Shown here: one piece after another, positions 1 through 64,000 of the stretch
Layout of the letters: every line of letters starts with the position of its first letter
Numbering within the stretch: position 1 is the first letter of the stretch
Source: a virus
Virus record (IMG/VR): IMGVR_UViG_3300003323_001142
Coordinates: 1-64,000 of that record
DNA length: 64,000 nucleotides
Reading direction: 5' to 3' (one strand)
Translations under genes and position numbers: made by a program
Notes under the pieces: model-generated
What the model saw: only the letters and a program-made list of their open reading frames with translations
Database searches by the model: none
Told to the model about the DNA's origin: nothing

Positions 1-495
1 CCCCTGCCCGCGCCCTTCCTGGTGCCGTGGGGCTACGAACCGGTGCTCCCGCGCGCGGTCGTGTTCCCGCCGCACGCTCCCGTCGCCGATCCGCTGGCGG
101 CGCTCACCGGCGCTGTGCCGACGTGGGGATGGGATCCGGTCGCTCCGGCGGGATCGAGAATCCGAGTCGGCAGAGAGTCCATCGGTCAGCAATGGCCGCT
201 GGTGCTCCAGCAGCTAACCGCGTGGGGCTTTGAGCCGACGACGCCGGGGGCGATCTCGATACGAGGCCACGCTCCCATTGGCGGCGAGCCGATGCCGATC
301 AACGTCGTGCCGGTGCTCGTGCCCTGGGGGTATGAGCCCATGGGGCCGCCGAGCATGATGCATCCGGTCACGCGCATGAGCGGCGGCGGTCCGGACTTCT
401 GGCCTGCGCCTCCGATCGTGTTCGTTGCCATCGCCCCCCGCGAGCGCACCCTCATCGTCCTTCCGCACTCCCGCATCTTCAAGGTCCGAGCGTAA
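1..495 (+). CDS. Partial phage structural protein with WG-x-[ED]-P repeats
   Basis: The frame is open from base 1, so this is the C-terminal part of a gene that begins outside the window. Four motifs of the form W-G-[YWF]-[ED]-P recur about every 33 residues (VPWGYEP, TWGWDP, AWGFEP, PWGYEP), each followed by a Pro-rich stretch. The end (VFVAIAPRERTLIVLPHSRIF) resembles small phage proteins usually encoded just before tail-adaptor genes. Its stop touches the ATG of the next gene (TAATG). The role is inferred only from position and repeats. Confidence 0.6.
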   Translation, partial: PLPAPFLVPWGYEPVLPRAVVFPPHAPVADPLAALTGAVPTWGWDPVAPAGSRIRVGRESIGQQWPLVLQQLTAWGFEPTTPGAISIRGHAPIGGEPMPINVVPVLVPWGYEPMGPPSMMHPVTRMSGGGPDFWPAPPIVFVAIAPRERTLIVLPHSRIFKVRA

Positions 496-1085
496 TGGCC
501 GACTGGTCCGAATCGCCGACAGCCGTCCTGCCGTACGCGTTCGATTGGACCGAGGATCTCGGGTCCGGCGAGACCATTCTCTCGTCTTCATTTGCCATCA
601 CGGGTCCCGACACCAATCTGACCATCCTGGGCGGCTCCGAGTCGATCGCAGCACCGTTCACCCGCCTTTGGATGACCGGCGGCACACTGGGCGTGGTCTA
701 CCAGATCACAAACCGCATCACCGGCTCGCTCGACCCAGGCGACATCGACGAGCGCACGTCTGCGCTGCTCATCAAGATCGAAAGCGCGCTGGACCCACTC
801 CGGTTCAAGGACCCGGACGCGGTGCTCCCGTTCGTCGTTTCGTGGCCGAGGTGGATTGATCCCAATGAGGCGATCGTCTCGTCAACGTGGTCTCTAACGG
901 GGCCGGATTCTTCGCTCGCGATCGTGCCCAGCAGTCAGAGCATCCACGGCACCACGACCGCGCTATGGCTTCAAGGCGGCACCGTCGGTGCTCGGTATCG
1001 AATCACCAACCACATCGTGACTTCGTCGAGCCCGATCGCGCGCCAGGACGACCGGTGGTTCGACGTTCTGGTCAAGCAACGATGA
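495..1085 (+). CDS. Phage fiber-tail adaptor-like protein, tandem duplicated domain
   Basis: The 196-residue protein contains two copies of one domain of about 95 residues. Each copy has the order AFDWTEDL or VSWPRWID, then TILSSSFAITGPD or AIVSSTWSLTGPD, then an SxSI...T.LW..GGT.G..Y.ITN block. This matches the family annotated as phage fiber-tail adaptor proteins, which normally have one domain. It is probably a virion component at the tail/fiber junction. The stop overlaps the next start by ATGA. Confidence 0.6.
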   Translation: MADWSESPTAVLPYAFDWTEDLGSGETILSSSFAITGPDTNLTILGGSESIAAPFTRLWMTGGTLGVVYQITNRITGSLDPGDIDERTSALLIKIESALDPLRFKDPDAVLPFVVSWPRWIDPNEAIVSSTWSLTGPDSSLAIVPSSQSIHGTTTALWLQGGTVGARYRITNHIVTSSSPIARQDDRWFDVLVKQR

Positions 1086-1372
1086 GCTACCTCATTCGCA
1101 TCGAGCTCGGCCTAGGGCAATACTACGAGGAGATCCGCTCCACCCCCGAAGGCCGCGACGCGTGCGTGCGAGCGGCACTCGAGGCGCACCCGGAATACAG
1201 AGTCTCTGTCGGCGAGATCCCCGGCCCGGACGAATCGGGAGTCATGCCGCGGATCTTCACGATCACGATGCAGGACGCGGTCCTTCCGCGCGATCCCGAT
1301 AGGGGCGAGCCTGGCGACTTGGCGGCGGCGGCGACTCTTCGAGATTCTCTAAGAGTCGAGCTCACGCGATGA
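1082..1372 (+). CDS. Small hypothetical late protein
   Basis: This 96-residue protein begins at an ATG that overlaps the previous stop (ATGA) and itself ends in ATGA with the following gene. It has no recognised domain, signal or membrane segment and is mildly acidic. Its position between tail-adaptor and lysozyme-like genes suggests a virion or assembly role, but nothing in the sequence shows it. Confidence 0.6.
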   Translation: MSYLIRIELGLGQYYEEIRSTPEGRDACVRAALEAHPEYRVSVGEIPGPDESGVMPRIFTITMQDAVLPRDPDRGEPGDLAAAATLRDSLRVELTR

Positions 1373-1812
1373 CCTCCATCGCCGCCGTCACCGCCCTCCT
1401 GCTCTCCCTCGCCCCCTGGGCGTCCGAGCGTGCCGCGCATCAATACGCCGCCGCGATCGTCGATGCTGCCGGGGACGACAACCGGGCAGCGTTGGCTCTC
1501 GCGGTTACGGCCGCGCGCGAGTCCAGGCTCTCGCTTGCCCCGTGCCCCCGTGGTCCGGGCGGTGCTGGCGGTTGGCAGCTCAATCCGGTGCTGCACCCGC
1601 TCACCGTCGCGTGCGGGCCCCTCGCTGTGCAGGCGCGGCGAGCCCTCGCTGTGCTCCGACGAGCCGGTCTCGGGGAGGCACAGTTTGCGCTGGTCGCCGG
1701 TCGGTATCTGGGCGCCCGAGCTCGCGAGCGGCATCCCGAGGCGCGGCGCCGAGCGCAGCTCTATGTCTGGGCGCGGGAGGTGATGGCCTGCCGGTGCTCG
1801 CTCGAAAGGTGA
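1369..1812 (+). CDS. Lysozyme/transglycosylase-like protein
   Basis: A hydrophobic N-terminal stretch (AAVTALLLSLAPW) is followed by an AALALAVTAARESRLSL segment, whose Glu sits where the catalytic Glu of soluble lytic transglycosylases lies. A Gly-rich GGAGGWQLNP segment follows, as in that fold. The 147-residue length fits a minimal domain. Peptidoglycan cleavage during lysis or DNA entry is inferred from the helix-Glu pattern and late-operon position. No close family match is recognised with certainty. Confidence 0.45.
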   Translation: MTSIAAVTALLLSLAPWASERAAHQYAAAIVDAAGDDNRAALALAVTAARESRLSLAPCPRGPGGAGGWQLNPVLHPLTVACGPLAVQARRALAVLRRAGLGEAQFALVAGRYLGARARERHPEARRRAQLYVWAREVMACRCSLER

Positions 1813-1815
1813 ACC

Positions 1816-2406
1816 ATGGGATCGAGAATCGAATGCTTTATGGTCGAGCGCGCCGAGCTGATGCAGGTCGACCTGCGCCGCTTCGTCTTCTCGAGCGAAA
1901 GCACATGCCCCGGTCGGTACGGGTATCATACGGCCGACATCGTCATCGAGCCGCAGTTGCCGGCGCCCGCCGAGTACAGCCCAGGCAAGCCGTCGTGGCA
2001 GTTCGACGGGTGGCCGTTCGAGCCGAAGCCATCGCGCGACGATCCGCGCTGGCCAGTCCGCTGTGAATGCGGATACGAGTTTCAGCCCGGCGACCAGTGG
2101 CAGGCGAACGCAAGGAGACTGTACCGAGATCCGCGCTCCGGCTCACTCTTCGTGAGGGAGAATCTTCCGGCTGGTGCGATGTTCCGATCGCCCTGGTACG
2201 AGAAGACGTGGGGCTACAAGGGTCCCGACGGCATCTGCCTGTCCGTGATGCTGCCCGACGGCGTCGTTTGGGAGATCGACGGCGAGGCCCGCGATGGTGG
2301 GAAGTGGACGCGCGATGGTGTGCCGCCGAAGGTGACCGCGCGTCCGAGCATTCTCACCAGCAGGTACCACGGCTGGTTGACAGACGGCTTTCTCGTCGAG
2401 TGCTGA
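1816..2406 (+). CDS. Hypothetical late phage protein
   Basis: The 196-residue protein is rich in Trp, Pro and Arg and has a single CECG knuckle near residue 78. The pattern RSPWYEKTWGYKGPDG and LSVMLPDGVVWEIDG suggests a compact beta-rich domain of a kind seen in many phage accessory proteins. No function is assigned. It follows the lysozyme-like gene by 3 bases. Confidence 0.6.
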   Translation: MGSRIECFMVERAELMQVDLRRFVFSSESTCPGRYGYHTADIVIEPQLPAPAEYSPGKPSWQFDGWPFEPKPSRDDPRWPVRCECGYEFQPGDQWQANARRLYRDPRSGSLFVRENLPAGAMFRSPWYEKTWGYKGPDGICLSVMLPDGVVWEIDGEARDGGKWTRDGVPPKVTARPSILTSRYHGWLTDGFLVEC

Positions 2407-2409
2407 GTC

Positions 2410-2772
2410 GTGATTTGCAGGCGATGCGGCGGCGCGAAGGTCGTGCGTGGCGACTGCTATCTAATCGAGATTCCATGCCCCATTTGCTGCATCGTAACCG
2501 ACCCACCGGAGCCCGAGCCGCCAGACCTCACGTCTGATGCCGTTCCCGATCCTGACCCAGCCGCTCCCCTCGAACTCGATCTGGATGAGCACGAGACGCC
2601 AACCGTTCCTGCTCCTCCGCCGCCTCCCGAGGATCGGCCGACACCGGTCGTGGAGGTCGAGATTCCACAGGCCGCCATTCGCCCCAACCCGCTCGAAGGG
2701 TATCGGCGCGCGCTTGAGCGTCTGCCGCCGGTCCGCGTTCCCGATGAGCTGAAGAAGAAGTCCAAGCCTTAG
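2410..2772 (+). CDS. Small zinc-ribbon protein with Pro-rich tail
   Basis: A GTG start gives a 120-residue protein. The N-terminus carries C-R-R-C near residues 3-6 and C-P-I-C near residues 23-26, which form a four-Cys metal site. It is followed by an acidic Pro-rich linker and a short basic end (DELKKKSKP). It is the last gene before the terminator hairpins. The function is unknown. Confidence 0.6.
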   Translation: MICRRCGGAKVVRGDCYLIEIPCPICCIVTDPPEPEPPDLTSDAVPDPDPAAPLELDLDEHETPTVPAPPPPPEDRPTPVVEVEIPQAAIRPNPLEGYRRALERLPPVRVPDELKKKSKP

Positions 2773-2839
2773 CGCGCGTCCCTCCTTCGCGCGCTCGACG
2801 CCCCGGTCCCAGCGATGGGGATCGGGGCGTTTGCCTTTT
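2771..2839 (+). terminator. Double-hairpin terminator between convergent operons
   Basis: Two hairpins stand side by side. AGCGCGCG pairs with CGCGCGCT (2771-2795, 9-base loop). ACGCCCCG pairs with CGGGGCGT (2798-2830), followed on the plus strand by TTGCCTTTT. The second is a typical Rho-independent terminator for the late operon. The structures could also stop leftward transcripts from beyond 2844. Confidence 0.7.
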
Positions 2840-2843
2840 GTGG

Positions 2844-3074
2844 TCACATCTTCGCTCGGTCGAGCATGCGGCGAATCAGGTCCGCTATGTTCGTCACGCC
2901 CTCTCGCTCAGCCATCCGCTCAAGCCTCGCGCGGTCACCCTTGTGCAGACGCAGCGATATCCGATCCCACTTCGCTGCCCGCTCGGCTTCGGTCAGGCTC
3001 CGACCAGTGCTGTTCGGGCCCATGCCGTAGTCGGCGGGAGGCTTGGGCGCGTCTATCCTTTTCTTCCTGGACAT
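2844..3074 (-). CDS. Small basic protein, possible ribbon-helix-helix
   Basis: The start MSRKKR was preferred over an upstream in-frame ATG. The 76 residues end in WDRISLRLHKGDRARLERMAEREGVTNIADLIRRMLDR, whose beta-helix-helix pattern resembles MetJ/Arc-type DNA-binding proteins. It is the last gene of the leftward cluster, next to the shared terminator. A regulatory role is inferred from the fold pattern only. Confidence 0.5.
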   Translation of the reverse strand: MSRKKRIDAPKPPADYGMGPNSTGRSLTEAERAAKWDRISLRLHKGDRARLERMAEREGVTNIADLIRRMLDRAKM

Positions 3075-3098
3075 GCTCTGGGCGCCCACCGTAGCCGT

Positions 3099-3668
3099 CT
3101 ACGCGGAAAAGACAACACTCGGACCGATGCGCCCATATAGCGGGCTATCGTTGTAGACAAGGTAGGCCGGCCGCTGCGTGCGCATGTGCTCAGGCTTATC
3201 CGGCTGGAAATAGAACGCCACGATGACCCGGCCCGAGCAGAACGTAGCGTGCTCCGGCGGAAGAACGTGAGCGATCACAGGCTCGTCGATCCAGCGATCC
3301 GGGGCGTCGCCGAGAAGTGACTTCTGGTCGCCGCAGAAGGCACGGATTGTCGTGAGTATACCATCCAGCTTGATCTGCCCTCCGGCCTTGGATGCAGAGA
3401 CGCTGACGACGTGTTCCGCCTCGTCGAGCTGAATATCTCGGATGGACGCGAAACTGATTCCGGTATCGTGTTTCGGAAACTCGACACGATACAGTTGGCT
3501 TGTTGGTGCAATCCGCGCGAGTCGCTCGGCCTCGGCCCATGCGCCGGCCTCATCGTTGAACGCGACCGACACGTCTTCCCCGTATCGAGTAACGAAAACA
3601 GACCCTTTGCCATCACCCCGAATCGAAAACCCAAGGCACCTGGCCCGCTCCCTGCTGACTGATTCCAT
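3099..3668 (-). CDS. Hypothetical early protein
   Basis: The protein is 189 residues from the chosen start MESVSRERARC; a longer start at 3719 is possible. No catalytic motif, signal peptide or membrane segment is seen. It has mixed alpha/beta composition and lies in the leftward early cluster. Not recognised. Confidence 0.5.
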   Translation of the reverse strand: MESVSRERARCLGFSIRGDGKGSVFVTRYGEDVSVAFNDEAGAWAEAERLARIAPTSQLYRVEFPKHDTGISFASIRDIQLDEAEHVVSVSASKAGGQIKLDGILTTIRAFCGDQKSLLGDAPDRWIDEPVIAHVLPPEHATFCSGRVIVAFYFQPDKPEHMRTQRPAYLVYNDSPLYGRIGPSVVFSA

Positions 3669-3743
3669 TGCCGGACCCTCCAATTGAGCCACCGCGGCTC
3701 GGTAGGGCCCCGGTCGCACCCGGGTCCCAGCCGAATCGCGCGG

Positions 3744-4025
3744 CTATCCGGCCGCCAATTCGCCGCGAATCTCGCGCACGCAGTGCCAAAAGTATTCCTC
3801 GACCAGCATCGGGAAGTCGATCGCGAAGAACTCGACTGCATCGGCCGAGAGGTTAAGGATCGCCCGGGTGGCGTCCCACTGGGCATCCACCCACTCCGCG
3901 GACGGAGCGGCCACGGGCCCAGATCCGACCACGATGGTGTTCAGGTAAATCGAGGCGACCTCGCGGGCCTCGCCAATGATGAAAGGGAGTATGGCGCTCA
4001 TCTTGGTGGTTTCCGTCGTGCTCAT
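3744..4025 (-). CDS. Hypothetical protein with its own operator-promoter
   Basis: The start MSTTETTKM gives 93 residues; the upstream in-frame ATG at 4082 would lie before the promoter. The protein is mostly helical and acidic, with no known family. It is the only leftward gene here preceded by a perfect 20-bp palindrome inside a promoter, so it is probably under its own control rather than only read from far upstream. Confidence 0.55.
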   Translation of the reverse strand: MSTTETTKMSAILPFIIGEAREVASIYLNTIVVGSGPVAAPSAEWVDAQWDATRAILNLSADAVEFFAIDFPMLVEEYFWHCVREIRGELAAG

Positions 4026-4032
4026 GAGAGAC

Positions 4033-4061
4033 ACCCTATATCTGGGCGCCCAGATATGCAA
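4033..4061 (-). promoter_or_regulatory. Promoter with palindromic operator in the spacer
   Basis: On the minus strand a TTGCAT -35 (4056-4061) is followed by TATAGGGT. The spacer between them is the perfect palindrome ATATCTGGGCGCCCAGATAT (4038-4057). A repressor dimer bound there would block the polymerase. It lies between the divergent genes at 4025 (-) and 4081 (+). Confidence 0.5.
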
Positions 4062-4080
4062 GAGTTTTTTGAAAATCGAC

Positions 4081-4581
4081 ATGGCTCTGTGCGCCGCCCG
4101 TAGACGAGGCCTTACCGGGCTATGGCTTTTGCATTTTGTGCGCGCGAGGGCTACCGCTGCATCCGTGCTTCATCGTCATCTCCAGCACTGGCCAGCGGCA
4201 GTCCGGACTGCTCGGCGAAAGTACCCGCGAATTCCCCTTTGGATTTGGATGCGCGCCGGCTATCTCGACACCCTGAAGGGCCCATACGACCCCGTCACGC
4301 CCGCAGAGGCCGGTCGCGCAGCGCTGGACGTGCTCCTCGCCCTGGCCGAGCGAGCTCGAGCCGCGGAGCAGCCTCCAGCGCGCCGCAATCGGGACGTGCC
4401 GGGCTGGTCGGAGAGTCTTCAGGCGGCGCGGGAGACGTGGCCGTGGGTGTCCGCCGAGGCCTGGGAGGCTGCGGGCGACGCGCCGGCGAGGGAGGACAAG
4501 CATTTCGTCTGCAGCCAGAACGAGCTTTGCAGCGAGGTGACGATGCTGGGGCTCGATGATCCGCCGTCGAGTCGTCGGTGA
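4081..4581 (+). CDS. Plus-strand gene inside the leftward cluster, unknown function
   Basis: The 166-residue protein runs against its neighbours and ends one base from the stop of the opposing gene at 4582. The stretch from PLWIWMRAGYLDTLKGPYDP onward has coherent protein-like composition, while the opposite strand here does not. No domain is recognised. It is divergent from the 4025 gene across the palindromic operator, so the two may be co-regulated. Confidence 0.5.
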   Translation: MALCAARRRGLTGLWLLHFVRARATAASVLHRHLQHWPAAVRTARRKYPRIPLWIWMRAGYLDTLKGPYDPVTPAEAGRAALDVLLALAERARAAEQPPARRNRDVPGWSESLQAARETWPWVSAEAWEAAGDAPAREDKHFVCSQNELCSEVTMLGLDDPPSSRR

Positions 4582-4827
4582 TCACGCGACCCGATTGCGC
4601 CGTCGGTAATACTCTGCATGTTTCGTGCAGAGCGTCTTGCCTTTCAGCGCGCGCTCGCCGCACACGACGCATTTGCCCGCGTCTTTGCGCGCCTCTCGCC
4701 GCTCGGCTTCGCGCTCTCGTGCTGCTGCGAGGTGTTCAGCGCACCGGCGCTTGCCCGGCTCTGGCGCCGCGCTGCACTCGTGGCAGGTTTCACCGGCTGC
4801 TCTCGCTTTATGGGCGCCACTGCTCAC
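4582..4827 (-). CDS. Small zinc-binding protein
   Basis: The GTG start overlaps the preceding stop (GTGA), giving 81 residues. It contains C-H-E-C...C-A-E-H and C-V-V-C...C-T-K-H, two CxxC/CxxH knuckles joined by a charged helix (AAAREREAERREARK). Such duplicated treble-clef-like proteins are frequent in phages and may bind nucleic acid. The specific role is unknown. Confidence 0.6.
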   Translation of the reverse strand: MSSGAHKARAAGETCHECSAAPEPGKRRCAEHLAAAREREAERREARKDAGKCVVCGERALKGKTLCTKHAEYYRRRNRVA

Positions 4828-5177
4828 TGTGCTTGCTCCAGCGCCCAGCGCTCGATCGCGTCGTTGTAGTTGTCGAATGCGCGATCGTTGCCGGCGAGTT
4901 CTTCCCAGCGAGCCAGCCACCGGACCAGAGAAATGCGAGCAACGACGCGAGCTGACGCGGCGTCGATCTCGACACCCTCCACGTCGCCGTTGGGCCAGTG
5001 TCGCGGCGCCTCTATCACCACGATCTCGTCGCCATAATGCTCGATCGCAACGTCGGTCTGCAGCGTCTCGTGCGGCGACGAGAAGACATGCAGACCGGTG
5101 GCATCGCCTTCGCTCGGTTCGCTCACGTGGCCCGCGATCTCGAGTCCTGCCGGCTGAATTCGGTAGTAGATCCGCAT
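4824..5177 (-). CDS. Hypothetical early protein
   Basis: The start MRIYYRIQPAG was chosen for its good coding start, giving 117 residues. It is acidic with a predicted alpha/beta arrangement and ends in a helix (WLARWEELAGNDRAFDNYND). No known domain. It overlaps the next gene by GTGA. Confidence 0.55.
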   Translation of the reverse strand: MRIYYRIQPAGLEIAGHVSEPSEGDATGLHVFSSPHETLQTDVAIEHYGDEIVVIEAPRHWPNGDVEGVEIDAASARVVARISLVRWLARWEELAGNDRAFDNYNDAIERWALEQAQ

Positions 5178-5244
5178 CGCATCCTCAGATTGAGCTATGA
5201 CGGCTCGGATGGACCCCACGTCGCACCGCGGGCCCGACAGAACG

Positions 5245-5673
5245 TCAGATCGCGACGATTCGGAGGTCCTCCCGCCGTGCGCCTTCGGCAACGCACAACG
5301 TTACGGCCTCGTCGGCCTCGTCGGAGTTAGCGAATCTGCTCGCCTCCTCGTCACTCCTTCCAGTCTGATTGAGTGTGCCCGTGATCGCGGGTCGCCAGCC
5401 GCCCACGGTGCCACCAAAAGATCCTCGGACTTCGACTCGGTAGCTATTCGCCTCGGCGACGGTCACGTGTACCCACGATCGCGACCGGTCGTCTTGGTCC
5501 GGTGCCTCGCTGGCCTCGATGCCCGCCGCGCGGAGCGCGGAGACGAGGCGCTGAGCCTCAGCGCGTGGCAACGACCGGTCGAGCGCCACCGACGCGTCTT
5601 CGCTGCTAGTTTGCAATCGCGCATCCACTCCGGCGTCCGCGATGATTCGTGAGATCGTGCTATTCGTGCTCAT
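5245..5673 (-). CDS. Hypothetical early protein under a RHH-type operator
   Basis: The 142-residue protein begins MSTNSTISRIIADAG. A segment LSLPRAEAQRLVSALRAAGIEASEAP recalls small ferredoxin-like alpha/beta modules. No function is assigned. It has its own promoter (5721-5749), which shares an operator with the HNH/RHH operon upstream. A clear SD (AAAGGA) precedes the ATG. Confidence 0.6.
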   Translation of the reverse strand: MSTNSTISRIIADAGVDARLQTSSEDASVALDRSLPRAEAQRLVSALRAAGIEASEAPDQDDRSRSWVHVTVAEANSYRVEVRGSFGGTVGGWRPAITGTLNQTGRSDEEASRFANSDEADEAVTLCVAEGARREDLRIVAI

Positions 5674-5720
5674 GGTGCCTGGTCCTTTCAGGTGCTCTCT
5701 CTCGCCGGCCTACGAAATAT

Positions 5721-5749
5721 AGTATGCGCGCGATCCGGATAGCGCGCAA
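5721..5749 (-). promoter_or_regulatory. Promoter with 24-bp inverted-repeat operator
   Basis: On the minus strand the -35 is TTGCGC (5744-5749), the spacer is 17 bp and the -10 is CATACT (5721-5726). The spacer is filled by a near-perfect 24-bp palindrome (5725-5748) centred on ATCCGGAT and flanked by GCGCGC arms. The plus-strand word TGCGCGCKATCCGGA also occurs at 6705-6719. Confidence 0.55.
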
Positions 5750-5752
5750 GAC

Positions 5753-5986
5753 CTATTTTGCGGGCCGTAGCTTTTTCTCGATTGCGTCCAAAATGGCCTG
5801 CTCAACTGCGCCTGCGCGCCCTGAACGACCCGAACTTGAATATCCGAGGTCAACCAGTTGCTGGAGCGCGGCCGCAGCATCTGGGCGAAGGTCTACCTCG
5901 ATAGAGGTAAGCCCGGCGGCCCGACGCTCCGCCCGACTCTTCGACGGCCCGCTTGGCCCGGAAACGCGGCGCTTATGGTTCATCAC
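5753..5986 (-). CDS. Small ribbon-helix-helix-like regulator
   Basis: The 77-residue protein has a basic N-terminus, then LTSIEVDLRPDAAAALQQLVDLGYSSSGRSGRAGAVEQAILDAI. That is the strand-helix-helix pattern of RHH DNA-binding dimers. It overlaps the HNH gene (ATGA) and sits between two promoters carrying the same palindromic operator, which suggests autoregulation. The family assignment is an inference from pattern. Confidence 0.5.
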   Translation of the reverse strand: MMNHKRRVSGPSGPSKSRAERRAAGLTSIEVDLRPDAAAALQQLVDLGYSSSGRSGRAGAVEQAILDAIEKKLRPAK

Positions 5987-6663
5987 GACCCAGTTGCCTT
6001 CGTCGTGACGCCGAGTGGATGCCGGACCATCGGCCTCTCAGGCCTGCGCCGGACCGGAGTTGTTGCTGCCCTAGTCGGATCCCATCCGACACGAAGGCGC
6101 TTATAGAATACCCAATCCGAGATCTGGTTACGGCGCGCTAGCTCGATCGCGAGCACGCGCTCTTCGCCAGTCCGGACAGCCACCGTATTCCGGCGGTTGT
6201 TAATTTGATCCAGATGCGTGGCCCACCGGCAATTCGCCGGCCACCCGTTCCGGATGCATTCTTCGCACTTACCGCAGGAGTAGTGGCCGTCGTTGTTGAT
6301 CCGGTCGATGGAATGCGCTGCGGACGGCCGTGCCCCCATGTCGTCGCGGAAAGAAGAAAAATCGCTAAGCCAGCGAGCGCAGACCCGGACCCCTCGGCCG
6401 CCATAAGCGCTGTACTTAGGATCATCGACAACCAGACACCTTCGCCTCATTGCCTTCCAGCAACTGTACTCGGGCGTACCCGCCGCCCCATGAATCCTTT
6501 GCGCGCCTAGGCAGCCGCAGCATCGAGTACTGCCCGATCGTAGTGCATCTCCGCGCACCTCCCGCCGTTCTCCGCAGTCACAAATACACTTCCAGTATCG
6601 TTTCTGACCGTTAGATTTGCCAATCGCAACCACGGTGAGCAGTCCGAATTTATGCCCGACCAT
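5983..6663 (-). CDS. HNH-type endonuclease (zinc ribbon, HNH, NUMOD-like tail)
   Basis: The start at M-V-G-H-K-F-G-L-L-T-V fits the family's usual N-terminus (GxxFGxLTV followed by WKCICDCG). A zinc ribbon follows (CDC...CCGC), then YGGRGVRVCARW, DDMGARP, SIDRINNDG and NCRWAT, the hallmark of phage HNH nucleases related to AP2/HNH homing enzymes. The C-terminus (LAIELARRNQISDW..YKRLRVGW) resembles a NUMOD DNA-binding repeat. It is probably a free-standing homing-type nuclease. Two upstream ATGs overlap the promoter. Confidence 0.7.
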   Translation of the reverse strand: MVGHKFGLLTVVAIGKSNGQKRYWKCICDCGERREVRGDALRSGSTRCCGCLGAQRIHGAAGTPEYSCWKAMRRRCLVVDDPKYSAYGGRGVRVCARWLSDFSSFRDDMGARPSAAHSIDRINNDGHYSCGKCEECIRNGWPANCRWATHLDQINNRRNTVAVRTGEERVLAIELARRNQISDWVFYKRLRVGWDPTRAATTPVRRRPERPMVRHPLGVTTKATGS

Positions 6664-6700
6664 GGCCGCTGGTGAGACCTTGCCTCGCGTCATGCTTCGC

Positions 6701-6729
6701 ATTATGCGCGCTATCCGGAGCGGCGCACG
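6701..6729 (-). promoter_or_regulatory. Promoter sharing the 5725 operator
   Basis: A good -10 CATAAT (minus strand, 6701-6706) is preceded by an imperfect palindrome at 6705-6727 with the TCCGGAT core. The plus-strand 15-mer matches 14 of 15 bases with the operator at 5725. The -35 is weak (about 6724-6729). It drives the HNH-RHH pair. Confidence 0.45.
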
Positions 6730-6764
6730 CTATATCATGGCCACCGACGGCCGATCAGCAGAAT

Positions 6765-7082
6765 TCAGCCCGATCCGCGCTCCGTCCGCTCCCCTGGCAG
6801 CTCCGGAAACACGATCGCTCCGTGGTCGGCGCTGGCGAAAGTCACGGTCATCTGCGCGCGGTGCCCTTCGAAGTCGTTCGGCGCGGGGCCGCTGCAATGC
6901 TTCGCGCACCGCTCGCAGAGCTCGCAAGCCACAGCCTCGTCGCAGCCGTCGACGTAGCAGGTCCACATGCAGGGAGTTTGGCGCGCTGGAGGGCGGGAGG
7001 CGAGCGGGCTAGGCGCTGCCGTAGCGGAACGATATTCGATCTTGTACCGGCCGAAGGTTTCGGTTTGCCAGAGGGCGCTCAT
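6765..7082 (-). CDS. Cys-rich small protein
   Basis: The 105-residue protein has a central run of Cys and His (TCYVDGCDEAVACELCERCAKH), suggesting a compact zinc site. The C-terminal half (QMTVTFASADHGAIVFPELP) looks beta-rich. It is an early-cluster accessory protein of unknown function. Confidence 0.55.
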   Translation of the reverse strand: MSALWQTETFGRYKIEYRSATAAPSPLASRPPARQTPCMWTCYVDGCDEAVACELCERCAKHCSGPAPNDFEGHRAQMTVTFASADHGAIVFPELPGERTERGSG

Positions 7083-7092
7083 CGCCTGCCCT

Positions 7093-7329
7093 TCAATCCC
7101 TCGCCAGCCATGCGCGCCCCACCATCTCGGCGATCTCGATGTCGCCGCCCATGTCGTCGCTGGCCGGCCAGTAGAAGCCGACCGGGTTGCCGGTCTTGCC
7201 GGTGAGCGCCGTTACCGATGGCGCAGTAGCGAGATCGAAGGTCAGCGCTGGCCGGCTATCGTAAGCAAGCGCCGTCCGGACGGTCTCGCCTCTGCACAGC
7301 GCGCATTCGCCGCAAAGACAGTCGCTCAT
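7093..7329 (-). CDS. Hypothetical early protein with CxC/CxxC
   Basis: The start MSDCLCGECALC was preferred over one 24 bases upstream, giving 78 residues. Four Cys in the first ten residues form a possible metal knuckle. The rest lacks a recognised domain. Confidence 0.5.
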   Translation of the reverse strand: MSDCLCGECALCRGETVRTALAYDSRPALTFDLATAPSVTALTGKTGNPVGFYWPASDDMGGDIEIAEMVGRAWLARD

Positions 7330-7339
7330 CGAGCCTCCT

Positions 7340-8023
7340 TCATCGCTGCCCAAGAAACAGCGTCACAAATTGCAGCGGATCCGGGTGCATCTTGGCCAGT
7401 AGGCCCCTTTGATAGGGGTCCCCATACCCGTCCGCGGCAACGGCCGCCTCGACAGTAAAACCGGCGTAGCACTGGACGTGGACGTGGGGGTGCCAGCCGC
7501 CGTTCCTCTCTGGCGAATCGACGAATCCGATCAAGTCTTCATTCCGGATCCTTGCCCCGGGCTTGATGTACCCGGTCGGCTCAATGTGTCCATACCCGAT
7601 CAGGACCCCGACGCGATGCAGCTCGAAGATAACGCGGCGCCCCCACCCGTACTCTTCGGGATAATCGTCGCCCGTCCAGACTACGAGCATATCGTCTTCC
7701 GCGTAGATGGCGGTTCCTTCCGGGGCGTTGAAGTCGACGCCGAGATGCAGGTAGCTTCGAGTCTCCTCGAGGTAGCTGCCGGCCCACAGATGGCGCCGAT
7801 CCTCAAGCCATCCGCCGTAGGAGCAATGCAGGCCCATGCCGGCGTGAAGCTCATGGAGGAACCGTTGGCATTCGACCGAGTCAAGGAGCGGGCTCGGTGA
7901 ACTGTGGAGTCCGATGCCGCGCCGCTCGGCCTCAAGGTCGAGATTCAGATAGCCGCATTTCATTTGATTTGCCTCACTTCGATTACCGCGGCCCCCGCGC
8001 GCTTTCTGCCAAACGTCGCTCAC
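7340..8023 (-). CDS. M23-type (LytM) metallopeptidase-like protein
   Basis: The motif HLGVD (HxxxD) and, about 90 residues on, HPHVHVQ (HxH) supply the zinc ligands typical of M23 peptidoglycan endopeptidases. Between them are PEGTAIYAEDD, GRRVIFELHR, IGYGHIEP and PGARIRNEDLIG, the usual order of that fold. The start is ambiguous: GTG at 8023 overlaps the previous stop (GTGA), while ATG at 7963 also has a good SD (GTGAGG). There is no signal peptide, so export would need a holin or other route. Its place in the early cluster is unusual for an endolysin. Confidence 0.65.
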   Translation of the reverse strand: MSDVWQKARGGRGNRSEANQMKCGYLNLDLEAERRGIGLHSSPSPLLDSVECQRFLHELHAGMGLHCSYGGWLEDRRHLWAGSYLEETRSYLHLGVDFNAPEGTAIYAEDDMLVVWTGDDYPEEYGWGRRVIFELHRVGVLIGYGHIEPTGYIKPGARIRNEDLIGFVDSPERNGGWHPHVHVQCYAGFTVEAAVAADGYGDPYQRGLLAKMHPDPLQFVTLFLGQR

Positions 8024-8124
8024 TTCCGTTTCCTCTCCTGCAACCATCGCCGATAGAGATCGACGCACGCGGGCAGATCCGAACGCTTCACGTCGACGAT
8101 CGTGTCTTTGCCAAAGAACGTCAT
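8020..8124 (-). CDS. Very small ORF, C-terminal DLYRRWL motif
   Basis: This 34-residue ORF starts at ATG (MTFFGKDTIVDV) and ends LPACVDLYRRWLQERKRK, overlapping the next gene by GTGA. The ending closely resembles the end of the protein at 9740-10150 (ISACVALYRRCLRRE), so the two share a short module. It may be a truncated relative. Confidence 0.4.
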   Translation of the reverse strand: MTFFGKDTIVDVKRSDLPACVDLYRRWLQERKRK

Positions 8125-8193
8125 GAGATCGTGAAACGCCTGCAAATGAGCCCCGCGCTGCCCCCTTCTCTCCCCATTCCACCGAGGGTGAGC

Positions 8194-8283
8194 TCAGAAA
8201 AAGCTCGACGCGGGGGCGAACCCACGGATACGCGGAGCCGAGAGCGACGACGCGGTGCGGGTGAGATCGTAGTCGGCGATCAC
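8194..8283 (-). CDS. Very small ORF in overlap series
   Basis: A GTG start overlapping the preceding stop (GTGA) opens a 29-residue frame (begins MIADYDLTRTASS). The only evidence is the overlap, which most true gene pairs here share. No motif is seen. After it, 8125-8193 holds no convincing gene. Confidence 0.3.
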   Translation of the reverse strand: MIADYDLTRTASSLSAPRIRGFAPASSFF

Positions 8284-8861
8284 GCCGGCCTCGGGATGTT
8301 CGGCCTCGGTTGGGCCATGTTCCGCAGCACGATCGGCTCCCCCTCCGGCACGCGCACGCGACGCTCGCACTCGCGAGCGCACCACTTGTTCATCCGGTCG
8401 GAGTCCGATGGGCGCAGCGGCCTAGCGCTGGGCTTCAGATGGCCGCCCTCGCTGAGTATGCACGTTTTGCCTGGCGGCGGGGCCCGACCGAGCTCGTCAT
8501 CGCCGATGTAGACGTAGTCGTCTTCGTTTGCAGATAGCTGGCGCTTGGGTCGGCCATTGATCCCCCACGCCTTGTCGCATCTGCCGTCGCAGGCGAGGGT
8601 AATGCGCTGACCGCAGAAAAGGACTCGCTTGGTCAGCTTGCGCGTTGCGGCCAGTACTCTCCGCCTCGCTGCCCGTCGAGCGGGGTGACGTGACGGCAGG
8701 TTCTCTCGCATCCCCTCGATGAACCCCGGAAACAGCGCAGAATTCATTGCTGCTCCGTGAAAGCCGATCATGCGCAGCTCGGCGGCGCGGTTGGCTTGGC
8801 GAGTCCTGCGTAGATGTCGGATGCTGGCGAGCCGCTTCACTTCGGCCACCTCTTCCTGCAT
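8280..8861 (-). CDS. Hypothetical protein with CDGRCDKAWGINGRP motif
   Basis: The 193-residue protein has a basic helical N-terminal half and the motif C-D-G-R-C-D-K-A-W-G-I-N-G-R-P, found in many phage hypothetical proteins. A second Cys pair (WCAREC) lies near the C-terminus. Together they may form a metal site. The function is unknown. Confidence 0.6.
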   Translation of the reverse strand: MQEEVAEVKRLASIRHLRRTRQANRAAELRMIGFHGAAMNSALFPGFIEGMRENLPSRHPARRAARRRVLAATRKLTKRVLFCGQRITLACDGRCDKAWGINGRPKRQLSANEDDYVYIGDDELGRAPPPGKTCILSEGGHLKPSARPLRPSDSDRMNKWCARECERRVRVPEGEPIVLRNMAQPRPNIPRPA

Positions 8862-9088
8862 GCCTTATCAGCGCGAGCTACGGCCTTCGCCAGTGCCTCG
8901 AACGGCGTCCTACCATAGGCTCCCCTGGCATCGCCTCGGATGTGCGCCGCGCCGATCGTTGCACGGATCCGGCCACCGAGTTCCCTTATATCGATCCGAG
9001 CGCCCGCGAAGATGTGAGCGAACACGCGGTCGGCAACCTGCAAGCGTTCGGCGTTTGTGGGGTTGGGCGGGGGCTGGCGTTTGCTCAT
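8837..9088 (-). CDS. Small hypothetical protein
   Basis: This 83-residue basic protein begins MSKRQPPPNP. The end EALAKAVARADKACRKRWPK is amphipathic and basic. No domain is recognised. It overlaps the gene at 9085 by ATGA. Confidence 0.5.
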   Translation of the reverse strand: MSKRQPPPNPTNAERLQVADRVFAHIFAGARIDIRELGGRIRATIGAAHIRGDARGAYGRTPFEALAKAVARADKACRKRWPK

Positions 9089-9285
9089 TCAGCAGGCTCC
9101 TTCCAATCGCTGCACGCGCACCCATCCTCCTCGCATCCGCAACCGTCCCCGTATCCATGGCGACAACACCGATGCCCGCACGTCGCGCACAGGATCTCGC
9201 AATCGGAAGGGTCGTACCAATGCCGGCAGAACGGTCCGGATTCGTACTCGGTCCAGTCGTCGTCCTCGATGTCGATATCGGTCAT
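9085..9285 (-). CDS. Cys-rich small protein
   Basis: Sixty-six residues contain about ten Cys in CATCGHRCC and CGCEEDGCAC clusters, with an acidic first third. It is likely a metal-binding miniprotein. Nothing in the context shows a specific role. Confidence 0.5.
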   Translation of the reverse strand: MTDIDIEDDDWTEYESGPFCRHWYDPSDCEILCATCGHRCCRHGYGDGCGCEEDGCACSDWKEPAE

Positions 9286-9756
9286 TCACCCCTCCTCCTT
9301 CCGGTCCCGCTCTGGCCCACACGCGTCGAACAGCGGATGCAGCTCGGGTGGCCATCGCTCGTAGCAGGGCCGCTGCGGCCGCATCTTGCGGACGCGGGCG
9401 CAGAAGAGATCGGCGCCCATCCCACCAGCGTCGTACCAGCAAGACCAGTCCGCGGCTTCCTTGTTGCGCTCTTCGTTCGTGGCATCTCTGTCCAGGCGCG
9501 GAAAGTGTCCGGTCGGAACACCGCGCGCTGCGCGAACGTCCGCGACCGCCTGCCGTAGCTCGGGCAGGTTCTCCGGCGTCAGCTTCTCAGCGTCCGCGGT
9601 TGCCCAGTGAAATAGATCATTACAATTTACGAAGAACGTTACCGGCGCATATTCGCCGTCGGTGCGCCACCAGATCGATTCCCAGAGGTTACCGTATTCG
9701 TTGAAGCCATCGCCGATAGATAGAACGGAAGATACGAACTCAAGATCCATGCTCAT
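9286..9756 (-). CDS. Hypothetical phage protein
   Basis: The 156-residue protein begins with a module (FNEYGNLWESIWWRTDGEYAP) followed by FFVNCNDLFHWATADAEKLT. This Cys/Asn-Asp-rich pattern recurs in phage accessory proteins of unknown role. The second half is a charged helix (ELRQAVADVRAARG) and a Cys/Trp-rich end. No catalytic assignment is made. Confidence 0.55.
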   Translation of the reverse strand: MSMDLEFVSSVLSIGDGFNEYGNLWESIWWRTDGEYAPVTFFVNCNDLFHWATADAEKLTPENLPELRQAVADVRAARGVPTGHFPRLDRDATNEERNKEAADWSCWYDAGGMGADLFCARVRKMRPQRPCYERWPPELHPLFDACGPERDRKEEG

Positions 9757-10150
9757 TGCCCACCTCTCGTCTCAAGCACCGTCGGTAGAGCGCGACGCAG
9801 GCGGAGATGTGCTCGCTCGAAATGAGCCGAGGCTCGATCGACAATCCATTACCCCATGAGAGATATGTTTCTAGATCGTAGTAGTTGTGGACTCGATCGA
9901 CCTCCGGAGGGAGCCACTCGAGTCCCTCTGCCCCCACCGCCGCTCGGAGCTGCCCGAGCCACGCCTCCGCCTCAATAAGCCACGCGGGCTTGGTGTAGAG
10001 CCCCACACCTCTTGCCTCGTCCAACATCGCGAGTAGGTCCCGCGTGAAGCTAGCCACGTCCTCGGGAATGTGCGGCGTGCCGTCCGAGAATTTGCCGGCG
10101 GCCCAGGCGCGGATCTCGGCTTCGCGGGTGGGGGTGGTGGTGGGTCTCAC
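9740..10150 (-). CDS. Hypothetical early protein
   Basis: A GTG start overlapping the previous stop (GTGA) gives 136 residues. The N-terminus is TTTPTREAEIRAWAAGKFSDG, followed by helices and the end ISACVALYRRCLRRE, shared in form with the short ORF at 8020-8124. Function unknown. Confidence 0.5.
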   Translation of the reverse strand: MRPTTTPTREAEIRAWAAGKFSDGTPHIPEDVASFTRDLLAMLDEARGVGLYTKPAWLIEAEAWLGQLRAAVGAEGLEWLPPEVDRVHNYYDLETYLSWGNGLSIEPRLISSEHISACVALYRRCLRREVGNEHGS

Positions 10151-10347
10151 GTTCTCTCCACTGCCGGCACCGCGCGGATGTTGTGGCACTTCGGACACTC
10201 GTTCCAGATCGTGAGCAGCGCGATTCGATTGCGTGTTCCCTTGCTGCTCATGATCACTTCCTTCGAAGGGTCCACGGAACCGATGCACCAGGTCTCCCCG
10301 CAGTCGATACATTCGATGTGAAAGCGCCAGTTGAGGGGAGCGGTCAT
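10147..10347 (-). CDS. Zinc-ribbon small protein
   Basis: Sixty-six residues with C-I-D-C-G-E and, 30 residues on, C-P-K-C-H, a typical two-knuckle zinc ribbon. It overlaps both neighbours by four bases. It is probably a nucleic-acid-binding or structural ribbon of unknown role. Confidence 0.55.
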   Translation of the reverse strand: MTAPLNWRFHIECIDCGETWCIGSVDPSKEVIMSSKGTRNRIALLTIWNECPKCHNIRAVPAVERT

Positions 10348-10550
10348 GCAGCCCTCTCAATCCCCAGCGCGCGCTTGACGGCGCGGGCAACTGACTCGAC
10401 GAGCCATCCGGCCGCATCGACGCCAGCCGCGAAGATCATCACTAGGATCGTCAAGATGATGACGAGAACAGCGCCGAGGAGAGTGAGCGCGATCGCGCCG
10501 ATGAACAGGAGCGTCGGGATGGCGCATAGCCAGAGCAGGACGGTCAGCAC
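10344..10550 (-). CDS. Small two-segment membrane protein
   Basis: Sixty-eight residues, of which the first 50 are strongly hydrophobic (LTVLLWLCAIPTLLF, then ALTLLGAVLVIILTILVMIF), ending in a basic amphipathic helix. It is an inner-membrane protein of unknown role. A holin is conceivable, but its place in the early cluster argues against a simple lysis role. Confidence 0.5.
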   Translation of the reverse strand: MLTVLLWLCAIPTLLFIGAIALTLLGAVLVIILTILVMIFAAGVDAAGWLVESVARAVKRALGIERAA

Positions 10551-10954
10551 GGCCCCTCCCCATCCACCACCTCAAGCGCCAGTCCCACCGGCAACAGTTC
10601 GAGCAGCTCCCGATGCAACAGTTCCCTCTCCCAACACGTGCCCCAGTCGAGCGTCACCCGGACCATCCCAGGATACGGAGAGGAGACCTTCACGCGGTCG
10701 GGCGAGATGCAAAGGATCCTGGCGGCTTCCGATTGGAGATGCGCGGACGAGCCTGGGGAAGCGCGCCTGGATAGAAACTCGGTGAGGCGCCGGCGCATGG
10801 TCCGGTTGGTGGTCCACCGCGGGAAGGTCCAGCCGTAGTTGGCGGCGCGGCAGCGGAGGGCACGTCGCGACCAGAGCCAGCAGACGAAGTAGTAGTACCC
10901 GAGCATCGCCGCGACGAAGACGAAGGGGGCGGCGAGGATGAGGGCGGCGGTCAT
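10544..10954 (-). CDS. Membrane-anchored hypothetical protein
   Basis: An N-terminal hydrophobic segment (ALILAAPFVFVAAMLGYYYFV) precedes a basic linker and a soluble C-terminal domain (VKVSSPYPGMVRVTLDWGT). The 136-residue protein overlaps its neighbours. The role is unknown. Confidence 0.5.
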   Translation of the reverse strand: MTAALILAAPFVFVAAMLGYYYFVCWLWSRRALRCRAANYGWTFPRWTTNRTMRRRLTEFLSRRASPGSSAHLQSEAARILCISPDRVKVSSPYPGMVRVTLDWGTCWERELLHRELLELLPVGLALEVVDGEGPC

Positions 10955-11394
10955 CGAATCAGACCTCCTTCCTCGACAAGCGCCGAGAACTCGATCGTTA
11001 CCGGGGATGAAGGGTCAGAAACCGCGACAACGATAGTCCGGTCGCTAAATTGCTTGGGGACGGAGCAACGCCGGAGGCTGATGCTGTCCTTGCTCCACAA
11101 AATTCGCTCTTCTTCGGCAACAGAGCCTAACCTAGCGTGGAACGTTGGAGCCGGCGAACGCAGACCGATCCTCAACGGCAACGCTGATCGACCGGCCCAC
11201 GCGGACGGCAGATGCGTGATGATTACGATCAGGCCGTCGGCAGCGAAGTCCCTATGCAGATGCAGATCGCGCAAGCGAATCGAGCGTCTGCCGGGGTGCA
11301 GGTCGAGCAGGTGAGTGGCGGCGTGAACGCGCACCTCGCCTGCGATCGAGTAGACGCGCGGGTCGGGTTCGTGATTACGTAATGGCCAAACCAT
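10951..11394 (-). CDS. Hypothetical early protein
   Basis: The ATG at 11394 overlaps the preceding stop (TAATG), giving 147 residues. The sequence looks beta-rich (VYSIAGEVRVHAATHLLDLHPGR). It may be related to the adjacent 11394-11756 protein, which has a similar jelly-roll-like composition. No function is assigned. Confidence 0.5.
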   Translation of the reverse strand: MVWPLRNHEPDPRVYSIAGEVRVHAATHLLDLHPGRRSIRLRDLHLHRDFAADGLIVIITHLPSAWAGRSALPLRIGLRSPAPTFHARLGSVAEEERILWSKDSISLRRCSVPKQFSDRTIVVAVSDPSSPVTIEFSALVEEGGLIR

Positions 11395-11756
11395 TACCGC
11401 GCCTCGTTCACCAGCAGCCCATCCCCGTAGACATCCAGCTTGAACCGCCACTCCGGAAGCTCCGGCGAGAAGATGCCGAGTCGGAACGGTCGCTCGCGCG
11501 GGACCGAGGCCGGGAAGGCGATCGATCCGCCGCCGCGCAGCGAGAACGCGCTGTTGAGAAATGGCACGACGGTCCCTTCTCCGGCCGGGTGCGGAGCGGG
11601 GTAGAGCGACCACGTGGCGATCCCGCCGACGTGCTCTTCGGCCGCTGAGATCTCGATAAGCCAGAGTCGCGCATCCGTCGGTTCGAGGAACCAGGGGTCA
11701 GCGCTGATGCTGATGGTGGTCGACTCGCGGCAGGTGGAGCGGAGCTCGTATTTCAT
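11394..11756 (-). CDS. Hypothetical beta-rich protein
   Basis: The 120-residue protein has alternating hydrophobic strands (ISISADPWFLEPTDARLWLI, FKLDVYGDGLLV). It overlaps both neighbours and is probably translationally coupled. Not recognised. Confidence 0.5.
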   Translation of the reverse strand: MKYELRSTCRESTTISISADPWFLEPTDARLWLIEISAAEEHVGGIATWSLYPAPHPAGEGTVVPFLNSAFSLRGGGSIAFPASVPRERPFRLGIFSPELPEWRFKLDVYGDGLLVNEAR

Positions 11757-12283
11757 CGCCCCAGCTCCCTCGCAACCCGAGCCGCCAGTTCCTCATCTCG
11801 CAGGGCCTCGCTGCCGACCCGGGCGTGCCTCGACCGGCGCGCAGTCTCCAGCCATCGCGAGTCAGCTCGGAACGGCGCTATCGACTTGAGCCAAGCCCAC
11901 GCATCGCCATCGAAGTCGGGCGCTCGCCATCTGTCGGAGTGACAGAGCGAACGGATATCGCGTAGGGCTTCGGCGTAGGCAGAGAGCCGACCGCGCAACT
12001 CGGCCTGAAGCGGAGCGTTGCCACCCGCCCGAGCGTTCTCGATCGCGGTGAGCAGCCGTGTCACCTCCCCGCGGTAGTGGTCCTTGAGCTTGATGAGATC
12101 GCGGCGCACTGCGAGCCACTTGAAGACGCCACGCGCGCAGAGAATCGCGTACGAGACCCGCCGCGGGACGCCGAAGACCTCGAGGTCGGAGGCCACTAGG
12201 GTCGGTCGGTTTTGCTCGAAGGACCAGACGTTGTCGGGGTGGACGGAGAGGGGGCACGGGGGCGGGAGGGACTTGGTGGTCAT
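11753..12283 (-). CDS. Helical protein with winged-helix-like N-terminus
   Basis: The 176-residue protein opens with WSFEQNRPTLVASDLEVFGVPRRVSYAILCARGVFKWLAVR, then a long charged helical region. The N-terminus could be DNA-binding, but no family is recognised. It overlaps the HNH gene by ATGA. Confidence 0.5.
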   Translation of the reverse strand: MTTKSLPPPCPLSVHPDNVWSFEQNRPTLVASDLEVFGVPRRVSYAILCARGVFKWLAVRRDLIKLKDHYRGEVTRLLTAIENARAGGNAPLQAELRGRLSAYAEALRDIRSLCHSDRWRAPDFDGDAWAWLKSIAPFRADSRWLETARRSRHARVGSEALRDEELAARVARELGR

Positions 12284-12960
12284 CGGGCGCCCCCTTCGGC
12301 TGCGAACTGACTGGCTTGAGGGGGAGCCGCATCGGCCCCCAGCTGTTCAAGGTACGCGCCCGCTTCGCGGATGAGCTGGCTGGCGTTAGGTCCGAGATCC
12401 GAACCCGACTCCCATTGAGCGATCGCGACCATCATCGATGCGCCGCCAACGTGCGGAAACGGCTGCGGACTCGGCGTCCCCTGGAGCCCCGACCACTCTT
12501 CTACGAGCGCCGCGAGCGAAGCGATCGCGTTGCCCCGCCCATTGTTGAGCCCTGCGTTCGCCGCGTACCCGGCCTCAAGCGATTCGAGGAGATGCGGCAG
12601 TTCCTCGCAGCGCCTCCAAAGGTCGACCCTCTCCGGCGGTATCCCGAAGGCCCCCGCGAGCCTCGCCACCTCGTACAGGATTTCGCCCATCGCAAAGAAG
12701 GACCACTCGCACCATCGAGCGGCCGATCTTACCCAGGGTCGCTGGATCGATTCTGGTGCGCCATCCGGCTGGATCGCGTGACAGTGGTTGCAGAGCAGGA
12801 AGAAATTGGAGGGCTGATTCGAGCCGCCCCAAACTCGCGCGTTTACGTGGGCGCGGACTGGGCGACTATTTGCGAACGGGATCCGGCAGGCCCAGCAGAT
12901 GCGCTCGGCTGTGGCGAAGTCGAGCCCCAGATAGAGGAAGAATTTCCTGTTCGCCTCCAC
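12280..12960 (-). CDS. HNH endonuclease family protein
   Basis: The GTG start (VEANRKFFLYLG) was chosen because an open frame further upstream would run through the attachment site. Near residues 17-60 it has C-W-A-C, RAHVNARVWGGSNQPSN, FFLLCNHCH and QPDG, giving the C-C, H, N, H and C-x-x-C-H layout of HNH nucleases. A helical C-terminal domain of about 140 residues follows. It is probably a DNA-cutting or homing enzyme beside attP, which could also tie it to integration or packaging. Confidence 0.65.
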   Translation of the reverse strand: MEANRKFFLYLGLDFATAERICWACRIPFANSRPVRAHVNARVWGGSNQPSNFFLLCNHCHAIQPDGAPESIQRPWVRSAARWCEWSFFAMGEILYEVARLAGAFGIPPERVDLWRRCEELPHLLESLEAGYAANAGLNNGRGNAIASLAALVEEWSGLQGTPSPQPFPHVGGASMMVAIAQWESGSDLGPNASQLIREAGAYLEQLGADAAPPQASQFAAEGGAR

Positions 12961-13001
12961 GATGAGGCGATGGGACGGAGCCGGGCCTCGGCTCCCGGGG
13001 A

Positions 13002-13221
13002 GCGTGCCGTATCTGTACGGTACACCCGGTACTCTGGCGGACCATCTGGACCCGGTGAACTCGCACGAATCGCCTGATTCGCCCGAGTTTTCCTGTGGGC
13101 CGGCCGGGACTCGAACCCGGGACCTACGGATTAAAAGTCCCGTGCTCATCTTGCTTTCTCTACCTTGTTTTGTCGGCGAATGCAACGCGGATGCGCTGGA
13201 TGCGTGCCGTATTTGTACGGT
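13002..13221. repeat. 20-bp direct repeats flanking attP
   Basis: GCGTGCCGTATCTGTACGGT at 13002-13021 and a copy with one mismatch (T for C) at 13202-13221 lie exactly 200 bp apart on either side of the tRNA-like core. Each holds the inverted repeat CCGTA-N4-TACGG. They are good candidates for integrase/excisionase arm sites or repressor operators. Confidence 0.6.
13096..13140 (-). other. attP: attP core: 3' portion of a tRNA-Lys(UUU)
   Basis: Read on the minus strand this is the 3' part of a tRNA: anticodon loop CTTTTAA (anticodon UUU), T-arm CGGGTTCGAGTCCCGG and acceptor strand CCGGCCC with discriminator A. The matching 5' acceptor (GGGCCGG) and D-arm are missing, so it is not a functional tRNA. 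A tRNA 3' fragment beside an integrase gene is the classic attP arrangement, restoring the host tRNA on integration. Phage genes continue on both sides, so this is attP rather than a prophage end. Confidence 0.75.
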
Positions 13222-13235
13222 TGTCGCGCGACCTC

Positions 13236-14330
13236 TCACGAGGATTTCTCGCTTTCGTCGAGGCGCCGCTGGACGGCGGTAGCCAGCCGCTCGGGGGTGT
13301 CCTGGCCGTAGACCATTCGGGCCATCTTGGTGTCGGCGTGACCGAGCAAGTCGGCCAGGTCGTCCACGCGCACCCCGCGCTGTCGGAGCAATGAAGCGAA
13401 CGTTCGGCGAAGGTCGTTCCAGGTCACCTTCGGGAAGGGGATCTTGGCCAACCACTCGGCCTGCTCGGTCTTCGAGAGTTCCTCCCATGGCCGTCGAGCT
13501 GCTGCGCCGATCATCTTCCGCTGCGCGCGTTCGCAAGCTCGGATGATGTCGCGTCTCGCGTTGCCCCACGGCTCGAAGAGCGTGTCCTTCCCCGGCGCGT
13601 CACGAAGCGCCCGCTGCATCAGGTCCTCGTAAAGGCTGACCACCGGAATCGTGCGCGCCGACTTCTCTGTCTTCGTGCCTCGCAGTTCGGCGAACGCGCC
13701 GGCGACATCGGTCCGGCGCGCGCTGAACGACTCCTTGCGCCTCGCGCCGCTCGCGATCACGTAGGCAACGTGCGCAGCGCGCGCCGGCCCAAGCTCGTCG
13801 AGCAGCGCATGCAGCTGCTCCCAGGTCAGGTACGTTTTGCGGGGCTTGTATTCCGGTGAGTAGCCGATGGGCATGACCTCGCTGATGTCGCGCCGGTACT
13901 CCCCTCGCCTCTTGGCCACCTTCAGCAGCCCTCGCAACGCAACGAGCTCTTTGTGGATCGTGTGCTTGCTCGCCCCCTCCTCTTCGCGCTTTGCGCAAAA
14001 CCAGTCCACGCGCGATGCGGTGATCGTCGCGAGCAACGACTTGGCGCCGAACAGGCGATTGATGTGCCCGCACTTCTGACGATACATCGTCAGGGTGCCC
14101 GCTGCTTTCCCGCGCCGCTCCCGGTCCGTCAGGAATTGCTTCACGGCTGCCTCGACCGTGGTTTCGTTCGCGGATAGGTGATCAGGGTCGGCGTACATTC
14201 GCTCGAGCCGGCGCTTCTCGAGCCGCGCCGCAGTCTTGTCGCGGCGCCCCGTGGACTTACGGGTCCACTTCCCCGTGTGGTCCTTGACCCAACACCAATA
14301 GACCGTTCCTCGAAGGTAGACGTCGGACAT
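13236..14330 (-). CDS. int: Tyrosine-recombinase integrase
   Basis: Starting at MSDVYLRGTVYWCWV gives 364 residues with the usual N-terminal arm-binding/core layout. The catalytic set is R in SGARRKE (about 193), K in RGTKTEKSART (about 218), N-D-L-R-R (about 301, with Asn where most have His), H in LLGHAD (about 327) and the Tyr nucleophile in MVYGQ (about 338). It catalyses site-specific integration at the adjacent tRNA-Lys attP. It overlaps the excisionase-like gene out of frame by about 190 bases. Confidence 0.9.
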   Translation of the reverse strand: MSDVYLRGTVYWCWVKDHTGKWTRKSTGRRDKTAARLEKRRLERMYADPDHLSANETTVEAAVKQFLTDRERRGKAAGTLTMYRQKCGHINRLFGAKSLLATITASRVDWFCAKREEEGASKHTIHKELVALRGLLKVAKRRGEYRRDISEVMPIGYSPEYKPRKTYLTWEQLHALLDELGPARAAHVAYVIASGARRKESFSARRTDVAGAFAELRGTKTEKSARTIPVVSLYEDLMQRALRDAPGKDTLFEPWGNARRDIIRACERAQRKMIGAAARRPWEELSKTEQAEWLAKIPFPKVTWNDLRRTFASLLRQRGVRVDDLADLLGHADTKMARMVYGQDTPERLATAVQRRLDESEKSS

Positions 14331-14527
14331 CGATTCTCTTCCAGCCGCCGAATGTACTCCTCCACGGCTCTGCGAGGCACGCGCAGGCAACCTTGGATCT
14401 TCACCGGGCCGAGCTCGGCCATCAGCTCGTATGCCTTCGTCCGGGTGAGTCCGAGCTCCTCCCCCACGTCCCGCGCGGACATGAAGCGACCGTTGCCGCG
14501 GATCCATTTGGGAGAGGCGTTGCTCAT
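14141..14527 (-). CDS. Excisionase-like HTH protein
   Basis: Residues 14-60 (FMSARDVGEELGLTRTKAYELMAEL...IQGCLRVPRRAVEEYI) match the winged-helix pattern of phage excisionases and MerR-like DNA-bending proteins. The frame continues about 60 more residues inside the integrase start region, giving 128 residues. The Arg/Ser-rich tail is probably constrained by the other frame. It likely promotes excision and may couple translation of the integrase. Confidence 0.6.
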   Translation of the reverse strand: MSNASPKWIRGNGRFMSARDVGEELGLTRTKAYELMAELGPVKIQGCLRVPRRAVEEYIRRLEENRCPTSTFEERSIGVGSRTTRGSGPVSPRGAATRLRRGSRSAGSSECTPTLITYPRTKPRSRQP

Positions 14528-14775
14528 TACGGCCCCGCTCCGCGCAACACCTCAATCCCCTCCTCCGTCACCCCAAACACCGACATCCCCCCAAGCCACT
14601 CCGTCGGCCCTCGCGTGCACCTCATCAGCCCCCGCGCGATGAGCTCCTGGATGATCGTGCACGCCTCGTCCCCCTCATCGGTGACGTACCGGTTCCGGTA
14701 GAGCGGCTGCCGCGACTTCCATCCGGTCGCGTGCTCCAGGATGTGGAGTTCTTCTGGGGTGATATCACCGAACAT
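14527..14775 (-). CDS. Small winged-helix-like protein
   Basis: Eighty-two residues with ELIARGLMRCTRGP...VFGVTEEGIEVLRG, the end of a winged helix in which a strand follows the recognition helix. Similar small proteins predict marR/phage accessory folds. It overlaps the excisionase-like gene by four bases. Confidence 0.5.
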   Translation of the reverse strand: MFGDITPEELHILEHATGWKSRQPLYRNRYVTDEGDEACTIIQELIARGLMRCTRGPTEWLGGMSVFGVTEEGIEVLRGAGP

Positions 14776-14822
14776 CGCTCAGTCCTCCACCTTGGTCAGC
14801 CGTCCGAAGATGCAGGCATTAT

Positions 14823-15890
14823 TCAGGCGCGCCTTCGGCGGCCCATCGCCCGATCAAACAAGTCGCCCATCTCGTCATCCGTAAGCTGGCCGGCAGCGAT
14901 CCCGTCGACCTCACCCCGCCGAATCATCGCAAACATCTGAGCCCGCGCTGCACGCTCAATATCGAAGAGCGATGGGGCCACCTTGCATTCAAGCCCTCGC
15001 CACGTGAACTCAGTCGATCCTCTCAGGTGCTCTCGCACCCAGATTAGATCGCCAGCATCGGAGTCTCGCGAACGCCAATGTTGCTGCACCCAATGACGCA
15101 ACGCCGACCGTCTCCCGCTTGTCCCGGCATCACGGTCCGCATATAGATGCCTTACGCCAGCGGGATTTGTTTCGACGGATAATTTCGGGTGCCCACGAAA
15201 CCCCATAACCACGCGCCAATTGTAGCGACGTTCGAGCAACGCATTCAGTGCGCGAACGACGATATCCTGGCAAGTGCGCCTCTTTTGTGGATTGATGCGA
15301 TTGTCACCAAGGACAACGTATCCGAACTGACGCGACCACCCGATCATGGCGCCACCGTTCATCACATACGCGCCGGTATTTAGGATACCAGACTGGTAAT
15401 ACATCCACTTGTAGTCGGCCGCCCCCAATCCCCGCCACGCATGTTTGGCTGCCTGCAAAGTGGCCTGTATTACATACGGCATATTCGGATCGCCAGTGCT
15501 GAGCATCGATTGGTGATGAAGTCCGAGTTCGCCCACGTCGGTCGGCTTGATATCGGGAAACAGGATGTCGTCGGAAAGCCAAGACCCGGAATCGGCTAGC
15601 CGTCTCACCCGGTCCTCGGTCGTCATCTCATCACATGACACGCCGACGTCTAAAGGTTCGACGGTCCGTATTCCGCCAACCATAAACCCGCGCCGACCAT
15701 CAGACTCAGCTAGCATAAGCCACGCTAGCCGATCCTCTATGTCATCTGCAAACATGTCCCGGTGTCGCTGATCCACGGCGCGCTTTGGCCTATCGAGCCA
15801 TTTTGATTGCAACAGACGAACGTCGTCGTCAGATAACCCGTCCAGAAATGATTTGAGCCGAACGTCAACCACAACAGTAGGCCGTGTCAT
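14823..15890 (-). CDS. Large hypothetical early protein
   Basis: The 355-residue protein begins MTRPTVVVDVRLKSFLDGL. The centre has MNGGAMIGWSRQFGYVVLGDNRINPQKRRTC and the C-terminus LIWVREHLRGSTEFTWRGLECKVAPS, the latter resembling the end of other phage proteins that handle DNA or virion parts. No enzyme motif is clear. Base composition looks somewhat less GC-rich than its neighbours, which may mark a recent arrival. Confidence 0.5.
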   Translation of the reverse strand: MTRPTVVVDVRLKSFLDGLSDDDVRLLQSKWLDRPKRAVDQRHRDMFADDIEDRLAWLMLAESDGRRGFMVGGIRTVEPLDVGVSCDEMTTEDRVRRLADSGSWLSDDILFPDIKPTDVGELGLHHQSMLSTGDPNMPYVIQATLQAAKHAWRGLGAADYKWMYYQSGILNTGAYVMNGGAMIGWSRQFGYVVLGDNRINPQKRRTCQDIVVRALNALLERRYNWRVVMGFRGHPKLSVETNPAGVRHLYADRDAGTSGRRSALRHWVQQHWRSRDSDAGDLIWVREHLRGSTEFTWRGLECKVAPSLFDIERAARAQMFAMIRRGEVDGIAAGQLTDDEMGDLFDRAMGRRRRA

Positions 15891-15935
15891 TTCCTGATAC
15901 CTTTCTTTTGGTAAGGCACATTCGATCGGGCGGCA

Positions 15936-16346
15936 TCATCGAGTTGCCTCGCGGTCGAGACATGCGCCCCCTCCCACTTCCGGCCCGCACTCGAAATCCC
16001 CGTACATCCACGCCTCGTCTTCGGGCCACGGCCCATGCCAATCACCGAGCTTCGGCCAGGGCGACTCGCCGCCCTCGATTGATCCCCACTCGCGCGCAGT
16101 CGGCCGCCGAAACGTTCCCTCGCCCTCCGTGTACATGGTCTCCGGGTTATTGCCGCGCGTGACCGGATAGCCCTCCCAAACGGAGATCCCGTCGGGCGCA
16201 TCTTCCAGGCCGAGCTCGTCGAGGTCGTCGTGGTGCTCTTCGTCGATCTCGTGCTGGATCCAGTCGCCGGAGTAGAACAGGACTACGCCCCGACCGTTGC
16301 GGGAGGCGACGACGGCGCGGTTGATGTCGATGTCGTCGTCATCCAT
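15936..16346 (-). CDS. Acidic hypothetical protein
   Basis: The start MDDDDIDINRAVVA overlaps the previous gene and gives 136 residues rich in Asp, Glu and Trp (DEEHHDDLDELGLED, WHGPWPEDEAWMYGD). Highly acidic small phage proteins can be DNA mimics, but there is no specific evidence here. Confidence 0.5.
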   Translation of the reverse strand: MDDDDIDINRAVVASRNGRGVVLFYSGDWIQHEIDEEHHDDLDELGLEDAPDGISVWEGYPVTRGNNPETMYTEGEGTFRRPTAREWGSIEGGESPWPKLGDWHGPWPEDEAWMYGDFECGPEVGGGACLDREATR

Positions 16347-16677
16347 TGTCGCCTCCTCCCGCGCTCTGCCGCGCCCCATCCGACAACCTCCGAACCTCAT
16401 AGGTCGTATCCGGATAATGCGGCCGTCTATCGGCGATGATCTCGCGTGCTTCTTGCTCCGATCCCTCCCATCGCCTACCACCGCCGCTGCCGTTCTTCAG
16501 CCACCTGCCGCCTTTGCGGTCGACGAGCCAGACGCCGAACTCGGCGCAGCTAGCGACGCCAATTGGCGGCCGAACGAAGGTCTTGGTGAACCGCGCCTCC
16601 GTCCGCGTGACGGTCACCTCCAGGTCATCGTCGACGCCTTCGAGTTGCTTTCGGAGCTCACCGACCTTCATGGCCAC
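16339..16677 (-). CDS. Hypothetical protein
   Basis: The 112-residue protein begins MAMKVGELRKQLEGVDDDLEVTV, a pattern common in small phage proteins with a helix then strands. No known activity. It overlaps both flanking genes. Confidence 0.5.
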   Translation of the reverse strand: MAMKVGELRKQLEGVDDDLEVTVTRTEARFTKTFVRPPIGVASCAEFGVWLVDRKGGRWLKNGSGGGRRWEGSEQEAREIIADRRPHYPDTTYEVRRLSDGARQSAGGGDNG

Positions 16678-16990
16678 GCTCCCTCGCTGCTGATTCGACC
16701 AACCCCGCCTGCTCCCTGCACTGCCCGAGCGCCTCCGCGTCCGTCCGCCCCTCGCCCTTCACGTTCCGATCCCCACTCGTGAAGAGCCAGAACGTGTGCG
16801 GCTGGCCGTTCAGCCGATAATCGTTGTGAACAGCGACCGACCAGCCGGCGGCGCGGAGGTCGTCGGGGCACGACTCGACCCGCGGGTCAGCCGGCGCCTC
16901 GCCATGGCCTCCGCAGTTCTCGCACGTGAATACGCAGCAGCTGATGCACTTCTCCATCAGGCCTTCGCACTCGGGGCATCGATCACCCAC
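16658..16990 (-). CDS. Cys-rich zinc-binding protein
   Basis: The N-terminal 30 residues contain CPECEG, CISCC and CENCGGH, enough for one or two zinc sites. A beta-rich region follows (WSVAVHNDYRLNGQPHTFWLFT). It is 110 residues long. The role is unknown. Confidence 0.55.
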   Translation of the reverse strand: MGDRCPECEGLMEKCISCCVFTCENCGGHGEAPADPRVESCPDDLRAAGWSVAVHNDYRLNGQPHTFWLFTSGDRNVKGEGRTDAEALGQCREQAGLVESAARERGHEGR

Positions 16991-17282
16991 CGCCCGCCTC
17001 CTTCCCCGCGGCCCCGCTGTCGCGCACCAGCTCCAGCTTCGGAGGTGGGCACGCGCAGCAATTGAGCGGCAGCGGCGCGCCGTCCTTGTGCGGGATCAGG
17101 CCCTGCACATTCCCGTTGACCTCGATGAGCTCGCCCACGTCCCAAGGCCGAGGCCCCTCGCATCCCGGCGCTACCGCTATCTGCGCATGGTCGACATCGA
17201 ACAGCACGAAGCCGCACCACGCGCAGAGCTGTCGACCCTTCGAGCCGACCTTGACCGGGAATCCGGCGATGTGGATCGTCAT
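16983..17282 (-). CDS. Zinc-ribbon-like small protein
   Basis: Ninety-nine residues with C-A-W-C-G near residue 20 and NCCACP near residue 75. The first half resembles rubredoxin-type knuckles. It lies 2 bases downstream of the hairpin-domain gene. Not recognised further. Confidence 0.5.
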   Translation of the reverse strand: MTIHIAGFPVKVGSKGRQLCAWCGFVLFDVDHAQIAVAPGCEGPRPWDVGELIEVNGNVQGLIPHKDGAPLPLNCCACPPPKLELVRDSGAAGKEAGGG

Positions 17283-17284
17283 GG

Positions 17285-17488
17285 CTACTTCGCGATCGAT
17301 GCGCGTACAGCCGCGTCCTTGGCTTCCAGCAGCTTCCGTAGGGCGACCGTCCGCTCCGGGTTGCGCGGCAGGGTCGCGATGATCGTCCGAGCCAGTTCTC
17401 CGAATGGGCGCGAGACCTCCTGCAAGGTCGGCGGTAGATGTTCGTAGGCGAAGAATTGCTCGATGTGCTCTTGGTTATGGTCGGTCAT
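17285..17488 (-). CDS. Possible internally initiated Acb2/Tad1-like protein
   Basis: An in-frame ATG inside the long ORF, preceded on the mRNA by AAGAAAAGGCAACGACC, would yield a 67-residue protein identical to the C-terminal hairpin domain. Free-standing proteins of about this size are normal for this family. Two forms (fused and free) are therefore plausible. If the family call is right, it would bind cyclic oligonucleotide signals of CBASS or Thoeris defence. Confidence 0.45.
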   Translation of the reverse strand: MTDHNQEHIEQFFAYEHLPPTLQEVSRPFGELARTIIATLPRNPERTVALRKLLEAKDAAVRASIAK

Positions 17489-18880
17489 GGTCGTTGCCTT
17501 TTCTTTCTCGGTGTCGTTTCTGTTTGCTGCGGCCCCGCCGTCGCTAGCCTCTCGCTGCTCCCGCAACGGCCGACCGTAATACGCCTCATAACGTCGAGCG
17601 CGCTCCTCCGTGGTCATCGGCACGTGATCGTGCTCGGAACTCGTCATAGCCGTGCAGGCGCCGCCCATCGCTTCGTCCGGGGTCAGCGCGCAGAGCGTAC
17701 ATGCCCGAACGAGGTTGTGTGCTGCCGTATCTGTCGGCTCCTTCCCGAGATCACCGTCCGGCCCACCATCCGCTTGCAGCTTGCTCCACCCGTCCCGCTT
17801 CAGCCTCTCGATCGCGCTGTCCAGCGATTGGATGTATTCGCCCCACGCATGCGGCTGGTCGTCGAACTCGGCCATGATGTCGGTGAGCTGGTCGGCGGCG
17901 CGGGCGACCTGGTGCAGGAGGGAGAGGCGGGTGGATTGCTCCCGCGCGGGGCCCGGGGGCTGGCAATCGATGCGGAAATGCCGCGCATCCCACCAGTGCT
18001 CGCTATCCCATCGGACTTTGACTTTGCCTCCACGCACTGCGATCACGGTGGCGTGTACGCCGAGCTCGGTCACAACGGAGTCGTCGACCCGCAGGCTTGT
18101 CGGCGGGGGCTCATCGATGGGTCCCGGCGGCAGCCCCTCCACCATCGCATTCACGTCGAGATCCGCGAATGCATCCGGAGCAGCGGCGTGCATCGTGTCG
18201 AGAAACTCGGCGCCAGATACGTACCGAGGCGCCGGGCCCGGGGGCCGGGAGACGGCTGCGAGGGCTACGGAAGCGCGCTCGCCGATGCTGATATCGATGT
18301 ACGGCAGTACGTGAGCACCGTTTGCCACGGCGCGTCGATAGGCATCAGCGAAGGGTCGCAACGCCTCCGCCAACCGCTCGCACTGCGCCCGCGCGGCGTC
18401 GCGTTCGTGCACCAGCTCACGGTTGCGCTGCTCCCAATGCCGATTGCAGCCTGGTGCGCGCGCGCAAACGGTATCTTCCCCGCAATCCCACGCTGTGTCC
18501 CTCTCCTCCCGAGCCGCCGCGAGCTCTGCCTCCGTCGCGGCGAGCCTCTGCTCGGCATCGGCCAGATCTACGCGCACCTTCAGCACGCCGTCGATCACGC
18601 ATTGCGCGTTGCCCGCCGGACCGTGATCGCCGCGCGCGAGAGCAGAATGGATCCGGGCGATGTCCGCCTCCGCCTTCTCCGCGCGGGCGAGGGCGGTGGT
18701 GAGCTGCTCACGGAGTTCGGCAATGGGGTCTTTCCCCGCCAGCACAGCGGCGAGAGTGGCCGCGTCAGGCTTCGACTCGCCGGTCCACGTCTGCCCTGTT
18801 GGCAACGGGGCCGCTTGCGTGAAACAGGAACAGCCAGGCAGAAGTTGCCCGCAGCGAAAACAATAGTTGGGACCAATCAT
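17285..18880 (-). CDS. Long coiled-coil protein ending in an Acb2/Tad1-like hairpin domain
   Basis: The 531-residue ORF opens with a CFRCG..CSC zinc knuckle, then a long charged coiled coil (about 60-180) resembling phage Ea22-type accessory proteins. A beta-rich middle follows, and the last 67 residues begin M-T-D-H-N-Q. That end (FAYEHLPPTLQEV, PRNPERTVALRKLLEAKDAAV) fits the small helical-hairpin family that includes the anti-CBASS protein Acb2 and related cyclic-nucleotide sponges. The domain has its own ATG at 17488 with a nearby AAAGG, so it may also be made alone. The hairpin call is from remembered family pattern. Confidence 0.6.
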   Translation of the reverse strand: MIGPNYCFRCGQLLPGCSCFTQAAPLPTGQTWTGESKPDAATLAAVLAGKDPIAELREQLTTALARAEKAEADIARIHSALARGDHGPAGNAQCVIDGVLKVRVDLADAEQRLAATEAELAAAREERDTAWDCGEDTVCARAPGCNRHWEQRNRELVHERDAARAQCERLAEALRPFADAYRRAVANGAHVLPYIDISIGERASVALAAVSRPPGPAPRYVSGAEFLDTMHAAAPDAFADLDVNAMVEGLPPGPIDEPPPTSLRVDDSVVTELGVHATVIAVRGGKVKVRWDSEHWWDARHFRIDCQPPGPAREQSTRLSLLHQVARAADQLTDIMAEFDDQPHAWGEYIQSLDSAIERLKRDGWSKLQADGGPDGDLGKEPTDTAAHNLVRACTLCALTPDEAMGGACTAMTSSEHDHVPMTTEERARRYEAYYGRPLREQREASDGGAAANRNDTEKEKATTMTDHNQEHIEQFFAYEHLPPTLQEVSRPFGELARTIIATLPRNPERTVALRKLLEAKDAAVRASIAK

Positions 18881-19107
18881 CACCCACCGTCGCTTTCTCG
18901 CCCGGGAGCTCCGCCGCGGCGCTTCAGAATCTTCGCGATATGGTGCGCGGCCGCGAGGACGATCTTCCGGTCGCGGTCGTCTTCGAGATCGTCGAACAGG
19001 TATCCGCTGCCTTGGCCGATATCGTGCACGATCGTGGCCTGAAGACAGCGATACACGTAGCGTTGCGCCGCACCCCAGGCGCCCGAGCCCGTGAACTTAC
19101 GCGGCAT
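18880..19107 (-). CDS. Hypothetical protein
   Basis: The start MPRKFTGSGAWG overlaps the upstream stop (ATGA), giving 75 residues. It is mainly helical (QRYVYRCLQATIVHDIG, KIVLAAAHHIAKILKRR). No domain is recognised. Confidence 0.5.
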   Translation of the reverse strand: MPRKFTGSGAWGAAQRYVYRCLQATIVHDIGQGSGYLFDDLEDDRDRKIVLAAAHHIAKILKRRGGAPGRESDGG

Positions 19108-19328
19108 CACCCCTGCTCCTTCCCGCCATCGGCGGCCGGGGGCTGGGCGGAGGGCGGATCCCATATGTATCGGTCAGCAATTGCGTCTTCGATGACCATC
19201 TTTGCGAACTGCGCCAGAGAATGAAGACTGAACCGCATTTCTCGGCGCCTTGGGCCAAGCACGTTGCTTGCGACCCGGTACCCGCGGTTGATCGCGAATG
19301 CGCGCTGCCGCTCCGTCAGTTCAGCCAT
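19107..19328 (-). CDS. Hypothetical protein
   Basis: The start MAELTERQRAF gives 73 residues, helical and basic in the centre (VLGPRRREMRFSLHSLAQFAKMVIED). Overlaps its neighbours. Not recognised. Confidence 0.5.
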   Translation of the reverse strand: MAELTERQRAFAINRGYRVASNVLGPRRREMRFSLHSLAQFAKMVIEDAIADRYIWDPPSAQPPAADGGKEQG

Positions 19329-19530
19329 TGTAATCCCCGTACTGTTCGAGGTGCTCTTTGCTCCAGTAGCTCTCATGTTCGCGGTTCAATGCCCGGAGAT
19401 CGCGAATGGGCTTCTTCACGATGTTCGCCGACCGTGAGCGGTCGCAAAGGAAGATGCCGTGCCAGCACGTAGCCATCAGGCACTCGCTGCACACGGTCAC
19501 GAGACGGTCGGCGTCCGACTGCTCACCCAT
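19321..19530 (-). CDS. Small Cys-containing protein
   Basis: The start MGEQSDADRLVTVC gives 69 residues with C-x2-C-x4-C-x7-C (CSECLMATCWHGIFLC), a likely metal site. It overlaps the preceding small ORF. Function unknown. Confidence 0.45.
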   Translation of the reverse strand: MGEQSDADRLVTVCSECLMATCWHGIFLCDRSRSANIVKKPIRDLRALNREHESYWSKEHLEQYGDYNG

Positions 19531-19651
19531 CGCTCTCTCCTTTGCCGGCGGCGGGGGCCCCCGGTGCCCGGCGGCAGCGGCCAATCCAGTCGACAGGCAC
19601 GGGCGAAGGTGCGCTAGGAATGGGAATTGCGGCAAAGAACCCTTCACCCAT
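19523..19651 (-). CDS. Small ORF in the 3' end of the ATPase frame
   Basis: ATG at 19651, with AGGAGG a few bases before it on the mRNA, opens MGEGFFAAIPIPSAPSPVPV (42 residues). It is in the same frame as the ATPase, so it is either an independent gene or the ATPase C-terminus. The strong SD argues for independent initiation. Confidence 0.4.
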   Translation of the reverse strand: MGEGFFAAIPIPSAPSPVPVDWIGRCRRAPGAPAAGKGESDG

Positions 19652-21037
19652 GAGACACCTCCTTCGGCTGCTCGGCCATCGCGCGCTCGTACTTTTCAAT
19701 CGCCGCCCTGGGACCGACGAGCAATCCGCTCCCGTCGCAGCGATCGCAGGTGTCTTCAATTGCCTCACCGGGGTGCGGCCCCCGATGGTGAAATCGGAGC
19801 TTGCCTTTGCCGACAGGCCTCCGCTCGCCGGCTTCGGGACCTTCGGCGCCTCTCGGTGTAAGCCGTCAATCGTATGGCGATTGTCCTCGGGTGCGTCATT
19901 CGCCTTTGGCGCGATGCTCTGGCGGCTTTCGGGGGGAATGGTTCGCTCGAGCGCGCGGGATTTGTACCCGTGCAGGGCGCCGCGCGCGTTGTTGAGCGCG
20001 AGGGTGATGCCCTGCTCTATCTCCGACTTGAGCCGCCCCCACGCCTCCTCATCGAAAACCGGAACCTCGACCCGCTCGGGCTCGTGCTTCGCCGTCTGAG
20101 CCTCGAGCTCGGCGATTCGCGCCCGCGGCGCTTTCGGGTCGTCGGCCTTGGCCCGCTCGATGGTGGCCGCCATCGTGACTCGGAGCTTCTCGAGATCGAT
20201 CGGCGCAAGCTTTCCGGCCGGGACCTCGGTCCCGAATTCGGGGGTCGCAGAACCATCGAACGTGCGCTTTTTACCGAACCGGATTCTTTTGAGCACGCCG
20301 AGCCATTGCGGGCTCCAGCAGAAGCAGTCGCCGGTCGGCAGGTCCGGGAGCTGCTTGACGAGCTCGCCCACATCGATCGACTTGCTCACGATCCACGACT
20401 CGATCGCCTTCCGATCTTGCTTTGCGTTCTGCCGGAAGCAGAAGAGCGTTTCTACCTGATTGAGCACATCCTTGTTCACCGCAGCGGCGCGCTGGGAGAT
20501 GAGGATCGTCCCGATGCCGTAGTTGCGCCCCTTCTTGATGAGCTTTTCGACGGCGCCAACCATCGCTGCGGCATCGCTCATCACCCGCTGGGGCACGATG
20601 TCCTGGCATTCCTCCCAGACCACCATGAGGGGCGACCGCGATCCCTTTTTGAGTCGGAGAAGCGCCGTTGCGAACGCCGTCACGAACTTCCGGAGCTCGC
20701 CCCCCGTGAAATCCGACACGTCGATCACGAGCGGGCTGCGGGTCGACACCGCGGTGTCGGCGACGAGCTCGCCATGACCCGCATCAAGCGGCAGGTCCCC
20801 TTGCTCCCCGCCGAGAATGGGAATCGGTATGCCGGGGCCCTTGCCGTCGGCCGCGAGTCGCAGGCTTCCCCAATTGCCGACCGTGTCGATGATGAGGACC
20901 TGGGCCCCAGCGTCGAGGAGCTCTTCCACGAGCTTGCCGGTTCCGTAGGTCTTGCCGCTGCCCGAGATGCCCAAAACCGCCATTTTCTGCGTAACGGCGT
21001 TCGGTGGGAGAGATAGATCGTGGGAGACGCGGAGCAT
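19523..21037 (-). CDS. HerA/FtsK-like ATPase, C-terminus probably rearranged
   Basis: MLRVSHDLSLPPNAVTQKMAVLGISGSGKT places a Walker A (GISGSGKT) at about 23-30. Walker B is LMVVWEECQD (about 142), with a downstream sensor-like ILISQRA. This is the DUF87/HerA class of DNA-translocating ATPases, often found with recombination nucleases. A helical region (300-400) follows. After residue about 425 the sequence loses family-like character and runs in frame through an out-of-frame zinc-finger gene remnant. Its start overlaps the previous stop (TGATG). It probably acts with the RecE-like and Sak4-like proteins in recombination. Confidence 0.7.
   Translation of the reverse strand: MLRVSHDLSLPPNAVTQKMAVLGISGSGKTYGTGKLVEELLDAGAQVLIIDTVGNWGSLRLAADGKGPGIPIPILGGEQGDLPLDAGHGELVADTAVSTRSPLVIDVSDFTGGELRKFVTAFATALLRLKKGSRSPLMVVWEECQDIVPQRVMSDAAAMVGAVEKLIKKGRNYGIGTILISQRAAAVNKDVLNQVETLFCFRQNAKQDRKAIESWIVSKSIDVGELVKQLPDLPTGDCFCWSPQWLGVLKRIRFGKKRTFDGSATPEFGTEVPAGKLAPIDLEKLRVTMAATIERAKADDPKAPRARIAELEAQTAKHEPERVEVPVFDEEAWGRLKSEIEQGITLALNNARGALHGYKSRALERTIPPESRQSIAPKANDAPEDNRHTIDGLHREAPKVPKPASGGLSAKASSDFTIGGRTPVRQLKTPAIAATGADCSSVPGRRLKSTSARWPSSRRRCLMGEGFFAAIPIPSAPSPVPVDWIGRCRRAPGAPAAGKGESDG
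19644..19865 (-). pseudogene. Out-of-frame DnaJ-type zinc-finger gene remnant
   Basis: In a frame different from the ATPase, 74 codons encode GEAIEDTCDRCDGSGLLVGP and an ending EKYERAMAEQPKEV, a convincing CxxCxGxG protein. There is no ATG, GTG or other good start at the 5' side. The frame therefore looks like the 3' part of a gene whose start was lost in a deletion that also removed the ATPase 3' end. Confidence 0.4.
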
Positions 21038-21186
21038 CAGTTCCTCACTCCCCTCCGCACCACCAGCCGATTCACCGCCCGCACGAACGTCGCGAGCAAC
21101 AACGCCTCCCGCGGCTCGACCGACACGACCACCCGCTCGACGGGGAGCGGGCCGGTTTGGAGGACGGCTTGGTGGTAGCAGAGCAT
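21037..21186 (-). CDS. Small basic protein
   Basis: ATG at 21186 opens a 49-residue protein beginning MLCYHQAVLQTGPLPVERVV and ending VRAVNRLVVRRGVRN. Its stop overlaps the ATPase start as TGATG, supporting a real coupled gene. No domain is recognised. Confidence 0.5.
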   Translation of the reverse strand: MLCYHQAVLQTGPLPVERVVVSVEPREALLLATFVRAVNRLVVRRGVRN

Positions 21187-21220
21187 GGCGGTACGGAGGG
21201 GAGCATGGTCGTCCTATTGC

Positions 21221-21718
21221 CTAGAACCCGTACCCGTTGTTCTCGTCGTCTTCCGGCGCTTGCTCTTGCCTGTTACCCTGGCGAGTTCCGGACGACTGCT
21301 TGCCCCCGCCCCTCGGCTCCCATTGATGCATCGCTGGACTCGGGCTTGGCGGAGCAGCGGTAACCCGCTCATCGCCGCGCTTGCCCGACCAGACCTCGTA
21401 CGGGAAGAGGCGTCGCCACGCGATCCAGGTGGCAAGCGTGGCCGCGGTCTTGGCGTCCTTGTCGGCGTAGTCGCCGCCAGCGTCGGCGCTTTCTTGCTTC
21501 TTGCCGTGCCACCACTCGAGGCTGCGCAGGTCCATTTCGGACATGTACGTGAAGCCCTTGTTGCCGCGGGAGAGGCGGCCGTCGTAGAGCGGAGGTCGAG
21601 GAACGGCAGGGCGATCCATTGGCTCCAGCCGCGCCCGGGCCATATCGAATACAAGCCCGAGCGCGAGCTGGACGGGCAGCGTCGCGAATTCTTCTCGCGT
21701 CACGGCTGCCTCCGGCAT
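21221..21718 (-). CDS. Hypothetical recombination-module protein
   Basis: The start MPEAAVTREEFATLPV overlaps the previous stop (TAATG), giving 165 residues. A central region (NKGFTYMSEMDLRSLEWW) and a glutamine/Gly-rich acidic tail recall phage single-strand-binding accessory proteins, but no OB fold is evident. It sits between Sak4-like and HerA-like genes, so a recombination role is likely. Confidence 0.5.
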   Translation of the reverse strand: MPEAAVTREEFATLPVQLALGLVFDMARARLEPMDRPAVPRPPLYDGRLSRGNKGFTYMSEMDLRSLEWWHGKKQESADAGGDYADKDAKTAATLATWIAWRRLFPYEVWSGKRGDERVTAAPPSPSPAMHQWEPRGGGKQSSGTRQGNRQEQAPEDDENNGYGF

Positions 21719-22746
21719 TACGCCGCACCCTTTTGGTCTGCTGCCTGTAGCTCTGCCTTGCGAGCATTCAGCGCCGAGCCGAGCGCCTTCCGTTGTGCGG
21801 CCGTCCACGGCTTGCCCTTGAAGCTCTCTGCGACGTTGCCGATTTCTTCGAGGCTCAGCGCTGCTTTCGCGGCAGCTACCCCGGCCTTGAGCTCTTCCTC
21901 GCTCGGCTCCTTGGCGTCACCGCCAGCAGCCCACTCGGCGAGTTGCTGGCCTATGTCTTCCGATAGTGGAACGCGCCGCTCGAAGATGTGCTGGAACTGG
22001 CCGGGGATCTTCATCATTTCCTGTTCGCCGGGGAACTCGGATTCCCACGTCGGCACCCCGCGCGCGCCCGGCAACAGAACGCACTTCACGGTCATTTCGA
22101 AAATGAACTCTTCGCCTGCAATGGCGCAGTAGCCCATCGGCGTTACCGCATCGAGCCCCGCGGCCTTCTCTTTCTTCGTGGCGATCTTGAGCTTCTGCTT
22201 GGCGCGAAAGTTGAAGATCGCGCTCACCTTTAGCTCGGTGAGAAGAGCGCTTATGAGCTTGCGGCGATTCGCCTTCGGCATACCCCATGCCGACATCTTC
22301 ATCGCCTCCTCGGAGGTCTTATACTGTTCGGCGAGCCGCTTGGCCTCCGCCGCATGCTGCTCCAGCACGCCGCCGACGCCATCGTGCTCGTGGCTCATGC
22401 TGTCCACGACGATGATCTTGGCGCCGCGCTTCGCGCAATGCTCGATGGCCGCGAGATATCGAAGCGAGCCGAACGGCGAACCGAATGGCACGTGGTGAAA
22501 GTTGAACGTGCCGCGAGAAGGGTCCGCTTTCTTACCCGGCAGCGGCGCGTAATGCAGCATCCGATTCGACTCGGTGTCGATCCCGAAGATCTCGCCGCCG
22601 GTCACCCGCTGCATTCCGGTGGCTAGCCGTAGCGCGGAATATGTCTTGCCGGTTCCGCTCGGTCCGACCAGAGCGGCGAAAAGCGGCGTTGCCACTCGTG
22701 CGGCGGGCGTATCGGTGAAAGTCCACTCCTGATTGCTCTGCGTCAT
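21718..22746 (-). CDS. Sak4-like RecA-fold ATPase (single-strand annealing)
   Basis: The 342-residue protein carries Walker A GPSGTGKT (about 28-35) and Walker B IIVVDSM followed by SHEHDG (about 115). The order GIDTESNRMLHYAPLPG then FHHVPFGSPF is typical of phage Sak4-type ATPases. They assist single-strand annealing or strand exchange. Neighbouring RecE-like exonuclease and HerA-like ATPase genes support a recombination system. Confidence 0.75.
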   Translation of the reverse strand: MTQSNQEWTFTDTPAARVATPLFAALVGPSGTGKTYSALRLATGMQRVTGGEIFGIDTESNRMLHYAPLPGKKADPSRGTFNFHHVPFGSPFGSLRYLAAIEHCAKRGAKIIVVDSMSHEHDGVGGVLEQHAAEAKRLAEQYKTSEEAMKMSAWGMPKANRRKLISALLTELKVSAIFNFRAKQKLKIATKKEKAAGLDAVTPMGYCAIAGEEFIFEMTVKCVLLPGARGVPTWESEFPGEQEMMKIPGQFQHIFERRVPLSEDIGQQLAEWAAGGDAKEPSEEELKAGVAAAKAALSLEEIGNVAESFKGKPWTAAQRKALGSALNARKAELQAADQKGAA

Positions 22747-22808
22747 CTTCGTTCTCCTTCTTCATCTTCACGGTTTGGGTACTGCCTGCTTCAACAGCTT
22801 TTTTGCGC

Positions 22809-23981
22809 CTACAACCCGCCGAACTCTTCTGCCGCGGCTCCGCGCTGCACCTGCGAATCAAGCGACTTCGCCACCATCCACGGGTGCGCCTCGACGCCGA
22901 TCGCCTTCTCTACGTATCCGGGCCACCGGTTCGTTCGGAGGCATTGATCCCAGACGCCGACCGCGTAGTTCCAGCGCGATCGGCCGACCTCACGCATCGA
23001 TCCGCGTAGCTCGATGGGAGTCACGCAAAACGGCTCCGTCGCCTCGATGAATACGAACAGGAACGAGACCCGGCCAGCGAGCTCGGGACGCAGCGCCTCG
23101 ATGGCGCACCGATAGGCCGCGTCCTGGATATCATATCCCATAGCATAGATTTGGCGCGTGCAGAAGTCGGGGTGTGCGTTTGCGGTCGTCTTGATATCGA
23201 TAATTCGGGCCTGGCTCTCGATCCAGTGATCCAGCATTCCGCGGCACACCACGTCGTTGCTGCCGAGGGGGTTGTCTTGCATCCAGAACGCCGCCATTTC
23301 GTTTTCACCGGTGAGCCGAATGTCGAGCGCGTCGAGCTGGGGACGGACCTCCGCGGCAATGGCCTCCGCCCGCTCCAACTCGTGACCAAGAACAGGCGTC
23401 TTGCCCAGTGCACGAAAGGCATCGCGCTTTGCTCTGGCGTCTTTCGTTCGCCAATCGTCGGCGTCGATTCGAACGATGTCCCGGCCCGCGCCTAGCAGCA
23501 GCTTGTGGACGACCGTCCCGACGTCCATGGCCCTCTTAACATCGCCACGACGGTTGCCAAGCCGCGGATGCGCTAGCCTTGCGTGCGCTGGCGATTGAGC
23601 GATCAGGGTATGGGCAATGCCCTGGGAAAGCGACGGCATGACGCATGGATCCGCGTGGTACACGTCGGGATCCATCTGGCCGAACCAGCCAGCCGGCACC
23701 GGATTCGGCGGAGGCGAACGAACGAGCGAGGGGGCTTTCGCGAAGACCGCCCCGGTCTCCGCCGCCGCCCCAAAGCCCGCAACAACCAACGCCTGCCCGT
23801 CGACCCGATCCCATTCCGCCCGAGCAGCCGCAAGCCGCTCTTTGGCCGTAGCAAGCGCCGCATCATGCTGCTCGCAGGGACACGACGCGGCGTCCTGCTC
23901 CGCAATCTCGACCGCGTGCTTGGCCTGGTGGACCGCTACCCGCGCTTCCCCGATCCGGTCTTTGGTGATGCGTCCGCTCAT
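22809..23981 (-). CDS. RecE-like / PD-(D/E)XK exonuclease
   Basis: From the start MSGRITKDRIGEARV the protein has 390 residues. A coiled N-terminus (about 1-70) precedes YHADPCVMPSLSQGIAHTLI..SPAHARLAHPRL, the usual opening of RecE-type exonucleases (DUF3799/YqaJ relatives). The catalytic region is CRGMLDHWIE...IIDIKTTANA (about 248-265), the D...DxK of the PD-(D/E)XK fold, with QIYAMGYDIQDAAY following. It probably resects double-strand ends for annealing. Confidence 0.75.
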   Translation of the reverse strand: MSGRITKDRIGEARVAVHQAKHAVEIAEQDAASCPCEQHDAALATAKERLAAARAEWDRVDGQALVVAGFGAAAETGAVFAKAPSLVRSPPPNPVPAGWFGQMDPDVYHADPCVMPSLSQGIAHTLIAQSPAHARLAHPRLGNRRGDVKRAMDVGTVVHKLLLGAGRDIVRIDADDWRTKDARAKRDAFRALGKTPVLGHELERAEAIAAEVRPQLDALDIRLTGENEMAAFWMQDNPLGSNDVVCRGMLDHWIESQARIIDIKTTANAHPDFCTRQIYAMGYDIQDAAYRCAIEALRPELAGRVSFLFVFIEATEPFCVTPIELRGSMREVGRSRWNYAVGVWDQCLRTNRWPGYVEKAIGVEAHPWMVAKSLDSQVQRGAAAEEFGGL

Positions 23982-24061
23982 CGCTCCGGCCCCCCGCGCA
24001 GATCCCCGATCGCCACCCCCACCCCCCTCGCAATCGCCACAATCTCCAAATCCCGATTCAC
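23978..24061 (-). CDS. Very small ORF linked by overlaps at both ends
   Basis: A 27-residue frame starts at GTG overlapping the upstream stop (GTGA) and ends in ATGA with the exonuclease start. Sequence: MNRDLEIVAIARGVGVAIGD then LRGGPER, like a short HTH helix pair. The double overlap supports expression. Confidence 0.4.
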   Translation of the reverse strand: MNRDLEIVAIARGVGVAIGDLRGGPER

Positions 24062-24690
24062 GAACCCCCCGTCGACGCCACCGCGCGCACTGTCCCTCCC
24101 GCCGGCGTCCGCGCGATCCAGAGGCCAAGGCTTGCGACCTTGGCCGCGTAGCCCGCTCCGCTGTGCAGAATCAGCTCCAGCACGGCTTCGAGGGCGTTCT
24201 GCCTTCGGACGTGATCGGCGACGGACTGCTCTAGCCGCTGAATCGTCGCCTTGTGGTGGGCGAGCTCGTCGCCATCGACGGCCGGATCGGGGAACTCTGC
24301 ATCGCCGGTGGCGCACGGAACAGAATCCGAATACGTCCCGACGATCAGCGGGTGGGCCTGCTTGCGCTCGACAGCCCGGAGCCGGCCGGAGAGGTCACCC
24401 AGGAGCAGGCGGATCTCGTCGAAAAGCTTCTGCGTGCGCTGTGTTGGCCGGCCCCCGTCAATCCATTCCGCAAGCGCACGATCCAGATCCTCCAGCGTAG
24501 CGAGATCGGGTGGCGCCGTTCCGGTCGGCGCTTCGAGAGCGTCAAGCCGAGTGCGGAAGTCATCCGCGTCGCCTTCCAGCGAGGCGATCCGCCGCTCGTG
24601 GTCGCGGTGGAGATCAAGGTGGGATTCGCCGATCGCGCCGCCGATGTGGGGGACAAATGCCTCCTCGAAGGTTTTGAGCGCGCCAGTCAT
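24058..24690 (-). CDS. Coiled-coil hypothetical protein
   Basis: The start MTGALKTFEEAF overlaps the previous stop (ATGA), giving 210 residues. Long charged helices (HERRIASLEGDADDFRTRLD, KATIQRLEQSVADHVRRQNA) indicate a coiled coil. It is in the recombination module. Activity unknown. Confidence 0.5.
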   Translation of the reverse strand: MTGALKTFEEAFVPHIGGAIGESHLDLHRDHERRIASLEGDADDFRTRLDALEAPTGTAPPDLATLEDLDRALAEWIDGGRPTQRTQKLFDEIRLLLGDLSGRLRAVERKQAHPLIVGTYSDSVPCATGDAEFPDPAVDGDELAHHKATIQRLEQSVADHVRRQNALEAVLELILHSGAGYAAKVASLGLWIARTPAGGTVRAVASTGGS

Positions 24691-24878
24691 CGCGGCACCC
24701 ATACGCAGACGCAGCCGGTGTGCGAGTTCCACCTTGGCGTCATTCCGCTCGGGCACCCGGACCGTTGCTCGCAAGCGTCGTCCAGCTTGCGAAGCCCAAA
24801 CAGCAAAACGGCAATGAGGGCGAGCGCGAAAGCGAAGAACGCCAGTTCTCCCCTGTTCCTTTGGATAAACCGCTTCAT
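24687..24878 (-). CDS. Small single-pass membrane protein
   Basis: Sixty-three residues: basic MKRFIQRNRGE, a hydrophobic segment FFAFALALIAVLLFGL, then a Cys-containing outer or periplasmic part with four Cys (ACEQRSGC...GCVC). It could be spanin-like in topology. It overlaps its neighbours, and its early-cluster position makes lysis unlikely. Confidence 0.5.
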   Translation of the reverse strand: MKRFIQRNRGELAFFAFALALIAVLLFGLRKLDDACEQRSGCPSGMTPRWNSHTGCVCVWVPR

Positions 24879-25300
24879 GTGTGCCTCGTCATGTCACCGC
24901 GGATCCGCCGGATCTCGCGCACGCTCGCAATCAACTCTCCGACGAGCATCTCCCCCGACAGTTCATCTCGATCGATTCCGAATCGCGCGAGCGCCTGTCG
25001 GCAATCGGAACGAATGGGAGCGGCCCCGTTCTGACCGGGGTTTTGGGCCTTCTGCCTATCCTCTGCCGGAGCTACCGGCATACTCTCGGCGCCACCGGGG
25101 GTCTCCCGGCTCTTTCTACTTGCCCAACTCGCTTTACCGTAGACGCGGTCTTTCGCGGTCGTGTCACCATCCACGCCGCCGCTCCCGTAAATACTTGCCG
25201 GTCTCTCCCGACTGTCACGCGAAACTGCGAGGCGCCCGCGTTCAGCGCTTTCGGATTCCGTACCGCTGTTAACGCCGCGTTTGGATACCGAATAGGTCAA
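24875..25300 (-). CDS. Hypothetical protein with helical C-terminus
   Basis: A TTG start overlapping the preceding stop (TTGA) gives 141 residues. The last 60 (SDCRQALARFGIDRDELSGE, then MLVGELIASVREIRRI) are clearly protein-like, while the Ser/Arg-rich first part is weaker. A later start at MPVAPAEDRQ is possible. Unknown function. Confidence 0.4.
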   Translation of the reverse strand: MTYSVSKRGVNSGTESESAERGRLAVSRDSRERPASIYGSGGVDGDTTAKDRVYGKASWASRKSRETPGGAESMPVAPAEDRQKAQNPGQNGAAPIRSDCRQALARFGIDRDELSGEMLVGELIASVREIRRIRGDMTRHT

Positions 25301-25692
25301 CTCGCGGGTGGAGCATCCGGGACTCGAACCCGATCGATCTTCGCGGCTGCTACCCCGCGCGACCCGCCCTCCGAAAGCAGCTCGAGCTCGCATTTCGGAT
25401 TGACGACAGCTCCCGGCTGCTATTGCCCCAGAAAGTGCCCCGTATGCCCGGGGCCACGGCCCGATGATGTCCGCAGAGGCCGAACCCGCGATCGTCGGAC
25501 AGCAAGCCGTCCGGCAATGTCGGGCATCCTGCAAACCAAGTGCTTCGGCTGCACCTCCCTCACGCGGATCGCTGGGCGGTTGGCTCTCATGGCTCGTCCC
25601 GTCCTCCCCGCTCGGCAATTGGAAGCTTTCGCGGGCGCCACCCGCACGCGTCAGGACCCTTTCCGCAACCAGCGGGGCGCAAAAGGTCCCAT
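25297..25692 (-). pseudogene. Frame with strong RBS but two in-frame stops
   Basis: AAGGAGG precedes ATG at 25692. The frame reads MGPFAPRWLRKGS, a TGA (25651-25653), 75 sense codons, a TAG (25420-25422), then a convincing NPKCELELLSEGG...AKIDRVRVPDAPPAS end with TTGA overlap to the next gene. Either it is a nonsense-broken gene or three separate small ORFs share one frame. The stretch 25300-25766 has no other good gene. Confidence 0.4.
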
Positions 25693-25766
25693 GGTCGCCT
25701 CCTTGGCAAGGCGCTGCAACTGTGTGCAATCGAGTATACATCATACCCCGCTGTTCGCAATGTCGC

Positions 25767-26027
25767 TCATTGCCCAGCCCTCACGAAGATCCGATACTGC
25801 CCAGCGACGTTGCCTTGCGAGATCTCGCGCAGCTCGCCGAGTTCGAGCATCCGATCGACGCAGGCCATGCTGTGCCAGTTGTCGCCGATCACGCCCAGGA
25901 CCCGCCCGAGCTGACACGCGCCCGCCTCATTCAGCAGCCGAAGGACGTGATCGCGGACTTTGGACAGGGCGCGTTGCCCTTCCGGGGACAAGACCCACAA
26001 TCGCTCTTGGGAATAGGAGTACATCAT
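25767..26027 (-). CDS. Small winged-helix-like protein
   Basis: The start MMYSYSQERLWVLSPEGQRA gives 86 residues: a helix pair (KVRDHVLRLLNEAGACQLGRVLGV) then VDRMLELGELREISQG...YRIFVRAG, the helix-wing arrangement of a compact wHTH. It may be a DNA-binding regulator or structural small protein. Confidence 0.5.
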   Translation of the reverse strand: MMYSYSQERLWVLSPEGQRALSKVRDHVLRLLNEAGACQLGRVLGVIGDNWHSMACVDRMLELGELREISQGNVAGQYRIFVRAGQ

Positions 26028-26245
26028 GCCACCGCCTTGCTCAGCGCGCGCCACCACGACCGACCGATCCGGCCGTTCGCATGGCGGCTGCAAACATCAA
26101 CGTCCCGCTCTTGCCCGCGGGGCAGCGTCGGGACGCCGGATACCATAATGACGCGGACGCTGCACTGGCACGGGAGCACGACGATCCGGGCGGTTCGCGC
26201 GATGCTTCGGCGCAGCTTGGCGATGCGGCGGCGACGGGGGTTCAT
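26024..26245 (-). CDS. Small basic protein
   Basis: Seventy-three residues, strongly basic at the N-terminus (MNPRRRRIAKLRRSIARTAR) with a hydrophobic centre (IVVLPCQCSVRVIMV). Overlaps its neighbours. Not recognised. Confidence 0.4.
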   Translation of the reverse strand: MNPRRRRIAKLRRSIARTARIVVLPCQCSVRVIMVSGVPTLPRGQERDVDVCSRHANGRIGRSWWRALSKAVA

Positions 26246-26430
26246 CGTGCGCCGATCCTTCCGAATTTGCGCTCATGCTCTCGCCGCAAGAGCGCGTAGT
26301 TCGCTCTGGCTAGATTGGCGTCCAACTCCTCGATCGCGGCCCACTCCTCGCGCGTCGCGCATCGCAGCTTGTCGCGAAGCTTCGCGCGGTCGTGCGCGGA
26401 GAGCGGAGCGGGGGCGTTGTCGTAGGTCAC
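26242..26430 (-). CDS. Small helical protein
   Basis: Sixty-two charged residues with heptad-like spacing (HDRAKLRDKLRCATREEWAA). Overlaps both neighbours by four bases. No domain is recognised. Confidence 0.5.
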   Translation of the reverse strand: MTYDNAPAPLSAHDRAKLRDKLRCATREEWAAIEELDANLARANYALLRREHERKFGRIGAR

Positions 26431-26846
26431 GGCGCCCCCGGTGGCACCGAAGCCCGCTTTTCCGACTGCACCCCGGTGACCGCGCGCATCGTGCTCACAG
26501 ACCCCCGCATCTCCTCGATGGGGCTGTCCCCTCGGTCAACGTCGACGAGCTCGGCCCACGTCGCCGCCGATGCCTCCTCGCCCATGTCGGCCAGCAACGC
26601 CGCGCGCTTCTCCGGGGGCATCCTGGCGAACCCCTCGGCAAGCTTCGCCCGGATGCGGTTCACCTTCTTGGTGCGTGCTCGCCGCTCGAATGGGTTGCAT
26701 TCGACCATCCGACTCGTACCGCATTCGCAGTTGCGCCACTCGTGGGTGGCGTCTTTCGGGCGAACCGCGAGGCTGTCCTCATTGCAGTAGCCGGCGAACT
26801 TCGCATCGGAGAGGCTCCGGCCGCAGGAGCAGCGGGGGGTGGTCAT
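26427..26846 (-). CDS. Zinc-binding protein
   Basis: The start MTTPRCSCGRSLSDAKFAGYC gives 139 residues. It has C-S-C near residue 7, C at 20 and N-C-E-C-G near 42, then a helical region (RIRAKLAEGFARMPPEKRAA). Probably a small ribbon protein with a helical tail. Role unknown. Confidence 0.5.
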   Translation of the reverse strand: MTTPRCSCGRSLSDAKFAGYCNEDSLAVRPKDATHEWRNCECGTSRMVECNPFERRARTKKVNRIRAKLAEGFARMPPEKRAALLADMGEEASAATWAELVDVDRGDSPIEEMRGSVSTMRAVTGVQSEKRASVPPGAP

Positions 26847-27166
26847 CGGTCCGGCGCCTCCACGCTGTGGCCCTGCCGAGCCCCATCGGTGCATCGACGG
26901 AATGCCGAGCCAGCAAGCAACACAACGAGGAGCGCAATGCCGACCGCAACGCCTACGGCTGCGACTCCGCGCTGTGGATGCGCGAGCTGCTCGTGCTCGT
27001 CGTACGTGAAGTTGTCGTCGCTGCGGATCGCGTCGAGATCCGGACGCGTAATGTCATCCGGGTCCGCCTCGGTCGCATCCCGAACGAGCGCGCGAGCCTC
27101 CTCACGGGAGAGCACCGCGGTCTCGTCCGGATCAATCGCCTTCGGGTCTTCGGGCCAGGGTTTCAT
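26843..27166 (-). CDS. Acidic protein with C-terminal membrane segment
   Basis: The start MKPWPEDPKAIDPDETAV gives 107 residues: a very acidic cytoplasmic part, then one hydrophobic segment (VAAVGVAVGIALLVVLLAG) near the C-terminus. It looks tail-anchored. No function is known. Confidence 0.5.
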   Translation of the reverse strand: MKPWPEDPKAIDPDETAVLSREEARALVRDATEADPDDITRPDLDAIRSDDNFTYDEHEQLAHPQRGVAAVGVAVGIALLVVLLAGSAFRRCTDGARQGHSVEAPDR

Positions 27167-27447
27167 GGCTCGGTCCTCTGACACCCGCGGGCGAGCGCTT
27201 CGTGGGCGATGCAGGTGAGTTGGATCGTTTTCTCTTTGCCCGGCTGGCCTACGATGACGGCGCACGTCTTGTAGCCGCCGAGCGGATCGGCGCGCCAATC
27301 AGCCGGGTCGGCGCAGGCGCCCGCGAGGAAGTGGTAGCCGTGGTCGGTGGCCCACGCGCGGAGATCGTCCTGTACGGTGTCGCGCTGGCGGCAGTGCAGG
27401 ACCGAGGCGGCTGAGAGAGCTAGGGCGGCTAGGAGGAGGCGGGTCAT
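27163..27447 (-). CDS. Putative lipoprotein or secreted protein
   Basis: The 94-residue protein starts with MTRLLLAALALSAASVLHC, a signal-like sequence with a Cys in lipobox position, followed by a soluble domain with Cys pairs (GACADP, YKTCAV). Superinfection-exclusion proteins often look like this, but that is only a possibility. Confidence 0.5.
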   Translation of the reverse strand: MTRLLLAALALSAASVLHCRQRDTVQDDLRAWATDHGYHFLAGACADPADWRADPLGGYKTCAVIVGQPGKEKTIQLTCIAHEALARGCQRTEP

Positions 27448-27683
27448 GCCGCACCCGCCCTCACCGTCGAGAGAATCTCAACGTTCTCGGTCGTCCACTC
27501 GTCGGCCTCGTAGCGCTGAAAGCAGGTCGTGCCGTCGGGGCGGGTGTAGCGGACGATCACCTCGCCATTGCCGACAACGCCGACGACGCGTCCCATCCAA
27601 TCGGTGTCGGCCGCAGCGGACTTCGGGGCCGTGCGCAGGGCGCGGACGGAGGCGCCGACGATGCGGGGGAGGGAGGCGACCAT
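27444..27683 (-). CDS. Small hypothetical protein
   Basis: Seventy-nine residues with a Tudor/SH3-like strand pattern (WMGRVVGVVGNGEVIVRY, then RPDGTTCFQRYE). It may be a binding module. Overlaps both neighbours. Confidence 0.45.
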   Translation of the reverse strand: MVASLPRIVGASVRALRTAPKSAAADTDWMGRVVGVVGNGEVIVRYTRPDGTTCFQRYEADEWTTENVEILSTVRAGAA

Positions 27684-27949
27684 TACTTCGTCTCCGGCTT
27701 CTGCTCGCGGGCGGCGAGCATGGCGTCGGCCAGTTCATACGCACTATCCGCAGCGACGCTAGCAGACGTTGACCAGTCAGAAGAGAGCAGCCCGGTCAGC
27801 GCCGCCGCTGCGAACTGGTCACGCAGATGTTCGCGTCGCGCCTCAGTTCGAGCCTCTTCTTGGATCTCAGCGATCACTCGGGCACGTTCGTCCAGCGCCA
27901 GCATCCACCAATTGGATGCGACAGCCGCCCACTCTCTCGCCGTTTTCAT
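27683..27949 (-). CDS. Small helical protein
   Basis: Eighty-eight mostly helical residues (MKTAREWAAVASNWWMLALD, RVIAEIQEEARTEARREH). Coupled to its neighbours by overlap. Not recognised. Confidence 0.5.
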   Translation of the reverse strand: MKTAREWAAVASNWWMLALDERARVIAEIQEEARTEARREHLRDQFAAAALTGLLSSDWSTSASVAADSAYELADAMLAAREQKPETK

Positions 27950-28110
27950 GCCGCCTCCAGCACGACGAAATCTGCGTCGATCACGGTCTTCTCTTTGGCG
28001 AGCGCCTCGCGCGCGTCCTCGGCGACCAACTCGATCCGAGCGGCGACCCGGGCCTGGTGGAGCGCGGTCCAGAAATCGGCGCGCGACGGTTGTTGTTCTT
28101 GGTTGTGCAT
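27946..28110 (-). CDS. Small helical protein
   Basis: The start MHNQEQQPSRADFW gives 54 residues, largely one or two helices (ALHQARVAARIELVAEDARE). SD-like GGAGGG precedes it on the mRNA. Unknown function. Confidence 0.45.
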   Translation of the reverse strand: MHNQEQQPSRADFWTALHQARVAARIELVAEDAREALAKEKTVIDADFVVLEAA

Positions 28111-28144
28111 TGTCGGTAAACCCTCCCTGTTGCTTGAAGCGGAT

Positions 28145-28852
28145 TTATTCGGCGCCAGCTGCGGCGTCGGACTGAATTTCTTCCTTCGGCGGCGCGTTGG
28201 CTCGGAACGTCCAGAAGTCGCCCCATTGCCGCGCTTCCGCGTGACGCTGTGCGGTGATGAATTGTCCGAGCGTCGGCGTCTCGTCTTCAGCGCCGCCGAG
28301 CAACCGAATCCACTTCGGCGCGAGCACGTAGAACAGCTGCCCGGCCGCGATCGCGTCAGCGCCAGCGTCGTGCTCTTTCGCGTTCGCGATGCCGTGGCGC
28401 GCGCACGCGGCGGCAAGCTTGTTGCGCTGCGAGCCGCGGACCCACTTGTCCACGTCGCGGACCATCACGATCGGGTCAAGAAACGGCCATTCCGCCGGCT
28501 CTGTGAACGTCGGAACCTTGAACCGGTCGTACATCGCGTTGAACGCGAGCGGCTGGGCGCCAGCGACGAGGGCCTTGACGCGCTCGGAAGCGAAGACCTC
28601 TTCGATCGTGGGCTTGCCAACGACCATGTCGTCGGTGATGCCGTGGATCTTGGTCGCTTCTTCGGGGATAGGGCGGAACGGGTTGACGAGAGCGCAGAAG
28701 GAATCGACGAGGGCGCCACGCTCGAAACGGGCGAGGCCGATTTGTACAGCGCGATCTTCGCGGGCGATACCGGTCGTCTCAACGTCGACGGATATTGTCG
28801 GCGCCTCGTTCCAAGGCAGATTGAAGAGCGGGAGCATCTCGTTCGTGCTCAC
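28145..28852 (-). CDS. DnaQ-like 3'-5' exonuclease (DEDDh)
   Basis: The 235-residue protein carries ISVDVETTG (ExoI, about 20-28), HGITDDM (about 70), FNAMYDR (ExoII region, about 103) and ARHGIANAKEHDAGADA (ExoIII with His, about 165). This is the DEDDh exonuclease set of DnaQ/RNase T-type enzymes. It may proofread or trim DNA or RNA ends during early replication. Confidence 0.8.
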   Translation of the reverse strand: MSTNEMLPLFNLPWNEAPTISVDVETTGIAREDRAVQIGLARFERGALVDSFCALVNPFRPIPEEATKIHGITDDMVVGKPTIEEVFASERVKALVAGAQPLAFNAMYDRFKVPTFTEPAEWPFLDPIVMVRDVDKWVRGSQRNKLAAACARHGIANAKEHDAGADAIAAGQLFYVLAPKWIRLLGGAEDETPTLGQFITAQRHAEARQWGDFWTFRANAPPKEEIQSDAAAGAE

Positions 28853-29124
28853 GAGGCCCTCCGCGCGTGGGTAAGGTCAGCCCGAGCCGTCGCCTTCGAC
28901 GTTGACCCCGGGAGCCCGTAGCAAACGAAGACGAACGAATCATTGACGCTGGTGACGGTCCCCTCTTCGGCCGGACCGGATGCCGGTCGGTAGACAACAC
29001 GGTCGCCGGGCTGGAATGGCTCCTCCCCGCACACGCACTGCTCCTCGTGGCACTCCTGGCACCGCGGGTCGTGCTCGTCGCCGTAGTAGTCGTCGGAGCT
29101 GGGGGCGGAGAACATCGAGGTCAT
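28849..29124 (-). CDS. Cys-rich protein with SH3-like domain
   Basis: The start MTSMFSAPSSDDYYGDEHD gives 91 residues with CQECHEEQCVCGEE (zinc-like cluster), then a beta-rich module (FQPGDRVVYRPASGPAEEGT) like a KOW/SH3 barrel. Role unknown. Confidence 0.5.
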   Translation of the reverse strand: MTSMFSAPSSDDYYGDEHDPRCQECHEEQCVCGEEPFQPGDRVVYRPASGPAEEGTVTSVNDSFVFVCYGLPGSTSKATARADLTHARRAS

Positions 29125-29489
29125 CGATTCGCCTCCCCCCAAAACCTCTGCTCTTCGATCATCGCGAGCAGATCGCTCGCGAGCATCCCGTGCATCTCGG
29201 CCACGCTCTCGACCGAGTAGCGGTGGCCGTCGATCTCGAGGCAGGCGATGCCTCCGATGCTATTTTCGACGGCCATCCACTCGCGTCCGGCGCCGTCTTC
29301 ATCCTCGAGAACGATCTCGTGTCGGGGCGAACTCGGGCCGATGTTGTCGAGCTCGTATAGCTCGAGCTTGGCGGCCCAGGCTTCGCGGAGGATGGGGGAG
29401 CCGAGGGACTCGGCGAGGGAGAGGTTGCGGCGGGCAACCCGGAGTTCGCTCTCTTGCCCTTCGATCGGTACGCTGGTACAGGATGCCAT
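29121..29489 (-). CDS. First gene of the leftward early operon
   Basis: The 122-residue protein begins MASCTSVPIEGQESELRVAR, has a helical N-terminal part and a beta-rich C-terminal part (ENSIGGIACLEIDGHRYSVE). It lies about 20 bases downstream of the leftward early promoter, so it is expected to be the first and most strongly expressed gene of that operon. The function is not recognised. Lambda-like phages place anti-terminators or anti-host proteins here. Confidence 0.55.
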   Translation of the reverse strand: MASCTSVPIEGQESELRVARRNLSLAESLGSPILREAWAAKLELYELDNIGPSSPRHEIVLEDEDGAGREWMAVENSIGGIACLEIDGHRYSVESVAEMHGMLASDLLAMIEEQRFWGEANR

Positions 29490-29513
29490 CGGCGCCGGGT
29501 CCTTTCCGAACCA

Positions 29514-29541
29514 AAGTACAAGCGTATTAGTAAACTGGCAA
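29514..29541 (-). promoter_or_regulatory. Leftward early promoter (PL-like) with operator
   Basis: On the minus strand TTGCCA (29536-29541), a 17-bp spacer and TACTTT (29514-29519) form a consensus-like promoter. AATACGCTTGTAC (29516-29528) starts 7 bases after the -35 and overlaps the -10. The word TTGTACTT occurs twice around it. It drives the long leftward cluster and is built exactly like the rightward promoter at 30736. Confidence 0.7.
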
Positions 29542-29545
29542 GTAC

Positions 29546-29580
29546 AAAAGCGACGGACGAGTTATTTTTCTCGCCGTCGC
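29546..29580 (-). terminator. Rho-independent terminator before the leftward promoter
   Basis: The plus-strand bases 29550-29580 form a hairpin: GCGACGG with CCGTCGC and an inner CGAG/CTCG pairing. On the minus strand it is followed by TTTT. It would end transcripts coming from the repressor/ImmA-like genes and insulate the early promoter. Confidence 0.65.
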
Positions 29581-29612
29581 TCGGGAACTACGCGGAATCG
29601 CTTACGTCGAAA

Positions 29613-30095
29613 TCAGCCGACAGGGAGCCGCGGGTATTGTCCCGAGCCTCGGAGCCCAATCATGCGCGCTTCCAGCCACTGCTGCGGAGCGAAGCGCTGG
29701 GCAGCGAGCAGCTCCCCAAGCGTCAGCCGGGCAACCGCGGATTCGGGGGCCGCGAGCTCCACCGCCACCATGGCCACATCACCAGACGTGACGCGGCGGT
29801 CATCGAGCATCAGGCCCGCGAGCGCTCGGTAAAGATTTCCGCCGTATACGCGAGGGTCTTCGTCCCACTGATAGTAGATGCGCCGCCTGCTCGTCTGGGC
29901 TGGCACGCACTCCCCTTGCAAAAGGGGACGCAACTCAAAGCCAAGACGAACAGCCAGCTGGCAAGGGGGGCTGAACGGTGCCAAATCCGCCGTTACGTAA
30001 GCCCCAGCCACAATCCTTACACGCTCCGCGCGGGAAACTGCCGCTTCGCCGGCCCCCGCCCGTAGCATGCGCACAAGTTCGCGCACATCGGGCAT
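29613..30095 (-). CDS. ImmA/IrrE-like protein lacking the HExxH motif
   Basis: The 160-residue protein lies directly downstream of the repressor, where ImmA-type metallopeptidases usually sit. It shows the family's outline (CQLAVRLGFELRPLLQGECVP, a strand RRIYYQWDEDP, then the helix region and SGDVAMVAVELAAP). Where HExxH should be it reads YGGNLYRALAGLML, so no zinc-binding His pair is present. It may be a non-proteolytic partner of the repressor. The family assignment is tentative. Confidence 0.45.
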   Translation of the reverse strand: MPDVRELVRMLRAGAGEAAVSRAERVRIVAGAYVTADLAPFSPPCQLAVRLGFELRPLLQGECVPAQTSRRRIYYQWDEDPRVYGGNLYRALAGLMLDDRRVTSGDVAMVAVELAAPESAVARLTLGELLAAQRFAPQQWLEARMIGLRGSGQYPRLPVG

Positions 30096-30133
30096 CGGGA
30101 CAAACCTGTATCATAGACGAAACGATCCGGGGG

Positions 30134-30676
30134 CTATTGTTTCTTTCGCCCGCTTGCTTCTACTGATTTTTTGTGCCGCGGGTCCGTGTCATTCACGATG
30201 GGTGGATTTGTACCCACGCTCTGCTTGGTGTGCCGCGTGACCGCCTGGGCGATGACATCGTCCGAGCTCATCCGCCAGACCCAGTTCACCACAGCGGCGA
30301 TGTCCTCAAGATCGTACTTGGTTTTTGATAGATACGCGGGCGTTTCCCCGGCAAGCATGAGCGCAGCGGGAGGAAAGTTCGTGTACATGGCCCGGAACTT
30401 GTCCTCGAGCTTCGGCCAGTTGCCAGAATTCCGGTACAGCGGCACCGGCTGGTCGCCGACGAGGTCCACGTAGGAGTGGTAGCCGAGCAGCTTGGCGACC
30501 CGGATAGCCATCGCCACGCCGCATTTGCCGCCGCCCAGCACGAGCGAAATCATCTGCTGAGACACGCCGACCGCGTCCGCGAGCTCCTTCTGCTTCTCGT
30601 ACCTCTTATTGAGCTCGCGTAAGGCGTCACGCAGGCGATCTGCTTCTGCGGGGGTCAGCGATTTCGGGGTGGCCAT
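30134..30676 (-). CDS. XRE-family repressor (CI-like)
   Basis: The start MATPKSLTPAEADRLRDAL gives 180 residues. Residues about 20-70 form a Cro/CI HTH (QKELADAVGVSQQMISLVLGGGKCG...IRVAKLLG). The rest is an unusual helical C-terminal domain with no LexA-type peptidase motif. It is divergent from the Cro-like gene and flanked by both early promoters, so it is very likely the lysogeny repressor. Induction might use the downstream ImmA-like protein rather than self-cleavage. Confidence 0.75.
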   Translation of the reverse strand: MATPKSLTPAEADRLRDALRELNKRYEKQKELADAVGVSQQMISLVLGGGKCGVAMAIRVAKLLGYHSYVDLVGDQPVPLYRNSGNWPKLEDKFRAMYTNFPPAALMLAGETPAYLSKTKYDLEDIAAVVNWVWRMSSDDVIAQAVTRHTKQSVGTNPPIVNDTDPRHKKSVEASGRKKQ

Positions 30677-30700
30677 GTAGGGAACGTACACGCGGGGCCC

Positions 30701-30761
30701 ACAAATACGCGGGAACAGTGCGGGCGATTTTAGGCTTGCATCGAAACAAATACGGTTGTAC
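30701..30761 (+). promoter_or_regulatory. Operator cluster between repressor and Cro-like genes
   Basis: ACAAATACG occurs at 30701-30709 and 30746-30754, and AATACGGTTGTAC at 30749-30761. The last matches 12 of 13 bases with the operator at the leftward promoter. The 13202-13221 repeat also contains ACAAATACGG on its minus strand. These are likely repressor and Cro binding sites. Confidence 0.55.
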
Positions 30762-30764
30762 AGA
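30736..30764 (+). promoter_or_regulatory. Rightward early promoter (PR-like)
   Basis: TTGCAT (30736-30741), a 17-bp spacer and TACAGA (30759-30764). The operator AATACGGTTGTAC starts 7 bases after the -35 and runs into the -10, exactly as in the leftward promoter. It lies just before the Cro-like gene. Confidence 0.65.
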
Positions 30765-30772
30765 AGAGCACT

Positions 30773-31087
30773 ATGCCGGCCAGGTCGACCAGAAAGAAGG
30801 AGCCGAGAGCGCAAAGGGCGATGAGGGTCGCAGGCGGTCCCAAGCTCGAAGAGTGGCGTAGGGAAAGGGGTTGGTCACAAGACGAACTCGCTACCGCGCT
30901 GACCTGCAGCCAACAGATGGTTTCAGCTCTATGCGGACAGTCGACCACGCCGGGAACGGATCTGGCCACGCGCATCCAGGTGGTCACGCGAGGACGGGTC
31001 AAGGTGCAGGATTGGCTGCCTCCCGAGGAACTCGAGCAAACGCGGGCGGCTGCTCGCCGAGCGCGGTCTGCGGGCCTGGGAGGCTGA
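30773..31087 (+). CDS. Cro-like XRE HTH protein
   Basis: The 104-residue protein has a basic N-terminal extension then KLEEWRRERGWSQDELATAL, CSQQMVSALCGQ and a C-terminal wing, an XRE-type HTH at about residues 24-75. As first gene of the rightward operon, divergent from the repressor, it is the expected Cro equivalent. It could bind the same AATACGSTTGTAC operators. Confidence 0.75.
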   Translation: MPARSTRKKEPRAQRAMRVAGGPKLEEWRRERGWSQDELATALTCSQQMVSALCGQSTTPGTDLATRIQVVTRGRVKVQDWLPPEELEQTRAAARRARSAGLGG

Positions 31088-31090
31088 CCT

Positions 31091-31843
31091 ATGCGAACCC
31101 ACGGCATGAGCCTGACACGTACCTATAAGTCGTGGGCTTCCGCGAAAAGCCGATGCTTCAATCCGAACGCTGACGGCTGGAGGTTCTACGGTGGCCGAGG
31201 CATCACCATGTGCGTACGGTGGCGCTCGTCTTTCTCCGCGTTCTACGCGGACATGGGGACTCGGCCCCGGCGGACGAGTATCGATCGAATCAACAATGAC
31301 GGCAGCTACACCTGCGGCAAATGCGTTGAGTGCGTAGCGAAGGGGTGGCTCTCGAATTGTCGATGGGCAACTGACGAGGAGCAGATTGCCAACTCTTCTC
31401 ACCCAAGAAGAGCGCGACCCGCCCGCGCGCCCAGTCTTGAGCGGAGATCGTACCGCAACTCTGTTAACCGCAGAATCCGGCTCGGTCGCTACCGCGCGAT
31501 GTGGGACGAGATCGGCACACTGTACTCGCCGTTCGATGAAGCTCGGATTGAGTACGACATCCGGACGGAGATTGCCAAGCGGCTCGGCTTCGAGCCATTC
31601 GTGGAGATCCCGAAAGATCTCTCCGCCGACAATTGGCAGGACAGGCCCCTCTTCGATGATCCAACGCCCGGGGCAACGCTGGAAAAGATCGGTGCGCGGT
31701 TCCGGTTCACGCGCGAGCGAGCGCGCCAAATCGAAGCGATTGCTCTCGAGAAGATGCGCAAGCGACTGATTTCGATCGAACCATCGCTCCGCGCCCGCCG
31801 TCCAGTCTCTGCCTGCAAGGTCTCGGCGCGGAGGGCCGCCTAA
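31091..31843 (+). CDS. HNH nuclease fused to sigma-70 region 4
   Basis: Residues about 10-105 follow the phage HNH pattern (YGGRGITMCVRW, DMGTRP, SIDRINNDG, CGKCVEC, NCRWAT) and match the nuclease at 5983-6663. A linker (about 110-185) follows. Residues about 192-230 read ATLEKIGARFRFTRERARQI then EAIALEKMRKR, the sigma-70 region 4.2 signature that binds the -35 element. A nuclease-like domain joined to a promoter-binding helix is unusual. It may target nuclease activity to promoters, or be a transcription factor that uses the HNH fold as a second DNA grip. Confidence 0.8.
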   Translation: MRTHGMSLTRTYKSWASAKSRCFNPNADGWRFYGGRGITMCVRWRSSFSAFYADMGTRPRRTSIDRINNDGSYTCGKCVECVAKGWLSNCRWATDEEQIANSSHPRRARPARAPSLERRSYRNSVNRRIRLGRYRAMWDEIGTLYSPFDEARIEYDIRTEIAKRLGFEPFVEIPKDLSADNWQDRPLFDDPTPGATLEKIGARFRFTRERARQIEAIALEKMRKRLISIEPSLRARRPVSACKVSARRAA

Positions 31844-31846
31844 CCC

Positions 31847-32365
31847 ATGCCCCCGCTCCCCACCGCCCACCTGCGCCCACGATTCGGATCCGCCCAGGAC
31901 ACCCAGTCCGATCGCACCCGCATCCTCTCCGCCCTGGCCGCCGGCCACGTGTCCGCGCTCTCGATCTCCCGCGCAACCGGCATCGAGCGCCGGACCGTCT
32001 ACCGCCATCTCCAATCGCTGGAACGCATCGGCCGCGTCGTCTCGCGCCCGAAGGCCACCGCAAGCACCGGCAAGTACCGCCTCTGGGCTATCGCCCCCGT
32101 CGACGCCAGCGACCCCGAGCCCACCGGCCCGCTCCCCATCCCCCGTCGCCTCCTCGCCGTCATCGCGCTCGGTCCCATCACCCGCGACGCGCTCGCGGAT
32201 CAGCTCGGCATCTCGTCCGCGATCGTTTTGCTGCACCTGCTCGCTCTTGAGCGGAGTCGAGAGATCGTCTGCCAACCGACCCCCGAAGGGACCGTCTGGG
32301 CGCTCCGTAGGCCCCGGCCGCTTTGGGAGCAGGCGCTGGAGCAGCGCGGAAAGCGCGTGGCGTAG
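31847..32365 (+). CDS. Tandem winged-helix DNA-binding protein
   Basis: The 172-residue protein has two wHTH units: TRILSALAAGHVSALSISRA...TVYRHLQSLERIGRVV (about 23-65) and a second (LLAVIALGPITRDALADQLGISSAIVLLHLLALER, about 105-145). Likely a transcriptional regulator or replication accessory protein. The Pro-rich linker suggests flexible binding of two sites. Confidence 0.6.
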   Translation: MPPLPTAHLRPRFGSAQDTQSDRTRILSALAAGHVSALSISRATGIERRTVYRHLQSLERIGRVVSRPKATASTGKYRLWAIAPVDASDPEPTGPLPIPRRLLAVIALGPITRDALADQLGISSAIVLLHLLALERSREIVCQPTPEGTVWALRRPRPLWEQALEQRGKRVA

Positions 32366-32575
32366 ATGAACCAGCTCCCCTCCTCTCGCATCCGTCGCGC
32401 GCGGCGCCTCGTTGCGCTCCTCCGCGTCGCCGCCGCCCTCGTTTTCGGCTTCGGCCTCGGCATTCTCTTCGGCGGCAAGGACCACCAGGGCACGGGGATG
32501 CTCGTCGTCGATGTCTCCTTCGCGGTGCTCCTGCTGGCCGAGATTGTCCGCGTTCGCGCGATGGGGAGGAGCTGA
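32366..32575 (+). CDS. Small membrane protein
   Basis: Sixty-nine residues with a basic start and two hydrophobic segments (VALLRVAAALVFGFGLGILF and MLVVDVSFAVLLLAEIV). It starts directly after the previous stop. Role unknown. Confidence 0.5.
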   Translation: MNQLPSSRIRRARRLVALLRVAAALVFGFGLGILFGGKDHQGTGMLVVDVSFAVLLLAEIVRVRAMGRS

Positions 32576-32737
32576 ATGCTTGGCCGTTCGACTCTCCTCA
32601 CTGTTTCCTACACCGGACTCGCAGCTTGTGTTGTCGCCTGGGCGCGCGGCGACACTGTGCTGGCCGGGATCTTCGCCGTCTGCGCCCTGCTCCTCGCGAT
32701 TTCGAGCTCGGCCTTTCCGCGAAAGGAGAAGGCCTGA
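32576..32737 (+). CDS. Small membrane protein
   Basis: ATG at 32576, one base after the previous stop, opens a 53-residue protein (MLGRSTLLTVSYTGLAACVV...IFAVCALLLAISS) with two hydrophobic segments. It is followed immediately by the next gene. Probably an inner-membrane protein. Confidence 0.5.
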   Translation: MLGRSTLLTVSYTGLAACVVAWARGDTVLAGIFAVCALLLAISSSAFPRKEKA

Positions 32738-33013
32738 ATGCAGACCTGCCCCCCTGGCCTCGACGCCGCCCCCGTCGACAACGACGAGCCCCTCTCGCTG
32801 ATGTCGCCCGTCTACGCGCACGTGCTCGGCCGCGAGCTCGGCCACTTCGAGGCGATTCTGGAAGCGTGGGACGGCTCCCGTCGGGTCATCACGTTCCTTC
32901 GCCCCGAGAATCTGATCGAGGCAATGCAAGCGCTCAACGAGGCCCGCATTACCTATTCGATGTACCAGCGCGGCGGCTGGGTCTGGTTCCGTCTCGAGAG
33001 GAGGCCCGCATGA
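32738..33013 (+). CDS. Hypothetical protein
   Basis: Ninety-one residues beginning MQTCPPGLDAAPVDNDEPLS, with strands and helix (RRVITFLRPENLIEAMQALN...YSMYQRGGWVWFRLE). This shape resembles small ferredoxin-like phage modules. Unknown role. Confidence 0.5.
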   Translation: MQTCPPGLDAAPVDNDEPLSLMSPVYAHVLGRELGHFEAILEAWDGSRRVITFLRPENLIEAMQALNEARITYSMYQRGGWVWFRLERRPA

Positions 33014-33025
33014 GCTCCGGAAGGA

Positions 33026-33223
33026 GTGTCCGTGCAGGTCAATCGCTACATCGCCGGCTCGTCGTCCGGCGTTCCCCGCGTCGGGCAGAACTGGCAGGGC
33101 TGGATCGAGGCCCCCGACGGGAGCTGGGTTGCGTTCGTCCGGCACCGCGGCGAGACGCTCGTGTTCCTGCACCGCGACATGCGGACGGGGCGCGTCGTCG
33201 AGGCGGCTCCGATCCGGGCCTAG
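33026..33223 (+). CDS. Small beta-rich protein
   Basis: A GTG start gives 65 residues, mostly strands (VGQNWQGWIEAPDGSWVAFV, LVFLHRDMRTGRVVEAAPI). Preceded by GGAAGG. The stop overlaps the end of the opposing gene. Not recognised. Confidence 0.45.
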   Translation: MSVQVNRYIAGSSSGVPRVGQNWQGWIEAPDGSWVAFVRHRGETLVFLHRDMRTGRVVEAAPIRA

Positions 33224-33408
33224 TGTGCCATCGGGCCGCCGCGCATCTTCACGCGCCAGTCCACGAGCGAGTTGCAATGGGCGCACGGAGGGAACACCTC
33301 GCCCTGCGTCACGATGAACTCGTTGTGGTGCTGGTTGCGCCGGCAGGTCCCCTCGTAGGCGCCCGTTTTCTCGCAGCTCTCCCCGGTCCCCCACACGCCA
33401 TCGGCCAT
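33220..33408 (-). CDS. Minus-strand zinc-ribbon gene inside the rightward operon
   Basis: The start MADGVWGTGESCEKTGAY gives 62 residues with the ribbon C-E-K-T, GTC, FPPCAHC (YEGTCRRNQHHNEFIVTQGE between). The pattern (Y-x-G-x-C-x3-H...G-E-x-F-P-P-C-x2-C) is typical of small phage/bacterial YjzC-like zinc proteins. It runs against its neighbours and so may be expressed separately. Confidence 0.6.
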   Translation of the reverse strand: MADGVWGTGESCEKTGAYEGTCRRNQHHNEFIVTQGEVFPPCAHCNSLVDWRVKMRGGPMAH

Positions 33409-33478
33409 AGCTCGCTCCCTCCTTGGCTGCAATCAGAACACACTGGTCATAACGGGCAACTTTTCGGCGAGGTGGGCC

Positions 33479-33892
33479 ATGCGTAGGGGCGAGGCGTTGG
33501 CCGCTGTGGTCGCAGGCCCCGGGATAGCTCGGGCGCGGGAGCGCGGCACCGCCGCTGGGACTTGGGCCACCGTCGTCCGGGTCGGTGGGGGGCATGAGCA
33601 CGAGGCGGAGGATTCTGGCTGTGGTCGTCTGCATGGGGAGATTGGTGCGGATGGATTGGCGAAGACACAACCACCCTCGCCCCTATCTGCGTCAACTGAA
33701 AGCCCGCGCCGTGCATTGGCGAAACTACGTTCGCTTGTTCAGTCCGGGGAGCTGACATGCGGTCAGCTAGCGCTTCGGTGGGGTTGCTCGCGGCAACGGG
33801 CTTGGCACCTGGTCTTTCGCGATAGCGGGCCCGGCGACGAGCGGCTGGCGGATTTGCCGGAGCGGACGCGGCGACGATTGGAGGCTGCTTGA
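33479..33892 (+). CDS. HTH protein upstream of the RNA ligase
   Basis: The C-terminal half (LRSLVQSGELTCGQLALRWG then CSRQRAWHLV...LPERTRRRLEAA) is a clear HTH. The N-terminal 75 residues are of doubtful coding quality, so the true start may be later, for instance TTG near 33708. A different-frame 53-residue ORF (33594-33755, MSTRRRILAVVV) overlaps it. The stop overlaps the RNA ligase start (TTGA). Confidence 0.5.
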   Translation: MRRGEALAAVVAGPGIARARERGTAAGTWATVVRVGGGHEHEAEDSGCGRLHGEIGADGLAKTQPPSPLSASTESPRRALAKLRSLVQSGELTCGQLALRWGCSRQRAWHLVFRDSGPGDERLADLPERTRRRLEAA

Positions 33893-35043
33893 CTCTCATC
33901 CAACAATTCCTTCGTGAGCCAGGCTGGACCGAGACGAAGCTCGATGCGCTGAAGACGCGATACGGCATCACCCATCGCCGGCATTGCGCGTACCCGAACC
34001 TGGTGCTCCTCAAATACAACCAGATCGAGTCACCTTTCGGCGAACCGATCGTCCAGGAATGCCGCGGGATCATCCTCGACGAGGCCGACCATTGGCGCAT
34101 TGTATCGCGGGCCTTCTCGAAGTTCTTCAACCACGGCGAAGGTCACGCGGCTCCTATCGATTGGTCTACCGCCAAGGTCCAGGAGAAGGTCGACGGGTCG
34201 CTGTGCGTTCTCTATTGGTATCGGAACGAGTGGCACGTGGCGACATCGGGCTCCCCCGATGCGAGCGGACAGGTGCAGGGGTCGGGCATTTCGGACGCGT
34301 CCCTCCGCGGCTCGGTCGACACGTTCGCGAGCTACTTTTGGCGGACGTTCCATGACTGCGGGTTGCGGCTACCATCATCCACATCGCGCGACCGCTGCTT
34401 TTTCTTCGAGCTCACCGGACCGATCAACCGCGTGGTCGTAGTACACGATGCCCCTTCGCTCACCCTTCTTGGCGCGCGTCGCCTGACCGATCAGCAAGAG
34501 ATCGACATCGAACGAGCCGCGGACCTTCTCGGTGGCGCGCCGAAAGTCGTGCGCGAGTATCCGCTCCAGTCGTTCGACGACATTGCACGCTCGTTCGAAT
34601 CGATCTCTCCGCTCTCCCAAGAGGGCTACGTCGTGGTCGATCATCGGTTTCACCGCGTGAAGGTGAAGCATCCCGGATACGTCGCCTTGCACCACATGAA
34701 GGGCGGCCTGTCGCAAAAGGCGTTCGTCGAGATAGCGCGTAGTGGAGAAACGTCAGAGGTTCTTTCGACGTTCCCGGAGTTCGCGCCGACGCTCGAAGAG
34801 GCTATCCGGCGGTTCAACGGACTCGTAGCCAGCGTAGCCGCCGACTATGAGCGGCTTGCTGGCATTCCCGAGCAGAAAGCGTTCGCGCTGGAAGCCGTGA
34901 AGACGCGGTGCTCGGCCGCGCTCTTCATGGTGCGAGCTCGTAAGGCGCCGTCGATCGCGGATTACTTCCGCACGATGCAGATCGATCAGCTGGTGAAGCT
35001 GCTTGGCGTGAAGGATGAGCCGATAGCGACGGAGGCGGCTTGA
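33889..35043 (+). CDS. T4 Rnl1-type RNA ligase
   Basis: The TTG start (TTGA overlap) gives 384 residues. YPNLVLLKYNQIESPF and QECRGIILDEAD lead to RAFSKFFNHGEGH, then QEKVDGSL with the adenylated Lys near residue 100. Downstream are FFFELTGPINRVVV (motif IIIa region), QEGYVVVD (motif IV) and VKVKHPGYVAL (motif V). The order and length match phage T4 RNA ligase 1, which seals tRNAs cut by host anticodon nucleases. No polynucleotide kinase/phosphatase partner is visible in the window. Confidence 0.85.
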   Translation: MTLIQQFLREPGWTETKLDALKTRYGITHRRHCAYPNLVLLKYNQIESPFGEPIVQECRGIILDEADHWRIVSRAFSKFFNHGEGHAAPIDWSTAKVQEKVDGSLCVLYWYRNEWHVATSGSPDASGQVQGSGISDASLRGSVDTFASYFWRTFHDCGLRLPSSTSRDRCFFFELTGPINRVVVVHDAPSLTLLGARRLTDQQEIDIERAADLLGGAPKVVREYPLQSFDDIARSFESISPLSQEGYVVVDHRFHRVKVKHPGYVALHHMKGGLSQKAFVEIARSGETSEVLSTFPEFAPTLEEAIRRFNGLVASVAADYERLAGIPEQKAFALEAVKTRCSAALFMVRARKAPSIADYFRTMQIDQLVKLLGVKDEPIATEAA

Positions 35044-35420
35044 TGGGCATCTACGACCTCCACTTTCCAAGTTGCGCACTCCCCGCCCCCCAGCAGTCTG
35101 CCCCCATCCCCGCGCCCGTGCCATCGGCCCAATCGCCTAGGGTCAACAACCGGCTGACCGCGCGGCAGGCAGAGGTTCTCGACTTCATCTGCGTCCACGC
35201 CGACGAAACGGGCGGCGTGCCGAGCATCCGCGAGACCGGTGAGCGCTTCGCCATCCGCTCGACGAACGGCATCTACACGCACCTGCACTACCTCGCGCGC
35301 AAAGGCTTTCTCGCCATGCCGGAGATCGCGGGCGTCAATCGTGGTCGGTCGCGGTCGTATCGCATTCTCCGGCGCTCGGACGGCGTCGCCGTTCGACTCA
35401 GGCTTGTTCCTATTGACTGA
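35043..35420 (+). CDS. LexA-like DNA-binding domain protein (no peptidase)
   Basis: Residues about 38-95 read LTARQAEVLDFICVHADETG then VPSIRETGERFAIRS and GIYTHLHYLARKGFL, the winged helix of LexA. The protein ends at 125 residues with no Ser-Lys peptidase domain. It likely binds LexA-like operators without SOS cleavage. ATG 35043 overlaps the previous stop as TGATG. Confidence 0.65.
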   Translation: MGIYDLHFPSCALPAPQQSAPIPAPVPSAQSPRVNNRLTARQAEVLDFICVHADETGGVPSIRETGERFAIRSTNGIYTHLHYLARKGFLAMPEIAGVNRGRSRSYRILRRSDGVAVRLRLVPID

Positions 35421-35429
35421 GGAGGTCTC

Positions 35430-35951
35430 ATGTCTGCTCGTAAGAAGCTCGAAGAAACGATCGCGCACGCCAGAACGGCAATCGCGCTCGCAGCACAGGC
35501 CTACGTGGCCGAAGTGGTGCAGCAATCTCTCGGCACCGCCCCCGCAGCCGATCTCGACGAGCCCCGTCGGAATCGGCCCGCCCGCACTCGCAAGCCGGCT
35601 CGTGCCAAGAAGCCAGCGAAGGTTGCAGCGCCGAAGCCCGCCAAGAGGACCGTGACGAAACCCGCGCCGGTCAAGCGGAGCCGGACCAGCCGCGAGGTGA
35701 TGCTCGTGCGGGAGCAATCGGCTTCGGAATACGCCGCCGGTGGGCAGTTCTTCGCGGTGGGCGACTTTGCGAAGTACGCGGACATCCCCGTCAAGGACGC
35801 GTCGCTCACGCTGCGGAATATGGTTTCGGCCGGCAAGCTCGTCATCCAGGGCGAGAAAAGGAATGCGCGTTATCGCAAGGCCACCAAATCCAACGGCGTG
35901 GCCGAGCGGGCCGTGGAGCTGGATGAGGATTCGGCGGGGGTGGAGGCGTGA
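35430..35951 (+). CDS. Basic linker protein with winged-helix C-terminus
   Basis: The 173-residue protein begins with a helix (KLEETIAHARTAIALAAQAY), continues with an Ala/Pro/Lys-rich, histone H1-like tail (about 50-85, repeating KPAK), and ends with a compact domain (FFAVGDFAKYADIPVKDASL then TLRNMVSAGKLVIQGE) like a wHTH. This resembles nucleoid proteins or xenogeneic silencers. SD AGGAGG precedes the ATG. Confidence 0.5.
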   Translation: MSARKKLEETIAHARTAIALAAQAYVAEVVQQSLGTAPAADLDEPRRNRPARTRKPARAKKPAKVAAPKPAKRTVTKPAPVKRSRTSREVMLVREQSASEYAAGGQFFAVGDFAKYADIPVKDASLTLRNMVSAGKLVIQGEKRNARYRKATKSNGVAERAVELDEDSAGVEA

Positions 35952-36643
35952 TGGCTCCCCTCGACATGCGCAAGCACTTCCAGCCGGACGACATCGTCGA
36001 AATCCTCATCAATTACAATAAGGGACATGTCGGGCGGGTGGACCGGGTAACCGCCGAGGAATGCTGGGTCGAGGACATCGGGCCGTACTCGAGTCCGGAC
36101 TCGCTCCGGTTGATCGAGCGCGGGGGGAAGCCGGTCGAGCCTGGGCTATGGCTTGAGCGCGAGCCCATTATGGATCGTTGGTGCGGCGCGATGGCGCCAG
36201 GGAGCGGCGCTGTATGCTCCAGCACCGCCGGGCATCGAGGGCAGTGTATCGCGAGTCATGCCCCGCGGCGTTTCAATGGTCGCGCCGAATTCAACGGCAT
36301 AGAGTTCGCTCGCTGGTGGGGCGTCAATCCCGATCCGGGCACCACGATCCCAGCTCCACCGCCCACGCCTCTCTCGGGCGATCTGACCGGCCCAGCGCCT
36401 ATCCAATCAGTCGCGACAGCCATCGCAGCGATCCATCCACCCCTCCAGCCCAACCCCGCCTCCGACGCCGACCGCTCCCGCGCGGAAGCTCAGCGCCTCG
36501 AACGCCAGCTCACCGAGTCGCTCAACGATCGGGACCTGCTGCGGGCGGAGGTGAAGAACGAGAAGACCGCTCGGATCAAGGCGGAGGATAAGGTCCTTGA
36601 GCTCACGCGGGAGATGGCGCGGATGAAGAAGGCGGGGTGGTAG
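35951..36643 (+). CDS. Hypothetical protein with C-terminal coiled coil
   Basis: The start MAPLDMRKHFQPDD gives 230 residues. An N-terminal SH3-like part (DDIVEILINYNKGHVGRVDR) is followed by a Pro-rich linker and a coiled coil (AEAQRLERQLTESLNDRDLL). Role unknown. Confidence 0.5.
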   Translation: MAPLDMRKHFQPDDIVEILINYNKGHVGRVDRVTAEECWVEDIGPYSSPDSLRLIERGGKPVEPGLWLEREPIMDRWCGAMAPGSGAVCSSTAGHRGQCIASHAPRRFNGRAEFNGIEFARWWGVNPDPGTTIPAPPPTPLSGDLTGPAPIQSVATAIAAIHPPLQPNPASDADRSRAEAQRLERQLTESLNDRDLLRAEVKNEKTARIKAEDKVLELTREMARMKKAGW

Positions 36644-36645
36644 CC

Positions 36646-36837
36646 GTGTCTGTCGCTGCCTTCGTTGCTATCGCATGGCCGGTAGCGCTTCTGCTGGTCA
36701 TCGCTGGCGTGGCATTCGCCAATTGCCATACCGCCGACGATTGGACATCGGTGGTGATTGTCGCGATCGTGGTCGTGCTAGCGATCGTCTCTATCGCGTG
36801 GGGCTCGGCGCGGCTCGCTCATGATGGGGTTTGGTGA
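36646..36837 (+). CDS. Small membrane protein
   Basis: A GTG start gives 63 residues with two hydrophobic segments (VAAFVAIAWPVALLLVIAGV and VVIVAIVVVLAIVSIAW). It overlaps or abuts both neighbours. Role unknown. Confidence 0.5.
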   Translation: MSVAAFVAIAWPVALLLVIAGVAFANCHTADDWTSVVIVAIVVVLAIVSIAWGSARLAHDGVW

Positions 36838-37202
36838 TGGCGATCTTTACCGTTTCGAGCTTTAGCCTGCGGCCCGCTTTGCCGGAACCCGCGGAGGGGA
36901 TGAGGGTGGAATTCACCGGCCCCGCCACGGATGCCCTGCCAACCGGCACACGCGGTCGGATTACGGCCGTGGCGCCTGGCAGCGCGATCTATTGGACAGC
37001 CGACAGCGGACGGAAATTCTTGACCTTCCGAGAGTCCTGGGGCGGCGCGTTGCGGCCGATCGGCGACGACCGCGGGGATGTCTCGGTTGAGCTCGGCAAG
37101 TCCGTAGGCGTTCGCCTGTGCGCGCGGAATGGCTGCGACAAGCCCGCCGAAGACGGCTCGCGGTTCTGCTGCGATAGCTGTTTCATCAAGGAGAATTGGT
37201 GA
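36837..37202 (+). CDS. Hypothetical protein with C-terminal zinc knuckle
   Basis: The 121-residue protein begins MAIFTVSSFSLRPALPEP, has a beta-rich centre (GTRGRITAVAPGSAIYWTAD) and ends in C-x4-C-x10-C-C-x2-C-F, a likely metal site. Unknown function. Confidence 0.5.
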   Translation: MAIFTVSSFSLRPALPEPAEGMRVEFTGPATDALPTGTRGRITAVAPGSAIYWTADSGRKFLTFRESWGGALRPIGDDRGDVSVELGKSVGVRLCARNGCDKPAEDGSRFCCDSCFIKENW

Positions 37203-37981
37203 TGGGCCCCGTTCTCATTTGCTCCGGCTGCCACGTCCCGAGCTCGATCGCTCGCGCCGGGTCGAAGCACGACGGCTGCCCGAAATCGGGCGTGTTCGCC
37301 GTGCCGGGGGGCGAGACGGTGCTGGAGTATGCAGCGCGGCAGAAAGGCGCGGGCAAGACGCTTTTGCCGGCTGCTCGTGACCAAGCCGCGCCTCGCGTCG
37401 TACATCAGGAGAAAAGCCCGCCCTGGCCTGAACGGATCACCGAGTTCACGGGTCTGCGCACAGCGATGATTCTCGCCGAAGGCGACATGTTCGGCGATCA
37501 ATACCGTGCGCGGTGGGCGCGCAGAGCCGCAGCGTTCGGTGAATACATAAAGGCATCTGGCTATGCGGGCAGCCAGGCCTTGTATCCCGAGCGGTCGCCA
37601 GCTCTCCCCGCGCCATACGTCGGCATGCTGGTGCGATACGCCGGATATGGCGACGAGATTGGCCGCGTTACAGCCATTCACGGCGAGTTGCTCTCGATCC
37701 ATTTCGGGAGTGAGCAATATTTCAATCATTGCACCTACGGCCGCTCCGTTCTGCCGGTGTTACCAGTGCCTGGTATGCCGGTCCGGTACATCGGCGAGAC
37801 GATGCGCGGCTTGCCGAATGGACAGCTCGCGAAGGTGACGCAAGTCGCGACCGACGGTAGCTTTGGCATCGTTTGGGGCCAACGCGGACTCGATGAGTCT
37901 GCGTTCTGGGTTGATGCAGACAAGTTCGGCATCTTGGTGCTCCCGCTGGAATTCGAGACGCAGGAGGCTTTCCATGCGTGA
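37202..37981 (+). CDS. Hypothetical protein with two SH3-like repeats
   Basis: The 259-residue protein starts with a CSGCHVP...CPKSG knuckle and ends with two related segments (VGMLVRYAGYGDEIGRVTAI and PGMPVRYIGETMRGLPNGQL), suggesting duplicated SH3/KOW-like barrels. Context gives no more. It overlaps the next gene by 8 bases. Confidence 0.5.
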   Translation: MGPVLICSGCHVPSSIARAGSKHDGCPKSGVFAVPGGETVLEYAARQKGAGKTLLPAARDQAAPRVVHQEKSPPWPERITEFTGLRTAMILAEGDMFGDQYRARWARRAAAFGEYIKASGYAGSQALYPERSPALPAPYVGMLVRYAGYGDEIGRVTAIHGELLSIHFGSEQYFNHCTYGRSVLPVLPVPGMPVRYIGETMRGLPNGQLAKVTQVATDGSFGIVWGQRGLDESAFWVDADKFGILVLPLEFETQEAFHA

Positions 37982-38603
37982 GCCGAAGCTCGGGGTTCCC
38001 GAGAACATCGCGCGCGCCGCACTCGATCCGCTTCGTCGACACGCTGCGGCGGAGATCTCTCGCTATGCCGAGCAGATGATCGGCCTCAGCTCATGGCCGC
38101 TGATTCACGATCTGTTTCCGAACTTCAAGGAAGTGACCGAGAGCTTCACGGTGTTTCAGGCGGTCCGCGATCATCTGAGCGACATCAGCCTGCAGGACCC
38201 TTCGGTCACGGTGATCGCGGTGGGCGATGGCTCCACGCCCCGCACCGCCGCGACGTTCGCCACGCGTTCGAAGTGGCGGGCCGTGAGTATCGATCCGCAA
38301 CTGCGGCGCTTCACGCGCGCGATGCAGAAGATTCAACGACTCGCGTGCGACCCTCGCCGAGTCGAGGAGACTCTCACGATCTGCGAGACGGCGATTCTGG
38401 TCGCAGTGCACTCGCACGCCAAGTTGCCCGCATCGATCGCATCAGTGCGCGCCAAGCGGCTCGCCGTTGTGGCGTTGCCCTGCTGTGTGGATCTGAGCAT
38501 CCCGGGGCTGGCTCCCGACCTTCAATATGACGACTATGGCTGCATATCACCGGATCGGACCGTGAAGATCTGGCGGTCGGTGCCTTGCCTGGAGGCCGCG
38601 TGA
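37974..38603 (+). CDS. Rossmann-like (methyltransferase-fold) protein
   Basis: The start MREPKLGVPENIARAAL gives 209 residues. VTVIAVGDGSTPRTAATFAT then WRAVSIDPQLR is a strand-GDG-helix-strand-Asp pattern, as in SAM-binding motifs I and II. The rest lacks a target-base catalytic motif. It may be a divergent or inactive methyltransferase. No substrate can be named. Confidence 0.5.
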   Translation: MREPKLGVPENIARAALDPLRRHAAAEISRYAEQMIGLSSWPLIHDLFPNFKEVTESFTVFQAVRDHLSDISLQDPSVTVIAVGDGSTPRTAATFATRSKWRAVSIDPQLRRFTRAMQKIQRLACDPRRVEETLTICETAILVAVHSHAKLPASIASVRAKRLAVVALPCCVDLSIPGLAPDLQYDDYGCISPDRTVKIWRSVPCLEAA

Positions 38604-38872
38604 TGCATCGCGATCGCGATCTTGCGGTGATGCTGGCCATCTGCGTAGCACTTGCACTCGCGGTGCTCGCGTTTCTCTGGCCGGAGCAGAGTTCGGCCGA
38701 GCATTTATTTTTGCCGTTCGTCGTGGACCGAAGTTCAGAGTTCCGCGCCTCGGAGCGTGCCGCAGCACAGGGTGACTCGGGAAGGGCCGGAAGCCAGGCG
38801 GTCACAGGTCCGAGCCCAGACGTTCAGGGCTTTTGCGCGTGGGGACGGATCCCTGGGGAGCGCTGCCGATGA
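38603..38872 (+). CDS. Single-pass membrane protein
   Basis: The start MHRDRDLAVMLAIC leads into LALAVLAFLWP, one membrane segment, then a polar exterior part with two Cys. Eighty-nine residues. It overlaps the next gene by ATGA. Unknown. Confidence 0.45.
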   Translation: MHRDRDLAVMLAICVALALAVLAFLWPEQSSAEHLFLPFVVDRSSEFRASERAAAQGDSGRAGSQAVTGPSPDVQGFCAWGRIPGERCR

Positions 38873-39027
38873 TCGGCCTGTTGCTTGGCGCAGCCTTGCT
38901 GCCGCTCGGCGTCGCGTTCGGATTGCTTTTCGTGCGCGTCGACGAACGGCTGGCGCGGACGACCGCGCAGATTCGGGAGGACACCGAGGCCGAGGCGCAG
39001 CTCATTCGATGGGAGGGCGAGCCTTGA
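38869..39027 (+). CDS. Small membrane protein
   Basis: ATG at 38869 overlaps the previous stop (ATGA), giving 52 residues: MIGLLLGAALLPLGVAFGLL then a charged helix (RVDERLARTTAQIREDTEAE). With the previous gene it may form a small membrane pair. Confidence 0.5.
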   Translation: MIGLLLGAALLPLGVAFGLLFVRVDERLARTTAQIREDTEAEAQLIRWEGEP

Positions 39028-39209
39028 AAGATGTCGCCGTTACCCCGTCCAGCGATGAGCCCGTGACGCTCGCGCCCGTGTGCGAGTGCGTCGAGCTGGC
39101 CGACGGAGGCCGGATGCTTTGCGAGACGTGCAAGTCGCTGACTCGAATCCGCGAGCAGCTTCGAAACGACCACGCGATCCGCGTCGACGATGACGACGGA
39201 GAGATTTGA
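39024..39209 (+). CDS. Small Cys-containing protein
   Basis: TTG start in a TTGA overlap, 61 residues. C-E-C near residue 20 and C-x2-C (MLCETCKSL) make a four-Cys site. It ends acidic. Probably a zinc miniprotein. Confidence 0.5.
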   Translation: MKDVAVTPSSDEPVTLAPVCECVELADGGRMLCETCKSLTRIREQLRNDHAIRVDDDDGEI

Positions 39210-39224
39210 TTGAAAGGAATCCAC

Positions 39225-39635
39225 ATGTCCAAAGATGCCCAACCGCCCACCGAACAAGAAGAGGGTCCGCGTTCATTCTCGGTCGTTCTCGGCAATCTCG
39301 ACGCTGGCGCCGTCCAGAACGAGCTTTCCGCGCGTCTCCACACGCTCGTTACGGAACTCGAGCGCCGCGCCTACGACTCCAATCTGCCCGCCAAGGGAAA
39401 GCTCGTCTTTTCGCTCGAGGTGAAGGTCGATCCGAAGGGCGTCGCCGAGCTCATTCCAACGATCGGAACGAAGCTGCCAGACCCGAAGTGCTCGCGCACC
39501 GTGATGTACGTCACCAAGGGTGGGAATCTGGCGCCCGAAAACGCCCGTCAACAGAAACTTGGCTTCCGCGAAGTTCAGGGTGGCAAACGCGAGACGCGCG
39601 AACCCCAACGCAACGCTGACCAGCGCGACGCCTGA
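39225..39635 (+). CDS. Hypothetical protein upstream of yfdQ
   Basis: The start MSKDAQPPTEQEEG follows an SD (AAAGGA). The 136-residue protein has a strand-rich centre (GKLVFSLEVKVDPKGVAELI) and a basic end. Genes like this commonly precede YfdQ homologues in temperate phages. The function is unknown. Confidence 0.55.
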   Translation: MSKDAQPPTEQEEGPRSFSVVLGNLDAGAVQNELSARLHTLVTELERRAYDSNLPAKGKLVFSLEVKVDPKGVAELIPTIGTKLPDPKCSRTVMYVTKGGNLAPENARQQKLGFREVQGGKRETREPQRNADQRDA

Positions 39636-39671
39636 TCCGTATCCCCGAATTCACCATAGGAGACAACGCCC

Positions 39672-40601
39672 ATGACCGAACCCAGAACCGAAGCCGACGC
39701 GATTGCGGAAATCATCAGTAAGCAAGCGACGGCCGAAATCATTCAGCTCAAGAGCCCCTTTCCCGAGGATGCAACGATTCCGGGGAGTATCCCGCTCATC
39801 GCGCGGCCGACCACGGGCGGGCAGATCGCGGTCGAGAGCGCGAAGAAGCTGCTCGAAGAGTACCGCACCGCTCCCGCTCGGCGCACGGGCACCGCCAGAT
39901 TCGTGGACCTCGATTCGTTCATCCTCCACGTGAATCGCTTCAAGGACGAGCACTCGCTGGTGTTCGCCAATCCAGATCGATCGAATCCAGCCCTCACCGC
40001 CGTGCTCAACTATCACGAGAAGGATGCGACGGGCGCTCCGCGGTTCGGGGACCATCGGAGCGCGTACGCATTCCCGCTCTCCGACGAGTGGAAATACTGG
40101 CAACAGAAGCACGATGAGAAGCTCGATCAGGAGGACTTCGCGCAGGTCATCGAAGATCGCATCGACGACGTGATCGAGCCGGGCGCCGCGACGAAGACGG
40201 CGAAGGAATTCGCGGATGAGTACGGCGTGACCTTCGCGACGCGTGCGCGTCTGATCGAGCTCTCCAAGGGGCTGGCCATCAACGTGGGCCGCAAGGTCGT
40301 GAACCAGCGTAACGGGCAAACCGGCGAGTTGCGTCTTCAGTTCGAGGAGACCCACTCGGACGCGGGGGGAGGGGCGCTCAATGTGCCCGACGCGGTCCTG
40401 CTTTCGATACCTGTCGTCCGAAATGGCCCGCTTTACCAGGTGCCAGCAAGGCTTCGGTATCGCGTCAACGGCGGCGTCATCACCTGGTGGTTCAATCTGC
40501 ATCGCACCGACGTCGTGTTCGAGGACGCATTCAAAGAGTCATGCGACAAGGTGCTCGACCGCACGCAGCTCAACGTCCTGCTCGGCTCACCGGAGTCCTG
40601 A
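39672..40601 (+). CDS. YfdQ family protein (DUF2303)
   Basis: The 309-residue protein carries FVDLDSFILHVNRFKDEHSL, VFANPDRSNPALTAVLNYHE, HRSAYAFPLSDEWKYW and late YRVNGGVITWWFNL, all features of the YfdQ/DUF2303 family of temperate phages and cryptic prophages. The biochemical role is unknown. It is usually in early operons near recombination or DNA-modification genes, as here. Confidence 0.75.
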   Translation: MTEPRTEADAIAEIISKQATAEIIQLKSPFPEDATIPGSIPLIARPTTGGQIAVESAKKLLEEYRTAPARRTGTARFVDLDSFILHVNRFKDEHSLVFANPDRSNPALTAVLNYHEKDATGAPRFGDHRSAYAFPLSDEWKYWQQKHDEKLDQEDFAQVIEDRIDDVIEPGAATKTAKEFADEYGVTFATRARLIELSKGLAINVGRKVVNQRNGQTGELRLQFEETHSDAGGGALNVPDAVLLSIPVVRNGPLYQVPARLRYRVNGGVITWWFNLHRTDVVFEDAFKESCDKVLDRTQLNVLLGSPES

Positions 40602-40605
40602 CGTC

Positions 40606-41037
40606 GTGACGGATCAATCCCCGACCGAGCCGGCGCCGTCTCGACTCCCCTCTCCTCCCTGGGAGCACGAGCTGCCCTTCGACCCCGCTCGGGCTCGCGA
40701 TGGCGGTTTCGCCAAGCTCGAGCTCCACGGACGGAGGCGCCATCGATTCGGCTTCGTGCGCACCATGCGCGCCTTCGATCGCATGTGGGTTCAGATCTGG
40801 GAACCTATCGTCGATGACGTTGGCGCGCTGATCGATTGGGCAACCGAGATCCACGATCCGCAAAAGGTCGCGCGTGTGAAGTCCCTCTCGAAGGCTGCCG
40901 TGATGCAGGAATCGGCGAGTCGACGCCCGCTGCAGCCGGTTGCGGTCGGGGATGATCCCAACAACCAGGAGGACCCCGACGACGGGGACAGCTACGGCCC
41001 CCAAATCAAACTTGTCGATACGCAGGTCCAGCCATGA
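40606..41037 (+). CDS. Hypothetical protein
   Basis: GTG start, 143 residues. The Pro-rich N-terminus is followed by FAKLELHGRRRHRFGFVRTM, IWEPIVDDVGALIDW, and an acidic end. No domain is recognised. It overlaps the next gene by ATGA. Confidence 0.5.
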   Translation: MTDQSPTEPAPSRLPSPPWEHELPFDPARARDGGFAKLELHGRRRHRFGFVRTMRAFDRMWVQIWEPIVDDVGALIDWATEIHDPQKVARVKSLSKAAVMQESASRRPLQPVAVGDDPNNQEDPDDGDSYGPQIKLVDTQVQP

Positions 41038-41237
41038 GCGCGGGAACATGCAAATGCGGCTGGGTCGCGCCCGAGATCGAAGTCTCCGTCATTGCTGGGC
41101 ACGATCCGGCGCTGCCGCCGCCCGATCACATCATCGTGCGCTTCGTGATCACGTGTCCGAAGTGCAACGCGAAATTGCCGGGGATGATCGAAAGCCGAGG
41201 CCCACGGCCGGTCAAGTCAACGGACGCACCATCATGA
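41034..41237 (+). CDS. Small zinc-ribbon-like protein
   Basis: Sixty-seven residues with C-K-C-G near residue 6 and C-P-K-C near residue 41. A beta segment (HIIVRFVITCP) precedes the second pair. Overlaps both neighbours. Confidence 0.55.
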   Translation: MSAGTCKCGWVAPEIEVSVIAGHDPALPPPDHIIVRFVITCPKCNAKLPGMIESRGPRPVKSTDAPS

Positions 41238-41866
41238 ACGATTTCAAATTCAACCCACCGCACATCGTCTGTCGGCGCATCTGCGAAGCCATCGGGTCGA
41301 GCGGTCGCCCAGTGCGAGAGATTCAGGTTTCGCGAAAGGTCTGGCCGGTTCTTCGTGCTTGTCCGGAGGCCGAGGCCGAATCGGCCGAAAACAAGCCTGA
41401 TTCGCTCGCGGCGGCATCGGTGCCCCCCCCGCCGGTACCCGCAGAAGAGGGGCCCATCCCCAGCCTCAATCCGACGCCGGACCTGACCGACCGCCAGGCC
41501 GAGATCCTCGCCTTCATCGGCGATCAGATCGCGAGCGGCATGCCGCCGACCACGCGGGAGATTTGCGAGCAGTTCCGATTCGCGTCCACCAACTCGGTAG
41601 CGCTGCATCTCGCGACCCTTGAGAGCAAGGGCTACATCGTCCGGGCGCTGGGAAGCGCGCGCGGGATTCGCATCCTAAAGGGCCATCCGGCGGCCGCGCT
41701 GGCGTTCCACAGTCGCATTGGCGAGGGCAACGCAAAGCGGACCACCGAGTATCTGAGACTCATGTTGGCCGAGGTCTGCGAGGCGCTCGAGCTCGTTGAG
41801 GCGATCGGCTGGGATCGGGCACGCGAGTACGCGGCTCAAGCGCGGCGCGCGGGAGGTGCGTCGTGA
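41234..41866 (+). CDS. LexA-like DNA-binding domain protein (second copy)
   Basis: The start MNDFKFNPPHIVCRRIC gives 210 residues. About 80-140 is LTDRQAEILAFIGDQIASGM then PPTTREICEQFRFASTNSVA and LHLATLESKGYIVR, a LexA winged helix. No peptidase domain follows, only a helical tail. It is a paralogue in form of the 35043 protein and may compete at SOS-type operators. Confidence 0.65.
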   Translation: MNDFKFNPPHIVCRRICEAIGSSGRPVREIQVSRKVWPVLRACPEAEAESAENKPDSLAAASVPPPPVPAEEGPIPSLNPTPDLTDRQAEILAFIGDQIASGMPPTTREICEQFRFASTNSVALHLATLESKGYIVRALGSARGIRILKGHPAAALAFHSRIGEGNAKRTTEYLRLMLAEVCEALELVEAIGWDRAREYAAQARRAGGAS

Positions 41867-42429
41867 GCGACGACAAGATCGTCAAGATGCCGACGAAACC
41901 GCAGCCGATAAGGCCCGGCGGGACCGCGTCTCTGGAGCTGATCGTCAATCGGCACGGCAAGTATTGCGACCACCGCCCGGTAGAACTCGACACCGAACGA
42001 AGGGGTGTGACGTGCAAAGACTGCGGCGCGTCGCTCGACCCGTTCGATACTTTGCTCCGTTATGCGCGAGAACACGAACGTGTAGCTCGCGACCTGAAGG
42101 ACACGTCCACGGACGCGAAGGGAGCTCACGCGCGGCTGGAACTGCTCGAGCGGCTGGAGCGCAACGCCAAGGGCCGCTTGCGTCGACTCGGTGTACGCCA
42201 TCTCCCGGAGCATCGACTGGATTGGCTGGTCGCGCGTGCTCAAGAGCGCATGGGAAAGGTCGGGATCGATCGACGCTATGTCGAATACACGCTTGAGGAA
42301 CTGAAGCCCGTTGATCGCTTGCGGGCCGCTCTTGCAATGCTCGACGGTGGCGGGGATGAGGGCACTGCCATGGCGCTCGCGGAGCAGGCCCTGATCGAAC
42401 TGCGGACCATAACGGAGGAGCGCAAATGA
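41863..42429 (+). CDS. Zinc-binding helical protein
   Basis: GTG start (GTGA overlap), 188 residues. C-D-H and C-K-D-C around residues 36-55 form a metal site, then long helices (LLRYAREHERVARDLKDTST). Unknown role. It overlaps the next gene by ATGA. Confidence 0.5.
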   Translation: MSDDKIVKMPTKPQPIRPGGTASLELIVNRHGKYCDHRPVELDTERRGVTCKDCGASLDPFDTLLRYAREHERVARDLKDTSTDAKGAHARLELLERLERNAKGRLRRLGVRHLPEHRLDWLVARAQERMGKVGIDRRYVEYTLEELKPVDRLRAALAMLDGGGDEGTAMALAEQALIELRTITEERK

Positions 42430-43325
42430 CCACGGCGCGCCAACTGACCCTGGACGAGCTGCTCGTCGAGCGCTCGGAGCCCGCGCAACGGCCATGGACT
42501 GCTACCGAGATCGCCTTCCTGCGTGACCACTATCTGGTCGATGGGGCCACACGGATTGCGCGCGATCTCGACCGGACCTTCTCGTCGGTTGCCAATCGAG
42601 CTCGCAGGCTCGGCTTGCTGCGCAAGCGACGGTGGACGCGAGGCGACGATCTGAAACTCGAACTGCTTTGGGATACAACGACGCTCCGGGGCCTATCCAA
42701 AAAGCTCGGTCGCACCCAGGCCACCATCTATGCGCGCGCACAGAAGCTCGGACTCGGCCTCGGATGCCCAAATGGGTTCGAATACCTGACAGCTGCCGCT
42801 GAGCGAACGGGGTTCGACACCGGGCAGTTGCGCGTCGTACTGCGAGCCGCTGGCGTGAAGGTGCGTGTGGCGATGGCCCGTCCGGGACCACGGCAAAGCA
42901 AACGAAAGTATCACTATGTGCCTCCGGAAGCTGTCGACGAAGCGGTGGCGCTCTGGAACCGGTCGGAAACGATCGAATCTGCGGCGCGTCGGCACGGAGT
43001 CTGTGGAGACAGTATCCGCCGCTGGCTGGACGAAGCGCGCGCTGCGGGGGCCTCGATTCCCGCCGAGCCTACGCAGCGGAAGGCGCGCTGGCGCTTGCCT
43101 TCGGATCTGATCGACCGCGTTGTTGCCGAGCACGTCCAGCTGATGAGCCTTCGCCAGCACGAGGCGAGGGTCAGAATCTCACGCGACACACTCGCGAGGT
43201 GGCTGGCGACAGCTGGTATCAAGCCGCGGTACCCGAAGCGCTGGAAGCTACCGGCGTCCGTTGTTGACACTGTGGTGGCCAACGAGTTGGCACGGACTGG
43301 ATGCAGAGCGAGGAGGCCGGCATGA
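42426..43325 (+). CDS. Multi-HTH DNA-binding protein (GcrA/Myb-like repeats)
   Basis: The 299-residue protein contains two Myb/GcrA-type repeats: WTATEIAFLRDHYLVDGATR...VANRARRLGLL and WTRGDDLKLELLWDTTTLRG...IYARAQKLGL. Further HTH units follow (ESAARRHGVCGDSIRRWLDE; RISRDTLARWLATAGI). Four DNA-binding units in one chain suggest an architectural or transcription factor. It overlaps the methyltransferase gene by ATGA. Confidence 0.6.
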   Translation: MTTARQLTLDELLVERSEPAQRPWTATEIAFLRDHYLVDGATRIARDLDRTFSSVANRARRLGLLRKRRWTRGDDLKLELLWDTTTLRGLSKKLGRTQATIYARAQKLGLGLGCPNGFEYLTAAAERTGFDTGQLRVVLRAAGVKVRVAMARPGPRQSKRKYHYVPPEAVDEAVALWNRSETIESAARRHGVCGDSIRRWLDEARAAGASIPAEPTQRKARWRLPSDLIDRVVAEHVQLMSLRQHEARVRISRDTLARWLATAGIKPRYPKRWKLPASVVDTVVANELARTGCRARRPA

Positions 43326-44809
43326 CGCTTCCCCCCGAGATCGCCGCCGTGCTCGAGAGTCGTGCGCGCTGGGGCGTAGCGCTCGGTGATTGTCTCGATC
43401 TCATGAAGCTACTGCCTAACGCGTCCGTCGACGCTGTGGTTGGGGATCCGCCATCGGGCATGGGCTTTATGGGCAAGGAATGGGATGACTTCCGACGCTC
43501 ACGCAACAAGGCCGATGCTGGTCGCGATAGCGTGTTCGGTCGAATGAGCTCGCGGGCTCCCGAATACGGCCGCGGCGATCGCGGTCGATTTGTCACCTGG
43601 CTCGCCGAGCGGCTGGCCGAGTCTCAGCGTGTTCTGAAACCGGGAGGTTATGCGCTCGTGTGGGGTATTCCGAAGCTGAGCCACTGGACCGCGTGGGCGA
43701 TCGAGGATGCTGGATTCGAGCTTCAGGACCGCATCACGCACATCTTCGGATCCGGCAGCGGTGCCGGCGCACTCGATGTTTCCAAAGCCATTGATAAGGA
43801 GCTCGGGACCACCGAGCACCGCGAGATCGTGGGCCGCTATCGCGTCAGCGGCAACGCACTGACACCGACATCGAAGAAAGGGGGCACCTATGGCGTCGGC
43901 GTTCCGAACGCGGAGCCCGGCGAGCTCACGCGCACTACTGGAGGGAGCCCGGAAGCCAAGAGCTTCGACGGCTGGAAGAGCCAGCTCAAGCCCGCGGTGG
44001 AGGACTGGTACATCGCGATGAAGCCACTCGACGGCACGTATGCCAACAATGCGCTGAAGCACGGGCTCGCCGGCATGAACATCGATGCATGCCGCGTCGG
44101 CAACGATTGGGAGCACGAACCCGGCCGGCCGGAGAGTTGGAGGCGGAGCGGAGTTTCGGCGAAGCCCGACGCGCCCAAGATCGCCGCTCCACCCGGACAG
44201 GGGATGATCCTCCATCCGGACGGAAGATACCCGGCACACCTGGTTCTTTCGCATGACGATGATTGCGTACCAGACGGTCCGTGCGGCGCTGGATGTCCAG
44301 TGCGCGCGCTGGACGAGCAGAGCGGTCATCTGAAAAGTGGGCGCTTTCCAGACGGGGTCACCTACGCTCGAGGCAAATCGAACGTCTATGGGGAGAGCCG
44401 AACAGCTTCCGCCACGATTCACGGCGACGAAGGGGGCGCCTCCCGTTACTTCAACACCTTCTACCCGTTCCACTACGAAAAGAAGGCATCAAGAGCCGAG
44501 CGCGATGCCGGCTGCGAGCACATCCCACCGAAGCAAGACGACGGCCCGCACAATCATCATCCGACGGTCAAGAACCTGGACCTTATGGGCTGGCTGTGCC
44601 GTCTCATCACGAGGCCAGGTGGGCTCATTCTCGATCCGTTCCTCGGTTCCGGATCGACCGGATGCGCCGCGATGCGCGAAGGCTTTCGATTCATCGGCTT
44701 CGAAGGGGGCTGCGACGAAAGCGCCGAGTACATCGAGATCGCGCGTGCGCGCATTCAACACTGGCATGAGCAGACGGTGGGACCGCTCTTCACGAGGGTG
44801 GCCACATGA
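43322..44809 (+). CDS. DNA methyltransferase (amino-group, beta-type order)
   Basis: The start MTLPPEIAAVLESRARW gives 495 residues. The catalytic motif IV is V-V-G-D-P-P-S-G near residue 41, with FMGKEWDDF after it. The SAM-binding motif I, LILDPFLGSGSTGCAA, lies near the C-terminus (about 440). This order (IV first, I last) is typical of beta-class N6-A/N4-C enzymes. The usual Tyr of DPPY is replaced by Ser, as in a subgroup of phage enzymes. It probably protects phage DNA from host restriction. Confidence 0.8.
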   Translation: MTLPPEIAAVLESRARWGVALGDCLDLMKLLPNASVDAVVGDPPSGMGFMGKEWDDFRRSRNKADAGRDSVFGRMSSRAPEYGRGDRGRFVTWLAERLAESQRVLKPGGYALVWGIPKLSHWTAWAIEDAGFELQDRITHIFGSGSGAGALDVSKAIDKELGTTEHREIVGRYRVSGNALTPTSKKGGTYGVGVPNAEPGELTRTTGGSPEAKSFDGWKSQLKPAVEDWYIAMKPLDGTYANNALKHGLAGMNIDACRVGNDWEHEPGRPESWRRSGVSAKPDAPKIAAPPGQGMILHPDGRYPAHLVLSHDDDCVPDGPCGAGCPVRALDEQSGHLKSGRFPDGVTYARGKSNVYGESRTASATIHGDEGGASRYFNTFYPFHYEKKASRAERDAGCEHIPPKQDDGPHNHHPTVKNLDLMGWLCRLITRPGGLILDPFLGSGSTGCAAMREGFRFIGFEGGCDESAEYIEIARARIQHWHEQTVGPLFTRVAT

Positions 44810-45441
44810 CCGCGCAAGCATCACTTCCCGGTATCCAGCCCACCGAATGGGGCGGCGAGCTGGACTTCTACGAGACCCCATCGTTCGCCCTCGACGCTCT
44901 CCTCCCCTTCATTCCAGCGCGCTTCCGACAGCCGATGGCCTTCGACCTCATCGAACCATGCGCCGGTCGCGGAGCGATCGTGCGGTGGGCCGTCGAGACG
45001 CTTCGGCCGGCGCTCGTCAATGCTGTCGAGATTCACCATGGGCGCTTCGATGAGCTTTTCGCGCTGCGGGGCTCGTGCCCGAACGGGTCGGGATTCTTAC
45101 ACGCCGACTTTTTGAAGTTGCCAACCAATAGCTTTCGAGTGTGGCGGCCGCTCCTGGTGGTTACGAACTCTCCCTACTCCGAACCACGCGAGACGATTGC
45201 GCGCGAGATTTGCGAGCACGCCCTCGAGGTCGTCGGCCCCAGCGGATGCGTCGCGATGCTGCTCCCGCTCGGGTTTGCCGAGGGGGTCGACCGCGCCGAG
45301 AGGATCCACGATCACTATCCGAGCTCGGTCTACGTGTTCCGCCGGCGGCCGCGATTCGGCGGTGACCAGGGGGGACAGCGGCCCTTCGCTTGGTTTTGCT
45401 GGGATCGGCTCGAGCCGAAGAACGAGTGGAGGAGCATTTGA
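44806..45441 (+). CDS. Second methyltransferase-fold protein
   Basis: The 211-residue protein has a motif I-like DLIEPCAGRGAIV (about 50), an acidic motif II region (VNAVEIHHGRFDELF) and N-S-P-Y (about 120, in VVTNSPYSEP) in place of NPPY. The layout is of the alpha/gamma-type adenine methyltransferases. Coupled to the previous enzyme by overlap; the two may act on different sites or bases. Confidence 0.65.
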   Translation: MTAQASLPGIQPTEWGGELDFYETPSFALDALLPFIPARFRQPMAFDLIEPCAGRGAIVRWAVETLRPALVNAVEIHHGRFDELFALRGSCPNGSGFLHADFLKLPTNSFRVWRPLLVVTNSPYSEPRETIAREICEHALEVVGPSGCVAMLLPLGFAEGVDRAERIHDHYPSSVYVFRRRPRFGGDQGGQRPFAWFCWDRLEPKNEWRSI

Positions 45442-45797
45442 CCGCTCCCGTCTGTCCTACCTGCGGCCCCGACGCTTCGATCGACTGTGGCCCGCCTGAC
45501 GCCACCGGCTCGTTCGATTGGCGGTGTGCTGGCTGCGATGTGGCGCGGCGGAGGATTGAGATCGAGGGGGTGGACTTCGATGCGCTGGAGCGGGCACTCG
45601 CGGCCCCCGCGGTCGCGGTGGAGTCCAACCTCGAACCGGCCGCGGCCACAGTCGAGCGCGTTACGAAGCCATCCTGCCCCTGCTGCGGCAGCGCGGACAA
45701 GGTGACCTCGGCATCCTGCTCGGTGCCCTCATGTCGGCATTGGAGCTGCGGTGCGTGCCGGTCGAGTTTCTATCCGCGAGAGGAGAGCGCGGCGTGA
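45438..45797 (+). CDS. Double zinc-ribbon protein
   Basis: TTG start in a TTGA overlap, 119 residues. Cys pairs at CPTC, CAGC (N-terminal ribbon), then CPCCG and HWSCGAC (C-terminal ribbon). A linker of Ala/Val helix separates them. It is probably nucleic-acid-binding. Role unknown. Confidence 0.55.
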   Translation: MTAPVCPTCGPDASIDCGPPDATGSFDWRCAGCDVARRRIEIEGVDFDALERALAAPAVAVESNLEPAAATVERVTKPSCPCCGSADKVTSASCSVPSCRHWSCGACRSSFYPREESAA

Positions 45798-45852
45798 GCG
45801 GCTGTTACCATATTGGTGTTGGACTATCTGGAATACTGGAGGGAATGGTGCT

Positions 45853-46527
45853 GTGACTATTGAAACAACAGACAAGACACGGGCATTGATCGACCGGTGG
45901 CTCCAGAATCAGTCCGACATGCTCCATCATCGGCTTTCTGTTTGTGGTTCACCGATTGAGCAGCTACTGATGATGGCAATGGTGACGATCCGGCCACCGT
46001 TTGATCGACCCTGGCCAGAGTTCGTACCAGATTGGTTTCGAGGCGAATCGAACCAAACATTCTACGGGTGCGCATTCGTCAGCGTCTCTGATTGCGTCCC
46101 CGCTTACTGGGGCGATCGCATAGTAGGCGAAGGGATTTCGGGGCATATGCTCGTCGGTCTTGACGGGCACGAGTTCCAAGATACCGAATACCGAATTGTT
46201 GTTGCTCAGCCGCAGCTCACTCTCTCTGGCAGGCGGATCCGGCCAGACTTTGTCGTGCTCGATCGTGGCGTAAAAGTCGTTGTTGAGTGTGACGGCCACG
46301 AGTTCCACGAACGAACAAAGGAGCAGGCCGAGAATGATAAGAGTAGAGACAGGCTGCTGTCTTCCCGTGGATGGAAGGTGCTCAGGTTTACGGGATCGGA
46401 GATATATCGCGATCCGGTCGGATGCGTGAACGAGATCGAGGGAATAATCGAGGAGGCTCTATTGCCTGAGCGATTGCGTATTGCATCAAGAAATCGAGGC
46501 GTGGTCCCCGAAAAGGGGAGACAGTGA
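45853..46527 (+). CDS. DUF559/Vsr-like PD-(D/E)XK endonuclease
   Basis: GTG start, 224 residues. GSPIEQLLMMAM starts the nuclease region. RRIRPDFVVLDRGVKVVVEC then DGHEFHERTKEQ, a D...ExD-type site, and DKSRDRLLSSRGWKVLRFTG...RDPVGCV follow, matching the Vsr/DUF559 endonuclease group. It is less GC-rich than its neighbours and is preceded by a 55-base gap with TTGGTG- and TTGGAC-like words, so it may be a separately acquired cargo gene (defence or recombination). Confidence 0.65.
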   Translation: MTIETTDKTRALIDRWLQNQSDMLHHRLSVCGSPIEQLLMMAMVTIRPPFDRPWPEFVPDWFRGESNQTFYGCAFVSVSDCVPAYWGDRIVGEGISGHMLVGLDGHEFQDTEYRIVVAQPQLTLSGRRIRPDFVVLDRGVKVVVECDGHEFHERTKEQAENDKSRDRLLSSRGWKVLRFTGSEIYRDPVGCVNEIEGIIEEALLPERLRIASRNRGVVPEKGRQ

Positions 46528-47543
46528 TCGAGTCGCGAGTGAAGATGCCTTCGGTATTCGAAGACGCTGCGGTGCATCACCCCAAGGCCTCTAAAGCGGG
46601 CAACGAAGCTGCTGCGTTCTGGCATTGGGCCATTATGTGGTCGAACGCCAACGGCACGAACGGCTATTTGGACGAGGCAATACTATTCCGCATCCCCCCG
46701 GTTCCGATCCTTCCGAAGAAGGCGAAGCAACTCGCCGAGAGGTGTGTCGACGCGTCGATAAAGCCAGGGGGAGCGGGGCTCTTCGAGCGGGCCGATGGCG
46801 GTGGCTACTGGATTCACGACTTCGACAAGTATTATGCACCGCCCCGCGAGCCGACAGCAGAGGAGCTGGAGCTCGAGGCGAAACGCCGCGCTGACAAGGC
46901 CGCCGCTGGTCGCCTCGGCGGCATGAAGTCTGGTGAGGTGCGGCGCGGTGGACGCGGGAAGCAGGGTGCTTCCAATTCGAAGCATAGTGCTTCTGAAAAT
47001 GAAGCAGACTGCTTCCCGTACGAAGCAGAATCGAAGCAGCCTGCTTCTGCGAACGAAGCAGAGTGCTTGCCCGTTGCTTCCCCGGGTGCTTCCGGGTGCT
47101 TCGATGCGTCCGAAGGGGGGATACAGGGGGGTTCTCTGGGTTTATTTCAGGAAGAGCCAGGAGAAAGAGAGCAATTACGAGGAGAAGGGCGAGAGAAGAT
47201 CTCTGGATCAAAGCAAGACCTACCGGTGACCGCGAGGCGCGCGCGCAAACGCCGGGCCGCGTTGCCCGACGGCTGGCGACCTACCGCCGGAAGCTTCGCC
47301 GCTGCGGCGAGGGACGCTGGCCTCACCGAGGCGCAGGCGCTCGGTCAGCTCGCCCAGTTCCGCGACTACCACCTGCGAGAGGGAAGCTTGATGGCGGACT
47401 GGGACGCCGCCTTCCGGACCTGGATTCGCAACACGCGAAGGTTCGGTCGTGGGGCGATCAATCCGCCCGCTCCCACCGGTGGCGGCTGGACCATCCAGCC
47501 CGACGAACCGCTCGACGAGGAGGACGCAGATGCTCATGGCTGA
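46524..47543 (+). CDS. O-like replication initiator with embedded iterons
   Basis: The 339-residue protein has an N-terminal winged-helix-like region (AAAFWHWAIMWSNANGTNGY...PPVPILPKKAKQLAERCVDA), a hydrophilic centre rich in Lys-Ala-Ser-Glu, and a C-terminal helical domain (TAGSFAAAARDAGLTEAQAL...MADWDAAFRTWIRN) like many phage initiators. The DNA coding the centre (46958-47102) carries repeated GAAGCA/TGCTTC elements, as in lambda O where the origin lies inside the gene. The next gene is a DnaC-like loader. Confidence 0.7.
   Translation: MIESRVKMPSVFEDAAVHHPKASKAGNEAAAFWHWAIMWSNANGTNGYLDEAILFRIPPVPILPKKAKQLAERCVDASIKPGGAGLFERADGGGYWIHDFDKYYAPPREPTAEELELEAKRRADKAAAGRLGGMKSGEVRRGGRGKQGASNSKHSASENEADCFPYEAESKQPASANEAECLPVASPGASGCFDASEGGIQGGSLGLFQEEPGEREQLRGEGREKISGSKQDLPVTARRARKRRAALPDGWRPTAGSFAAAARDAGLTEAQALGQLAQFRDYHLREGSLMADWDAAFRTWIRNTRRFGRGAINPPAPTGGGWTIQPDEPLDEEDADAHG
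46958..47102. repeat. ori: Iteron array: candidate replication origin
   Basis: Five copies of the palindromic unit GAAGCA-N3-TGCTT(C) start at 46958, 46979, 47001, 47033 and 47055 (the last has G for the final C). There is an extra GAAGCA at 47022 and extra TGCTTC at 47075, 47087 and 47097. Most spacings are 21-22 bp, two helical turns. The coding sequence is constrained to do this, producing the Lys-Gln/Glu-Ala/Ser-rich centre of the protein. Confidence 0.65.
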
Positions 47544-48306
47544 CCCGCTCGTGACCCGCAATCACCGGCGCGCCAAAGGGGCGCTTGAGCGCCTCGGTCA
47601 GCCCGGCCCCGGCGCGCCGCGAGTGTTCCTCTGCGCCGATTGCCGCGGGCCCGTCGGAGGACCCTACGCGCAATGCCGCGCATGCTTGGAGGCCGAGACC
47701 CGCGTGCATCGTCGCGAGCTCGTGCGCGGAGCACTGGAGAGCATCCCGTCGGTGTTCCGCGACCTGTGGCGCGGCGACGAAGCGGCGCTCACGGCCGGGC
47801 CCAGCCCTCGGGTGAAAGAGCCGAAGGCGGTTGCGGCCGCGCAGCGGGCCCTGGCGAAGCCGATCTCCGCCGTGGTGCTACGTGGGGGCCGCGGCCGCGG
47901 AAAGACCAGCTTGGCGGCCTTCCTACTGGGGCGTGCCATCATGCGCACCGTCGACCCGTCGGTTCGATTCGCGGAATGTCGCAGTGCGGCTGGCATGCTG
48001 TTCGTGACCGCGGAGCAGATTGCCACTGCGCGGTCGGAACATCCGCTCGGCGCCGGGGAGCCCCCCTTATTCGTTCGGGCTCGCTACGCGGGCCTGCTGG
48101 TACTCGACGAGCTCAGCGACAAGCTACCGAGTGCCCGGCTCGCCGACGTGGAGCGGCTCATTCACGAACGCCACTCGGCAGACTGCAAAACGATCGTTAC
48201 GACGCCGCTTACCGCAGCGCAGATCATTGCGCACTACGGCGAGACGGCCGGGCGTCGGCTCGGGGATGAGCGGACCGTGCAGGTCAACCTTGGAGGAGTC
48301 CCTTGA
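47530..48306 (+). CDS. DnaC/IstB-like helicase loader (P-like)
   Basis: The start MLMADPLVTRNH gives 258 residues. An N-terminal CADC...CRAC ribbon (about 37-60) precedes an AAA+ domain with Walker A GGRGRGKTS (about 118) and Walker B LLVLDELSD (about 190), then TTPLTAAQI. This is the DnaC/IstB loader arrangement. It follows the O-like initiator by overlap. It should recruit the host replicative helicase to the iteron origin. Confidence 0.75.
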   Translation: MLMADPLVTRNHRRAKGALERLGQPGPGAPRVFLCADCRGPVGGPYAQCRACLEAETRVHRRELVRGALESIPSVFRDLWRGDEAALTAGPSPRVKEPKAVAAAQRALAKPISAVVLRGGRGRGKTSLAAFLLGRAIMRTVDPSVRFAECRSAAGMLFVTAEQIATARSEHPLGAGEPPLFVRARYAGLLVLDELSDKLPSARLADVERLIHERHSADCKTIVTTPLTAAQIIAHYGETAGRRLGDERTVQVNLGGVP

Positions 48307-48647
48307 AACAGGAATCAAATTGCGATCGGATTCTGCGAAGACTTCGGGCTCGCGGTTTTGGCGAAGCGCTTACGGGAATTGCCACGGCATCCTTCGTTAC
48401 GGCCGAAGAGATCGTCGGCAATTGTCGCGAAGCGCATATCGTCGAGGCACGCCACAAGGTCTGGTTCGTGATGCGGCGAGAGGGGCTGAGCTATCCAGCC
48501 ATCGCTCGGCTAGTCGAGCGAGACCACACGACGATCATGTATGCATTGAAGAAAATAGAAGCACAGCACAGAGAGCTTCCGCCAGCAGGACCGCGCGAGC
48601 TGCGGCGCGCGAAACGGCTGCCGCCACCGAAAGCGAGTGCGGCGTGA
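48303..48647 (+). CDS. Free-standing DnaA domain IV-like protein
   Basis: TTG start in a TTGA overlap, 114 residues. Residues about 32-90 match the DnaA DNA-binding domain: VTAEEIVGNCREAHIVEARH then VWFVMRREGLSYPAIARLVE and RDHTTIMYALKKIE, the DHTT(I/V) signature. DnaA domains I-III are absent. It may bind DnaA boxes to direct or block initiation. Confidence 0.75.
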   Translation: MKQESNCDRILRRLRARGFGEALTGIATASFVTAEEIVGNCREAHIVEARHKVWFVMRREGLSYPAIARLVERDHTTIMYALKKIEAQHRELPPAGPRELRRAKRLPPPKASAA

Positions 48648-49039
48648 GCCCGCAGGTTCCCTCCCCCCACCACCCCACCTCCCAGTCCCTCGAATCCGCC
48701 CGGGCCGAGCTCGAGCGAGCCGTGCGCGAAGCGAAGCCCAAGTCCGTCACGTTCGAGTGTGACGCGGTCCTGTGTGGTCGAGGCCTAGGGCCAGGCATGG
48801 GGGCAACCCCAACCTTGCTCGAAGTGTGGCTGGACACAGCTTTCGGCGAGTCCAGAATCGCCATCAACCCCGCACTCCGCGACGCCGTCTTCGATCTGCC
48901 CATGAAGGGCACCCAATACACCGTAACGATCATCATCACGCAGAAGGACCCGCCGGCCGACGACGCGGTGGCTGTTGCCTATCGGCGATATGAGGCGGCC
49001 CTGCGTGCGCTTCGGGTGGCGGTGGAGGTGAAGCCATGA
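48644..49039 (+). CDS. Hypothetical protein of the replication module
   Basis: GTG start (GTGA overlap), 131 residues. It has a helix (SARAELERAVREAKPK) then strands (TLLEVWLDTAFGESRIAINP, TVTIIITQKDPP). No motif is recognised. Between DnaA-like and RusA genes. Confidence 0.5.
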   Translation: MSPQVPSPHHPTSQSLESARAELERAVREAKPKSVTFECDAVLCGRGLGPGMGATPTLLEVWLDTAFGESRIAINPALRDAVFDLPMKGTQYTVTIIITQKDPPADDAVAVAYRRYEAALRALRVAVEVKP

Positions 49040-49449
49040 CGCACCGCCTGTTCTTCGTCGTCCCCGGCCCGCCGGTCCCGCTTGCCCGTCCACGAGTCTG
49101 GCGAGACGGCAACGGTGAATCGCACGCGAAGACGCCGACGCGCTGTCAGCAGTACAAGCGCCACGTGGCCAGCTTCGCCTTACGCGCTCGGCAGATCGAG
49201 AACACGGCCATGCACAAGGCCCTCTACGGCGAAGGCGTCAAGTGGCCGCTCGATGCGCGCTATAAGCTCGACGTTGCGATCTATCGGACAGCGCGACGCG
49301 GCGACGCCGACAACTACCTGAAGTCGGTAGCGGATTCTTTGCAGCGCGTGCTCTACAACGATGACCGGCAAGTCGTCGACAAGCACGTGCGTGTGTTCGA
49401 GGACAGGGCGAGGCCGCGGGCTGAGATTACGATCGAGGTGGTGTCGTGA
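49036..49449 (+). CDS. rusA: RusA-type Holliday junction resolvase
   Basis: The 137-residue protein has the family's VPGPPVPLARPRVWRDGNG N-terminus and the catalytic acidic motif GDADNYLKSVADSLQ plus VLYNDDRQVVDKHV. Length and motifs fit RusA. It resolves four-way junctions during late replication or recombination, before packaging. Confidence 0.85.
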   Translation: MTHRLFFVVPGPPVPLARPRVWRDGNGESHAKTPTRCQQYKRHVASFALRARQIENTAMHKALYGEGVKWPLDARYKLDVAIYRTARRGDADNYLKSVADSLQRVLYNDDRQVVDKHVRVFEDRARPRAEITIEVVS

Positions 49450-49483
49450 AAAGGGAACAGGCTATGGCGAGAAGGAGGACGGG

Positions 49484-49792
49484 ATGAGCGAAGACATGAA
49501 CGAGATCGAGCAAGCGGCGGTTCGCGCAATGCGCGGAAGTGGCGGCGATCGGGCAGCCCTCTGGCTGGTATCGATCTTCACCATCATCGCCGCCCCCCCG
49601 TTCTTCGCGGCGCTCGGCGGAGCGCTCATCGGAGCAATGTTCAGCCCACTCGTGGCCTTCGTCGCGTGGATTGCCGGCGCCTCGGACGTGCGAGGAAGCA
49701 CGCTGTCGTGGTCGGTTGGCATCGCTGTGGCGTGGGCGCTCGTGCTGCTGATCAAGTCGTATGTGAAGATGGCGGGAGCGTGGCGAAAGTGA
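49484..49792 (+). CDS. Membrane protein, possible holin-like topology
   Basis: The start MSEDMNEIEQAAV gives 102 residues. Three hydrophobic segments (LWLVSIFTIIAAPPFFAALG, AMFSPLVAFVAWIAG, WSVGIAVAWALVLLI) with a cytoplasmic acidic N-terminus. It might be a holin or an ion-channel-type inner-membrane protein. A short GTG ORF (49446-49487, 13 codons) precedes it. Confidence 0.45.
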   Translation: MSEDMNEIEQAAVRAMRGSGGDRAALWLVSIFTIIAAPPFFAALGGALIGAMFSPLVAFVAWIAGASDVRGSTLSWSVGIAVAWALVLLIKSYVKMAGAWRK

Positions 49793-50061
49793 CCCAACTC
49801 GACATCGACCGCATCCGCCTCTACGGCCCCCGCAACTTCGAAGAGGCCGAGGCGGCGCAGGCCGCGTTCTGCTCGATGGTGCAGCGGCTGCTCACCGCAA
49901 CCAGCCCAGACGAGGATGCGATTGACGTGACCGATCGCGAGCGCGAGGCGATGGGCTTCACCTTCCGCGGCTTCCCGTGGGTCACTCGACTCGACGGCGA
50001 ATGGAACTACGAGGTCGAAGAGGCAGCAGGGCGATGGCGAATTGGCTCGCGTACGAAGTGA
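49789..50061 (+). CDS. Hypothetical protein
   Basis: GTG start overlapping the previous stop (GTGA), 90 residues, with helices (IRLYGPRNFEEAEAAQAAFC) and a beta-rich end (FRGFPWVTRLDGEWNYEVEE). Overlaps the truncated phosphoesterase frame by 28 bases. Confidence 0.5.
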   Translation: MTQLDIDRIRLYGPRNFEEAEAAQAAFCSMVQRLLTATSPDEDAIDVTDREREAMGFTFRGFPWVTRLDGEWNYEVEEAAGRWRIGSRTK

Positions 50062-50183
50062 TCACGAAGCCGAAGGCGTACGTGCACGGGCACATCCACG
50101 ACAGCTTCGGCGTGCGGAGCGAGATGGGGATCCTGGTATCGAATGCGGCGACGACGATGAATCTGGTCGAGGTGTCCAAGTGA
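50034..50183 (+). pseudogene. C-terminal remnant of a metallophosphoesterase
   Basis: A 49-residue frame (start MANWLAYEVITKPKAYVHGH) carries GHIHDSFGV and NAATTMNLVEVS, the final motif block (GHxH, then Asn) of calcineurin-like phosphoesterases. The DxH, GD-N and GNHE blocks are absent upstream, where an unrelated protein is encoded. The piece is probably a deletion product, possibly still translated. Confidence 0.55.
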
Positions 50184-50461
50184 GCGCTCGGGCCGCCCTC
50201 CTCCCCCCTCCCGAAGTGCACTTCTTCCTGGTCGGCATCCCTCTCGGCCAAGCCTCGAACCGGATGGATCGATACGTCCGCGCCGGCGCCAGCCCCGACG
50301 AGCCCGACCCGTGGGTCCGCGTACCCGGTCAGCCGGGCCGGAGCCGGGCTGTGAGGCGTTTTCAGACCCGGGGGGAGGGGGAGGCATGGGCGGAGGCGAG
50401 ACGGAGGCTCAAAGGGACGCGGTGTCGGGTGGTGGCTTGTCGTGGGCCGGAGGTCACATGA
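50180..50461 (+). CDS. Hypothetical protein
   Basis: GTG start (GTGA overlap), 93 residues: MSARAALLPPPEVHFFLVGI, a Pro-rich centre and a basic helical end (GEAWAEARRRLKGTRCR). Not recognised. It ends in ATGA with the TPM-like gene. Confidence 0.45.
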   Translation: MSARAALLPPPEVHFFLVGIPLGQASNRMDRYVRAGASPDEPDPWVRVPGQPGRSRAVRRFQTRGEGEAWAEARRRLKGTRCRVVACRGPEVT

Positions 50462-51552
50462 TCACTTTCATCGGACTGCTGTCTGTGCCCGTGCTGGTTG
50501 CCGTCGGAGCCTTCGTCTTGCTCGATGGCATCAGCTGGAAGGAATTCCTCCTGCAGCTCGGAGCAGCCTGCATCGTCGCTGGCACGTGCTCGGCCATCGC
50601 GTCCTGCGCGAACACTTCAGATGTTGAGATCTGGAACGGTCGCGTGACGAGCAAGTCGAGTGAGCACGTAAGCTGCTCGCATTCGTACCAATGCAACTGC
50701 CGTGAGAGGTGCTCGGGGTCAGGCAAAGATCGGTCTTGCTCGACCGTGTGCGATACGTGCTACGAGCATGCTTACGATGTCGATTGGACGGTCCGGCTCA
50801 GTACCGGTGACAGCATCGACATCGACCGGGTGGACAGCCAGGGCATCCTGGAGCCGCCACGGCATGCGGCTGCGAAGGTAGGTGAGCCCGCGGCCGCAGC
50901 GCATCACTATGCGAACTACGTCAAAGCGTCACCCGACTCGCTGTTTCGGCATCAGGGCATCGCCGAGCGCTATGCGGCCAAGATCCCGCCGTACCCCGGA
51001 AAGGTGTTCGACTATTACCGGGTGAACCGAGTGGTGACGGTCGGGTACGAGCTGTCCGATAAGGCAGCGTGGGAACGTGACCTGTCGGAGCTGAACGCTG
51101 ACCTTGGCAGCAAGAAGCAGGTCAACGTTGCTCTGGTCGTCACGGCTGGGTTGCCGACGGAATTCTTCTACGGCCTTGAGCAGGCGTGGGTCGGCGGCAA
51201 GAAGAACGACCTGATTGTCGTCATCGGCAGCAAGGACGCAGGGACCATCGACTGGGTCGACGTGATGGCCTGGGCCACGGATCCGATTGTGAAGGTCAGG
51301 CTGCGCGATGACCTACTTTCGGTGGGAGTGCTGGAACGGGAGAAGGTGGTGGCCGCTATCCGCGACGACGTGGCTCGCTATTACCAGCGAAAGCCAATGG
51401 CGGATTTTAAGTATCTGACGGCCAGCATCACGCCGACGACGACGGAATGGATCGTGTCGATGTTGATTGAACTCGTGATCGCGGTGGGACTTGTTTGGGT
51501 ATGCAAGACGAACGACGTGTTCGGAGATGAAGGAGGACGACGATGTCGATGA
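50458..51552 (+). CDS. Membrane protein partner of LemA (TPM-like)
   Basis: The 364-residue protein starts with two hydrophobic segments (FIGLLSVPVLVAVGAFVLLD and FLLQLGAACIVAGTCSAIAS). A Cys-rich extracellular/periplasmic region follows (about 65-100, CSHSYQCNCRERCSG...CDTC), then an alpha/beta domain (VNVALVVTAGLPTEFFYGLE...NDLIVVIGSKD). One C-terminal membrane segment (WIVSMLIELVIAVGLVWV) ends it. The layout with a LemA gene immediately downstream matches TPM-domain/LemA pairs. A role at the cell envelope is likely but undefined. Confidence 0.55.
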   Translation: MITFIGLLSVPVLVAVGAFVLLDGISWKEFLLQLGAACIVAGTCSAIASCANTSDVEIWNGRVTSKSSEHVSCSHSYQCNCRERCSGSGKDRSCSTVCDTCYEHAYDVDWTVRLSTGDSIDIDRVDSQGILEPPRHAAAKVGEPAAAAHHYANYVKASPDSLFRHQGIAERYAAKIPPYPGKVFDYYRVNRVVTVGYELSDKAAWERDLSELNADLGSKKQVNVALVVTAGLPTEFFYGLEQAWVGGKKNDLIVVIGSKDAGTIDWVDVMAWATDPIVKVRLRDDLLSVGVLEREKVVAAIRDDVARYYQRKPMADFKYLTASITPTTTEWIVSMLIELVIAVGLVWVCKTNDVFGDEGGRRCR

Positions 51553-52100
51553 CCCTGAAGGTGATCCTGGGAGTTGCTGCGGCGCTGATGCTTTTCGGCG
51601 TGCTTGGCGTGGGCTGCGTGATCGGGTTCAACAACGACTGCGTGCAGCAGGAGGCTGGGCTGACGGCGCAGTATTCCCAGAACCAGAACAACTATTCGAG
51701 CTACTTCAATAAGCTGAAGGAGACGGCGCAGGTGCCGGGCATGTACGCGGCAGACCTCGAGAAGCTCTACACCGGAGCCATCCAGGGTCGATACGGCGAA
51801 GGTGGATCCAAGGCGGTCGTTCAATTCATCCAGGAACACAACCCGTCGCTCGATGCGAAGATGTACACGCAGATCCAGCAGGTCATCGAGTCCGGCCGCG
51901 ACGCGTTCGAGGCCGACCAAAAGACCCTACTCGACAAGAAGCGCGTCTACGAAGTTAAGCTCCACTCGTTCCCAGGCTCGATGCTCGCCAGCATGATGGG
52001 ATACCCCAGGGTCGACCTGGCCAAGATCGACATCGTGACCAACGACGAGACACAGAAGGCGTTCGATACGAAGAAGGCTGGGCCGATAACGGTTCGGTGA
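51543..52100 (+). CDS. lemA: LemA-family protein
   Basis: The 185-residue protein has an N-terminal membrane segment (LKVILGVAAALMLFGVLGVG), then a long helical domain with EAGLTAQYSQNQNNYSSYFN, DLEKLYTGAIQGRYGEGG and SFPGSMLASMMGYPRVDLAK. The signature is of LemA-like proteins found in phages and bacteria, a membrane-anchored helical bundle. The function is unknown; it pairs with the TPM-like protein just upstream. Confidence 0.7.
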   Translation: MSMTLKVILGVAAALMLFGVLGVGCVIGFNNDCVQQEAGLTAQYSQNQNNYSSYFNKLKETAQVPGMYAADLEKLYTGAIQGRYGEGGSKAVVQFIQEHNPSLDAKMYTQIQQVIESGRDAFEADQKTLLDKKRVYEVKLHSFPGSMLASMMGYPRVDLAKIDIVTNDETQKAFDTKKAGPITVR

Positions 52101-52117
52101 GCGCGAAAGGACCGGCG

Positions 52118-52354
52118 ATGAGCGATAGGATCCGTGGCTTCGTGGTCACGCTGACGGAAGACATCACGCAAGAGCAGGCAGACCGAATCGAGAGCGCGTT
52201 GCGGCTGCTTCCGAAAGTCGCAAGCGTCGCGAAGGCCGAGTCGGACTACGCATCGCAGATGGCGGAAGAACGTGTTCGCCAAGACATCTGGTTGCAATTG
52301 CTTCGGCTGGCATTCCCGGTGGTCCATGAAAAGAAGGCGGCGGACGAGCGATGA
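52118..52354 (+). CDS. Small hypothetical protein
   Basis: The start MSDRIRGFVVTLTEDITQEQ follows SD AAAGGA; an in-frame GTG at 52097 overlapping the LemA stop is an alternative. Seventy-eight residues with ferredoxin-like strand-helix (ADRIESALRLLPKVASVAKA) arrangement. Common in this phage context, role unknown. Confidence 0.55.
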   Translation: MSDRIRGFVVTLTEDITQEQADRIESALRLLPKVASVAKAESDYASQMAEERVRQDIWLQLLRLAFPVVHEKKAADER

Positions 52355-52713
52355 CGATCTGGTCCACTCTCGCAAGCCTGCTCGGGGTCCGTGACGACCA
52401 GGTGGACGACGCACTCGCATCCGAGCAGTGCGCACGTCACACACTGAGCCGAAGGGGGCTCTTGCTCGGCGCGGCGTCGGTGGCGCCTATGCTGGCGACG
52501 AGTCGAACGTGGTCCTTGCCGGCGATGTCTCGCCGCCCGCGGGCTCGGCTCCGCACATACACGGATGCGACCATCTATCTCAGCGGGACCCGCATGTTCG
52601 AAAGGCGGGTGTCGTACGAGCCAAGCGTTTCTCTGGATGGCATTACCTTCGTGAAGCCGACGATGACTTGGCAGCCCATCGAACTAACCCTTGGCGCGGT
52701 AGGGCTTAAATGA
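52351..52713 (+). CDS. Tat-signal-like protein
   Basis: The 120-residue protein has LSRRGLLLGAASVAPMLA near residues 32-50, a twin-arginine (S-R-R-x-L-L) motif followed by a hydrophobic core. The remaining part is short and beta-rich (TYTDATIYLSGTRMFERRVS). A Tat-exported small protein is possible, though the motif sits about 30 residues from the N-terminus. No enzyme motif. Confidence 0.5.
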   Translation: MTIWSTLASLLGVRDDQVDDALASEQCARHTLSRRGLLLGAASVAPMLATSRTWSLPAMSRRPRARLRTYTDATIYLSGTRMFERRVSYEPSVSLDGITFVKPTMTWQPIELTLGAVGLK

Positions 52714-53009
52714 CGTGGTTCCTCAGCCTCAGTGACGCGGCGCTGGCCCTCGCGATCTGGCTGCTCTGGCTATCGAATAAGCGGCGGCAGGACGCAGCCA
52801 ACGAGGCGCTCAAGGCGGCAGTCCGCGGAGTCCTGCGGCTGCAAAGAAAGGATCGTCGGGAACTTCGCAGGCGCCTGGACGCAGCGGTCGGTCTTGGGCT
52901 TCACGCGCATCGGCGAATCGACGAGCTGACGGAGGATGAGGACGAGGAGCCGGAGGTCGTGTGCGAGTGTGTCGCGTGCGCGAAGTGGAAGGTGGAGCGG
53001 TGGAACTGA
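52710..53009 (+). CDS. Membrane-anchored coiled-coil protein
   Basis: Ninety-nine residues: short membrane segment (FLSLSDAALALAIWLLWL), charged helix (LQRKDRRELRRRLDAAVGLG) and a Cys-containing tail (CECVACAKW) after an acidic run. Overlaps the Tat-like gene by ATGA. Unknown. Confidence 0.45.
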   Translation: MTWFLSLSDAALALAIWLLWLSNKRRQDAANEALKAAVRGVLRLQRKDRRELRRRLDAAVGLGLHAHRRIDELTEDEDEEPEVVCECVACAKWKVERWN

Positions 53010-53047
53010 CGATGGTCTCCGGCACACAGGAGAGCAACGGGCGATAG

Positions 53048-54934
53048 ATGGGCGCAGCCGTGGCGATCGAACCTCTTCCCGAACAGCCGACCGAGGTGCC
53101 GGAGCGGAGACTCTCGCCCGCGGAAGAGGCGAGGCTTGTTCGGGAGAACCAAGGCCTCGTGCACTTCTTCGCGCGACGCCAGAAAACGACCAGCTACGAC
53201 GACGCTGTCCAGGCTGGGATGATCGGTCTGCTGATAGCGATCAGGAAATTTGAGCCAGAGCGCGGCCTCAAGCTGTCGACCTATGCCCAATATTGGATCC
53301 GCCAAGCCATCGATCGACAGGGATTCGCCGAAGACCCGAAGGGAGATACGCCGAATCTGGCGCGCACCCGGTATAAGATTCGCGAAGCGACCAAACAGCT
53401 AAAGGCGGAAGGCGTTGAGCGGCCGACCATTGCGCAGGTAGGCGAACGAGCAAAGATATTCCCGGCGACTGTGGCGGCAGCGCTCGAATGGCGCAGCGCG
53501 CACGTCAGTTCCTTGGATGCGCCCATCGGGGAGGACGACGGCGCGGCGCTTGTGGACATGGTTCCCGACGATGGCGCCGGGCCAGAGTCGGTCGTAGCCG
53601 AATCCGAGGCCATGGCTATGTTGCGCAAGCAGCTGGATTGTTTCTCGCGTATGTTGCCGCCACGAGAGGCGATTGTTCTGAAAGAGCGGCTCCTAGCTGA
53701 GCAGCCCTCAGGACAAAGAGAGGTGGGCGAGCGCATCAAGCGAACCAAGCAGCGCGTTCAGCAGCTTGAGACAACTGTACTCGATAAGCTTCAGAAGTAC
53801 ATGCGAAGAGTGCACAGAGAGGATTTCGACGTGCGTGCGGCATTGGCTGCTCCGGTTACGAAACTTAGGCCACAGTCGTTCGGCCAGCCAATAGAGGCAT
53901 TATTGGATAGACCCGAGCCGGCGCCTGTGCGCTCGGTTCCGGTCGCAGCAAATGCGGTCAGTGTGCCTGCGGCGAAAGCGCGGGGGTATAAGGTCCCAAC
54001 CTGCGCGAAGTGTGGCGCACCGCTGTCCGTCCGATCGTTACAGCAAGGATATGACCGCTGTGGCGTATGTCGTCAACGCGGTCCCGAGAAGCACCAGGAT
54101 CGGGCCATTCCGGATAATCCTGTGAGTGGCTCGGGTCGGGCTCGGGCGCCAGGTACGGGGAACGTGTGGCACAAGAAGGGGCGCTGGTATGCGAAGGAGC
54201 CGGAATCGATCCAGGATGGCAGGCGGTTCGCGCGATACATCGGCTCGTTTGCGACGGCGGAAGAGGCGCACGCAGCGTGCGATAAGTGGGTCGAAGAGAA
54301 CGGTGGCCCGAAAGTGGAGCGGGTTCTTCCGACGTGCAACGAACCCGGATGTTCAACCTTTCTGAACCAGCGAAGCCTTGAGGCTGGCGATGGGCTGTGC
54401 GGAGTACACCGACGGGATCGAAAGAAGATGGCCGAGCGGGCGAAGGGTGAAGTGGTTGCGGGCGGGCCATCGGCAATCACGGCGTTGGCTGTGGTCGATC
54501 GTGGTCCGAGCGGAACCGAAGAGCGAACGGAGCCGGCGGTAGATACGATTGCTAGCGTCCGCGCGTTTCTCGCAAAGCGCGATGAGCTAAGGGGTAAACT
54601 CGAGAGCGAGTTACAGGCGGCCAAGGCTCGTGTGCGCGAGATCGAGGACCTGCTGGCCGAGTTTGGCGGATCGTCTGCGCGTCCGATTGTGAGGGCCGAG
54701 CGGACCACGGCTCCGTCGGCGCGAACTGAACGCAGGCAGCTTATCAAGGAGTTCGTAATCAACGCGCTGGGCGATAACCGTGGTCCGATGAAGGGGGCCG
54801 AGGTTGTGCACATCGTTCAAAGAATCGACAGCTCGATCCACCACACGTCGGTCTACCAAGCTCTGTATGCGCTGCACCGAGAGCGGAGAATCTGTGCGGA
54901 TGACGGGCAGAATCGATACTGGCTGCGGGCATGA
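53048..54934 (+). CDS. Sigma-70 factor with zinc-ribbon, AP2-like and wHTH extensions
   Basis: Residues about 33-95 are sigma region 2 (SYDDAVQAGMIGLLIAIRKF...KLSTYAQYWIRQAI, which opens the -10). About 105-165 is region 3-like and about 195-255 region 4 (EVGERIKRTKQRVQQLETTV). Added to this core are a C4 zinc site (CAKC...CGVC, about 318-341), an AP2-like DNA-binding domain (GNVWHKKGRWYAKEP...ARYIGSFATAEEAHAACDKW, about 371-419), a second CNEPGC...CGVH site (about 431-455), a coiled coil (500-545) and a terminal wHTH (about 555-628). Probably the phage's middle/late sigma factor. The multi-domain tail may add sequence-specific activation. Confidence 0.85.
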   Translation: MGAAVAIEPLPEQPTEVPERRLSPAEEARLVRENQGLVHFFARRQKTTSYDDAVQAGMIGLLIAIRKFEPERGLKLSTYAQYWIRQAIDRQGFAEDPKGDTPNLARTRYKIREATKQLKAEGVERPTIAQVGERAKIFPATVAAALEWRSAHVSSLDAPIGEDDGAALVDMVPDDGAGPESVVAESEAMAMLRKQLDCFSRMLPPREAIVLKERLLAEQPSGQREVGERIKRTKQRVQQLETTVLDKLQKYMRRVHREDFDVRAALAAPVTKLRPQSFGQPIEALLDRPEPAPVRSVPVAANAVSVPAAKARGYKVPTCAKCGAPLSVRSLQQGYDRCGVCRQRGPEKHQDRAIPDNPVSGSGRARAPGTGNVWHKKGRWYAKEPESIQDGRRFARYIGSFATAEEAHAACDKWVEENGGPKVERVLPTCNEPGCSTFLNQRSLEAGDGLCGVHRRDRKKMAERAKGEVVAGGPSAITALAVVDRGPSGTEERTEPAVDTIASVRAFLAKRDELRGKLESELQAAKARVREIEDLLAEFGGSSARPIVRAERTTAPSARTERRQLIKEFVINALGDNRGPMKGAEVVHIVQRIDSSIHHTSVYQALYALHRERRICADDGQNRYWLRA

Positions 54935-54949
54935 TTGGAGCGAAATCGA

Positions 54950-55639
54950 ATGGGTGATGTAACGAGAAATAAGGCAGAGGACGGGATACTCATGAGAGCC
55001 AGCTGGTGCAACGACTTCGATCTCGAGCTCGCGTCGTATTTCGGCGGCGCCTACGAATCCGCGCTCGGCCTGCATGCCGCCGGCCTGGAGCCGAGCGGGC
55101 AAAGCGACCCATCGGGCAAGCTGCCGCCGGCGACGGCGCGGTCAGCCCACAAGGACATGACTCTTGTGGAGGCCGCGCTCGCTCGTCTCAGCCCCGACAC
55201 TGTCCGCGTGATTGCGCTTCGGTACGCCCCCAGGAAGTTCTCCCACTTCGAAGGCCTGTCCGAATTCGGGGAGTTCGCCAGAATCGCTTTGGTGACAAAG
55301 ACCGCAATCGAGATCGGCGATGAGTGGAGGGGCAAGGCGCTGGAGGCCGAACTGACTCGATTGCCAGCCGACGACACCGACGGCATCGCCTCAGTCCGGA
55401 AGCGATTCGACCGCGCACCGCAGATGGGCGAGATCCAGGAGGCTCTCCGGTTCCTGCAACGCACCCGCAAATCCGGCACCAACGGTGCTACGATCGACAA
55501 GATCGTGACGGAAGCGAAGGAGTTATGGTCGCTGGCAAAACGCCAATACGCAAAGGCCAGAAGCGGGGCAGCCGGCGCGATCGACGAAGACGAAATGCAG
55601 ACGGACGTGGAGCGGTTCCGAAGGAGGCTCGGGCTGTGA
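54950..55639 (+). CDS. Possible late-transcription regulator
   Basis: The start MGDVTRNKAEDGIL gives 229 residues. MTLVEAALARLSPDTVRVIA then LRYAPRKF resembles the HTH core of ArpU/RinA-type late activators and sigma region 4-like helices. A helical C-terminal half follows. It directly follows the sigma factor. Its place just before the late genes supports a late regulator, but the family assignment is uncertain. Confidence 0.45.
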   Translation: MGDVTRNKAEDGILMRASWCNDFDLELASYFGGAYESALGLHAAGLEPSGQSDPSGKLPPATARSAHKDMTLVEAALARLSPDTVRVIALRYAPRKFSHFEGLSEFGEFARIALVTKTAIEIGDEWRGKALEAELTRLPADDTDGIASVRKRFDRAPQMGEIQEALRFLQRTRKSGTNGATIDKIVTEAKELWSLAKRQYAKARSGAAGAIDEDEMQTDVERFRRRLGL

Positions 55640-55980
55640 CGCTCGCCATGGTTTCGGACGACGACTTCCTCGTTCGGCTGGAAGCAATCACGCCAGGAGT
55701 CGTCGAGCAAGCCCGTAAGGCCAACACGGAACGGACGCGCAAGCGGTCGCTGGCTGACCAAGTCCGCGAGGACGTGGCCGAGCTCGCGGAGGCGTCGGAG
55801 TCCGTTGTGCTCGCTGACGCCGCATTCGGGCTGAGACGATACAGCGACGAACCCGCCGAGCGGCTCCCGAGATTCGTCCCCGAGATCGGAAAGAGACTAT
55901 GCGGTGGATGTGGCCGGATGCTCGCCATCGCACGATTCGAAGGCCCGAGCCGACGCTGTCGCGTATGCGGTGACCGATGA
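55636..55980 (+). CDS. Protein with C-terminal zinc ribbon
   Basis: GTG start (GTGA overlap), 114 residues. A helical N-terminus (VVEQARKANTERTRKRSLAD) and a Cys-pair end (RLCGGCGRMLAIARFEG...RRCRVCGDR). The C-x2-C...C-x2-C end matches small phage zinc ribbons that may contact nucleic acid. Overlaps the next gene by ATGA. Confidence 0.5.
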   Translation: MTLAMVSDDDFLVRLEAITPGVVEQARKANTERTRKRSLADQVREDVAELAEASESVVLADAAFGLRRYSDEPAERLPRFVPEIGKRLCGGCGRMLAIARFEGPSRRCRVCGDR

Positions 55981-56417
55981 GCGGCGAGCGGTACATGACG
56001 CCGTTGCAGGCGGCTCGCTCGCTCGGGTGGGAGGGGTCGAGCCGCGACGCCATGCGCCGATTCAAGGACGCTGTCTTCGCCAAGGAGCGGCAACTTCGGC
56101 GACAGATCTTCATCCGCAAGGGCAGCACCGGCAGGGGTGTGCGATACCTCATTACCAGGCCCCTGATGCGCAAGTGGCTCGCGGAGCTGTTCGATGACAC
56201 CGACCGGATGCTGGCGAGTGTCCGCAAGGCCCACGAGGAGATCGACAAGCGGCTGACGCGGTCAACGCTGCGGGAGGACGCTCTGCTCGAGGCCTACCAG
56301 CGGCTCGAAGCGAGGGTGCGAGCGCTTGAGGGCAAGTTGCAAATAGTTCCCAACGGTGATTCGAAACGCACCATTTTTGAGGGGCGGGGTGTCGGCGGCG
56401 AAAGCCGAGGCGGCTGA
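55977..56417 (+). CDS. HTH-like protein with coiled coil
   Basis: The 146-residue protein begins MSGERYMTPLQAARSLGWEG, an HTH-type start. Basic segment KERQLRRQIFIRKGSTGRGV and a coiled coil (EDALLEAYQRLEARVRALEG) follow. A small regulator or packaging protein is possible. It is the last gene before a gap holding a possible late promoter. Confidence 0.5.
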   Translation: MSGERYMTPLQAARSLGWEGSSRDAMRRFKDAVFAKERQLRRQIFIRKGSTGRGVRYLITRPLMRKWLAELFDDTDRMLASVRKAHEEIDKRLTRSTLREDALLEAYQRLEARVRALEGKLQIVPNGDSKRTIFEGRGVGGESRGG

Positions 56418-56536
56418 AGTCGTCTCGGGCAGCGCTGTCCTCCTCGCTACTCTGCTCTCTCTGTCACCACGCACACCCGCGAGGGGAGATAGAGGGGGCC
56501 ATACAAGTTTCTTGTCAAGATAAATCGACCGGGTCA
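56418..56536 (+). promoter_or_regulatory. Gap with possible late promoter and palindrome
   Basis: No gene is seen in this 119-base stretch. It contains the palindrome ACAAGTTTCTTGT (56503-56515) and an AT-rich segment ATACAAGTTTCTTGTCAAGA in otherwise GC-rich sequence. It is the only sizeable gap between the regulator genes and the structural region, so the late promoter may lie here. Confidence 0.35.
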
Positions 56537-56794
56537 ATGCAAACTGGCGCCGAGCTATCTGGAAAGGACGCTCGCATTCTCAGCCTCTCTCTCCCCGACC
56601 CCGCTCCCCGCAAAGACCCCACATTGCCCGTAGCGACAGCCTGCCTCCCCGCTGGCGCCGGCACCTTCGAGGTCTGCTTCTCTTCGCTCAAAGACCCCGT
56701 GGTCATCTGCTCACACGATACCCCCGACGGATCGCTGGCCTGTGCCGCGAATCGAGGCCGGGGGGCTTTTCTTCGTTTGAGGCCTGCGGCTTGA
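56537..56794 (+). CDS. Doubtful small ORF
   Basis: Eighty-five residues (begins MQTGAELSGKDARILSLSLP) with some protein-like character, including a Pro-rich start and AGTFEVCFSSLKDPVVIC. Coding evidence is weak, and the opposite strand is open too. If real, it abuts the next gene (ATGA-like overlap at 56791). Confidence 0.35.
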   Translation: MQTGAELSGKDARILSLSLPDPAPRKDPTLPVATACLPAGAGTFEVCFSSLKDPVVICSHDTPDGSLACAANRGRGAFLRLRPAA

Positions 56795-57045
56795 AGGCCA
56801 GAATTCCCATCCCCGACCCCCGCTCCGGCCTCGCCCCCTCCCGGCGCAAGCTGCGGCCCGAACTCCCCTCGCAGGACCCCAAGCTCCTCGTGGCCGGCGG
56901 GAGCCTGCTGCCGTCGATGCCGCGGCCGCTGAAGCCGCCGGGGGCGCGGAGCCGGTTCGGCAGCACGGCCGAATTCGCCGCCGCAGCCGAAGCCGACGGG
57001 TTCGTGCCGCATGGGGTGCCCAGGGTGCGAACGGTGACCCCATGA
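56791..57045 (+). CDS. Small hypothetical protein
   Basis: Eighty-four residues rich in Pro, Ser and Arg (PRSGLAPSRRKLRPELPSQD). It ends in ATGA with the next short frame. No motif. Moderately likely to be expressed given its position in the same-strand array. Confidence 0.4.
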   Translation: MKARIPIPDPRSGLAPSRRKLRPELPSQDPKLLVAGGSLLPSMPRPLKPPGARSRFGSTAEFAAAAEADGFVPHGVPRVRTVTP

Positions 57046-57178
57046 CCATCACCGACCAACTCTGCCTGACTGGCTGCCCGAGCTGGAACGCGAGCTAGCT
57101 GCCCAAGCGTTCGTCATCACCATCCCCGAGCTCGGCGGGGCCGCTGTGACCAGTTCGAACCCTCCGGGGAATTCGGAG
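57042..57178 (+). pseudogene. Possible frameshifted small gene
   Basis: ATG at 57042 opens MTITDQLCLTGCPSW but stops after 18 codons. In a neighbouring frame, WLPELERELAAQAFVITIPE continues convincingly to a stop near 57178 with no good start. A one- or two-base change would join them. Recorded as a likely broken gene or programmed shift. Confidence 0.3.
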
Positions 57179-57180
57179 AG

Positions 57181-57483
57181 TTGCCAGTAACCGCCACGCT
57201 ACTTGGACTCAGCCGCTCCCCCGGTGGCCACTCTGCCGCTATCTTGGCGGATGGCCGAGTGCTCCACATTCGGTTCCCGTATCACGAACTCGACCAGTGG
57301 CGTCAGGCATTGCGGGGTGAATTGCGAGCCGAGATGAAAGAGCACGCGGTGGAGACGAACGAACGAAATCCTCCCCCGACTTCCCCCGCTACACCGGCCT
57401 CCCCGCCCGCTCCACAGTGGCAACGTCCGCACCCGCCGCCGAACCGGACTGGGGGCGGTACACGGGGGCGAGGGGGGTGGTGA
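57181..57483 (+). CDS. Hypothetical protein with Pro-rich tail
   Basis: TTG start, 100 residues. Beta-rich N-terminus (TATLLGLSRSPGGHSAAILA, DGRVLHIRFPYHELDQW) and a Pro-rich C-terminal tail. It overlaps the next gene by GTGA. Function unknown. Confidence 0.5.
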   Translation: MPVTATLLGLSRSPGGHSAAILADGRVLHIRFPYHELDQWRQALRGELRAEMKEHAVETNERNPPPTSPATPASPPAPQWQRPHPPPNRTGGGTRGRGGW

Positions 57484-57992
57484 AGCAGACTCGCAGCAGC
57501 GCGTGGTCAGCGTTCGTCGATGAACTCAACGCGGAATACGCCCATCAACTCGACAAGCTGATCGACGAAGCCGAGCTCCGGGGGATACAGCCTCTCAGGT
57601 TCCAGCCTTACAGCGGCTTCGCTGGAGGTCTGGCACTGCCGCGGCCCGAGATGGTCGTCGGCACGAGCTATCGTGCTGGCTCAAACGACTGGAACTTCGG
57701 CCAGGGAACCAACAGCTCAATTCGGGAGGAGATCGCTCCTGGCGTCTGCTCCCACCCCGCCGCCGAGTCAGCGTGGCGCACCCCCACGCCGGCCGAATGG
57801 CAAGAGTGCTTCCGACGGGCAGTCGAGGCGCTCCGCTCGGTATCCAAGGCCGAACCCGCGGCAACGCCCGACCAAGTCCGGAACACGCTGCTCAGCAATC
57901 TCGCCAAGTACGAGTCCGCCGGATACTTGGAAACGGCCACCGGCGAAGAACTCGACGAGATTGCTCGGGCAAACGGCGCCCCATCACGATGA
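57480..57992 (+). CDS. Hypothetical protein
   Basis: The GTG start (GTGA overlap; MKQTRSSAWSAFVDEL) was chosen over an upstream GTG at 57417. The 170-residue protein has helical N- and C-terminal parts and a Gly-rich centre (TSYRAGSNDWNFGQGTNSSI). No domain is recognised. Confidence 0.5.
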   Translation: MKQTRSSAWSAFVDELNAEYAHQLDKLIDEAELRGIQPLRFQPYSGFAGGLALPRPEMVVGTSYRAGSNDWNFGQGTNSSIREEIAPGVCSHPAAESAWRTPTPAEWQECFRRAVEALRSVSKAEPAATPDQVRNTLLSNLAKYESAGYLETATGEELDEIARANGAPSR

Positions 57993-58390
57993 CCATCGCC
58001 GTCCTCCAGGAGTGCAGCAGCTCGGCCGAATCCTACGTCCACCACGTGGTGCTCACGCCGTCAGTCGTGCTGGATCCGGTAAGCGAGCCCGCCCACAACG
58101 TCGTCTGCCTCCTATCGCCTAATGTGTTCGAGGCGTCTGTCTCTGACTCGGACGGCAACGCCTACGAACAGATTCGCTCCGGTTGGACAGTCGAGCCCGA
58201 ATTCGGCAAGGTCTTCGGCCGCCTCTATCGAGCCAAGAATGTGGTTGAGTCTTCGAACCCGACCGCAATCGACGCTGAGGCGACCTGCGCGGAAGCGACC
58301 AGGGCCAATTACGTGCAGATGTTCGCATTCAGAATTGAGGCGTCCCCGGATGTCGCCTGGTTCTTCGAGACTGAGGCCGCTGGTCAATGA
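57989..58390 (+). CDS. Hypothetical protein
   Basis: The ATG in an ATGA overlap gives 133 residues, beta-rich (YVHHVVLTPSVVLDPVSEPA) with little helix. It could be a structural module. Unknown function. Confidence 0.5.
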   Translation: MTIAVLQECSSSAESYVHHVVLTPSVVLDPVSEPAHNVVCLLSPNVFEASVSDSDGNAYEQIRSGWTVEPEFGKVFGRLYRAKNVVESSNPTAIDAEATCAEATRANYVQMFAFRIEASPDVAWFFETEAAGQ

Positions 58391-58482
58391 TCCACCTCTT
58401 CAACGCCGCCGCATCTGCCCTCAACGCCATCTCCTCGGCCATCATGTGGGCGCGGAAGCGGCGGGTCGAGCGTAGCCGATGA
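58387..58482 (+). CDS. Very small amphipathic ORF
   Basis: A 31-residue frame (MIHLFNAAASALNAISSAIM then WARKRRVERSR) begins and ends in ATGA overlaps with its neighbours. A hydrophobic helix followed by a basic tail suggests a membrane-associated peptide. Confidence 0.4.
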   Translation: MIHLFNAAASALNAISSAIMWARKRRVERSR

Positions 58483-58718
58483 GCGCGTCCGTTCTTCGAG
58501 AGCGAATGAACACGAACGAGCCAGCGAACGAGCCACCCGACGACGACAAAGCTCCGTCAACCAAACCCGACCCCACCGTCGAAGTCCGCTTCGCCGCCTG
58601 GCTCCAAAGCCTGGACCAAGCCGACCGGCTCGCGGTGCTGCACCGGCTGCCGTTCTGCTTCGGGTGTGGCGCCCAGCCGGGGTCGGGGGAGATTTGTATT
58701 TGCCGGGTGGAGGCGTAG
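58479..58718 (+). CDS. Small protein with zinc-like end
   Basis: Seventy-nine residues, disordered acidic N-terminus, a helix (FAAWLQSLDQADRLAVLHRL) and CFGCG...CIC at the end. Overlaps the previous ORF by ATGA. Unknown. Confidence 0.45.
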   Translation: MSASVLRERMNTNEPANEPPDDDKAPSTKPDPTVEVRFAAWLQSLDQADRLAVLHRLPFCFGCGAQPGSGEICICRVEA

Positions 58719-58734
58719 TGCTTATGGGAAGAGC

Positions 58735-58784
58735 CTCAGCCGGAGACGTATTGGCGCACTTTCTGTCAAAGCGCTCCGGCTGAG
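58735..58784. repeat. 11-bp inverted repeat upstream of the RHH gene
   Basis: CTCAGCCGGAG (58735-58745) is perfectly repeated in inverted form at 58774-58784, with a 28-base AT-richer interval. It lies in the gap upstream of the gene at 58798 and could be a terminator-like hairpin or an operator. Confidence 0.5.
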
Positions 58785-58797
58785 CCTTTCAATCGAG

Positions 58798-59004
58798 ATG
58801 CACGCAAAGAAGCGCGTCCCCGTCGAACTCTCCCCTGGCGCGTATGAGAAGCTGGGCGAGACCCGAGCGCTTGCCGGCGTCTCATCGAACGCCGAGGTGC
58901 TCAGGCATGCGCTGCGGCTCTACGAATACCTGCATCGGCAGAAGGCCGACGGGTGGTCCGTTCACCTAGTGAAGGACGACCGGGCCAAAGAGCTGGTGTT
59001 CTAG
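58798..59004 (+). CDS. Ribbon-helix-helix-like protein
   Basis: The start MHAKKRVPVELSPGAYEKLG gives 68 residues: a short strand (RVPVELS), then helix (GAYEKLGETRALAG) and helix (SNAEVLRHALRLYEYLHR), the RHH pattern of CopG/Arc-type repressors. Strong palindromes lie immediately downstream (59003-59060), a likely binding region. Probably a small regulator of the packaging region. Confidence 0.55.
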   Translation: MHAKKRVPVELSPGAYEKLGETRALAGVSSNAEVLRHALRLYEYLHRQKADGWSVHLVKDDRAKELVF

Positions 59005-59060
59005 GTATATATACCTTTGCGCGAATCGCGCGTTGGCGGTCGCTGGGTATATATACCCAG
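59003..59060. promoter_or_regulatory. Twin TATATA palindromes (possible operators)
   Basis: AGGTATATATACCT (59003-59016) and CTGGGTATATATACCCAG (59043-59060) are perfect palindromes sharing GGTATATATACC. Their centres are 42 bp apart, about four helical turns. They sit between the RHH-like gene and the packaging genes. TA-rich palindromes are striking in this GC-rich genome. Confidence 0.55.
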
Positions 59061-59165
59061 GATCGTTCGCCTCTGCCCTCGGCAGGGAGCCGGCCCTTGT
59101 AGCGCTGGCGAGACGGGTCGGCACCGTCTGGAGGCTCCGCGTTGCTGTAAAGCCCAGGAGGCGCC

Positions 59166-59348
59166 ATGGTCGGACCTGCTGATGACAGGCAACGCCCCCT
59201 TTTGTTGAACGAGATGCTCGACGACGCCGACGAACTCGACCTGGTCCCCGCCGACTACTGGCCCCGGATGATGGCGCTGCTCGAGCGGGCGCCGGTCGCC
59301 GAAGAGGGTGACATCGAGGGGGATGAGGCGGTGGAGCCGTTGTTGTGA
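59166..59348 (+). CDS. Small acidic protein
   Basis: Sixty residues, SD AGGAGG six bases before the ATG. Acidic and helical (LLNEMLDDADELDLVPADYW). It overlaps the next start. Unknown. Confidence 0.5.
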   Translation: MVGPADDRQRPLLLNEMLDDADELDLVPADYWPRMMALLERAPVAEEGDIEGDEAVEPLL

Positions 59349-59533
59349 TGCAGACAGTCTGGGAATACATCACCGTGCCTGGTCCCGGCGCCAAGACCAC
59401 CGAAGACTTCGCGACGTATCTGAACGGGATGGGCTCGCAGGGATGGGAGCTCGTGCAGGCCTGTGCGGCCAGCACGGCGTTGCCGCCCGTCGTGTTCTTC
59501 CTCATGTTCAAGAGACCGAAGCATCAGCCTTGA
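59348..59533 (+). CDS. DUF4177-like protein
   Basis: Sixty-one residues: MQTVWEYITVPGPG..FATYLNGMGSQGWELVQ...VVFFLMFKRP. The WEY...LN.xGxxGWELV pattern is that of DUF4177 small proteins, common in phages. Function unknown. It ends in TTGA overlap. Confidence 0.6.
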   Translation: MQTVWEYITVPGPGAKTTEDFATYLNGMGSQGWELVQACAASTALPPVVFFLMFKRPKHQP

Positions 59534-59763
59534 TTCGCCGTCCCGACGCGAAAACCTGGGCCCAGCGGGCAAGAGAACGCCCCGTCCCCACCCCCAAGCC
59601 CGCCAACGACGTGCCCGAGGTCATCGACCTTGCGGCCTGGCGGCAGGCGGTGCGCAGGCAGGAGCGGGAGCAGGTCCGGGAGGAGCGGGAGGACCTGGTC
59701 GGCGCGTATGAAGCGGAGGTCGATCGGGGGATGGGGCGGAGGATTTTGAGGACGTGGGTGTGA
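59530..59763 (+). CDS. Small charged helical protein
   Basis: TTG start (TTGA overlap), 77 residues. Pro-rich start then a long charged helix (WRQAVRRQEREQVREEREDL). A 14-codon frame (59763-59807) linked by overlaps follows. Unknown. Confidence 0.45.
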   Translation: MIRRPDAKTWAQRARERPVPTPKPANDVPEVIDLAAWRQAVRRQEREQVREEREDLVGAYEAEVDRGMGRRILRTWV

Positions 59764-59803
59764 TGGGCAAGACGATGCGGCTGGCGAGTGCTATGGATCG
59801 GCC

Positions 59804-59995
59804 ATGAGTTGGCCGATGCCAGGGTTCGTTATGAGCATCGACGTAACCGCCTCGTCGCGAGCCGACGAGACGGTCGTTGCAGTCACGAATCGGCGCGGGC
59901 AGATAGGCATGTACCGGCCGCTGACCAAGAAGAGATCGGGTCCGAAGAAACTGTCGGCAATCGCCGAGAAGTATTGGCGAGGGCTGGGCCGATGA
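59804..59995 (+). CDS. Small basic protein
   Basis: Sixty-three residues with a beta-rich start (SIDVTASSRADETVVAVTNR) and basic end (PLTKKRSGPKKLSAIAEKYW). Overlaps the next gene by ATGA. A nucleic-acid-binding or assembly role is conceivable. Confidence 0.45.
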   Translation: MSWPMPGFVMSIDVTASSRADETVVAVTNRRGQIGMYRPLTKKRSGPKKLSAIAEKYWRGLGR

Positions 59996-60825
59996 CCGAC
60001 CGCATCCCCGACATCGCAAAGTACAACGGTCTGCCTGCGCGCAAAAACGGCGACAGCGGGACGGGGAAGACCGCCGAGCCGCCGACCTTCCTGGTTAACG
60101 AACGGATCATCTTTGCGCCGCCGGGCGAGCCGGAACTGAAGCTGCGCGTGGCTCACGTCTACGAGCACGGAGCGATCCTGTGCCTCGACGAACACGGCGA
60201 GCGCAACACCATCTCATCTGGGTTCGTGCGGTATTGCCGACGAGACCCGGAACAATCCCGGCCGTGGAGGCCGACTGCGCCGATCGCAATCTCGGGTGCG
60301 GGCATCAGCCTCGGCAAGATCGACGGCGGCGACCTCCTTGGCGGCAACAGCACCTCGATTGGTCCGTCACGAAGCCATTGGACTGCACCAGCGGATTCGG
60401 ATCCGATTGCAGACATCAAGCGGGCCTTCGAGATGGATCGCCAAGCCGCAGCAGCGCCGCGGGTGCCAGTGCTCGCAGACGGGCGGTATCTGCTCGTTCC
60501 GATCGGGCGCTTCAGCCATCCTGGTGGTGAGATCGAATTCACACGCGAGGATTGCGCGGCGATCGTCGAGAGCTTCTCCGAGTCCGTTATCATCCACAAG
60601 GATTTCGTCTCGCAAGAAGACTTCGGCCGCCGCCTCCCGGCTGGCGTGATCACTGCGCTGCATGTCCAATGGTCGCCGCTCGGGAGAATGCTTTACGCAG
60701 TGGGCACGCACCGACACTTGGCGCCGGGCGTGAAGGACAAAGGCACCAGGGGGCGCTGGGAGTTATTCACTGCGTCGCTGACCAAAGCACCGCTTGCTGG
60801 CTGGCCGGAGCTACGGAAGGTCTAG
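59992..60825 (+). CDS. Possible Mu I-like head protease/scaffold
   Basis: The 277-residue protein has a disordered N-terminus, then from about 165 VPVLADGRYLLVPIGRFSHP, FTREDCAAIVESFSES and IIHKD. LPAGVITALHVQWSPLGRML and a strand-rich end follow. This order loosely recalls the Mu gpI-type prohead protease fold. The catalytic residues cannot be confirmed. Upstream of terminase is an unusual place for it. Held as a suggestion only. Confidence 0.35.
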   Translation: MTDRIPDIAKYNGLPARKNGDSGTGKTAEPPTFLVNERIIFAPPGEPELKLRVAHVYEHGAILCLDEHGERNTISSGFVRYCRRDPEQSRPWRPTAPIAISGAGISLGKIDGGDLLGGNSTSIGPSRSHWTAPADSDPIADIKRAFEMDRQAAAAPRVPVLADGRYLLVPIGRFSHPGGEIEFTREDCAAIVESFSESVIIHKDFVSQEDFGRRLPAGVITALHVQWSPLGRMLYAVGTHRHLAPGVKDKGTRGRWELFTASLTKAPLAGWPELRKV

Positions 60826-60836
60826 GGATAGGAGCG

Positions 60837-61148
60837 ATGGCAATCCGCATCAACGCCTGGCGCGAGCATTGGTCTCGGCAGCAAGAGCAATTCGATAAGT
60901 TCTACGAGTGGGTTGGCCCCGACGGGAAGCGCCCGCGTGAGTGGAAGGAAACGATCGACGGCGTCGAGTACACCTGCAGCGACGTGTCGGCGTTTGATTT
61001 GCGGCCGCGACCGAAGACGGCCATTGAGGTCTATGGCCCGGCTGAGGCTGAGCGTAGACGCGCCGGCTGGCTGCGCATGATCTTTGGATCCGGTCCGGGC
61101 GGTGACGAAAGTCACCTCGATCTGCGGCGACGCCTCACCGTCGAGTAG
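60837..61148 (+). CDS. Small hypothetical protein
   Basis: ATG at 60837 after GGATAGGAG. 103 residues, charged (HWSRQQEQFDKFYEWVGPDG), helical with a beta hairpin (GVEYTCSD). Convergent with the minus-strand gene that follows. Unknown. Confidence 0.5.
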   Translation: MAIRINAWREHWSRQQEQFDKFYEWVGPDGKRPREWKETIDGVEYTCSDVSAFDLRPRPKTAIEVYGPAEAERRRAGWLRMIFGSGPGGDESHLDLRRRLTVE

Positions 61149-61323
61149 CCCGAGCAAGCGCGATCAACTCCAGCAGCTTTCCCGCCGGCACCACCACCCC
61201 CACGTCCGGCCCTTTCGCCCAGGCCTCCTGAGCCCAGCGGAAGGCCTCGGTGACATCGGGGGTCGAGCCACGCGGGGCGGCGATGGCTTCGGATCGGGCT
61301 TTGGCGAGGGATGTGACGGCCAT
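61135..61323 (-). CDS. Minus-strand small protein inside the packaging region
   Basis: Sixty-two residues beginning MAVTSLAKARSEAIAAPRGS, helical (TEAFRWAQEAWAKGPDVGVV). Its 3' end overlaps the 3' end of the plus gene by 14 bases. Coding character is good, and the opposite strand here is less convincing. Its orientation is unusual for this region. Confidence 0.5.
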   Translation of the reverse strand: MAVTSLAKARSEAIAAPRGSTPDVTEAFRWAQEAWAKGPDVGVVVPAGKLLELIALARATRR

Positions 61324-61381
61324 CGGGGGAATGTGACGCGAGGGGGCGGATGGGGCAACGGGGCGAAGGAAAGAGGTCGCA

Positions 61382-61636
61382 ATGGAAGGCATAGAGCAAA
61401 AGATTCGCGCGGCGGCAGAGCGACTGGCGAAAGCCAGCGACGCGAGACATCGCGCAGAGGTGGCGGTGCGCGAGGCGACAATCGCGCTGAACAACGCACT
61501 TCGAGCAGAGAGCGAGGCGCGAGAGGCCCTCCTTACGGCCACAGCCGATTGCGTGGACCAATACCGCGAAGTCCCCGCGTCGACGTTCGTGCTGATCCCC
61601 CCGATCGCGGGCCATGCGACGGCCGCGCCCAGCTGA
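61382..61636 (+). CDS. Coiled-coil protein
   Basis: Eighty-four residues, mostly a heptad helix (KIRAAAERLA...ASDARHRAEVAVREATIALN), then a short Pro end. Possible scaffold or lysis regulator. Not recognised. Confidence 0.5.
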   Translation: MEGIEQKIRAAAERLAKASDARHRAEVAVREATIALNNALRAESEAREALLTATADCVDQYREVPASTFVLIPPIAGHATAAPS

Positions 61637-61657
61637 CCGAACGAACCGAGCATCACC

Positions 61658-62215
61658 ATGCACTCCGAGCCGCCGCGGGCGGCCCCTCCCAAGCGTGGCC
61701 CCAAGCGGGTCGTTCCGAAGTTCGTCCAGCGGGAACTGGACATCGCCTACGCCGGCCTGGACGCCGACGAGCGGATCCGCTTTATGCGGATGGCCAAGGG
61801 CGAGATCCGCCGCGGTTTCCGTCGCGTTCGCTGGGCCAATGAGGCCGCAGAGCGGATAGCGAACAAGAAGTCCACCTACGAGCAGGAGCCGCTCCTCGAA
61901 AGCACGCGAACGGTCGCCGAAGCTGTCGAGAAGCTGGTGAACAGCTACGACAAGCTCGACGGCATGTGCCACCGCGCTTACCAGCGCGTCGAGCCGTTCG
62001 TGAAGATGGCGGCGAAGCTCACCGAGGAGCAGCGACCGACTGTCCAGATCGTGCAGATCGGGCAGACCGGCACCGATCCGGCCATCCGAGCTCTGTTCGG
62101 CGCTCCAACGCCGCGCGAAATCATCGATGCCACCGAAGAAGCCAGCGAAGAGCGAGCGGCCGATGGTGCCGCCGAAGCTCCTGACGCCGTACCAGAAGGA
62201 GATCGTCGGGGCTGA
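61658..62215 (+). CDS. Candidate small terminase subunit
   Basis: The 185-residue protein has a basic N-terminus (PPKRGPKRVVPKFVQRELDI), long helices (ERIRFMRMAKGEIRRGFRRV, VAEAVEKLVNSYDKLDGM) and an acidic C-terminus. It lies immediately upstream of, and overlaps by 89 bases, the large terminase. These are the traits of a small terminase (DNA recognition). No clear TerS motif is present, so position is the main evidence. Confidence 0.5.
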   Translation: MHSEPPRAAPPKRGPKRVVPKFVQRELDIAYAGLDADERIRFMRMAKGEIRRGFRRVRWANEAAERIANKKSTYEQEPLLESTRTVAEAVEKLVNSYDKLDGMCHRAYQRVEPFVKMAAKLTEEQRPTVQIVQIGQTGTDPAIRALFGAPTPREIIDATEEASEERAADGAAEAPDAVPEGDRRG

Positions 62216-63590
62216 GTGGTTCGACCCGAGGACGGGGCTCGCGCGCGTCCACACACTCGAAAAGGCGCGGCGCATCGGGGGGTCGACCGCTGGCGCCTAC
62301 TGGGCCGCGTTCCTGGCCCTTGGGAAGCAGCCGCGGCGCGGCGGAGAGCTCTTCGACCAGCACGATCCGATGGACGTCTGGATCGTGTCCAAGGACTTCC
62401 TTGGCGCGAAGAACCTCCTTCGGGAGGTCGTCGACGCGTGCGCCAGCATGGCGCCGCTCAACCCCGATTTCGAAGTCACCCCCACCGCGACCACCGTCAC
62501 CTTCCGGAGCGGCAAGCGCGTCGTTGCGATGCCGTGCCGCGCGGAGACCATCCGCAGCTGCACGGGCGCTGTGGTGCTCGACGAGGTCGCCTTCTGGCGG
62601 ACTCCCGAGGAAATCTGGGGCGCCGCGAAGGTTGTCGCCGGAGCGAACCTCAAGGTAGGCGCTCGCGGCTATCCCATCCTCGCGATCACGACCCCTTGGG
62701 ACGCTGGCTCGCTCGCGCACCGCATCTTTACGGATGACGAGTTCCCGTTCATCCGGCACCGCGTCGACGTGTATCGGGCGGCCCGTGAGGGCTTCCCGAT
62801 CGACATCGAGAAGACCCGGACCGAACTCGGCATCCCGGAGCTATTCGCCAGCGAGTTTGAGCTCTCGTGGAATCGGGCGGGAGCCTCGTTCTTCCCCCTC
62901 GACAAGCTCCGCGACTGCCAAGAAGACGAACTCCCCGACGATTGGCAAAGCCTCCCGGCCTACTTCGGCATCGACGTAGGCGGCGGCAAAGGCCGCGACA
63001 ACACCGCCTGTGTCCAATGGCGCCCCTCCGGCAACGACTGCTGGATGGTCGGCGTTAAGGCCTTCAGCGATCTCGATCACGTCGAGCAATGCGACACCGT
63101 CGAAGGCTGGATCGTGCAGGACACGACCGAGTCGACCCACGTCACCATCGCGATCGACGCCGGCATCATGGGTGGCCCGATGATCACGGAGCTCCGGCAC
63201 CGGTTCAAACGCCGGAAGCGCGTGCGGATCGTGGGCCTCGGCATGGGCGTCCCGCAGCAAGAGAAGTACGCCACGGCGACCCGGCGCGCGCTTGAGCACG
63301 GGCGGATCAAGCTTTACACGGGCACCGAAGCGGGCGGCGACGAGCACGGTGCGCGGGCACTGATGCTCGAGCTCTCGACGCTCAAGACACGGCCCGGGGT
63401 CGGCGGCCGGCTCACGTTCGTGACGCCGCGCGACCCGAGCAAGGGACACTGCGATCGGGCTTGGGCGGCGATGTTTGGGCTGTCGAAGATCGAGGGGGTC
63501 GATTCGATCGCGGGCGTCAGCGCTACCGGTACCACGTTCGCCAGCATCGGCGTCTCTCACCATGAAACGGAAGCCATCGGATTCGGCTGA
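62127..63590 (+). CDS. terL: Large terminase subunit (Mu gp28-type)
   Basis: The 487-residue protein begins PYQKEIVGAEWFDPRTGLAR and EKARRIGGST (ATPase nucleotide-site region, about 47), with Walker B AVVLDEVAFW (about 150) and AITTPWDAGS (coupling motif). The nuclease half carries GIDVGGGKGRDNTACVQW (about 280), AIDAGIMG and DRAWA acidic residues. This fits the gp28-like/Terminase_6 enzymes that pack and cut phage DNA. ATG at 62127 overlaps the upstream gene. Confidence 0.85.
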   Translation: MPPKKPAKSERPMVPPKLLTPYQKEIVGAEWFDPRTGLARVHTLEKARRIGGSTAGAYWAAFLALGKQPRRGGELFDQHDPMDVWIVSKDFLGAKNLLREVVDACASMAPLNPDFEVTPTATTVTFRSGKRVVAMPCRAETIRSCTGAVVLDEVAFWRTPEEIWGAAKVVAGANLKVGARGYPILAITTPWDAGSLAHRIFTDDEFPFIRHRVDVYRAAREGFPIDIEKTRTELGIPELFASEFELSWNRAGASFFPLDKLRDCQEDELPDDWQSLPAYFGIDVGGGKGRDNTACVQWRPSGNDCWMVGVKAFSDLDHVEQCDTVEGWIVQDTTESTHVTIAIDAGIMGGPMITELRHRFKRRKRVRIVGLGMGVPQQEKYATATRRALEHGRIKLYTGTEAGGDEHGARALMLELSTLKTRPGVGGRLTFVTPRDPSKGHCDRAWAAMFGLSKIEGVDSIAGVSATGTTFASIGVSHHETEAIGFG

Positions 63591-63624
63591 CTCGCGCTGA
63601 GCGGGGCGCCGTGCCTCGCCACCC

Positions 63625-64000
63625 ATGCAGCTACCCGGATTCCTTCAATGGCTTGCGCCGAAGCGGCAACAGCCTGACGAACTACCGACGGCGTCGATCG
63701 ATCCCCGGGTCGATCCGGAGGCGCAAGCAGCTGTAGCCGAACGCCAGGCCCTGCCGGAGCCGACTCCGGACAAGGCGCCGCTCGCGCCCTATCCATCCGT
63801 GGATAGGTACCCAACCATCTTGGGCAGTGCGGTCACGCTCGCGTACATCTCGAGCGTCTTCCGCCTCGCGCTCACCGGCTACCGCCGCGAATTCGTCGAT
63901 GTGCTCGACGAGCTGCTCGAGCGCGACCCGCACATGTACGCGGTCGTTGCCCAGCGGGTGCACGCGGTCGCCGGCGGCCGCATCCAGGTCATCCCGGCCG
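63625..64000 (+). CDS. Portal protein, N-terminal part (DUF935/Mu gp29-like)
   Basis: The frame starts MQLPGFLQWLAPKRQQP and stays open to the window end, giving 125 codons. YPTILGSAVTLAYISSVFRL, VDVLDELLERDPHMYAVVAQ and RVHAVAGGRIQVIPA match the start of DUF935 portal proteins. It follows TerL by 34 bases, as expected. Incomplete: the C-terminal portion lies outside the window. Confidence 0.75.
   Translation, partial: MQLPGFLQWLAPKRQQPDELPTASIDPRVDPEAQAAVAERQALPEPTPDKAPLAPYPSVDRYPTILGSAVTLAYISSVFRLALTGYRREFVDVLDELLERDPHMYAVVAQRVHAVAGGRIQVIPA

Follow-up and report, generated by a model that had tools for sequence, protein, structure and literature searches.

A phage open reading frame that joins an HNH-family domain to a sigma-70 region 4.2-type helix-turn-helix

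We analyzed a window of 64,000 nucleotides, positions 1 to 64,000 of the IMG/VR virus record IMGVR_UViG_3300003323_001142 (101,031 bases, GC content 64%). An open reading frame at 31091–31843 (+ strand) encodes a single 250-residue protein, in which an HNH-family domain is followed by a sigma-70 region 4.2-type helix-turn-helix. We favor, with moderate confidence, the view that this fusion belongs with the free-standing phage proteins of the HNH homing-endonuclease type and uses the sigma-type helix-turn-helix as its C-terminal DNA-targeting module, in place of the usual NUMOD-like or AP2 one. The fusion was rare or unique in the collections searched, and it follows the plan of a family in which the exchange of tails is common.

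The two halves of the fusion protein

The frame contains 250 codons without a stop, and a Shine-Dalgarno-like sequence, GGGAGG (31078–31083, +), lies 7 nt 5′ of the ATG at 31091. An earlier note, made from the sequence, had placed an HNH domain and sigma region 4.2 in one reading frame, which is supported by the frame being open throughout. A promoter scan 5′ of the gene found none. The third-position GC was similar in the HNH and sigma halves; therefore, the proposal that the HNH half is a recent foreign insert was not supported.

Residues 1–104 (31091–31402, +) matched the profiles of phrog_3377 (E = 9.8e-28) and phrog_374 (E = 9.3e-27), as well as phrog_8790 and phrog_2081, and no Pfam HNH family matched this region. 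The first of these matches confirms the proposed membership in the YGGRG...NCRWAT HNH family. The proposed likeness to the HNH open reading frame at 5983–6702 (− strand) also held, with 43% identity (E = 1.5e-33). The AlphaFold2 model, calculated from an alignment of 64 sequences, was confident in the HNH domain, with block means above 90 for residues 11–100. On the basis of this model and the alignment, a β-β-α finger (31277–31396, +) is predicted from a strand at residues 63–66 (SIDR), a strand at residues 90–93 (CRWA), and a helix at residues 95–102. The predicted elements follow the expected β-β-α order, an agreement in order alone that comes without a PDB fold match: the PDB fold search gave nothing significant, and a PDB profile search with the HNH family gave no match. 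The structural matches of the fusion were phage HNH/AP2/HTH homing-type proteins, over approximately 100 residues.

H4 is nearly invariant in the family (73 of 76 readable sequences). The N-terminal Cys-rich region that is usual in the family is missing from the fusion. A 12-residue insertion, CGKCVECVAKGW (residues 75–86; 31313–31348, +), resembles that in the paralogue at 5983–6702, and the two proteins have in common a rare CxxCxxC insertion; a Cys-rich insertion at this position was found in approximately 5 of 86 family sequences. The paralogue carries a NUMOD-like HTH tail and a CapR-like N-terminus, the latter below the threshold.

The sigma region 4.2-type helix-turn-helix and tail comprise residues 193–235 (31667–31795, +) and are closest to RpoH-like factors. 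PF04545 matched residues 194–224 with E = 5.7e-7 and 29.4 bits, above the cut-off of 24.1, although only profile positions 20–50 were covered. We also used a profile made of nine genome sequences, which we take to be RpoH-like from their sequence and the sigma-32 models. This profile scored 42.0 bits over residues 193–235, and the best of 2000 shuffles of the C-terminal half scored 8.5 bits, which indicates that the match is far beyond chance. The NCBIfam sigma-32, RpoD, and MzaA models matched the same stretch, with scores far under their full-length cut-offs. The earlier note had named a profile search of the C-terminal helices as a possible refutation; sigma region 4 was matched in this search. 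The recognition-helix signature RERARQIEA (residues 208–216; 31712–31738, +) aligned with RERIRQIEA of Escherichia coli RpoD, and comparison with RpoD structures showed the recognition helix to be unbroken. Sigma factors make contact with the −35 element through the RER.RQ helix. When the C-terminal half was folded alone, the mean pLDDT was low (47), and helices at the expected HTH positions were the only agreement. Searches for relatives of the C-terminal half alone confirmed none in viral contigs, and in phages they reached no more than the sigma core.

The profile matches begin after region 4.1, the part that assists sigma region 4 in binding the RNA polymerase β flap, and we did not detect this region. 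A 4.1-only profile also missed a true RpoD control, which indicates that this profile lacked power. No Pfam match to sigma region 2 or 3 was found outside region 4. Because these two regions are absent, the fusion cannot replace a sigma factor, and, as judged from its sequence, it is not one. The linker between the two halves (residues 105–192; 31403–31666, +) is predicted to be mostly helical, and no relatives of it were found.

Catalytic positions and tails in the HNH family

The profile alignment of the HNH half to I-HmuI was weak (E = 0.024) but in register. D65, R66, N89, and Q98 of the fusion correspond to D74, H75, N87, and N96 of I-HmuI, with Q98 placed at N96 by counting along the alignment. 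In the published structure of I-HmuI, D74 and N96 are metal ligands and H75 is the general base. In 86 family sequences, including the fusion, the four positions read DRNQ in 72, ERNQ in 8, and DRNN in 5; one was unreadable. The position of H75 is thus Arg in all 85 readable sequences, including the fusion (R66; 31283–31288), and that of the metal ligand N96 is Gln in 80 of the 85. The Arg may partly reflect sample bias, because the members were picked by their similarity to Arg-bearing sequences. A review calls the HNH histidine absolutely conserved (PMC3943268). Nuclease activity is unproven family-wide, because the general-base His is replaced by Arg and the metal-ligand Asn mostly by Gln. 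Given the missing histidine, DNA cleavage by the fusion appears doubtful, and the earlier suggestion of a nuclease placed at −35 elements appears weakened. As the catalytic His is Arg throughout our sample of a very large "HNH endonuclease" family, the annotated activity deserves a direct test.

We surveyed 84 HNH-family open reading frames from viral contigs. Thirty of them end within 35 residues after the HNH domain, and roughly 40, read by eye, carry NUMOD-like HTH tails. AP2 tails occur in a few (Pfam names 3), and some members carry other HTH types. None of the 84 has a clear sigma region 4; Sigma70_r4_2 gave a very weak score in two family members (best 0.0043), and a clear region 4 was found in the fusion alone. 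In this family, one C-terminal DNA-binding module routinely stands in for another, which makes the fusion less exceptional.

The earlier note had called for a search for this domain pair in other phages; no second fusion was found, in searches that require close similarity and are thus of limited sensitivity. Among 50,697 phage and 72,556 plasmid records, no place covered 80% of the fusion protein. Two partly overlapping genome sets, 399 from one phylum and 385 from one class (approximately 780 in all), gave no listed match that spanned both halves. A two-motif DNA pattern for the HNH and sigma parts matched the window once, at the fusion, where zero matches were expected. This form of the pattern was thereby proven on the window, and patterns joining NCRWAT and RERxRQ at set spacings gave 0 matches in viral contigs and 0 in genome contigs, with a sensitivity limited by exact matching and narrow spacing. 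We found no paper on a fusion of HNH and sigma region 4. The fusion looks like a rare module swap and not a new kind of system.

Genome context and explanations of the fusion

The integrase, terminase, portal, and head genes indicate a temperate tailed phage or prophage. A gene for a 104-residue XRE/Cro-like HTH protein (30773–31087, +) has its stop 3 nt 5′ of the fusion start, and a gene with two winged-helix HTH domains (31847–32365, +) lies downstream. A divergent XRE-like, repressor-like gene (30134–30814, −) has an uncertain start, at 30691 or 30814. The fusion gene is second after the Cro-like gene and sits tightly inside the gene run, like a resident gene. In the same rightward run, the product of 33889–35043 (+) strongly matched phrog_562 (RNA ligase/tail fiber attachment catalyst). 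In the leftward run, 19523–21037 (−) encodes a HerA/TrwB-like ATPase (DUF87), which a terminase phrog also matches.

The window had been said to hold another sigma chimera, at 53048–54934 (+). This 628-residue protein is instead a real sigma-70 factor, in which regions 2, 3, and 4 each exceed the Pfam cut-off. Its C-terminal extension of approximately 370 residues has a weak, sub-threshold AP2-like match (E = 0.0021), and its end looks winged-helix-like by eye. Both phage proteins mix sigma parts with homing-type nuclease modules, which may be a coincidence.

In the homing-type reading, the sigma-type helix would bind a short, −35-like site and thereby set the HNH domain beside it; the HNH domain, if active, would nick or cut there, and the gene would spread. 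In phage HNH homing enzymes, a loose tether connects the nuclease domain with modular DNA-binding regions, helix-turn-helices among them (PMC3943268), and the free-standing HNH genes of phages insert intergenically (PMC3706429). This published plan, the HNH match with its predicted finger and homing-type structural matches, the variety of tails among the 84 frames, the NUMOD-like tail of the paralogue, and the region 4.2 match all argue for this reading. Against it, the substitutions at the catalytic His and the metal-ligand Asn mean that cleavage may be absent, the gene lies tight inside a run, the N-terminal Cys-rich region is missing, and a second fusion was not found. Related phages for an empty-site comparison were likewise not found: a terminase search gave none in viral contigs and no more than six distant ones in INPHARED.

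Because the gene lies next to the Cro-like gene, regulation is the main competing explanation, although we consider it rather unlikely. A nuclease-dead HNH fold would serve as a second DNA grip, as the earlier note had also suggested, in an early transcription regulator, and the sigma 4.2 helix on −35 elements would repress or assist promoters within the lysis-lysogeny region. The locus corresponds to the position of cII in lambda, with the divergent repressor-like gene adjoining and the winged-helix gene next, and the Arg at the catalytic position, the intact recognition helix, and the integrase of the phage are consistent with this role. However, position is a weak argument because free-standing HNH genes insert in many places, the Arg is common to the whole HNH family, and region 4.1, an aid to contact with the RNA polymerase flap, went undetected. 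That the HNH domain is instead active with its Arg and is brought to −35 elements by the sigma 4.2 module, the phage nicking host promoters or homing into promoter regions, seems improbable to us; if it were so, the fusion and the sigma factor with the AP2-like domain together would show that modules pass between sigma factors and homing-type nucleases.

The failure to find another fusion in phages, plasmids, viral contigs, or approximately 780 genomes, and a linker without relatives, would also fit an accidental in-frame recombination of an HNH gene with an RpoH-like fragment, possibly decaying and with no role as a fusion. We regard this as unlikely: the frame is open behind a good Shine-Dalgarno sequence, nothing interrupts the sigma recognition helix, by codon usage the sigma half is scored as coding in the phage, and the searches need close similarity. 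Two separate genes, or their joining by a sequencing or assembly artefact, are highly improbable. A simple gene caller did prefer a start at 31499, which leaves the sigma part alone, but this preference is consistent with the amino-acid composition of the HNH part, whose first-position GC is low. The ATG at 31499 lacks a Shine-Dalgarno sequence, the sole strong ribosome site precedes 31091, and no stop or frame break separates the halves; the possibility that the halves are separate genes, which the earlier note had raised against itself, is accordingly unlikely. If the sigma module does target the HNH domain, as the homing-type reading holds, a promoter-reading fold would join the interchangeable DNA-binding modules of phage homing-type proteins.

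Comparison with known systems

The fusion resembles I-HmuI of Bacillus phage SPO1 in the β-β-α finger, the DNA-binding C-terminus, and the retained D74 and N87 positions, but differs in H75 (R66) and N96 (Q98) and in lacking an intron location for its gene. In regard to sigma factors, region 4.2 and the tail are similar to those of RpoH-like (sigma-32) factors (approximately 48% identity over 43 residues), whereas the fusion has neither region 2 nor region 3, and no detected region 4.1. The phage's own sigma-70 factor also has sigma region 4 but has complete regions 2–4, and the two C-terminal regions are distant (23% in a pairwise comparison). The HNH proteins of phrog_3377 and phrog_374, also annotated as "AP2 domain protein" and "PVL ORF-50-like family", have in common with the fusion the family-invariant HNH residues, a free-standing phage gene, and a C-terminal module after the HNH domain. 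Most of them have the N-terminal Cys-rich region that the fusion lacks, and their HNH domain is followed by a NUMOD-like HTH, AP2, or nothing, whereas the tail of the fusion is sigma region 4.2.

Follow-up and report, generated by a model that had tools for sequence, protein, structure and literature searches.

The stretch of DNA analysed here (the window) covers positions 1 to 64,000 of the IMG/VR virus record IMGVR_UViG_3300003323_001142, which is 101,031 bp long and stems from a phage that is probably temperate, an integrase gene being present. It contains a rightward gene run in which two genes, A and B, join sigma-70 parts to modules of the homing-endonuclease world; in a record-wide profile search, these genes hold the only two Sigma70_r4 matches. 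The Cro-like gene, gene A and a related gene elsewhere in the phage are composed as follows:

30773..31087, plus strand: Cro-like HTH protein, 104 aa, opening the rightward run (HTH_3 23.6 bits, cut-off 23)
31091..31843, plus strand: gene A, 250 aa, atypical HNH-like domain and sigma region 4.2 HTH (PHROG, Pfam)
31091..31402, plus strand: HNH-like domain of the GGRG type, carrying a Cys insert of 12 residues, gene A residues 1-104 (phrog_3377 E=1e-27)
31670..31762, plus strand: sigma-70 region 4.2 HTH, gene A residues 194-224 (Pfam Sigma70_r4 29.4 bits, cut-off 24.1; 2.0e-8 record-wide)
5983..6702, minus strand: second member of the HNH-like family of gene A, with a CapR zinc ribbon and without a sigma fusion (phrog_3377 6.1e-40; CapR E=1.7e-4, slightly under the cut-off)

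Gene A starts 3 bp past the Cro-like gene (30773-31087); a Shine-Dalgarno sequence, GGAGG, lies within the 3' end of cro, and gene A is packed tightly between cro and a gene starting at position 31847. The early rightward run is broken by a small minus-strand ORF (33220-33408), and that the run forms an "operon" is something we infer from the gene layout. Consensus promoters and terminators occur in no excess over chance, and a search for a common promoter motif upstream of the rightward genes gave nothing above shuffles and revealed neither a late-promoter motif nor target sites. A preliminary description of this DNA had reported two sigma-domain chimeras bracketing a rightward operon. Both chimeras are confirmed by Pfam r4 matches at 31091-31843 and 53048-54934, and gene A indeed follows directly after cro; gene B, however, does not end the operon, as rightward genes, including those for the terminase (62163), portal, capsid and sheath, continue for another 46 kb to the end of the record. 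Codon-usage scores are lower in gene A (0.58) and gene B (0.53) than in confident phage genes (0.67, sd 0.05), a reference set that is biased to typical genes; such low scores fit acquisition, and weak expression too.

Residues 1-104 of gene A match PHROG families named "HNH endonuclease", whereas a Pfam search with residues 1-105 gives no match, and, at E values up to 10, Pfam HNH_3 matches nowhere in the record. In the alignment of the 82-member family, Arg66 is invariant (82/82 sequences) and His is conserved at residue 4, close to the N-terminus, in 67 of 71 rows, but at no core position is a His found in more than a quarter of the rows. AlphaFold2 (AF2) models the domain with block means of 94-98 across residues 11-100 and predicts a strand-strand-helix core (E62-66/E90-94/H95-101). 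With this domain as query, Foldseek matched none of the solved structures; predicted viral structures are matched, some of which carry the names HNH or AP2. Gene A thus shows neither the profile match nor the conserved core His of a canonical HNH_3 endonuclease, while its homology to the GGRG/IPA-HNH-like class is evident from phrog_3377 (1e-27) and from hhalign, which scores the family against the IPA-HNH gene gp59 of phage ICP1 at 94%, compared with 0.1% for the HNH_3 gene gp80 used as a control. Direct BLASTP of ICP1 gp59 against gene A, and likewise against the AP2 block of gene B, is not significant. The HNH label of gene A draws on PHROG names and a remote profile match. The HNH-like family of gene A is abundant in phages and is labelled HNH, though its core is without the usual His.

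The IPA-HNH class comprises homing genes of ICP1 in which HNH is paired with a C-terminal AP2 (PMC10448857). ICP1 gp59, gp115-116 and gp209 resemble gene A in having an atypical HNH-like domain, no HNH_3 match and a C-terminal DNA-binding module (PMC10448857); the partner, however, is AP2 in ICP1 and sigma region 4.2 in gene A, the GGRG motif of the A family is absent from gp59, and gene A carries the Cys insert. The N-terminal zinc ribbon that is usual for the HNH-like class is missing from gene A, and the region 4.2 HTH occupies the usual place of the C-terminal DNA-binding modules. Within the A family, partner modules are diverse, including AP2 (Pfam match in 2 of the 82 members scanned), NUMOD1, HTHs and r4. 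A gene of this kind lies inside a methylase gene in Pacc40 and beside one in Tiff81, its HNH label being called less certain by the authors (PMC11855218); the Pacc40 gp60 insertion and the free-standing Tiff81 gp75 belong to the domain family of gene A (48% identity, residues 4-98), but no sigma part is reported or matched there. The Cys insert, not often seen in the family, is common to gene A and the gene at 5983..6702; a recent duplication was rejected, as the two are 50% identical and are not sisters in the tree.

The region 4.2 match in gene A spans just 31 residues and covers only positions 20-50 of the 50 in the r4 profile. In the alignment, the recognition motif reads TRERARQ in gene A and TRERIRQ in RpoD. 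Searches for relatives of the C-terminal part return sigma factors only, and the likeness could be of convergent origin; AF2 models the C-terminus as a single long helix, with no alignment behind that part. Sigma70_r4 exceeds the Pfam cut-off in 8 of 50 phage records, each time in a short frame, and small r4-only proteins are, by these matches, common in phages. Like these and the minimal single-HTH phage sigma factors on record (PMC7824862), gene A carries a sigma-4 HTH without the rest of a sigma factor, but no HNH-like fusion occurs in them, and region 4.1 is missing in gene A. Gene A as a sigma factor in its own right was rejected, since regions 2 and 3 and the core-binding region 4.1 are missing. 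Judged from its profile matches, gene A is a one-off patchwork of the HNH-like domain of a widespread phage homing-gene class and the DNA-reading half of a sigma-70 domain (region 4.2).

Gene B and the first recognised gene of the structural block are laid out as follows:

53048..54934, plus strand: gene B, 628 aa, sigma-70 factor with a C-terminal DNA-binding extension (Pfam, RpoD profile)
53129..53827, plus strand: sigma regions 2, 3 and 4, residues 28-260 (r2 45.9, r3 35.7, r4 24.3 bits; RpoD_Cterm 103 bits)
53993..54076, plus strand: first zinc-ribbon-like repeat (CxxC...CxxC), residues 316-343 (sequence; alignment with the second repeat)
54167..54307, plus strand: AP2-like domain, residues 374-420 (PF00847 21.7 bits; phrog_99 E=3.7e-4)
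54326..54415, plus strand: second zinc-ribbon-like repeat, residues 427-456 (local alignment with the first repeat)
54731..54931, plus strand: tentative winged-helix-like C-terminus, residues 562-628 (by eye; PadR E=0.1, non-significant)
62163..63590, plus strand: terminase large subunit, about 7.2 kb past gene B (phrog_5909 E=8e-24)

Sigma70_r2, r3 and r4 follow one another in gene B, all above the Pfam cut-off, and the RpoD C-terminal profile is covered over positions 4-235 of 238. Gene B shares regions 2, 3 and 4 with the phage sigma-70 factors of phrog_351 (E=2e-40), but its zinc-ribbon/AP2/winged-helix tail is unmatched there, and among the phage and plasmid matches listed, none extends beyond residue 285 of gene B. 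Aligned with RpoD, region 4.2 reads T-K-Q-R-V-Q-Q. The two zinc-ribbon repeats align with each other better than any of 1000 shuffles. The AP2 match is sub-threshold (PF00847, E=2.5e-4, 21.7 bits where the cut-off is 33.3), the AP2 model gave no match in the six frames of the record, and a structure model of the block, built from a single sequence, has a mean pLDDT of 47, which makes it unusable for judging the AP2 fold of three strands and a helix. Its domain matches mark gene B as an almost complete sigma-70 factor whose tail has the order zinc-ribbon/AP2-like/zinc-ribbon, and as the only one of the two genes predicted to have the parts for starting transcription; its content and position make a middle/late sigma factor plausible.

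Neither architecture recurs in the phages, plasmids, IMG/VR and about 400 Pseudomonadota genomes searched. The gene B tail has no relatives in phages, IMG/VR, GTDB contigs and 398 Pseudomonadota genomes, the last set being weak as it lacked a positive control. Searches of IMG/VR via the terminase or the tail sheath found no relatives of the phage, whose portal, terminase and capsid reach ~24-31% identity at best in named phages; the terminase alignment was not used for the scan because the phage's own protein was the outlier in it.

The preliminary description had held that both genes combine sigma parts with homing-nuclease domains and had proposed a shared origin. The first claim is borne out, the modules belonging to one toolkit (gp59 at 94% in hhalign; AP2 in 2/82 members), although its labels stand only in part: HNH is backed by PHROG families but lacks a Pfam HNH match and the conserved core His, and AP2 is backed by PF00847 and phrog_99 but falls below the Pfam cut-off. 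The shared origin finds no support: A and B align over just 28 residues of region 4.2 (32% identity), gene A has region 4.2 only whereas gene B has regions 2-4, and HNH-like and AP2 are different domains. The sole other r4-like fusion found in the A family (L061) is N-terminal and sits in a distant clade of the tree, which indicates that such fusions arise independently. Given this and the short overlap, the two chimeras look like separate acquisitions and not a matched pair; they draw on a common pool of phage modules, since AP2 and HTH modules are known partners of the class to which gene A belongs.

The reading we favour, at even chances, is that gene A is a homing-type gene with a promoter-docking 4.2 HTH and gene B a middle/late phage sigma factor, acquired separately. 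Gene A would be a homing-endonuclease-type gene of the atypical HNH class directly behind cro, whose HTH probably docks on a promoter -35-like sequence, as suggested by the retained RpoD recognition residues; once docked, it would guide cutting to the vicinity of promoters or, in the case of an inactive nuclease, play a regulatory part. Expressed from a mid-run position, 7 kb ahead of the genes for packaging and the structural genes, gene B would probably steer host RNA polymerase towards middle/late phage promoters; its altered region 4.2 should weaken the reading of housekeeping -35 sequences, and the tail would provide extra DNA contacts. Unlike domain content, family membership and the lack of a matching architecture in the searched collections, the DNA targets, timing, nuclease activity and late-transcription role of the two genes are what we infer.

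A real but lesser possibility is that gene A is a domesticated regulator which has lost HNH-like cleavage, with the 4.2 HTH acting on -35-like sites and the cro-A pair setting the early switch. Its tight fit between cro and 31847, the Shine-Dalgarno sequence inside cro and the family core without a conserved His would agree with this, and there are precedents: CapR evolved from homing-gene DNA-binding domains (PMC10448857), and the transcription factor WhiA likewise unites a degenerate homing-endonuclease domain and an HTH in one protein (PMC3781837), although WhiA is cellular and of the LAGLIDADG type and hence an analogy without kinship. However, the His is missing family-wide and members behave as mobile, so that its loss is no sign of domestication, and homing genes are frequently found in or near essential operons (PMC10448857). 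A homing-type passenger, perhaps domesticated, is the likelier identity of gene A. It is rather unlikely that gene B carries its own activator, with the AP2-like/zinc-ribbon part reading an upstream element that replaces the -35 box and late promoters needing no separate activator, and that gene A is at the same time a sigma-4.2-guided promoter-targeting homing protein. Still less probable is that gene B reprograms host transcription, e.g., in lysogeny or stress, and not late phage genes: the integrase points to a temperate phage, and phage sigma factors in Bacillota are on record as altering host dormancy (PMC9429907), but the place of gene B is ahead of the packaging genes and the structural genes in the rightward run, away from integrase and repressor. 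Recruitment of both chimeras as linked mobile modules into one early-middle-late cascade, in which they act jointly, is very improbable, for although they share a single rightward run and a toolkit of one homing-gene class (PMC10448857), they align over those 28 residues at 32% identity, differ in sigma content and recognition helix, and r4 fusions are sporadic in the A family, gene A itself being without sigma-factor parts.

If the favoured reading of gene A is true, sigma region 4.2 can serve as a targeting module of homing genes; alternatively, gene A may be a homing-type gene that, as a phage equivalent of WhiA, has turned into a regulator. The HNH-like family to which it belongs, abundant in phages under an HNH label that its core does not bear out by the usual His, merits attention in its own right. 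If gene B works as proposed, homing-type DNA-binding domains would form part of the sigma factor itself, a new route to promoter choice.

The full IMG/VR record measures 101,031 bp, the window being its first 64 kb, with a GC content of 62–66% all along. A simple gene caller together with PHROG matches places an integrase in the left arm and a terminase (62163), portal, major head protein and contractile tail sheath rightward; these genes mark the phage as a myovirus, probably temperate. Terminase, portal and head protein of named phages are only ~24–31% identical to its own, and short-pattern scans of IMG/VR with terminase and sheath gave no match; the lineage is isolated, which limits every distribution test. 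Rightward genes extend from 30773 to the record end, with one small minus-strand ORF among them, and no promoter motif common to the upstream regions was found beyond shuffles. The following features are relevant here:

31091-31843 (+), gene A, 250 aa: HNH-like domain and sigma region 4.2 helix-turn-helix (HTH)
53048-54934 (+), gene B, 628 aa: sigma-70 factor with zinc-ribbon/AP2-like/zinc-ribbon tail
5983-6702 (-), second copy of the HNH-like family of A: Cys insert and CapR-type zinc ribbon, without sigma fusion
33220-33408 (-), the small ORF inside the rightward run: with Cys, without Pfam match
33889-35043, early region: RNA ligase of the T4 Rnl1 type
35043-35420 and 41234-41866: LexA DNA-binding domain as the clear Pfam match of both proteins; protease domain not listed
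42426-43325: protein with multiple HTH matches over its length
46524-48647: DnaT-like protein, DnaC-like loader and stand-alone DnaA C-terminal (domain IV) protein consecutively, likely a replication-initiation set

Gene A lies between the Cro-like gene and the one that follows, with a gap of 3 bp on either side. Its residues 1–104 resemble PHROG HNH families (phrog_3377, E=1e-27), and Sigma70_r4 matches residues 194–224 (29.4 bits; cut-off, 24.1) with the second half of the profile only, corresponding to region 4.2. The HNH–sigma-4 fusion of the preliminary description is borne out to this extent; however, no HNH was found in A by Pfam, and the 82-row family alignment contains no conserved His at the core positions. 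Solved structures gave no match to the first domain. Invariant in the alignment are R21, G34, G37, C41, W44, F51, R66, Y73, N89 and W92, and a conserved His is present near the N-terminus (residue 4). AlphaFold2 with this alignment returned block means of 94–98 for residues 11–100 and a strand-strand-helix core, in the order typical of HNH folds; in our reading, Arg66 lies near the position that the His usually takes.

The family profile matched ICP1 gp59 with 94% probability, versus 0.1% for the HNH_3 gene gp80. ICP1 gp59 belongs to the IPA-HNH homing class, which carries a C-terminal AP2 and whose HNH was invisible to its authors' Pfam profile (PMC10448857); likewise, the domain of A escapes Pfam. 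A also matched Pacc40 and Tiff81, where an A-type gene lies within a methylase gene and beside one, respectively, the HNH label being "less certain" according to the authors (PMC11855218).

An alignment-query scan yielded at least 80 IMG/VR relatives of A's first domain, termed GGRG after its motif; the family is larger. Among 82 full-length members scanned against Pfam (A and the second copy included), AP2 and Sigma70_r4 each occurred in two, and NUMOD1, an I-HmuI-like NUMOD domain, HNH_3 and CapR in single cases, together with several HTH types; the majority had no Pfam match. The reading of a common homing-type toolkit is supported. One r4 case is A; the other is taken to be viral stretch L061, with the motif SRERVRQI and an r4 signal. 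Since the r4-like HTH of L061 is N-terminal and L061 is distant from both A and the second copy (themselves not sisters) in a tree of 108 domains over 108 columns, many of whose forks lack resolution, r4-type fusions look rare and independent in the family. A contains a 12-residue Cys insert, found by DNA pattern in 26 further stretches; inspection by eye shows an AP2-like domain at the end of two (L100, L112) and a sigma-4.2 in none. In L036:2524-3363, an HNH_3 match (residues 49–80) lies outside a separate GGRG domain, which suggests that GGRG does not simply act as the nuclease in all proteins. Three tandem GGRG domains plus an HTH-like end, with the motif altered in the last repeat, occur in the related viral proteins L099:359-1573, L108:2088-3236 and L111:335-1444 (all minus strand).

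B is the only other r4 match in the whole record. Its sigma regions 2, 3 and 4 each exceed the Pfam cut-off, and it fits the RpoD C-terminal profile almost end to end. Downstream, two zinc-ribbon-like repeats, whose mutual alignment beats all 1000 shuffles, flank the AP2-like stretch; beyond them, a coiled-coil-like stretch and, at the end, a winged-helix-like part were recognised by eye. For this AP2-like stretch, PF00847 scores 21.7 bits (E=2.5e-4), under its cut-off of 33.3, and phrog_99 gives E=3.7e-4. Among 50,697 phage and 72,556 plasmid records, the matches listed for B end in or just past the sigma part. The tail alone matched nothing in phages, IMG/VR, GTDB contigs (short patterns) or 398 Pseudomonadota genomes, the last searched without a positive control. 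B was placed near the operon end, which does not hold, as the terminase follows 7.2 kb after it and rightward genes continue.

Two sigma chimeras are present much as described, but a common origin is not supported: A and B align over only 28 residues of region 4.2 (32% identity). A reads TRERARQ, one position changed from TRERIRQ of RpoD, whereas B reads TKQRVQQ; in sigma-4/−35 structures, the −35 element is read by the first R, the E and the Q of the motif, so A probably keeps the housekeeping −35 affinity and B probably lacks it. Strong binding of A to the RNA polymerase flap would not be expected, because A is devoid of region 4.1. In the 398 Pseudomonadota genomes, the C-terminus of A matched frames mostly of ~290–390 and 600–700 aa, sizes that ordinary sigma factors would have, and its N-terminus matched other genes; none of the matches listed had both in one gene. 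Short frames with an r4 match are common among phages, the cut-off being exceeded in 8 of 50 records. Codon adaptation is low, at 0.58 for A, 0.53 for B, 0.51 for the second copy and 0.52 for cro, compared with 0.67 (sd 0.05) for confident genes; within B, the AP2 stretch reaches 0.67. These values point weakly to a foreign origin.

As for the hypothesized early-to-middle-to-late cascade, only B has the parts needed. With about even confidence overall, we read B as a middle or late sigma factor that carries additional DNA-binding domains, and A as a homing-type gene whose docking would rely on a sigma-4.2 HTH.
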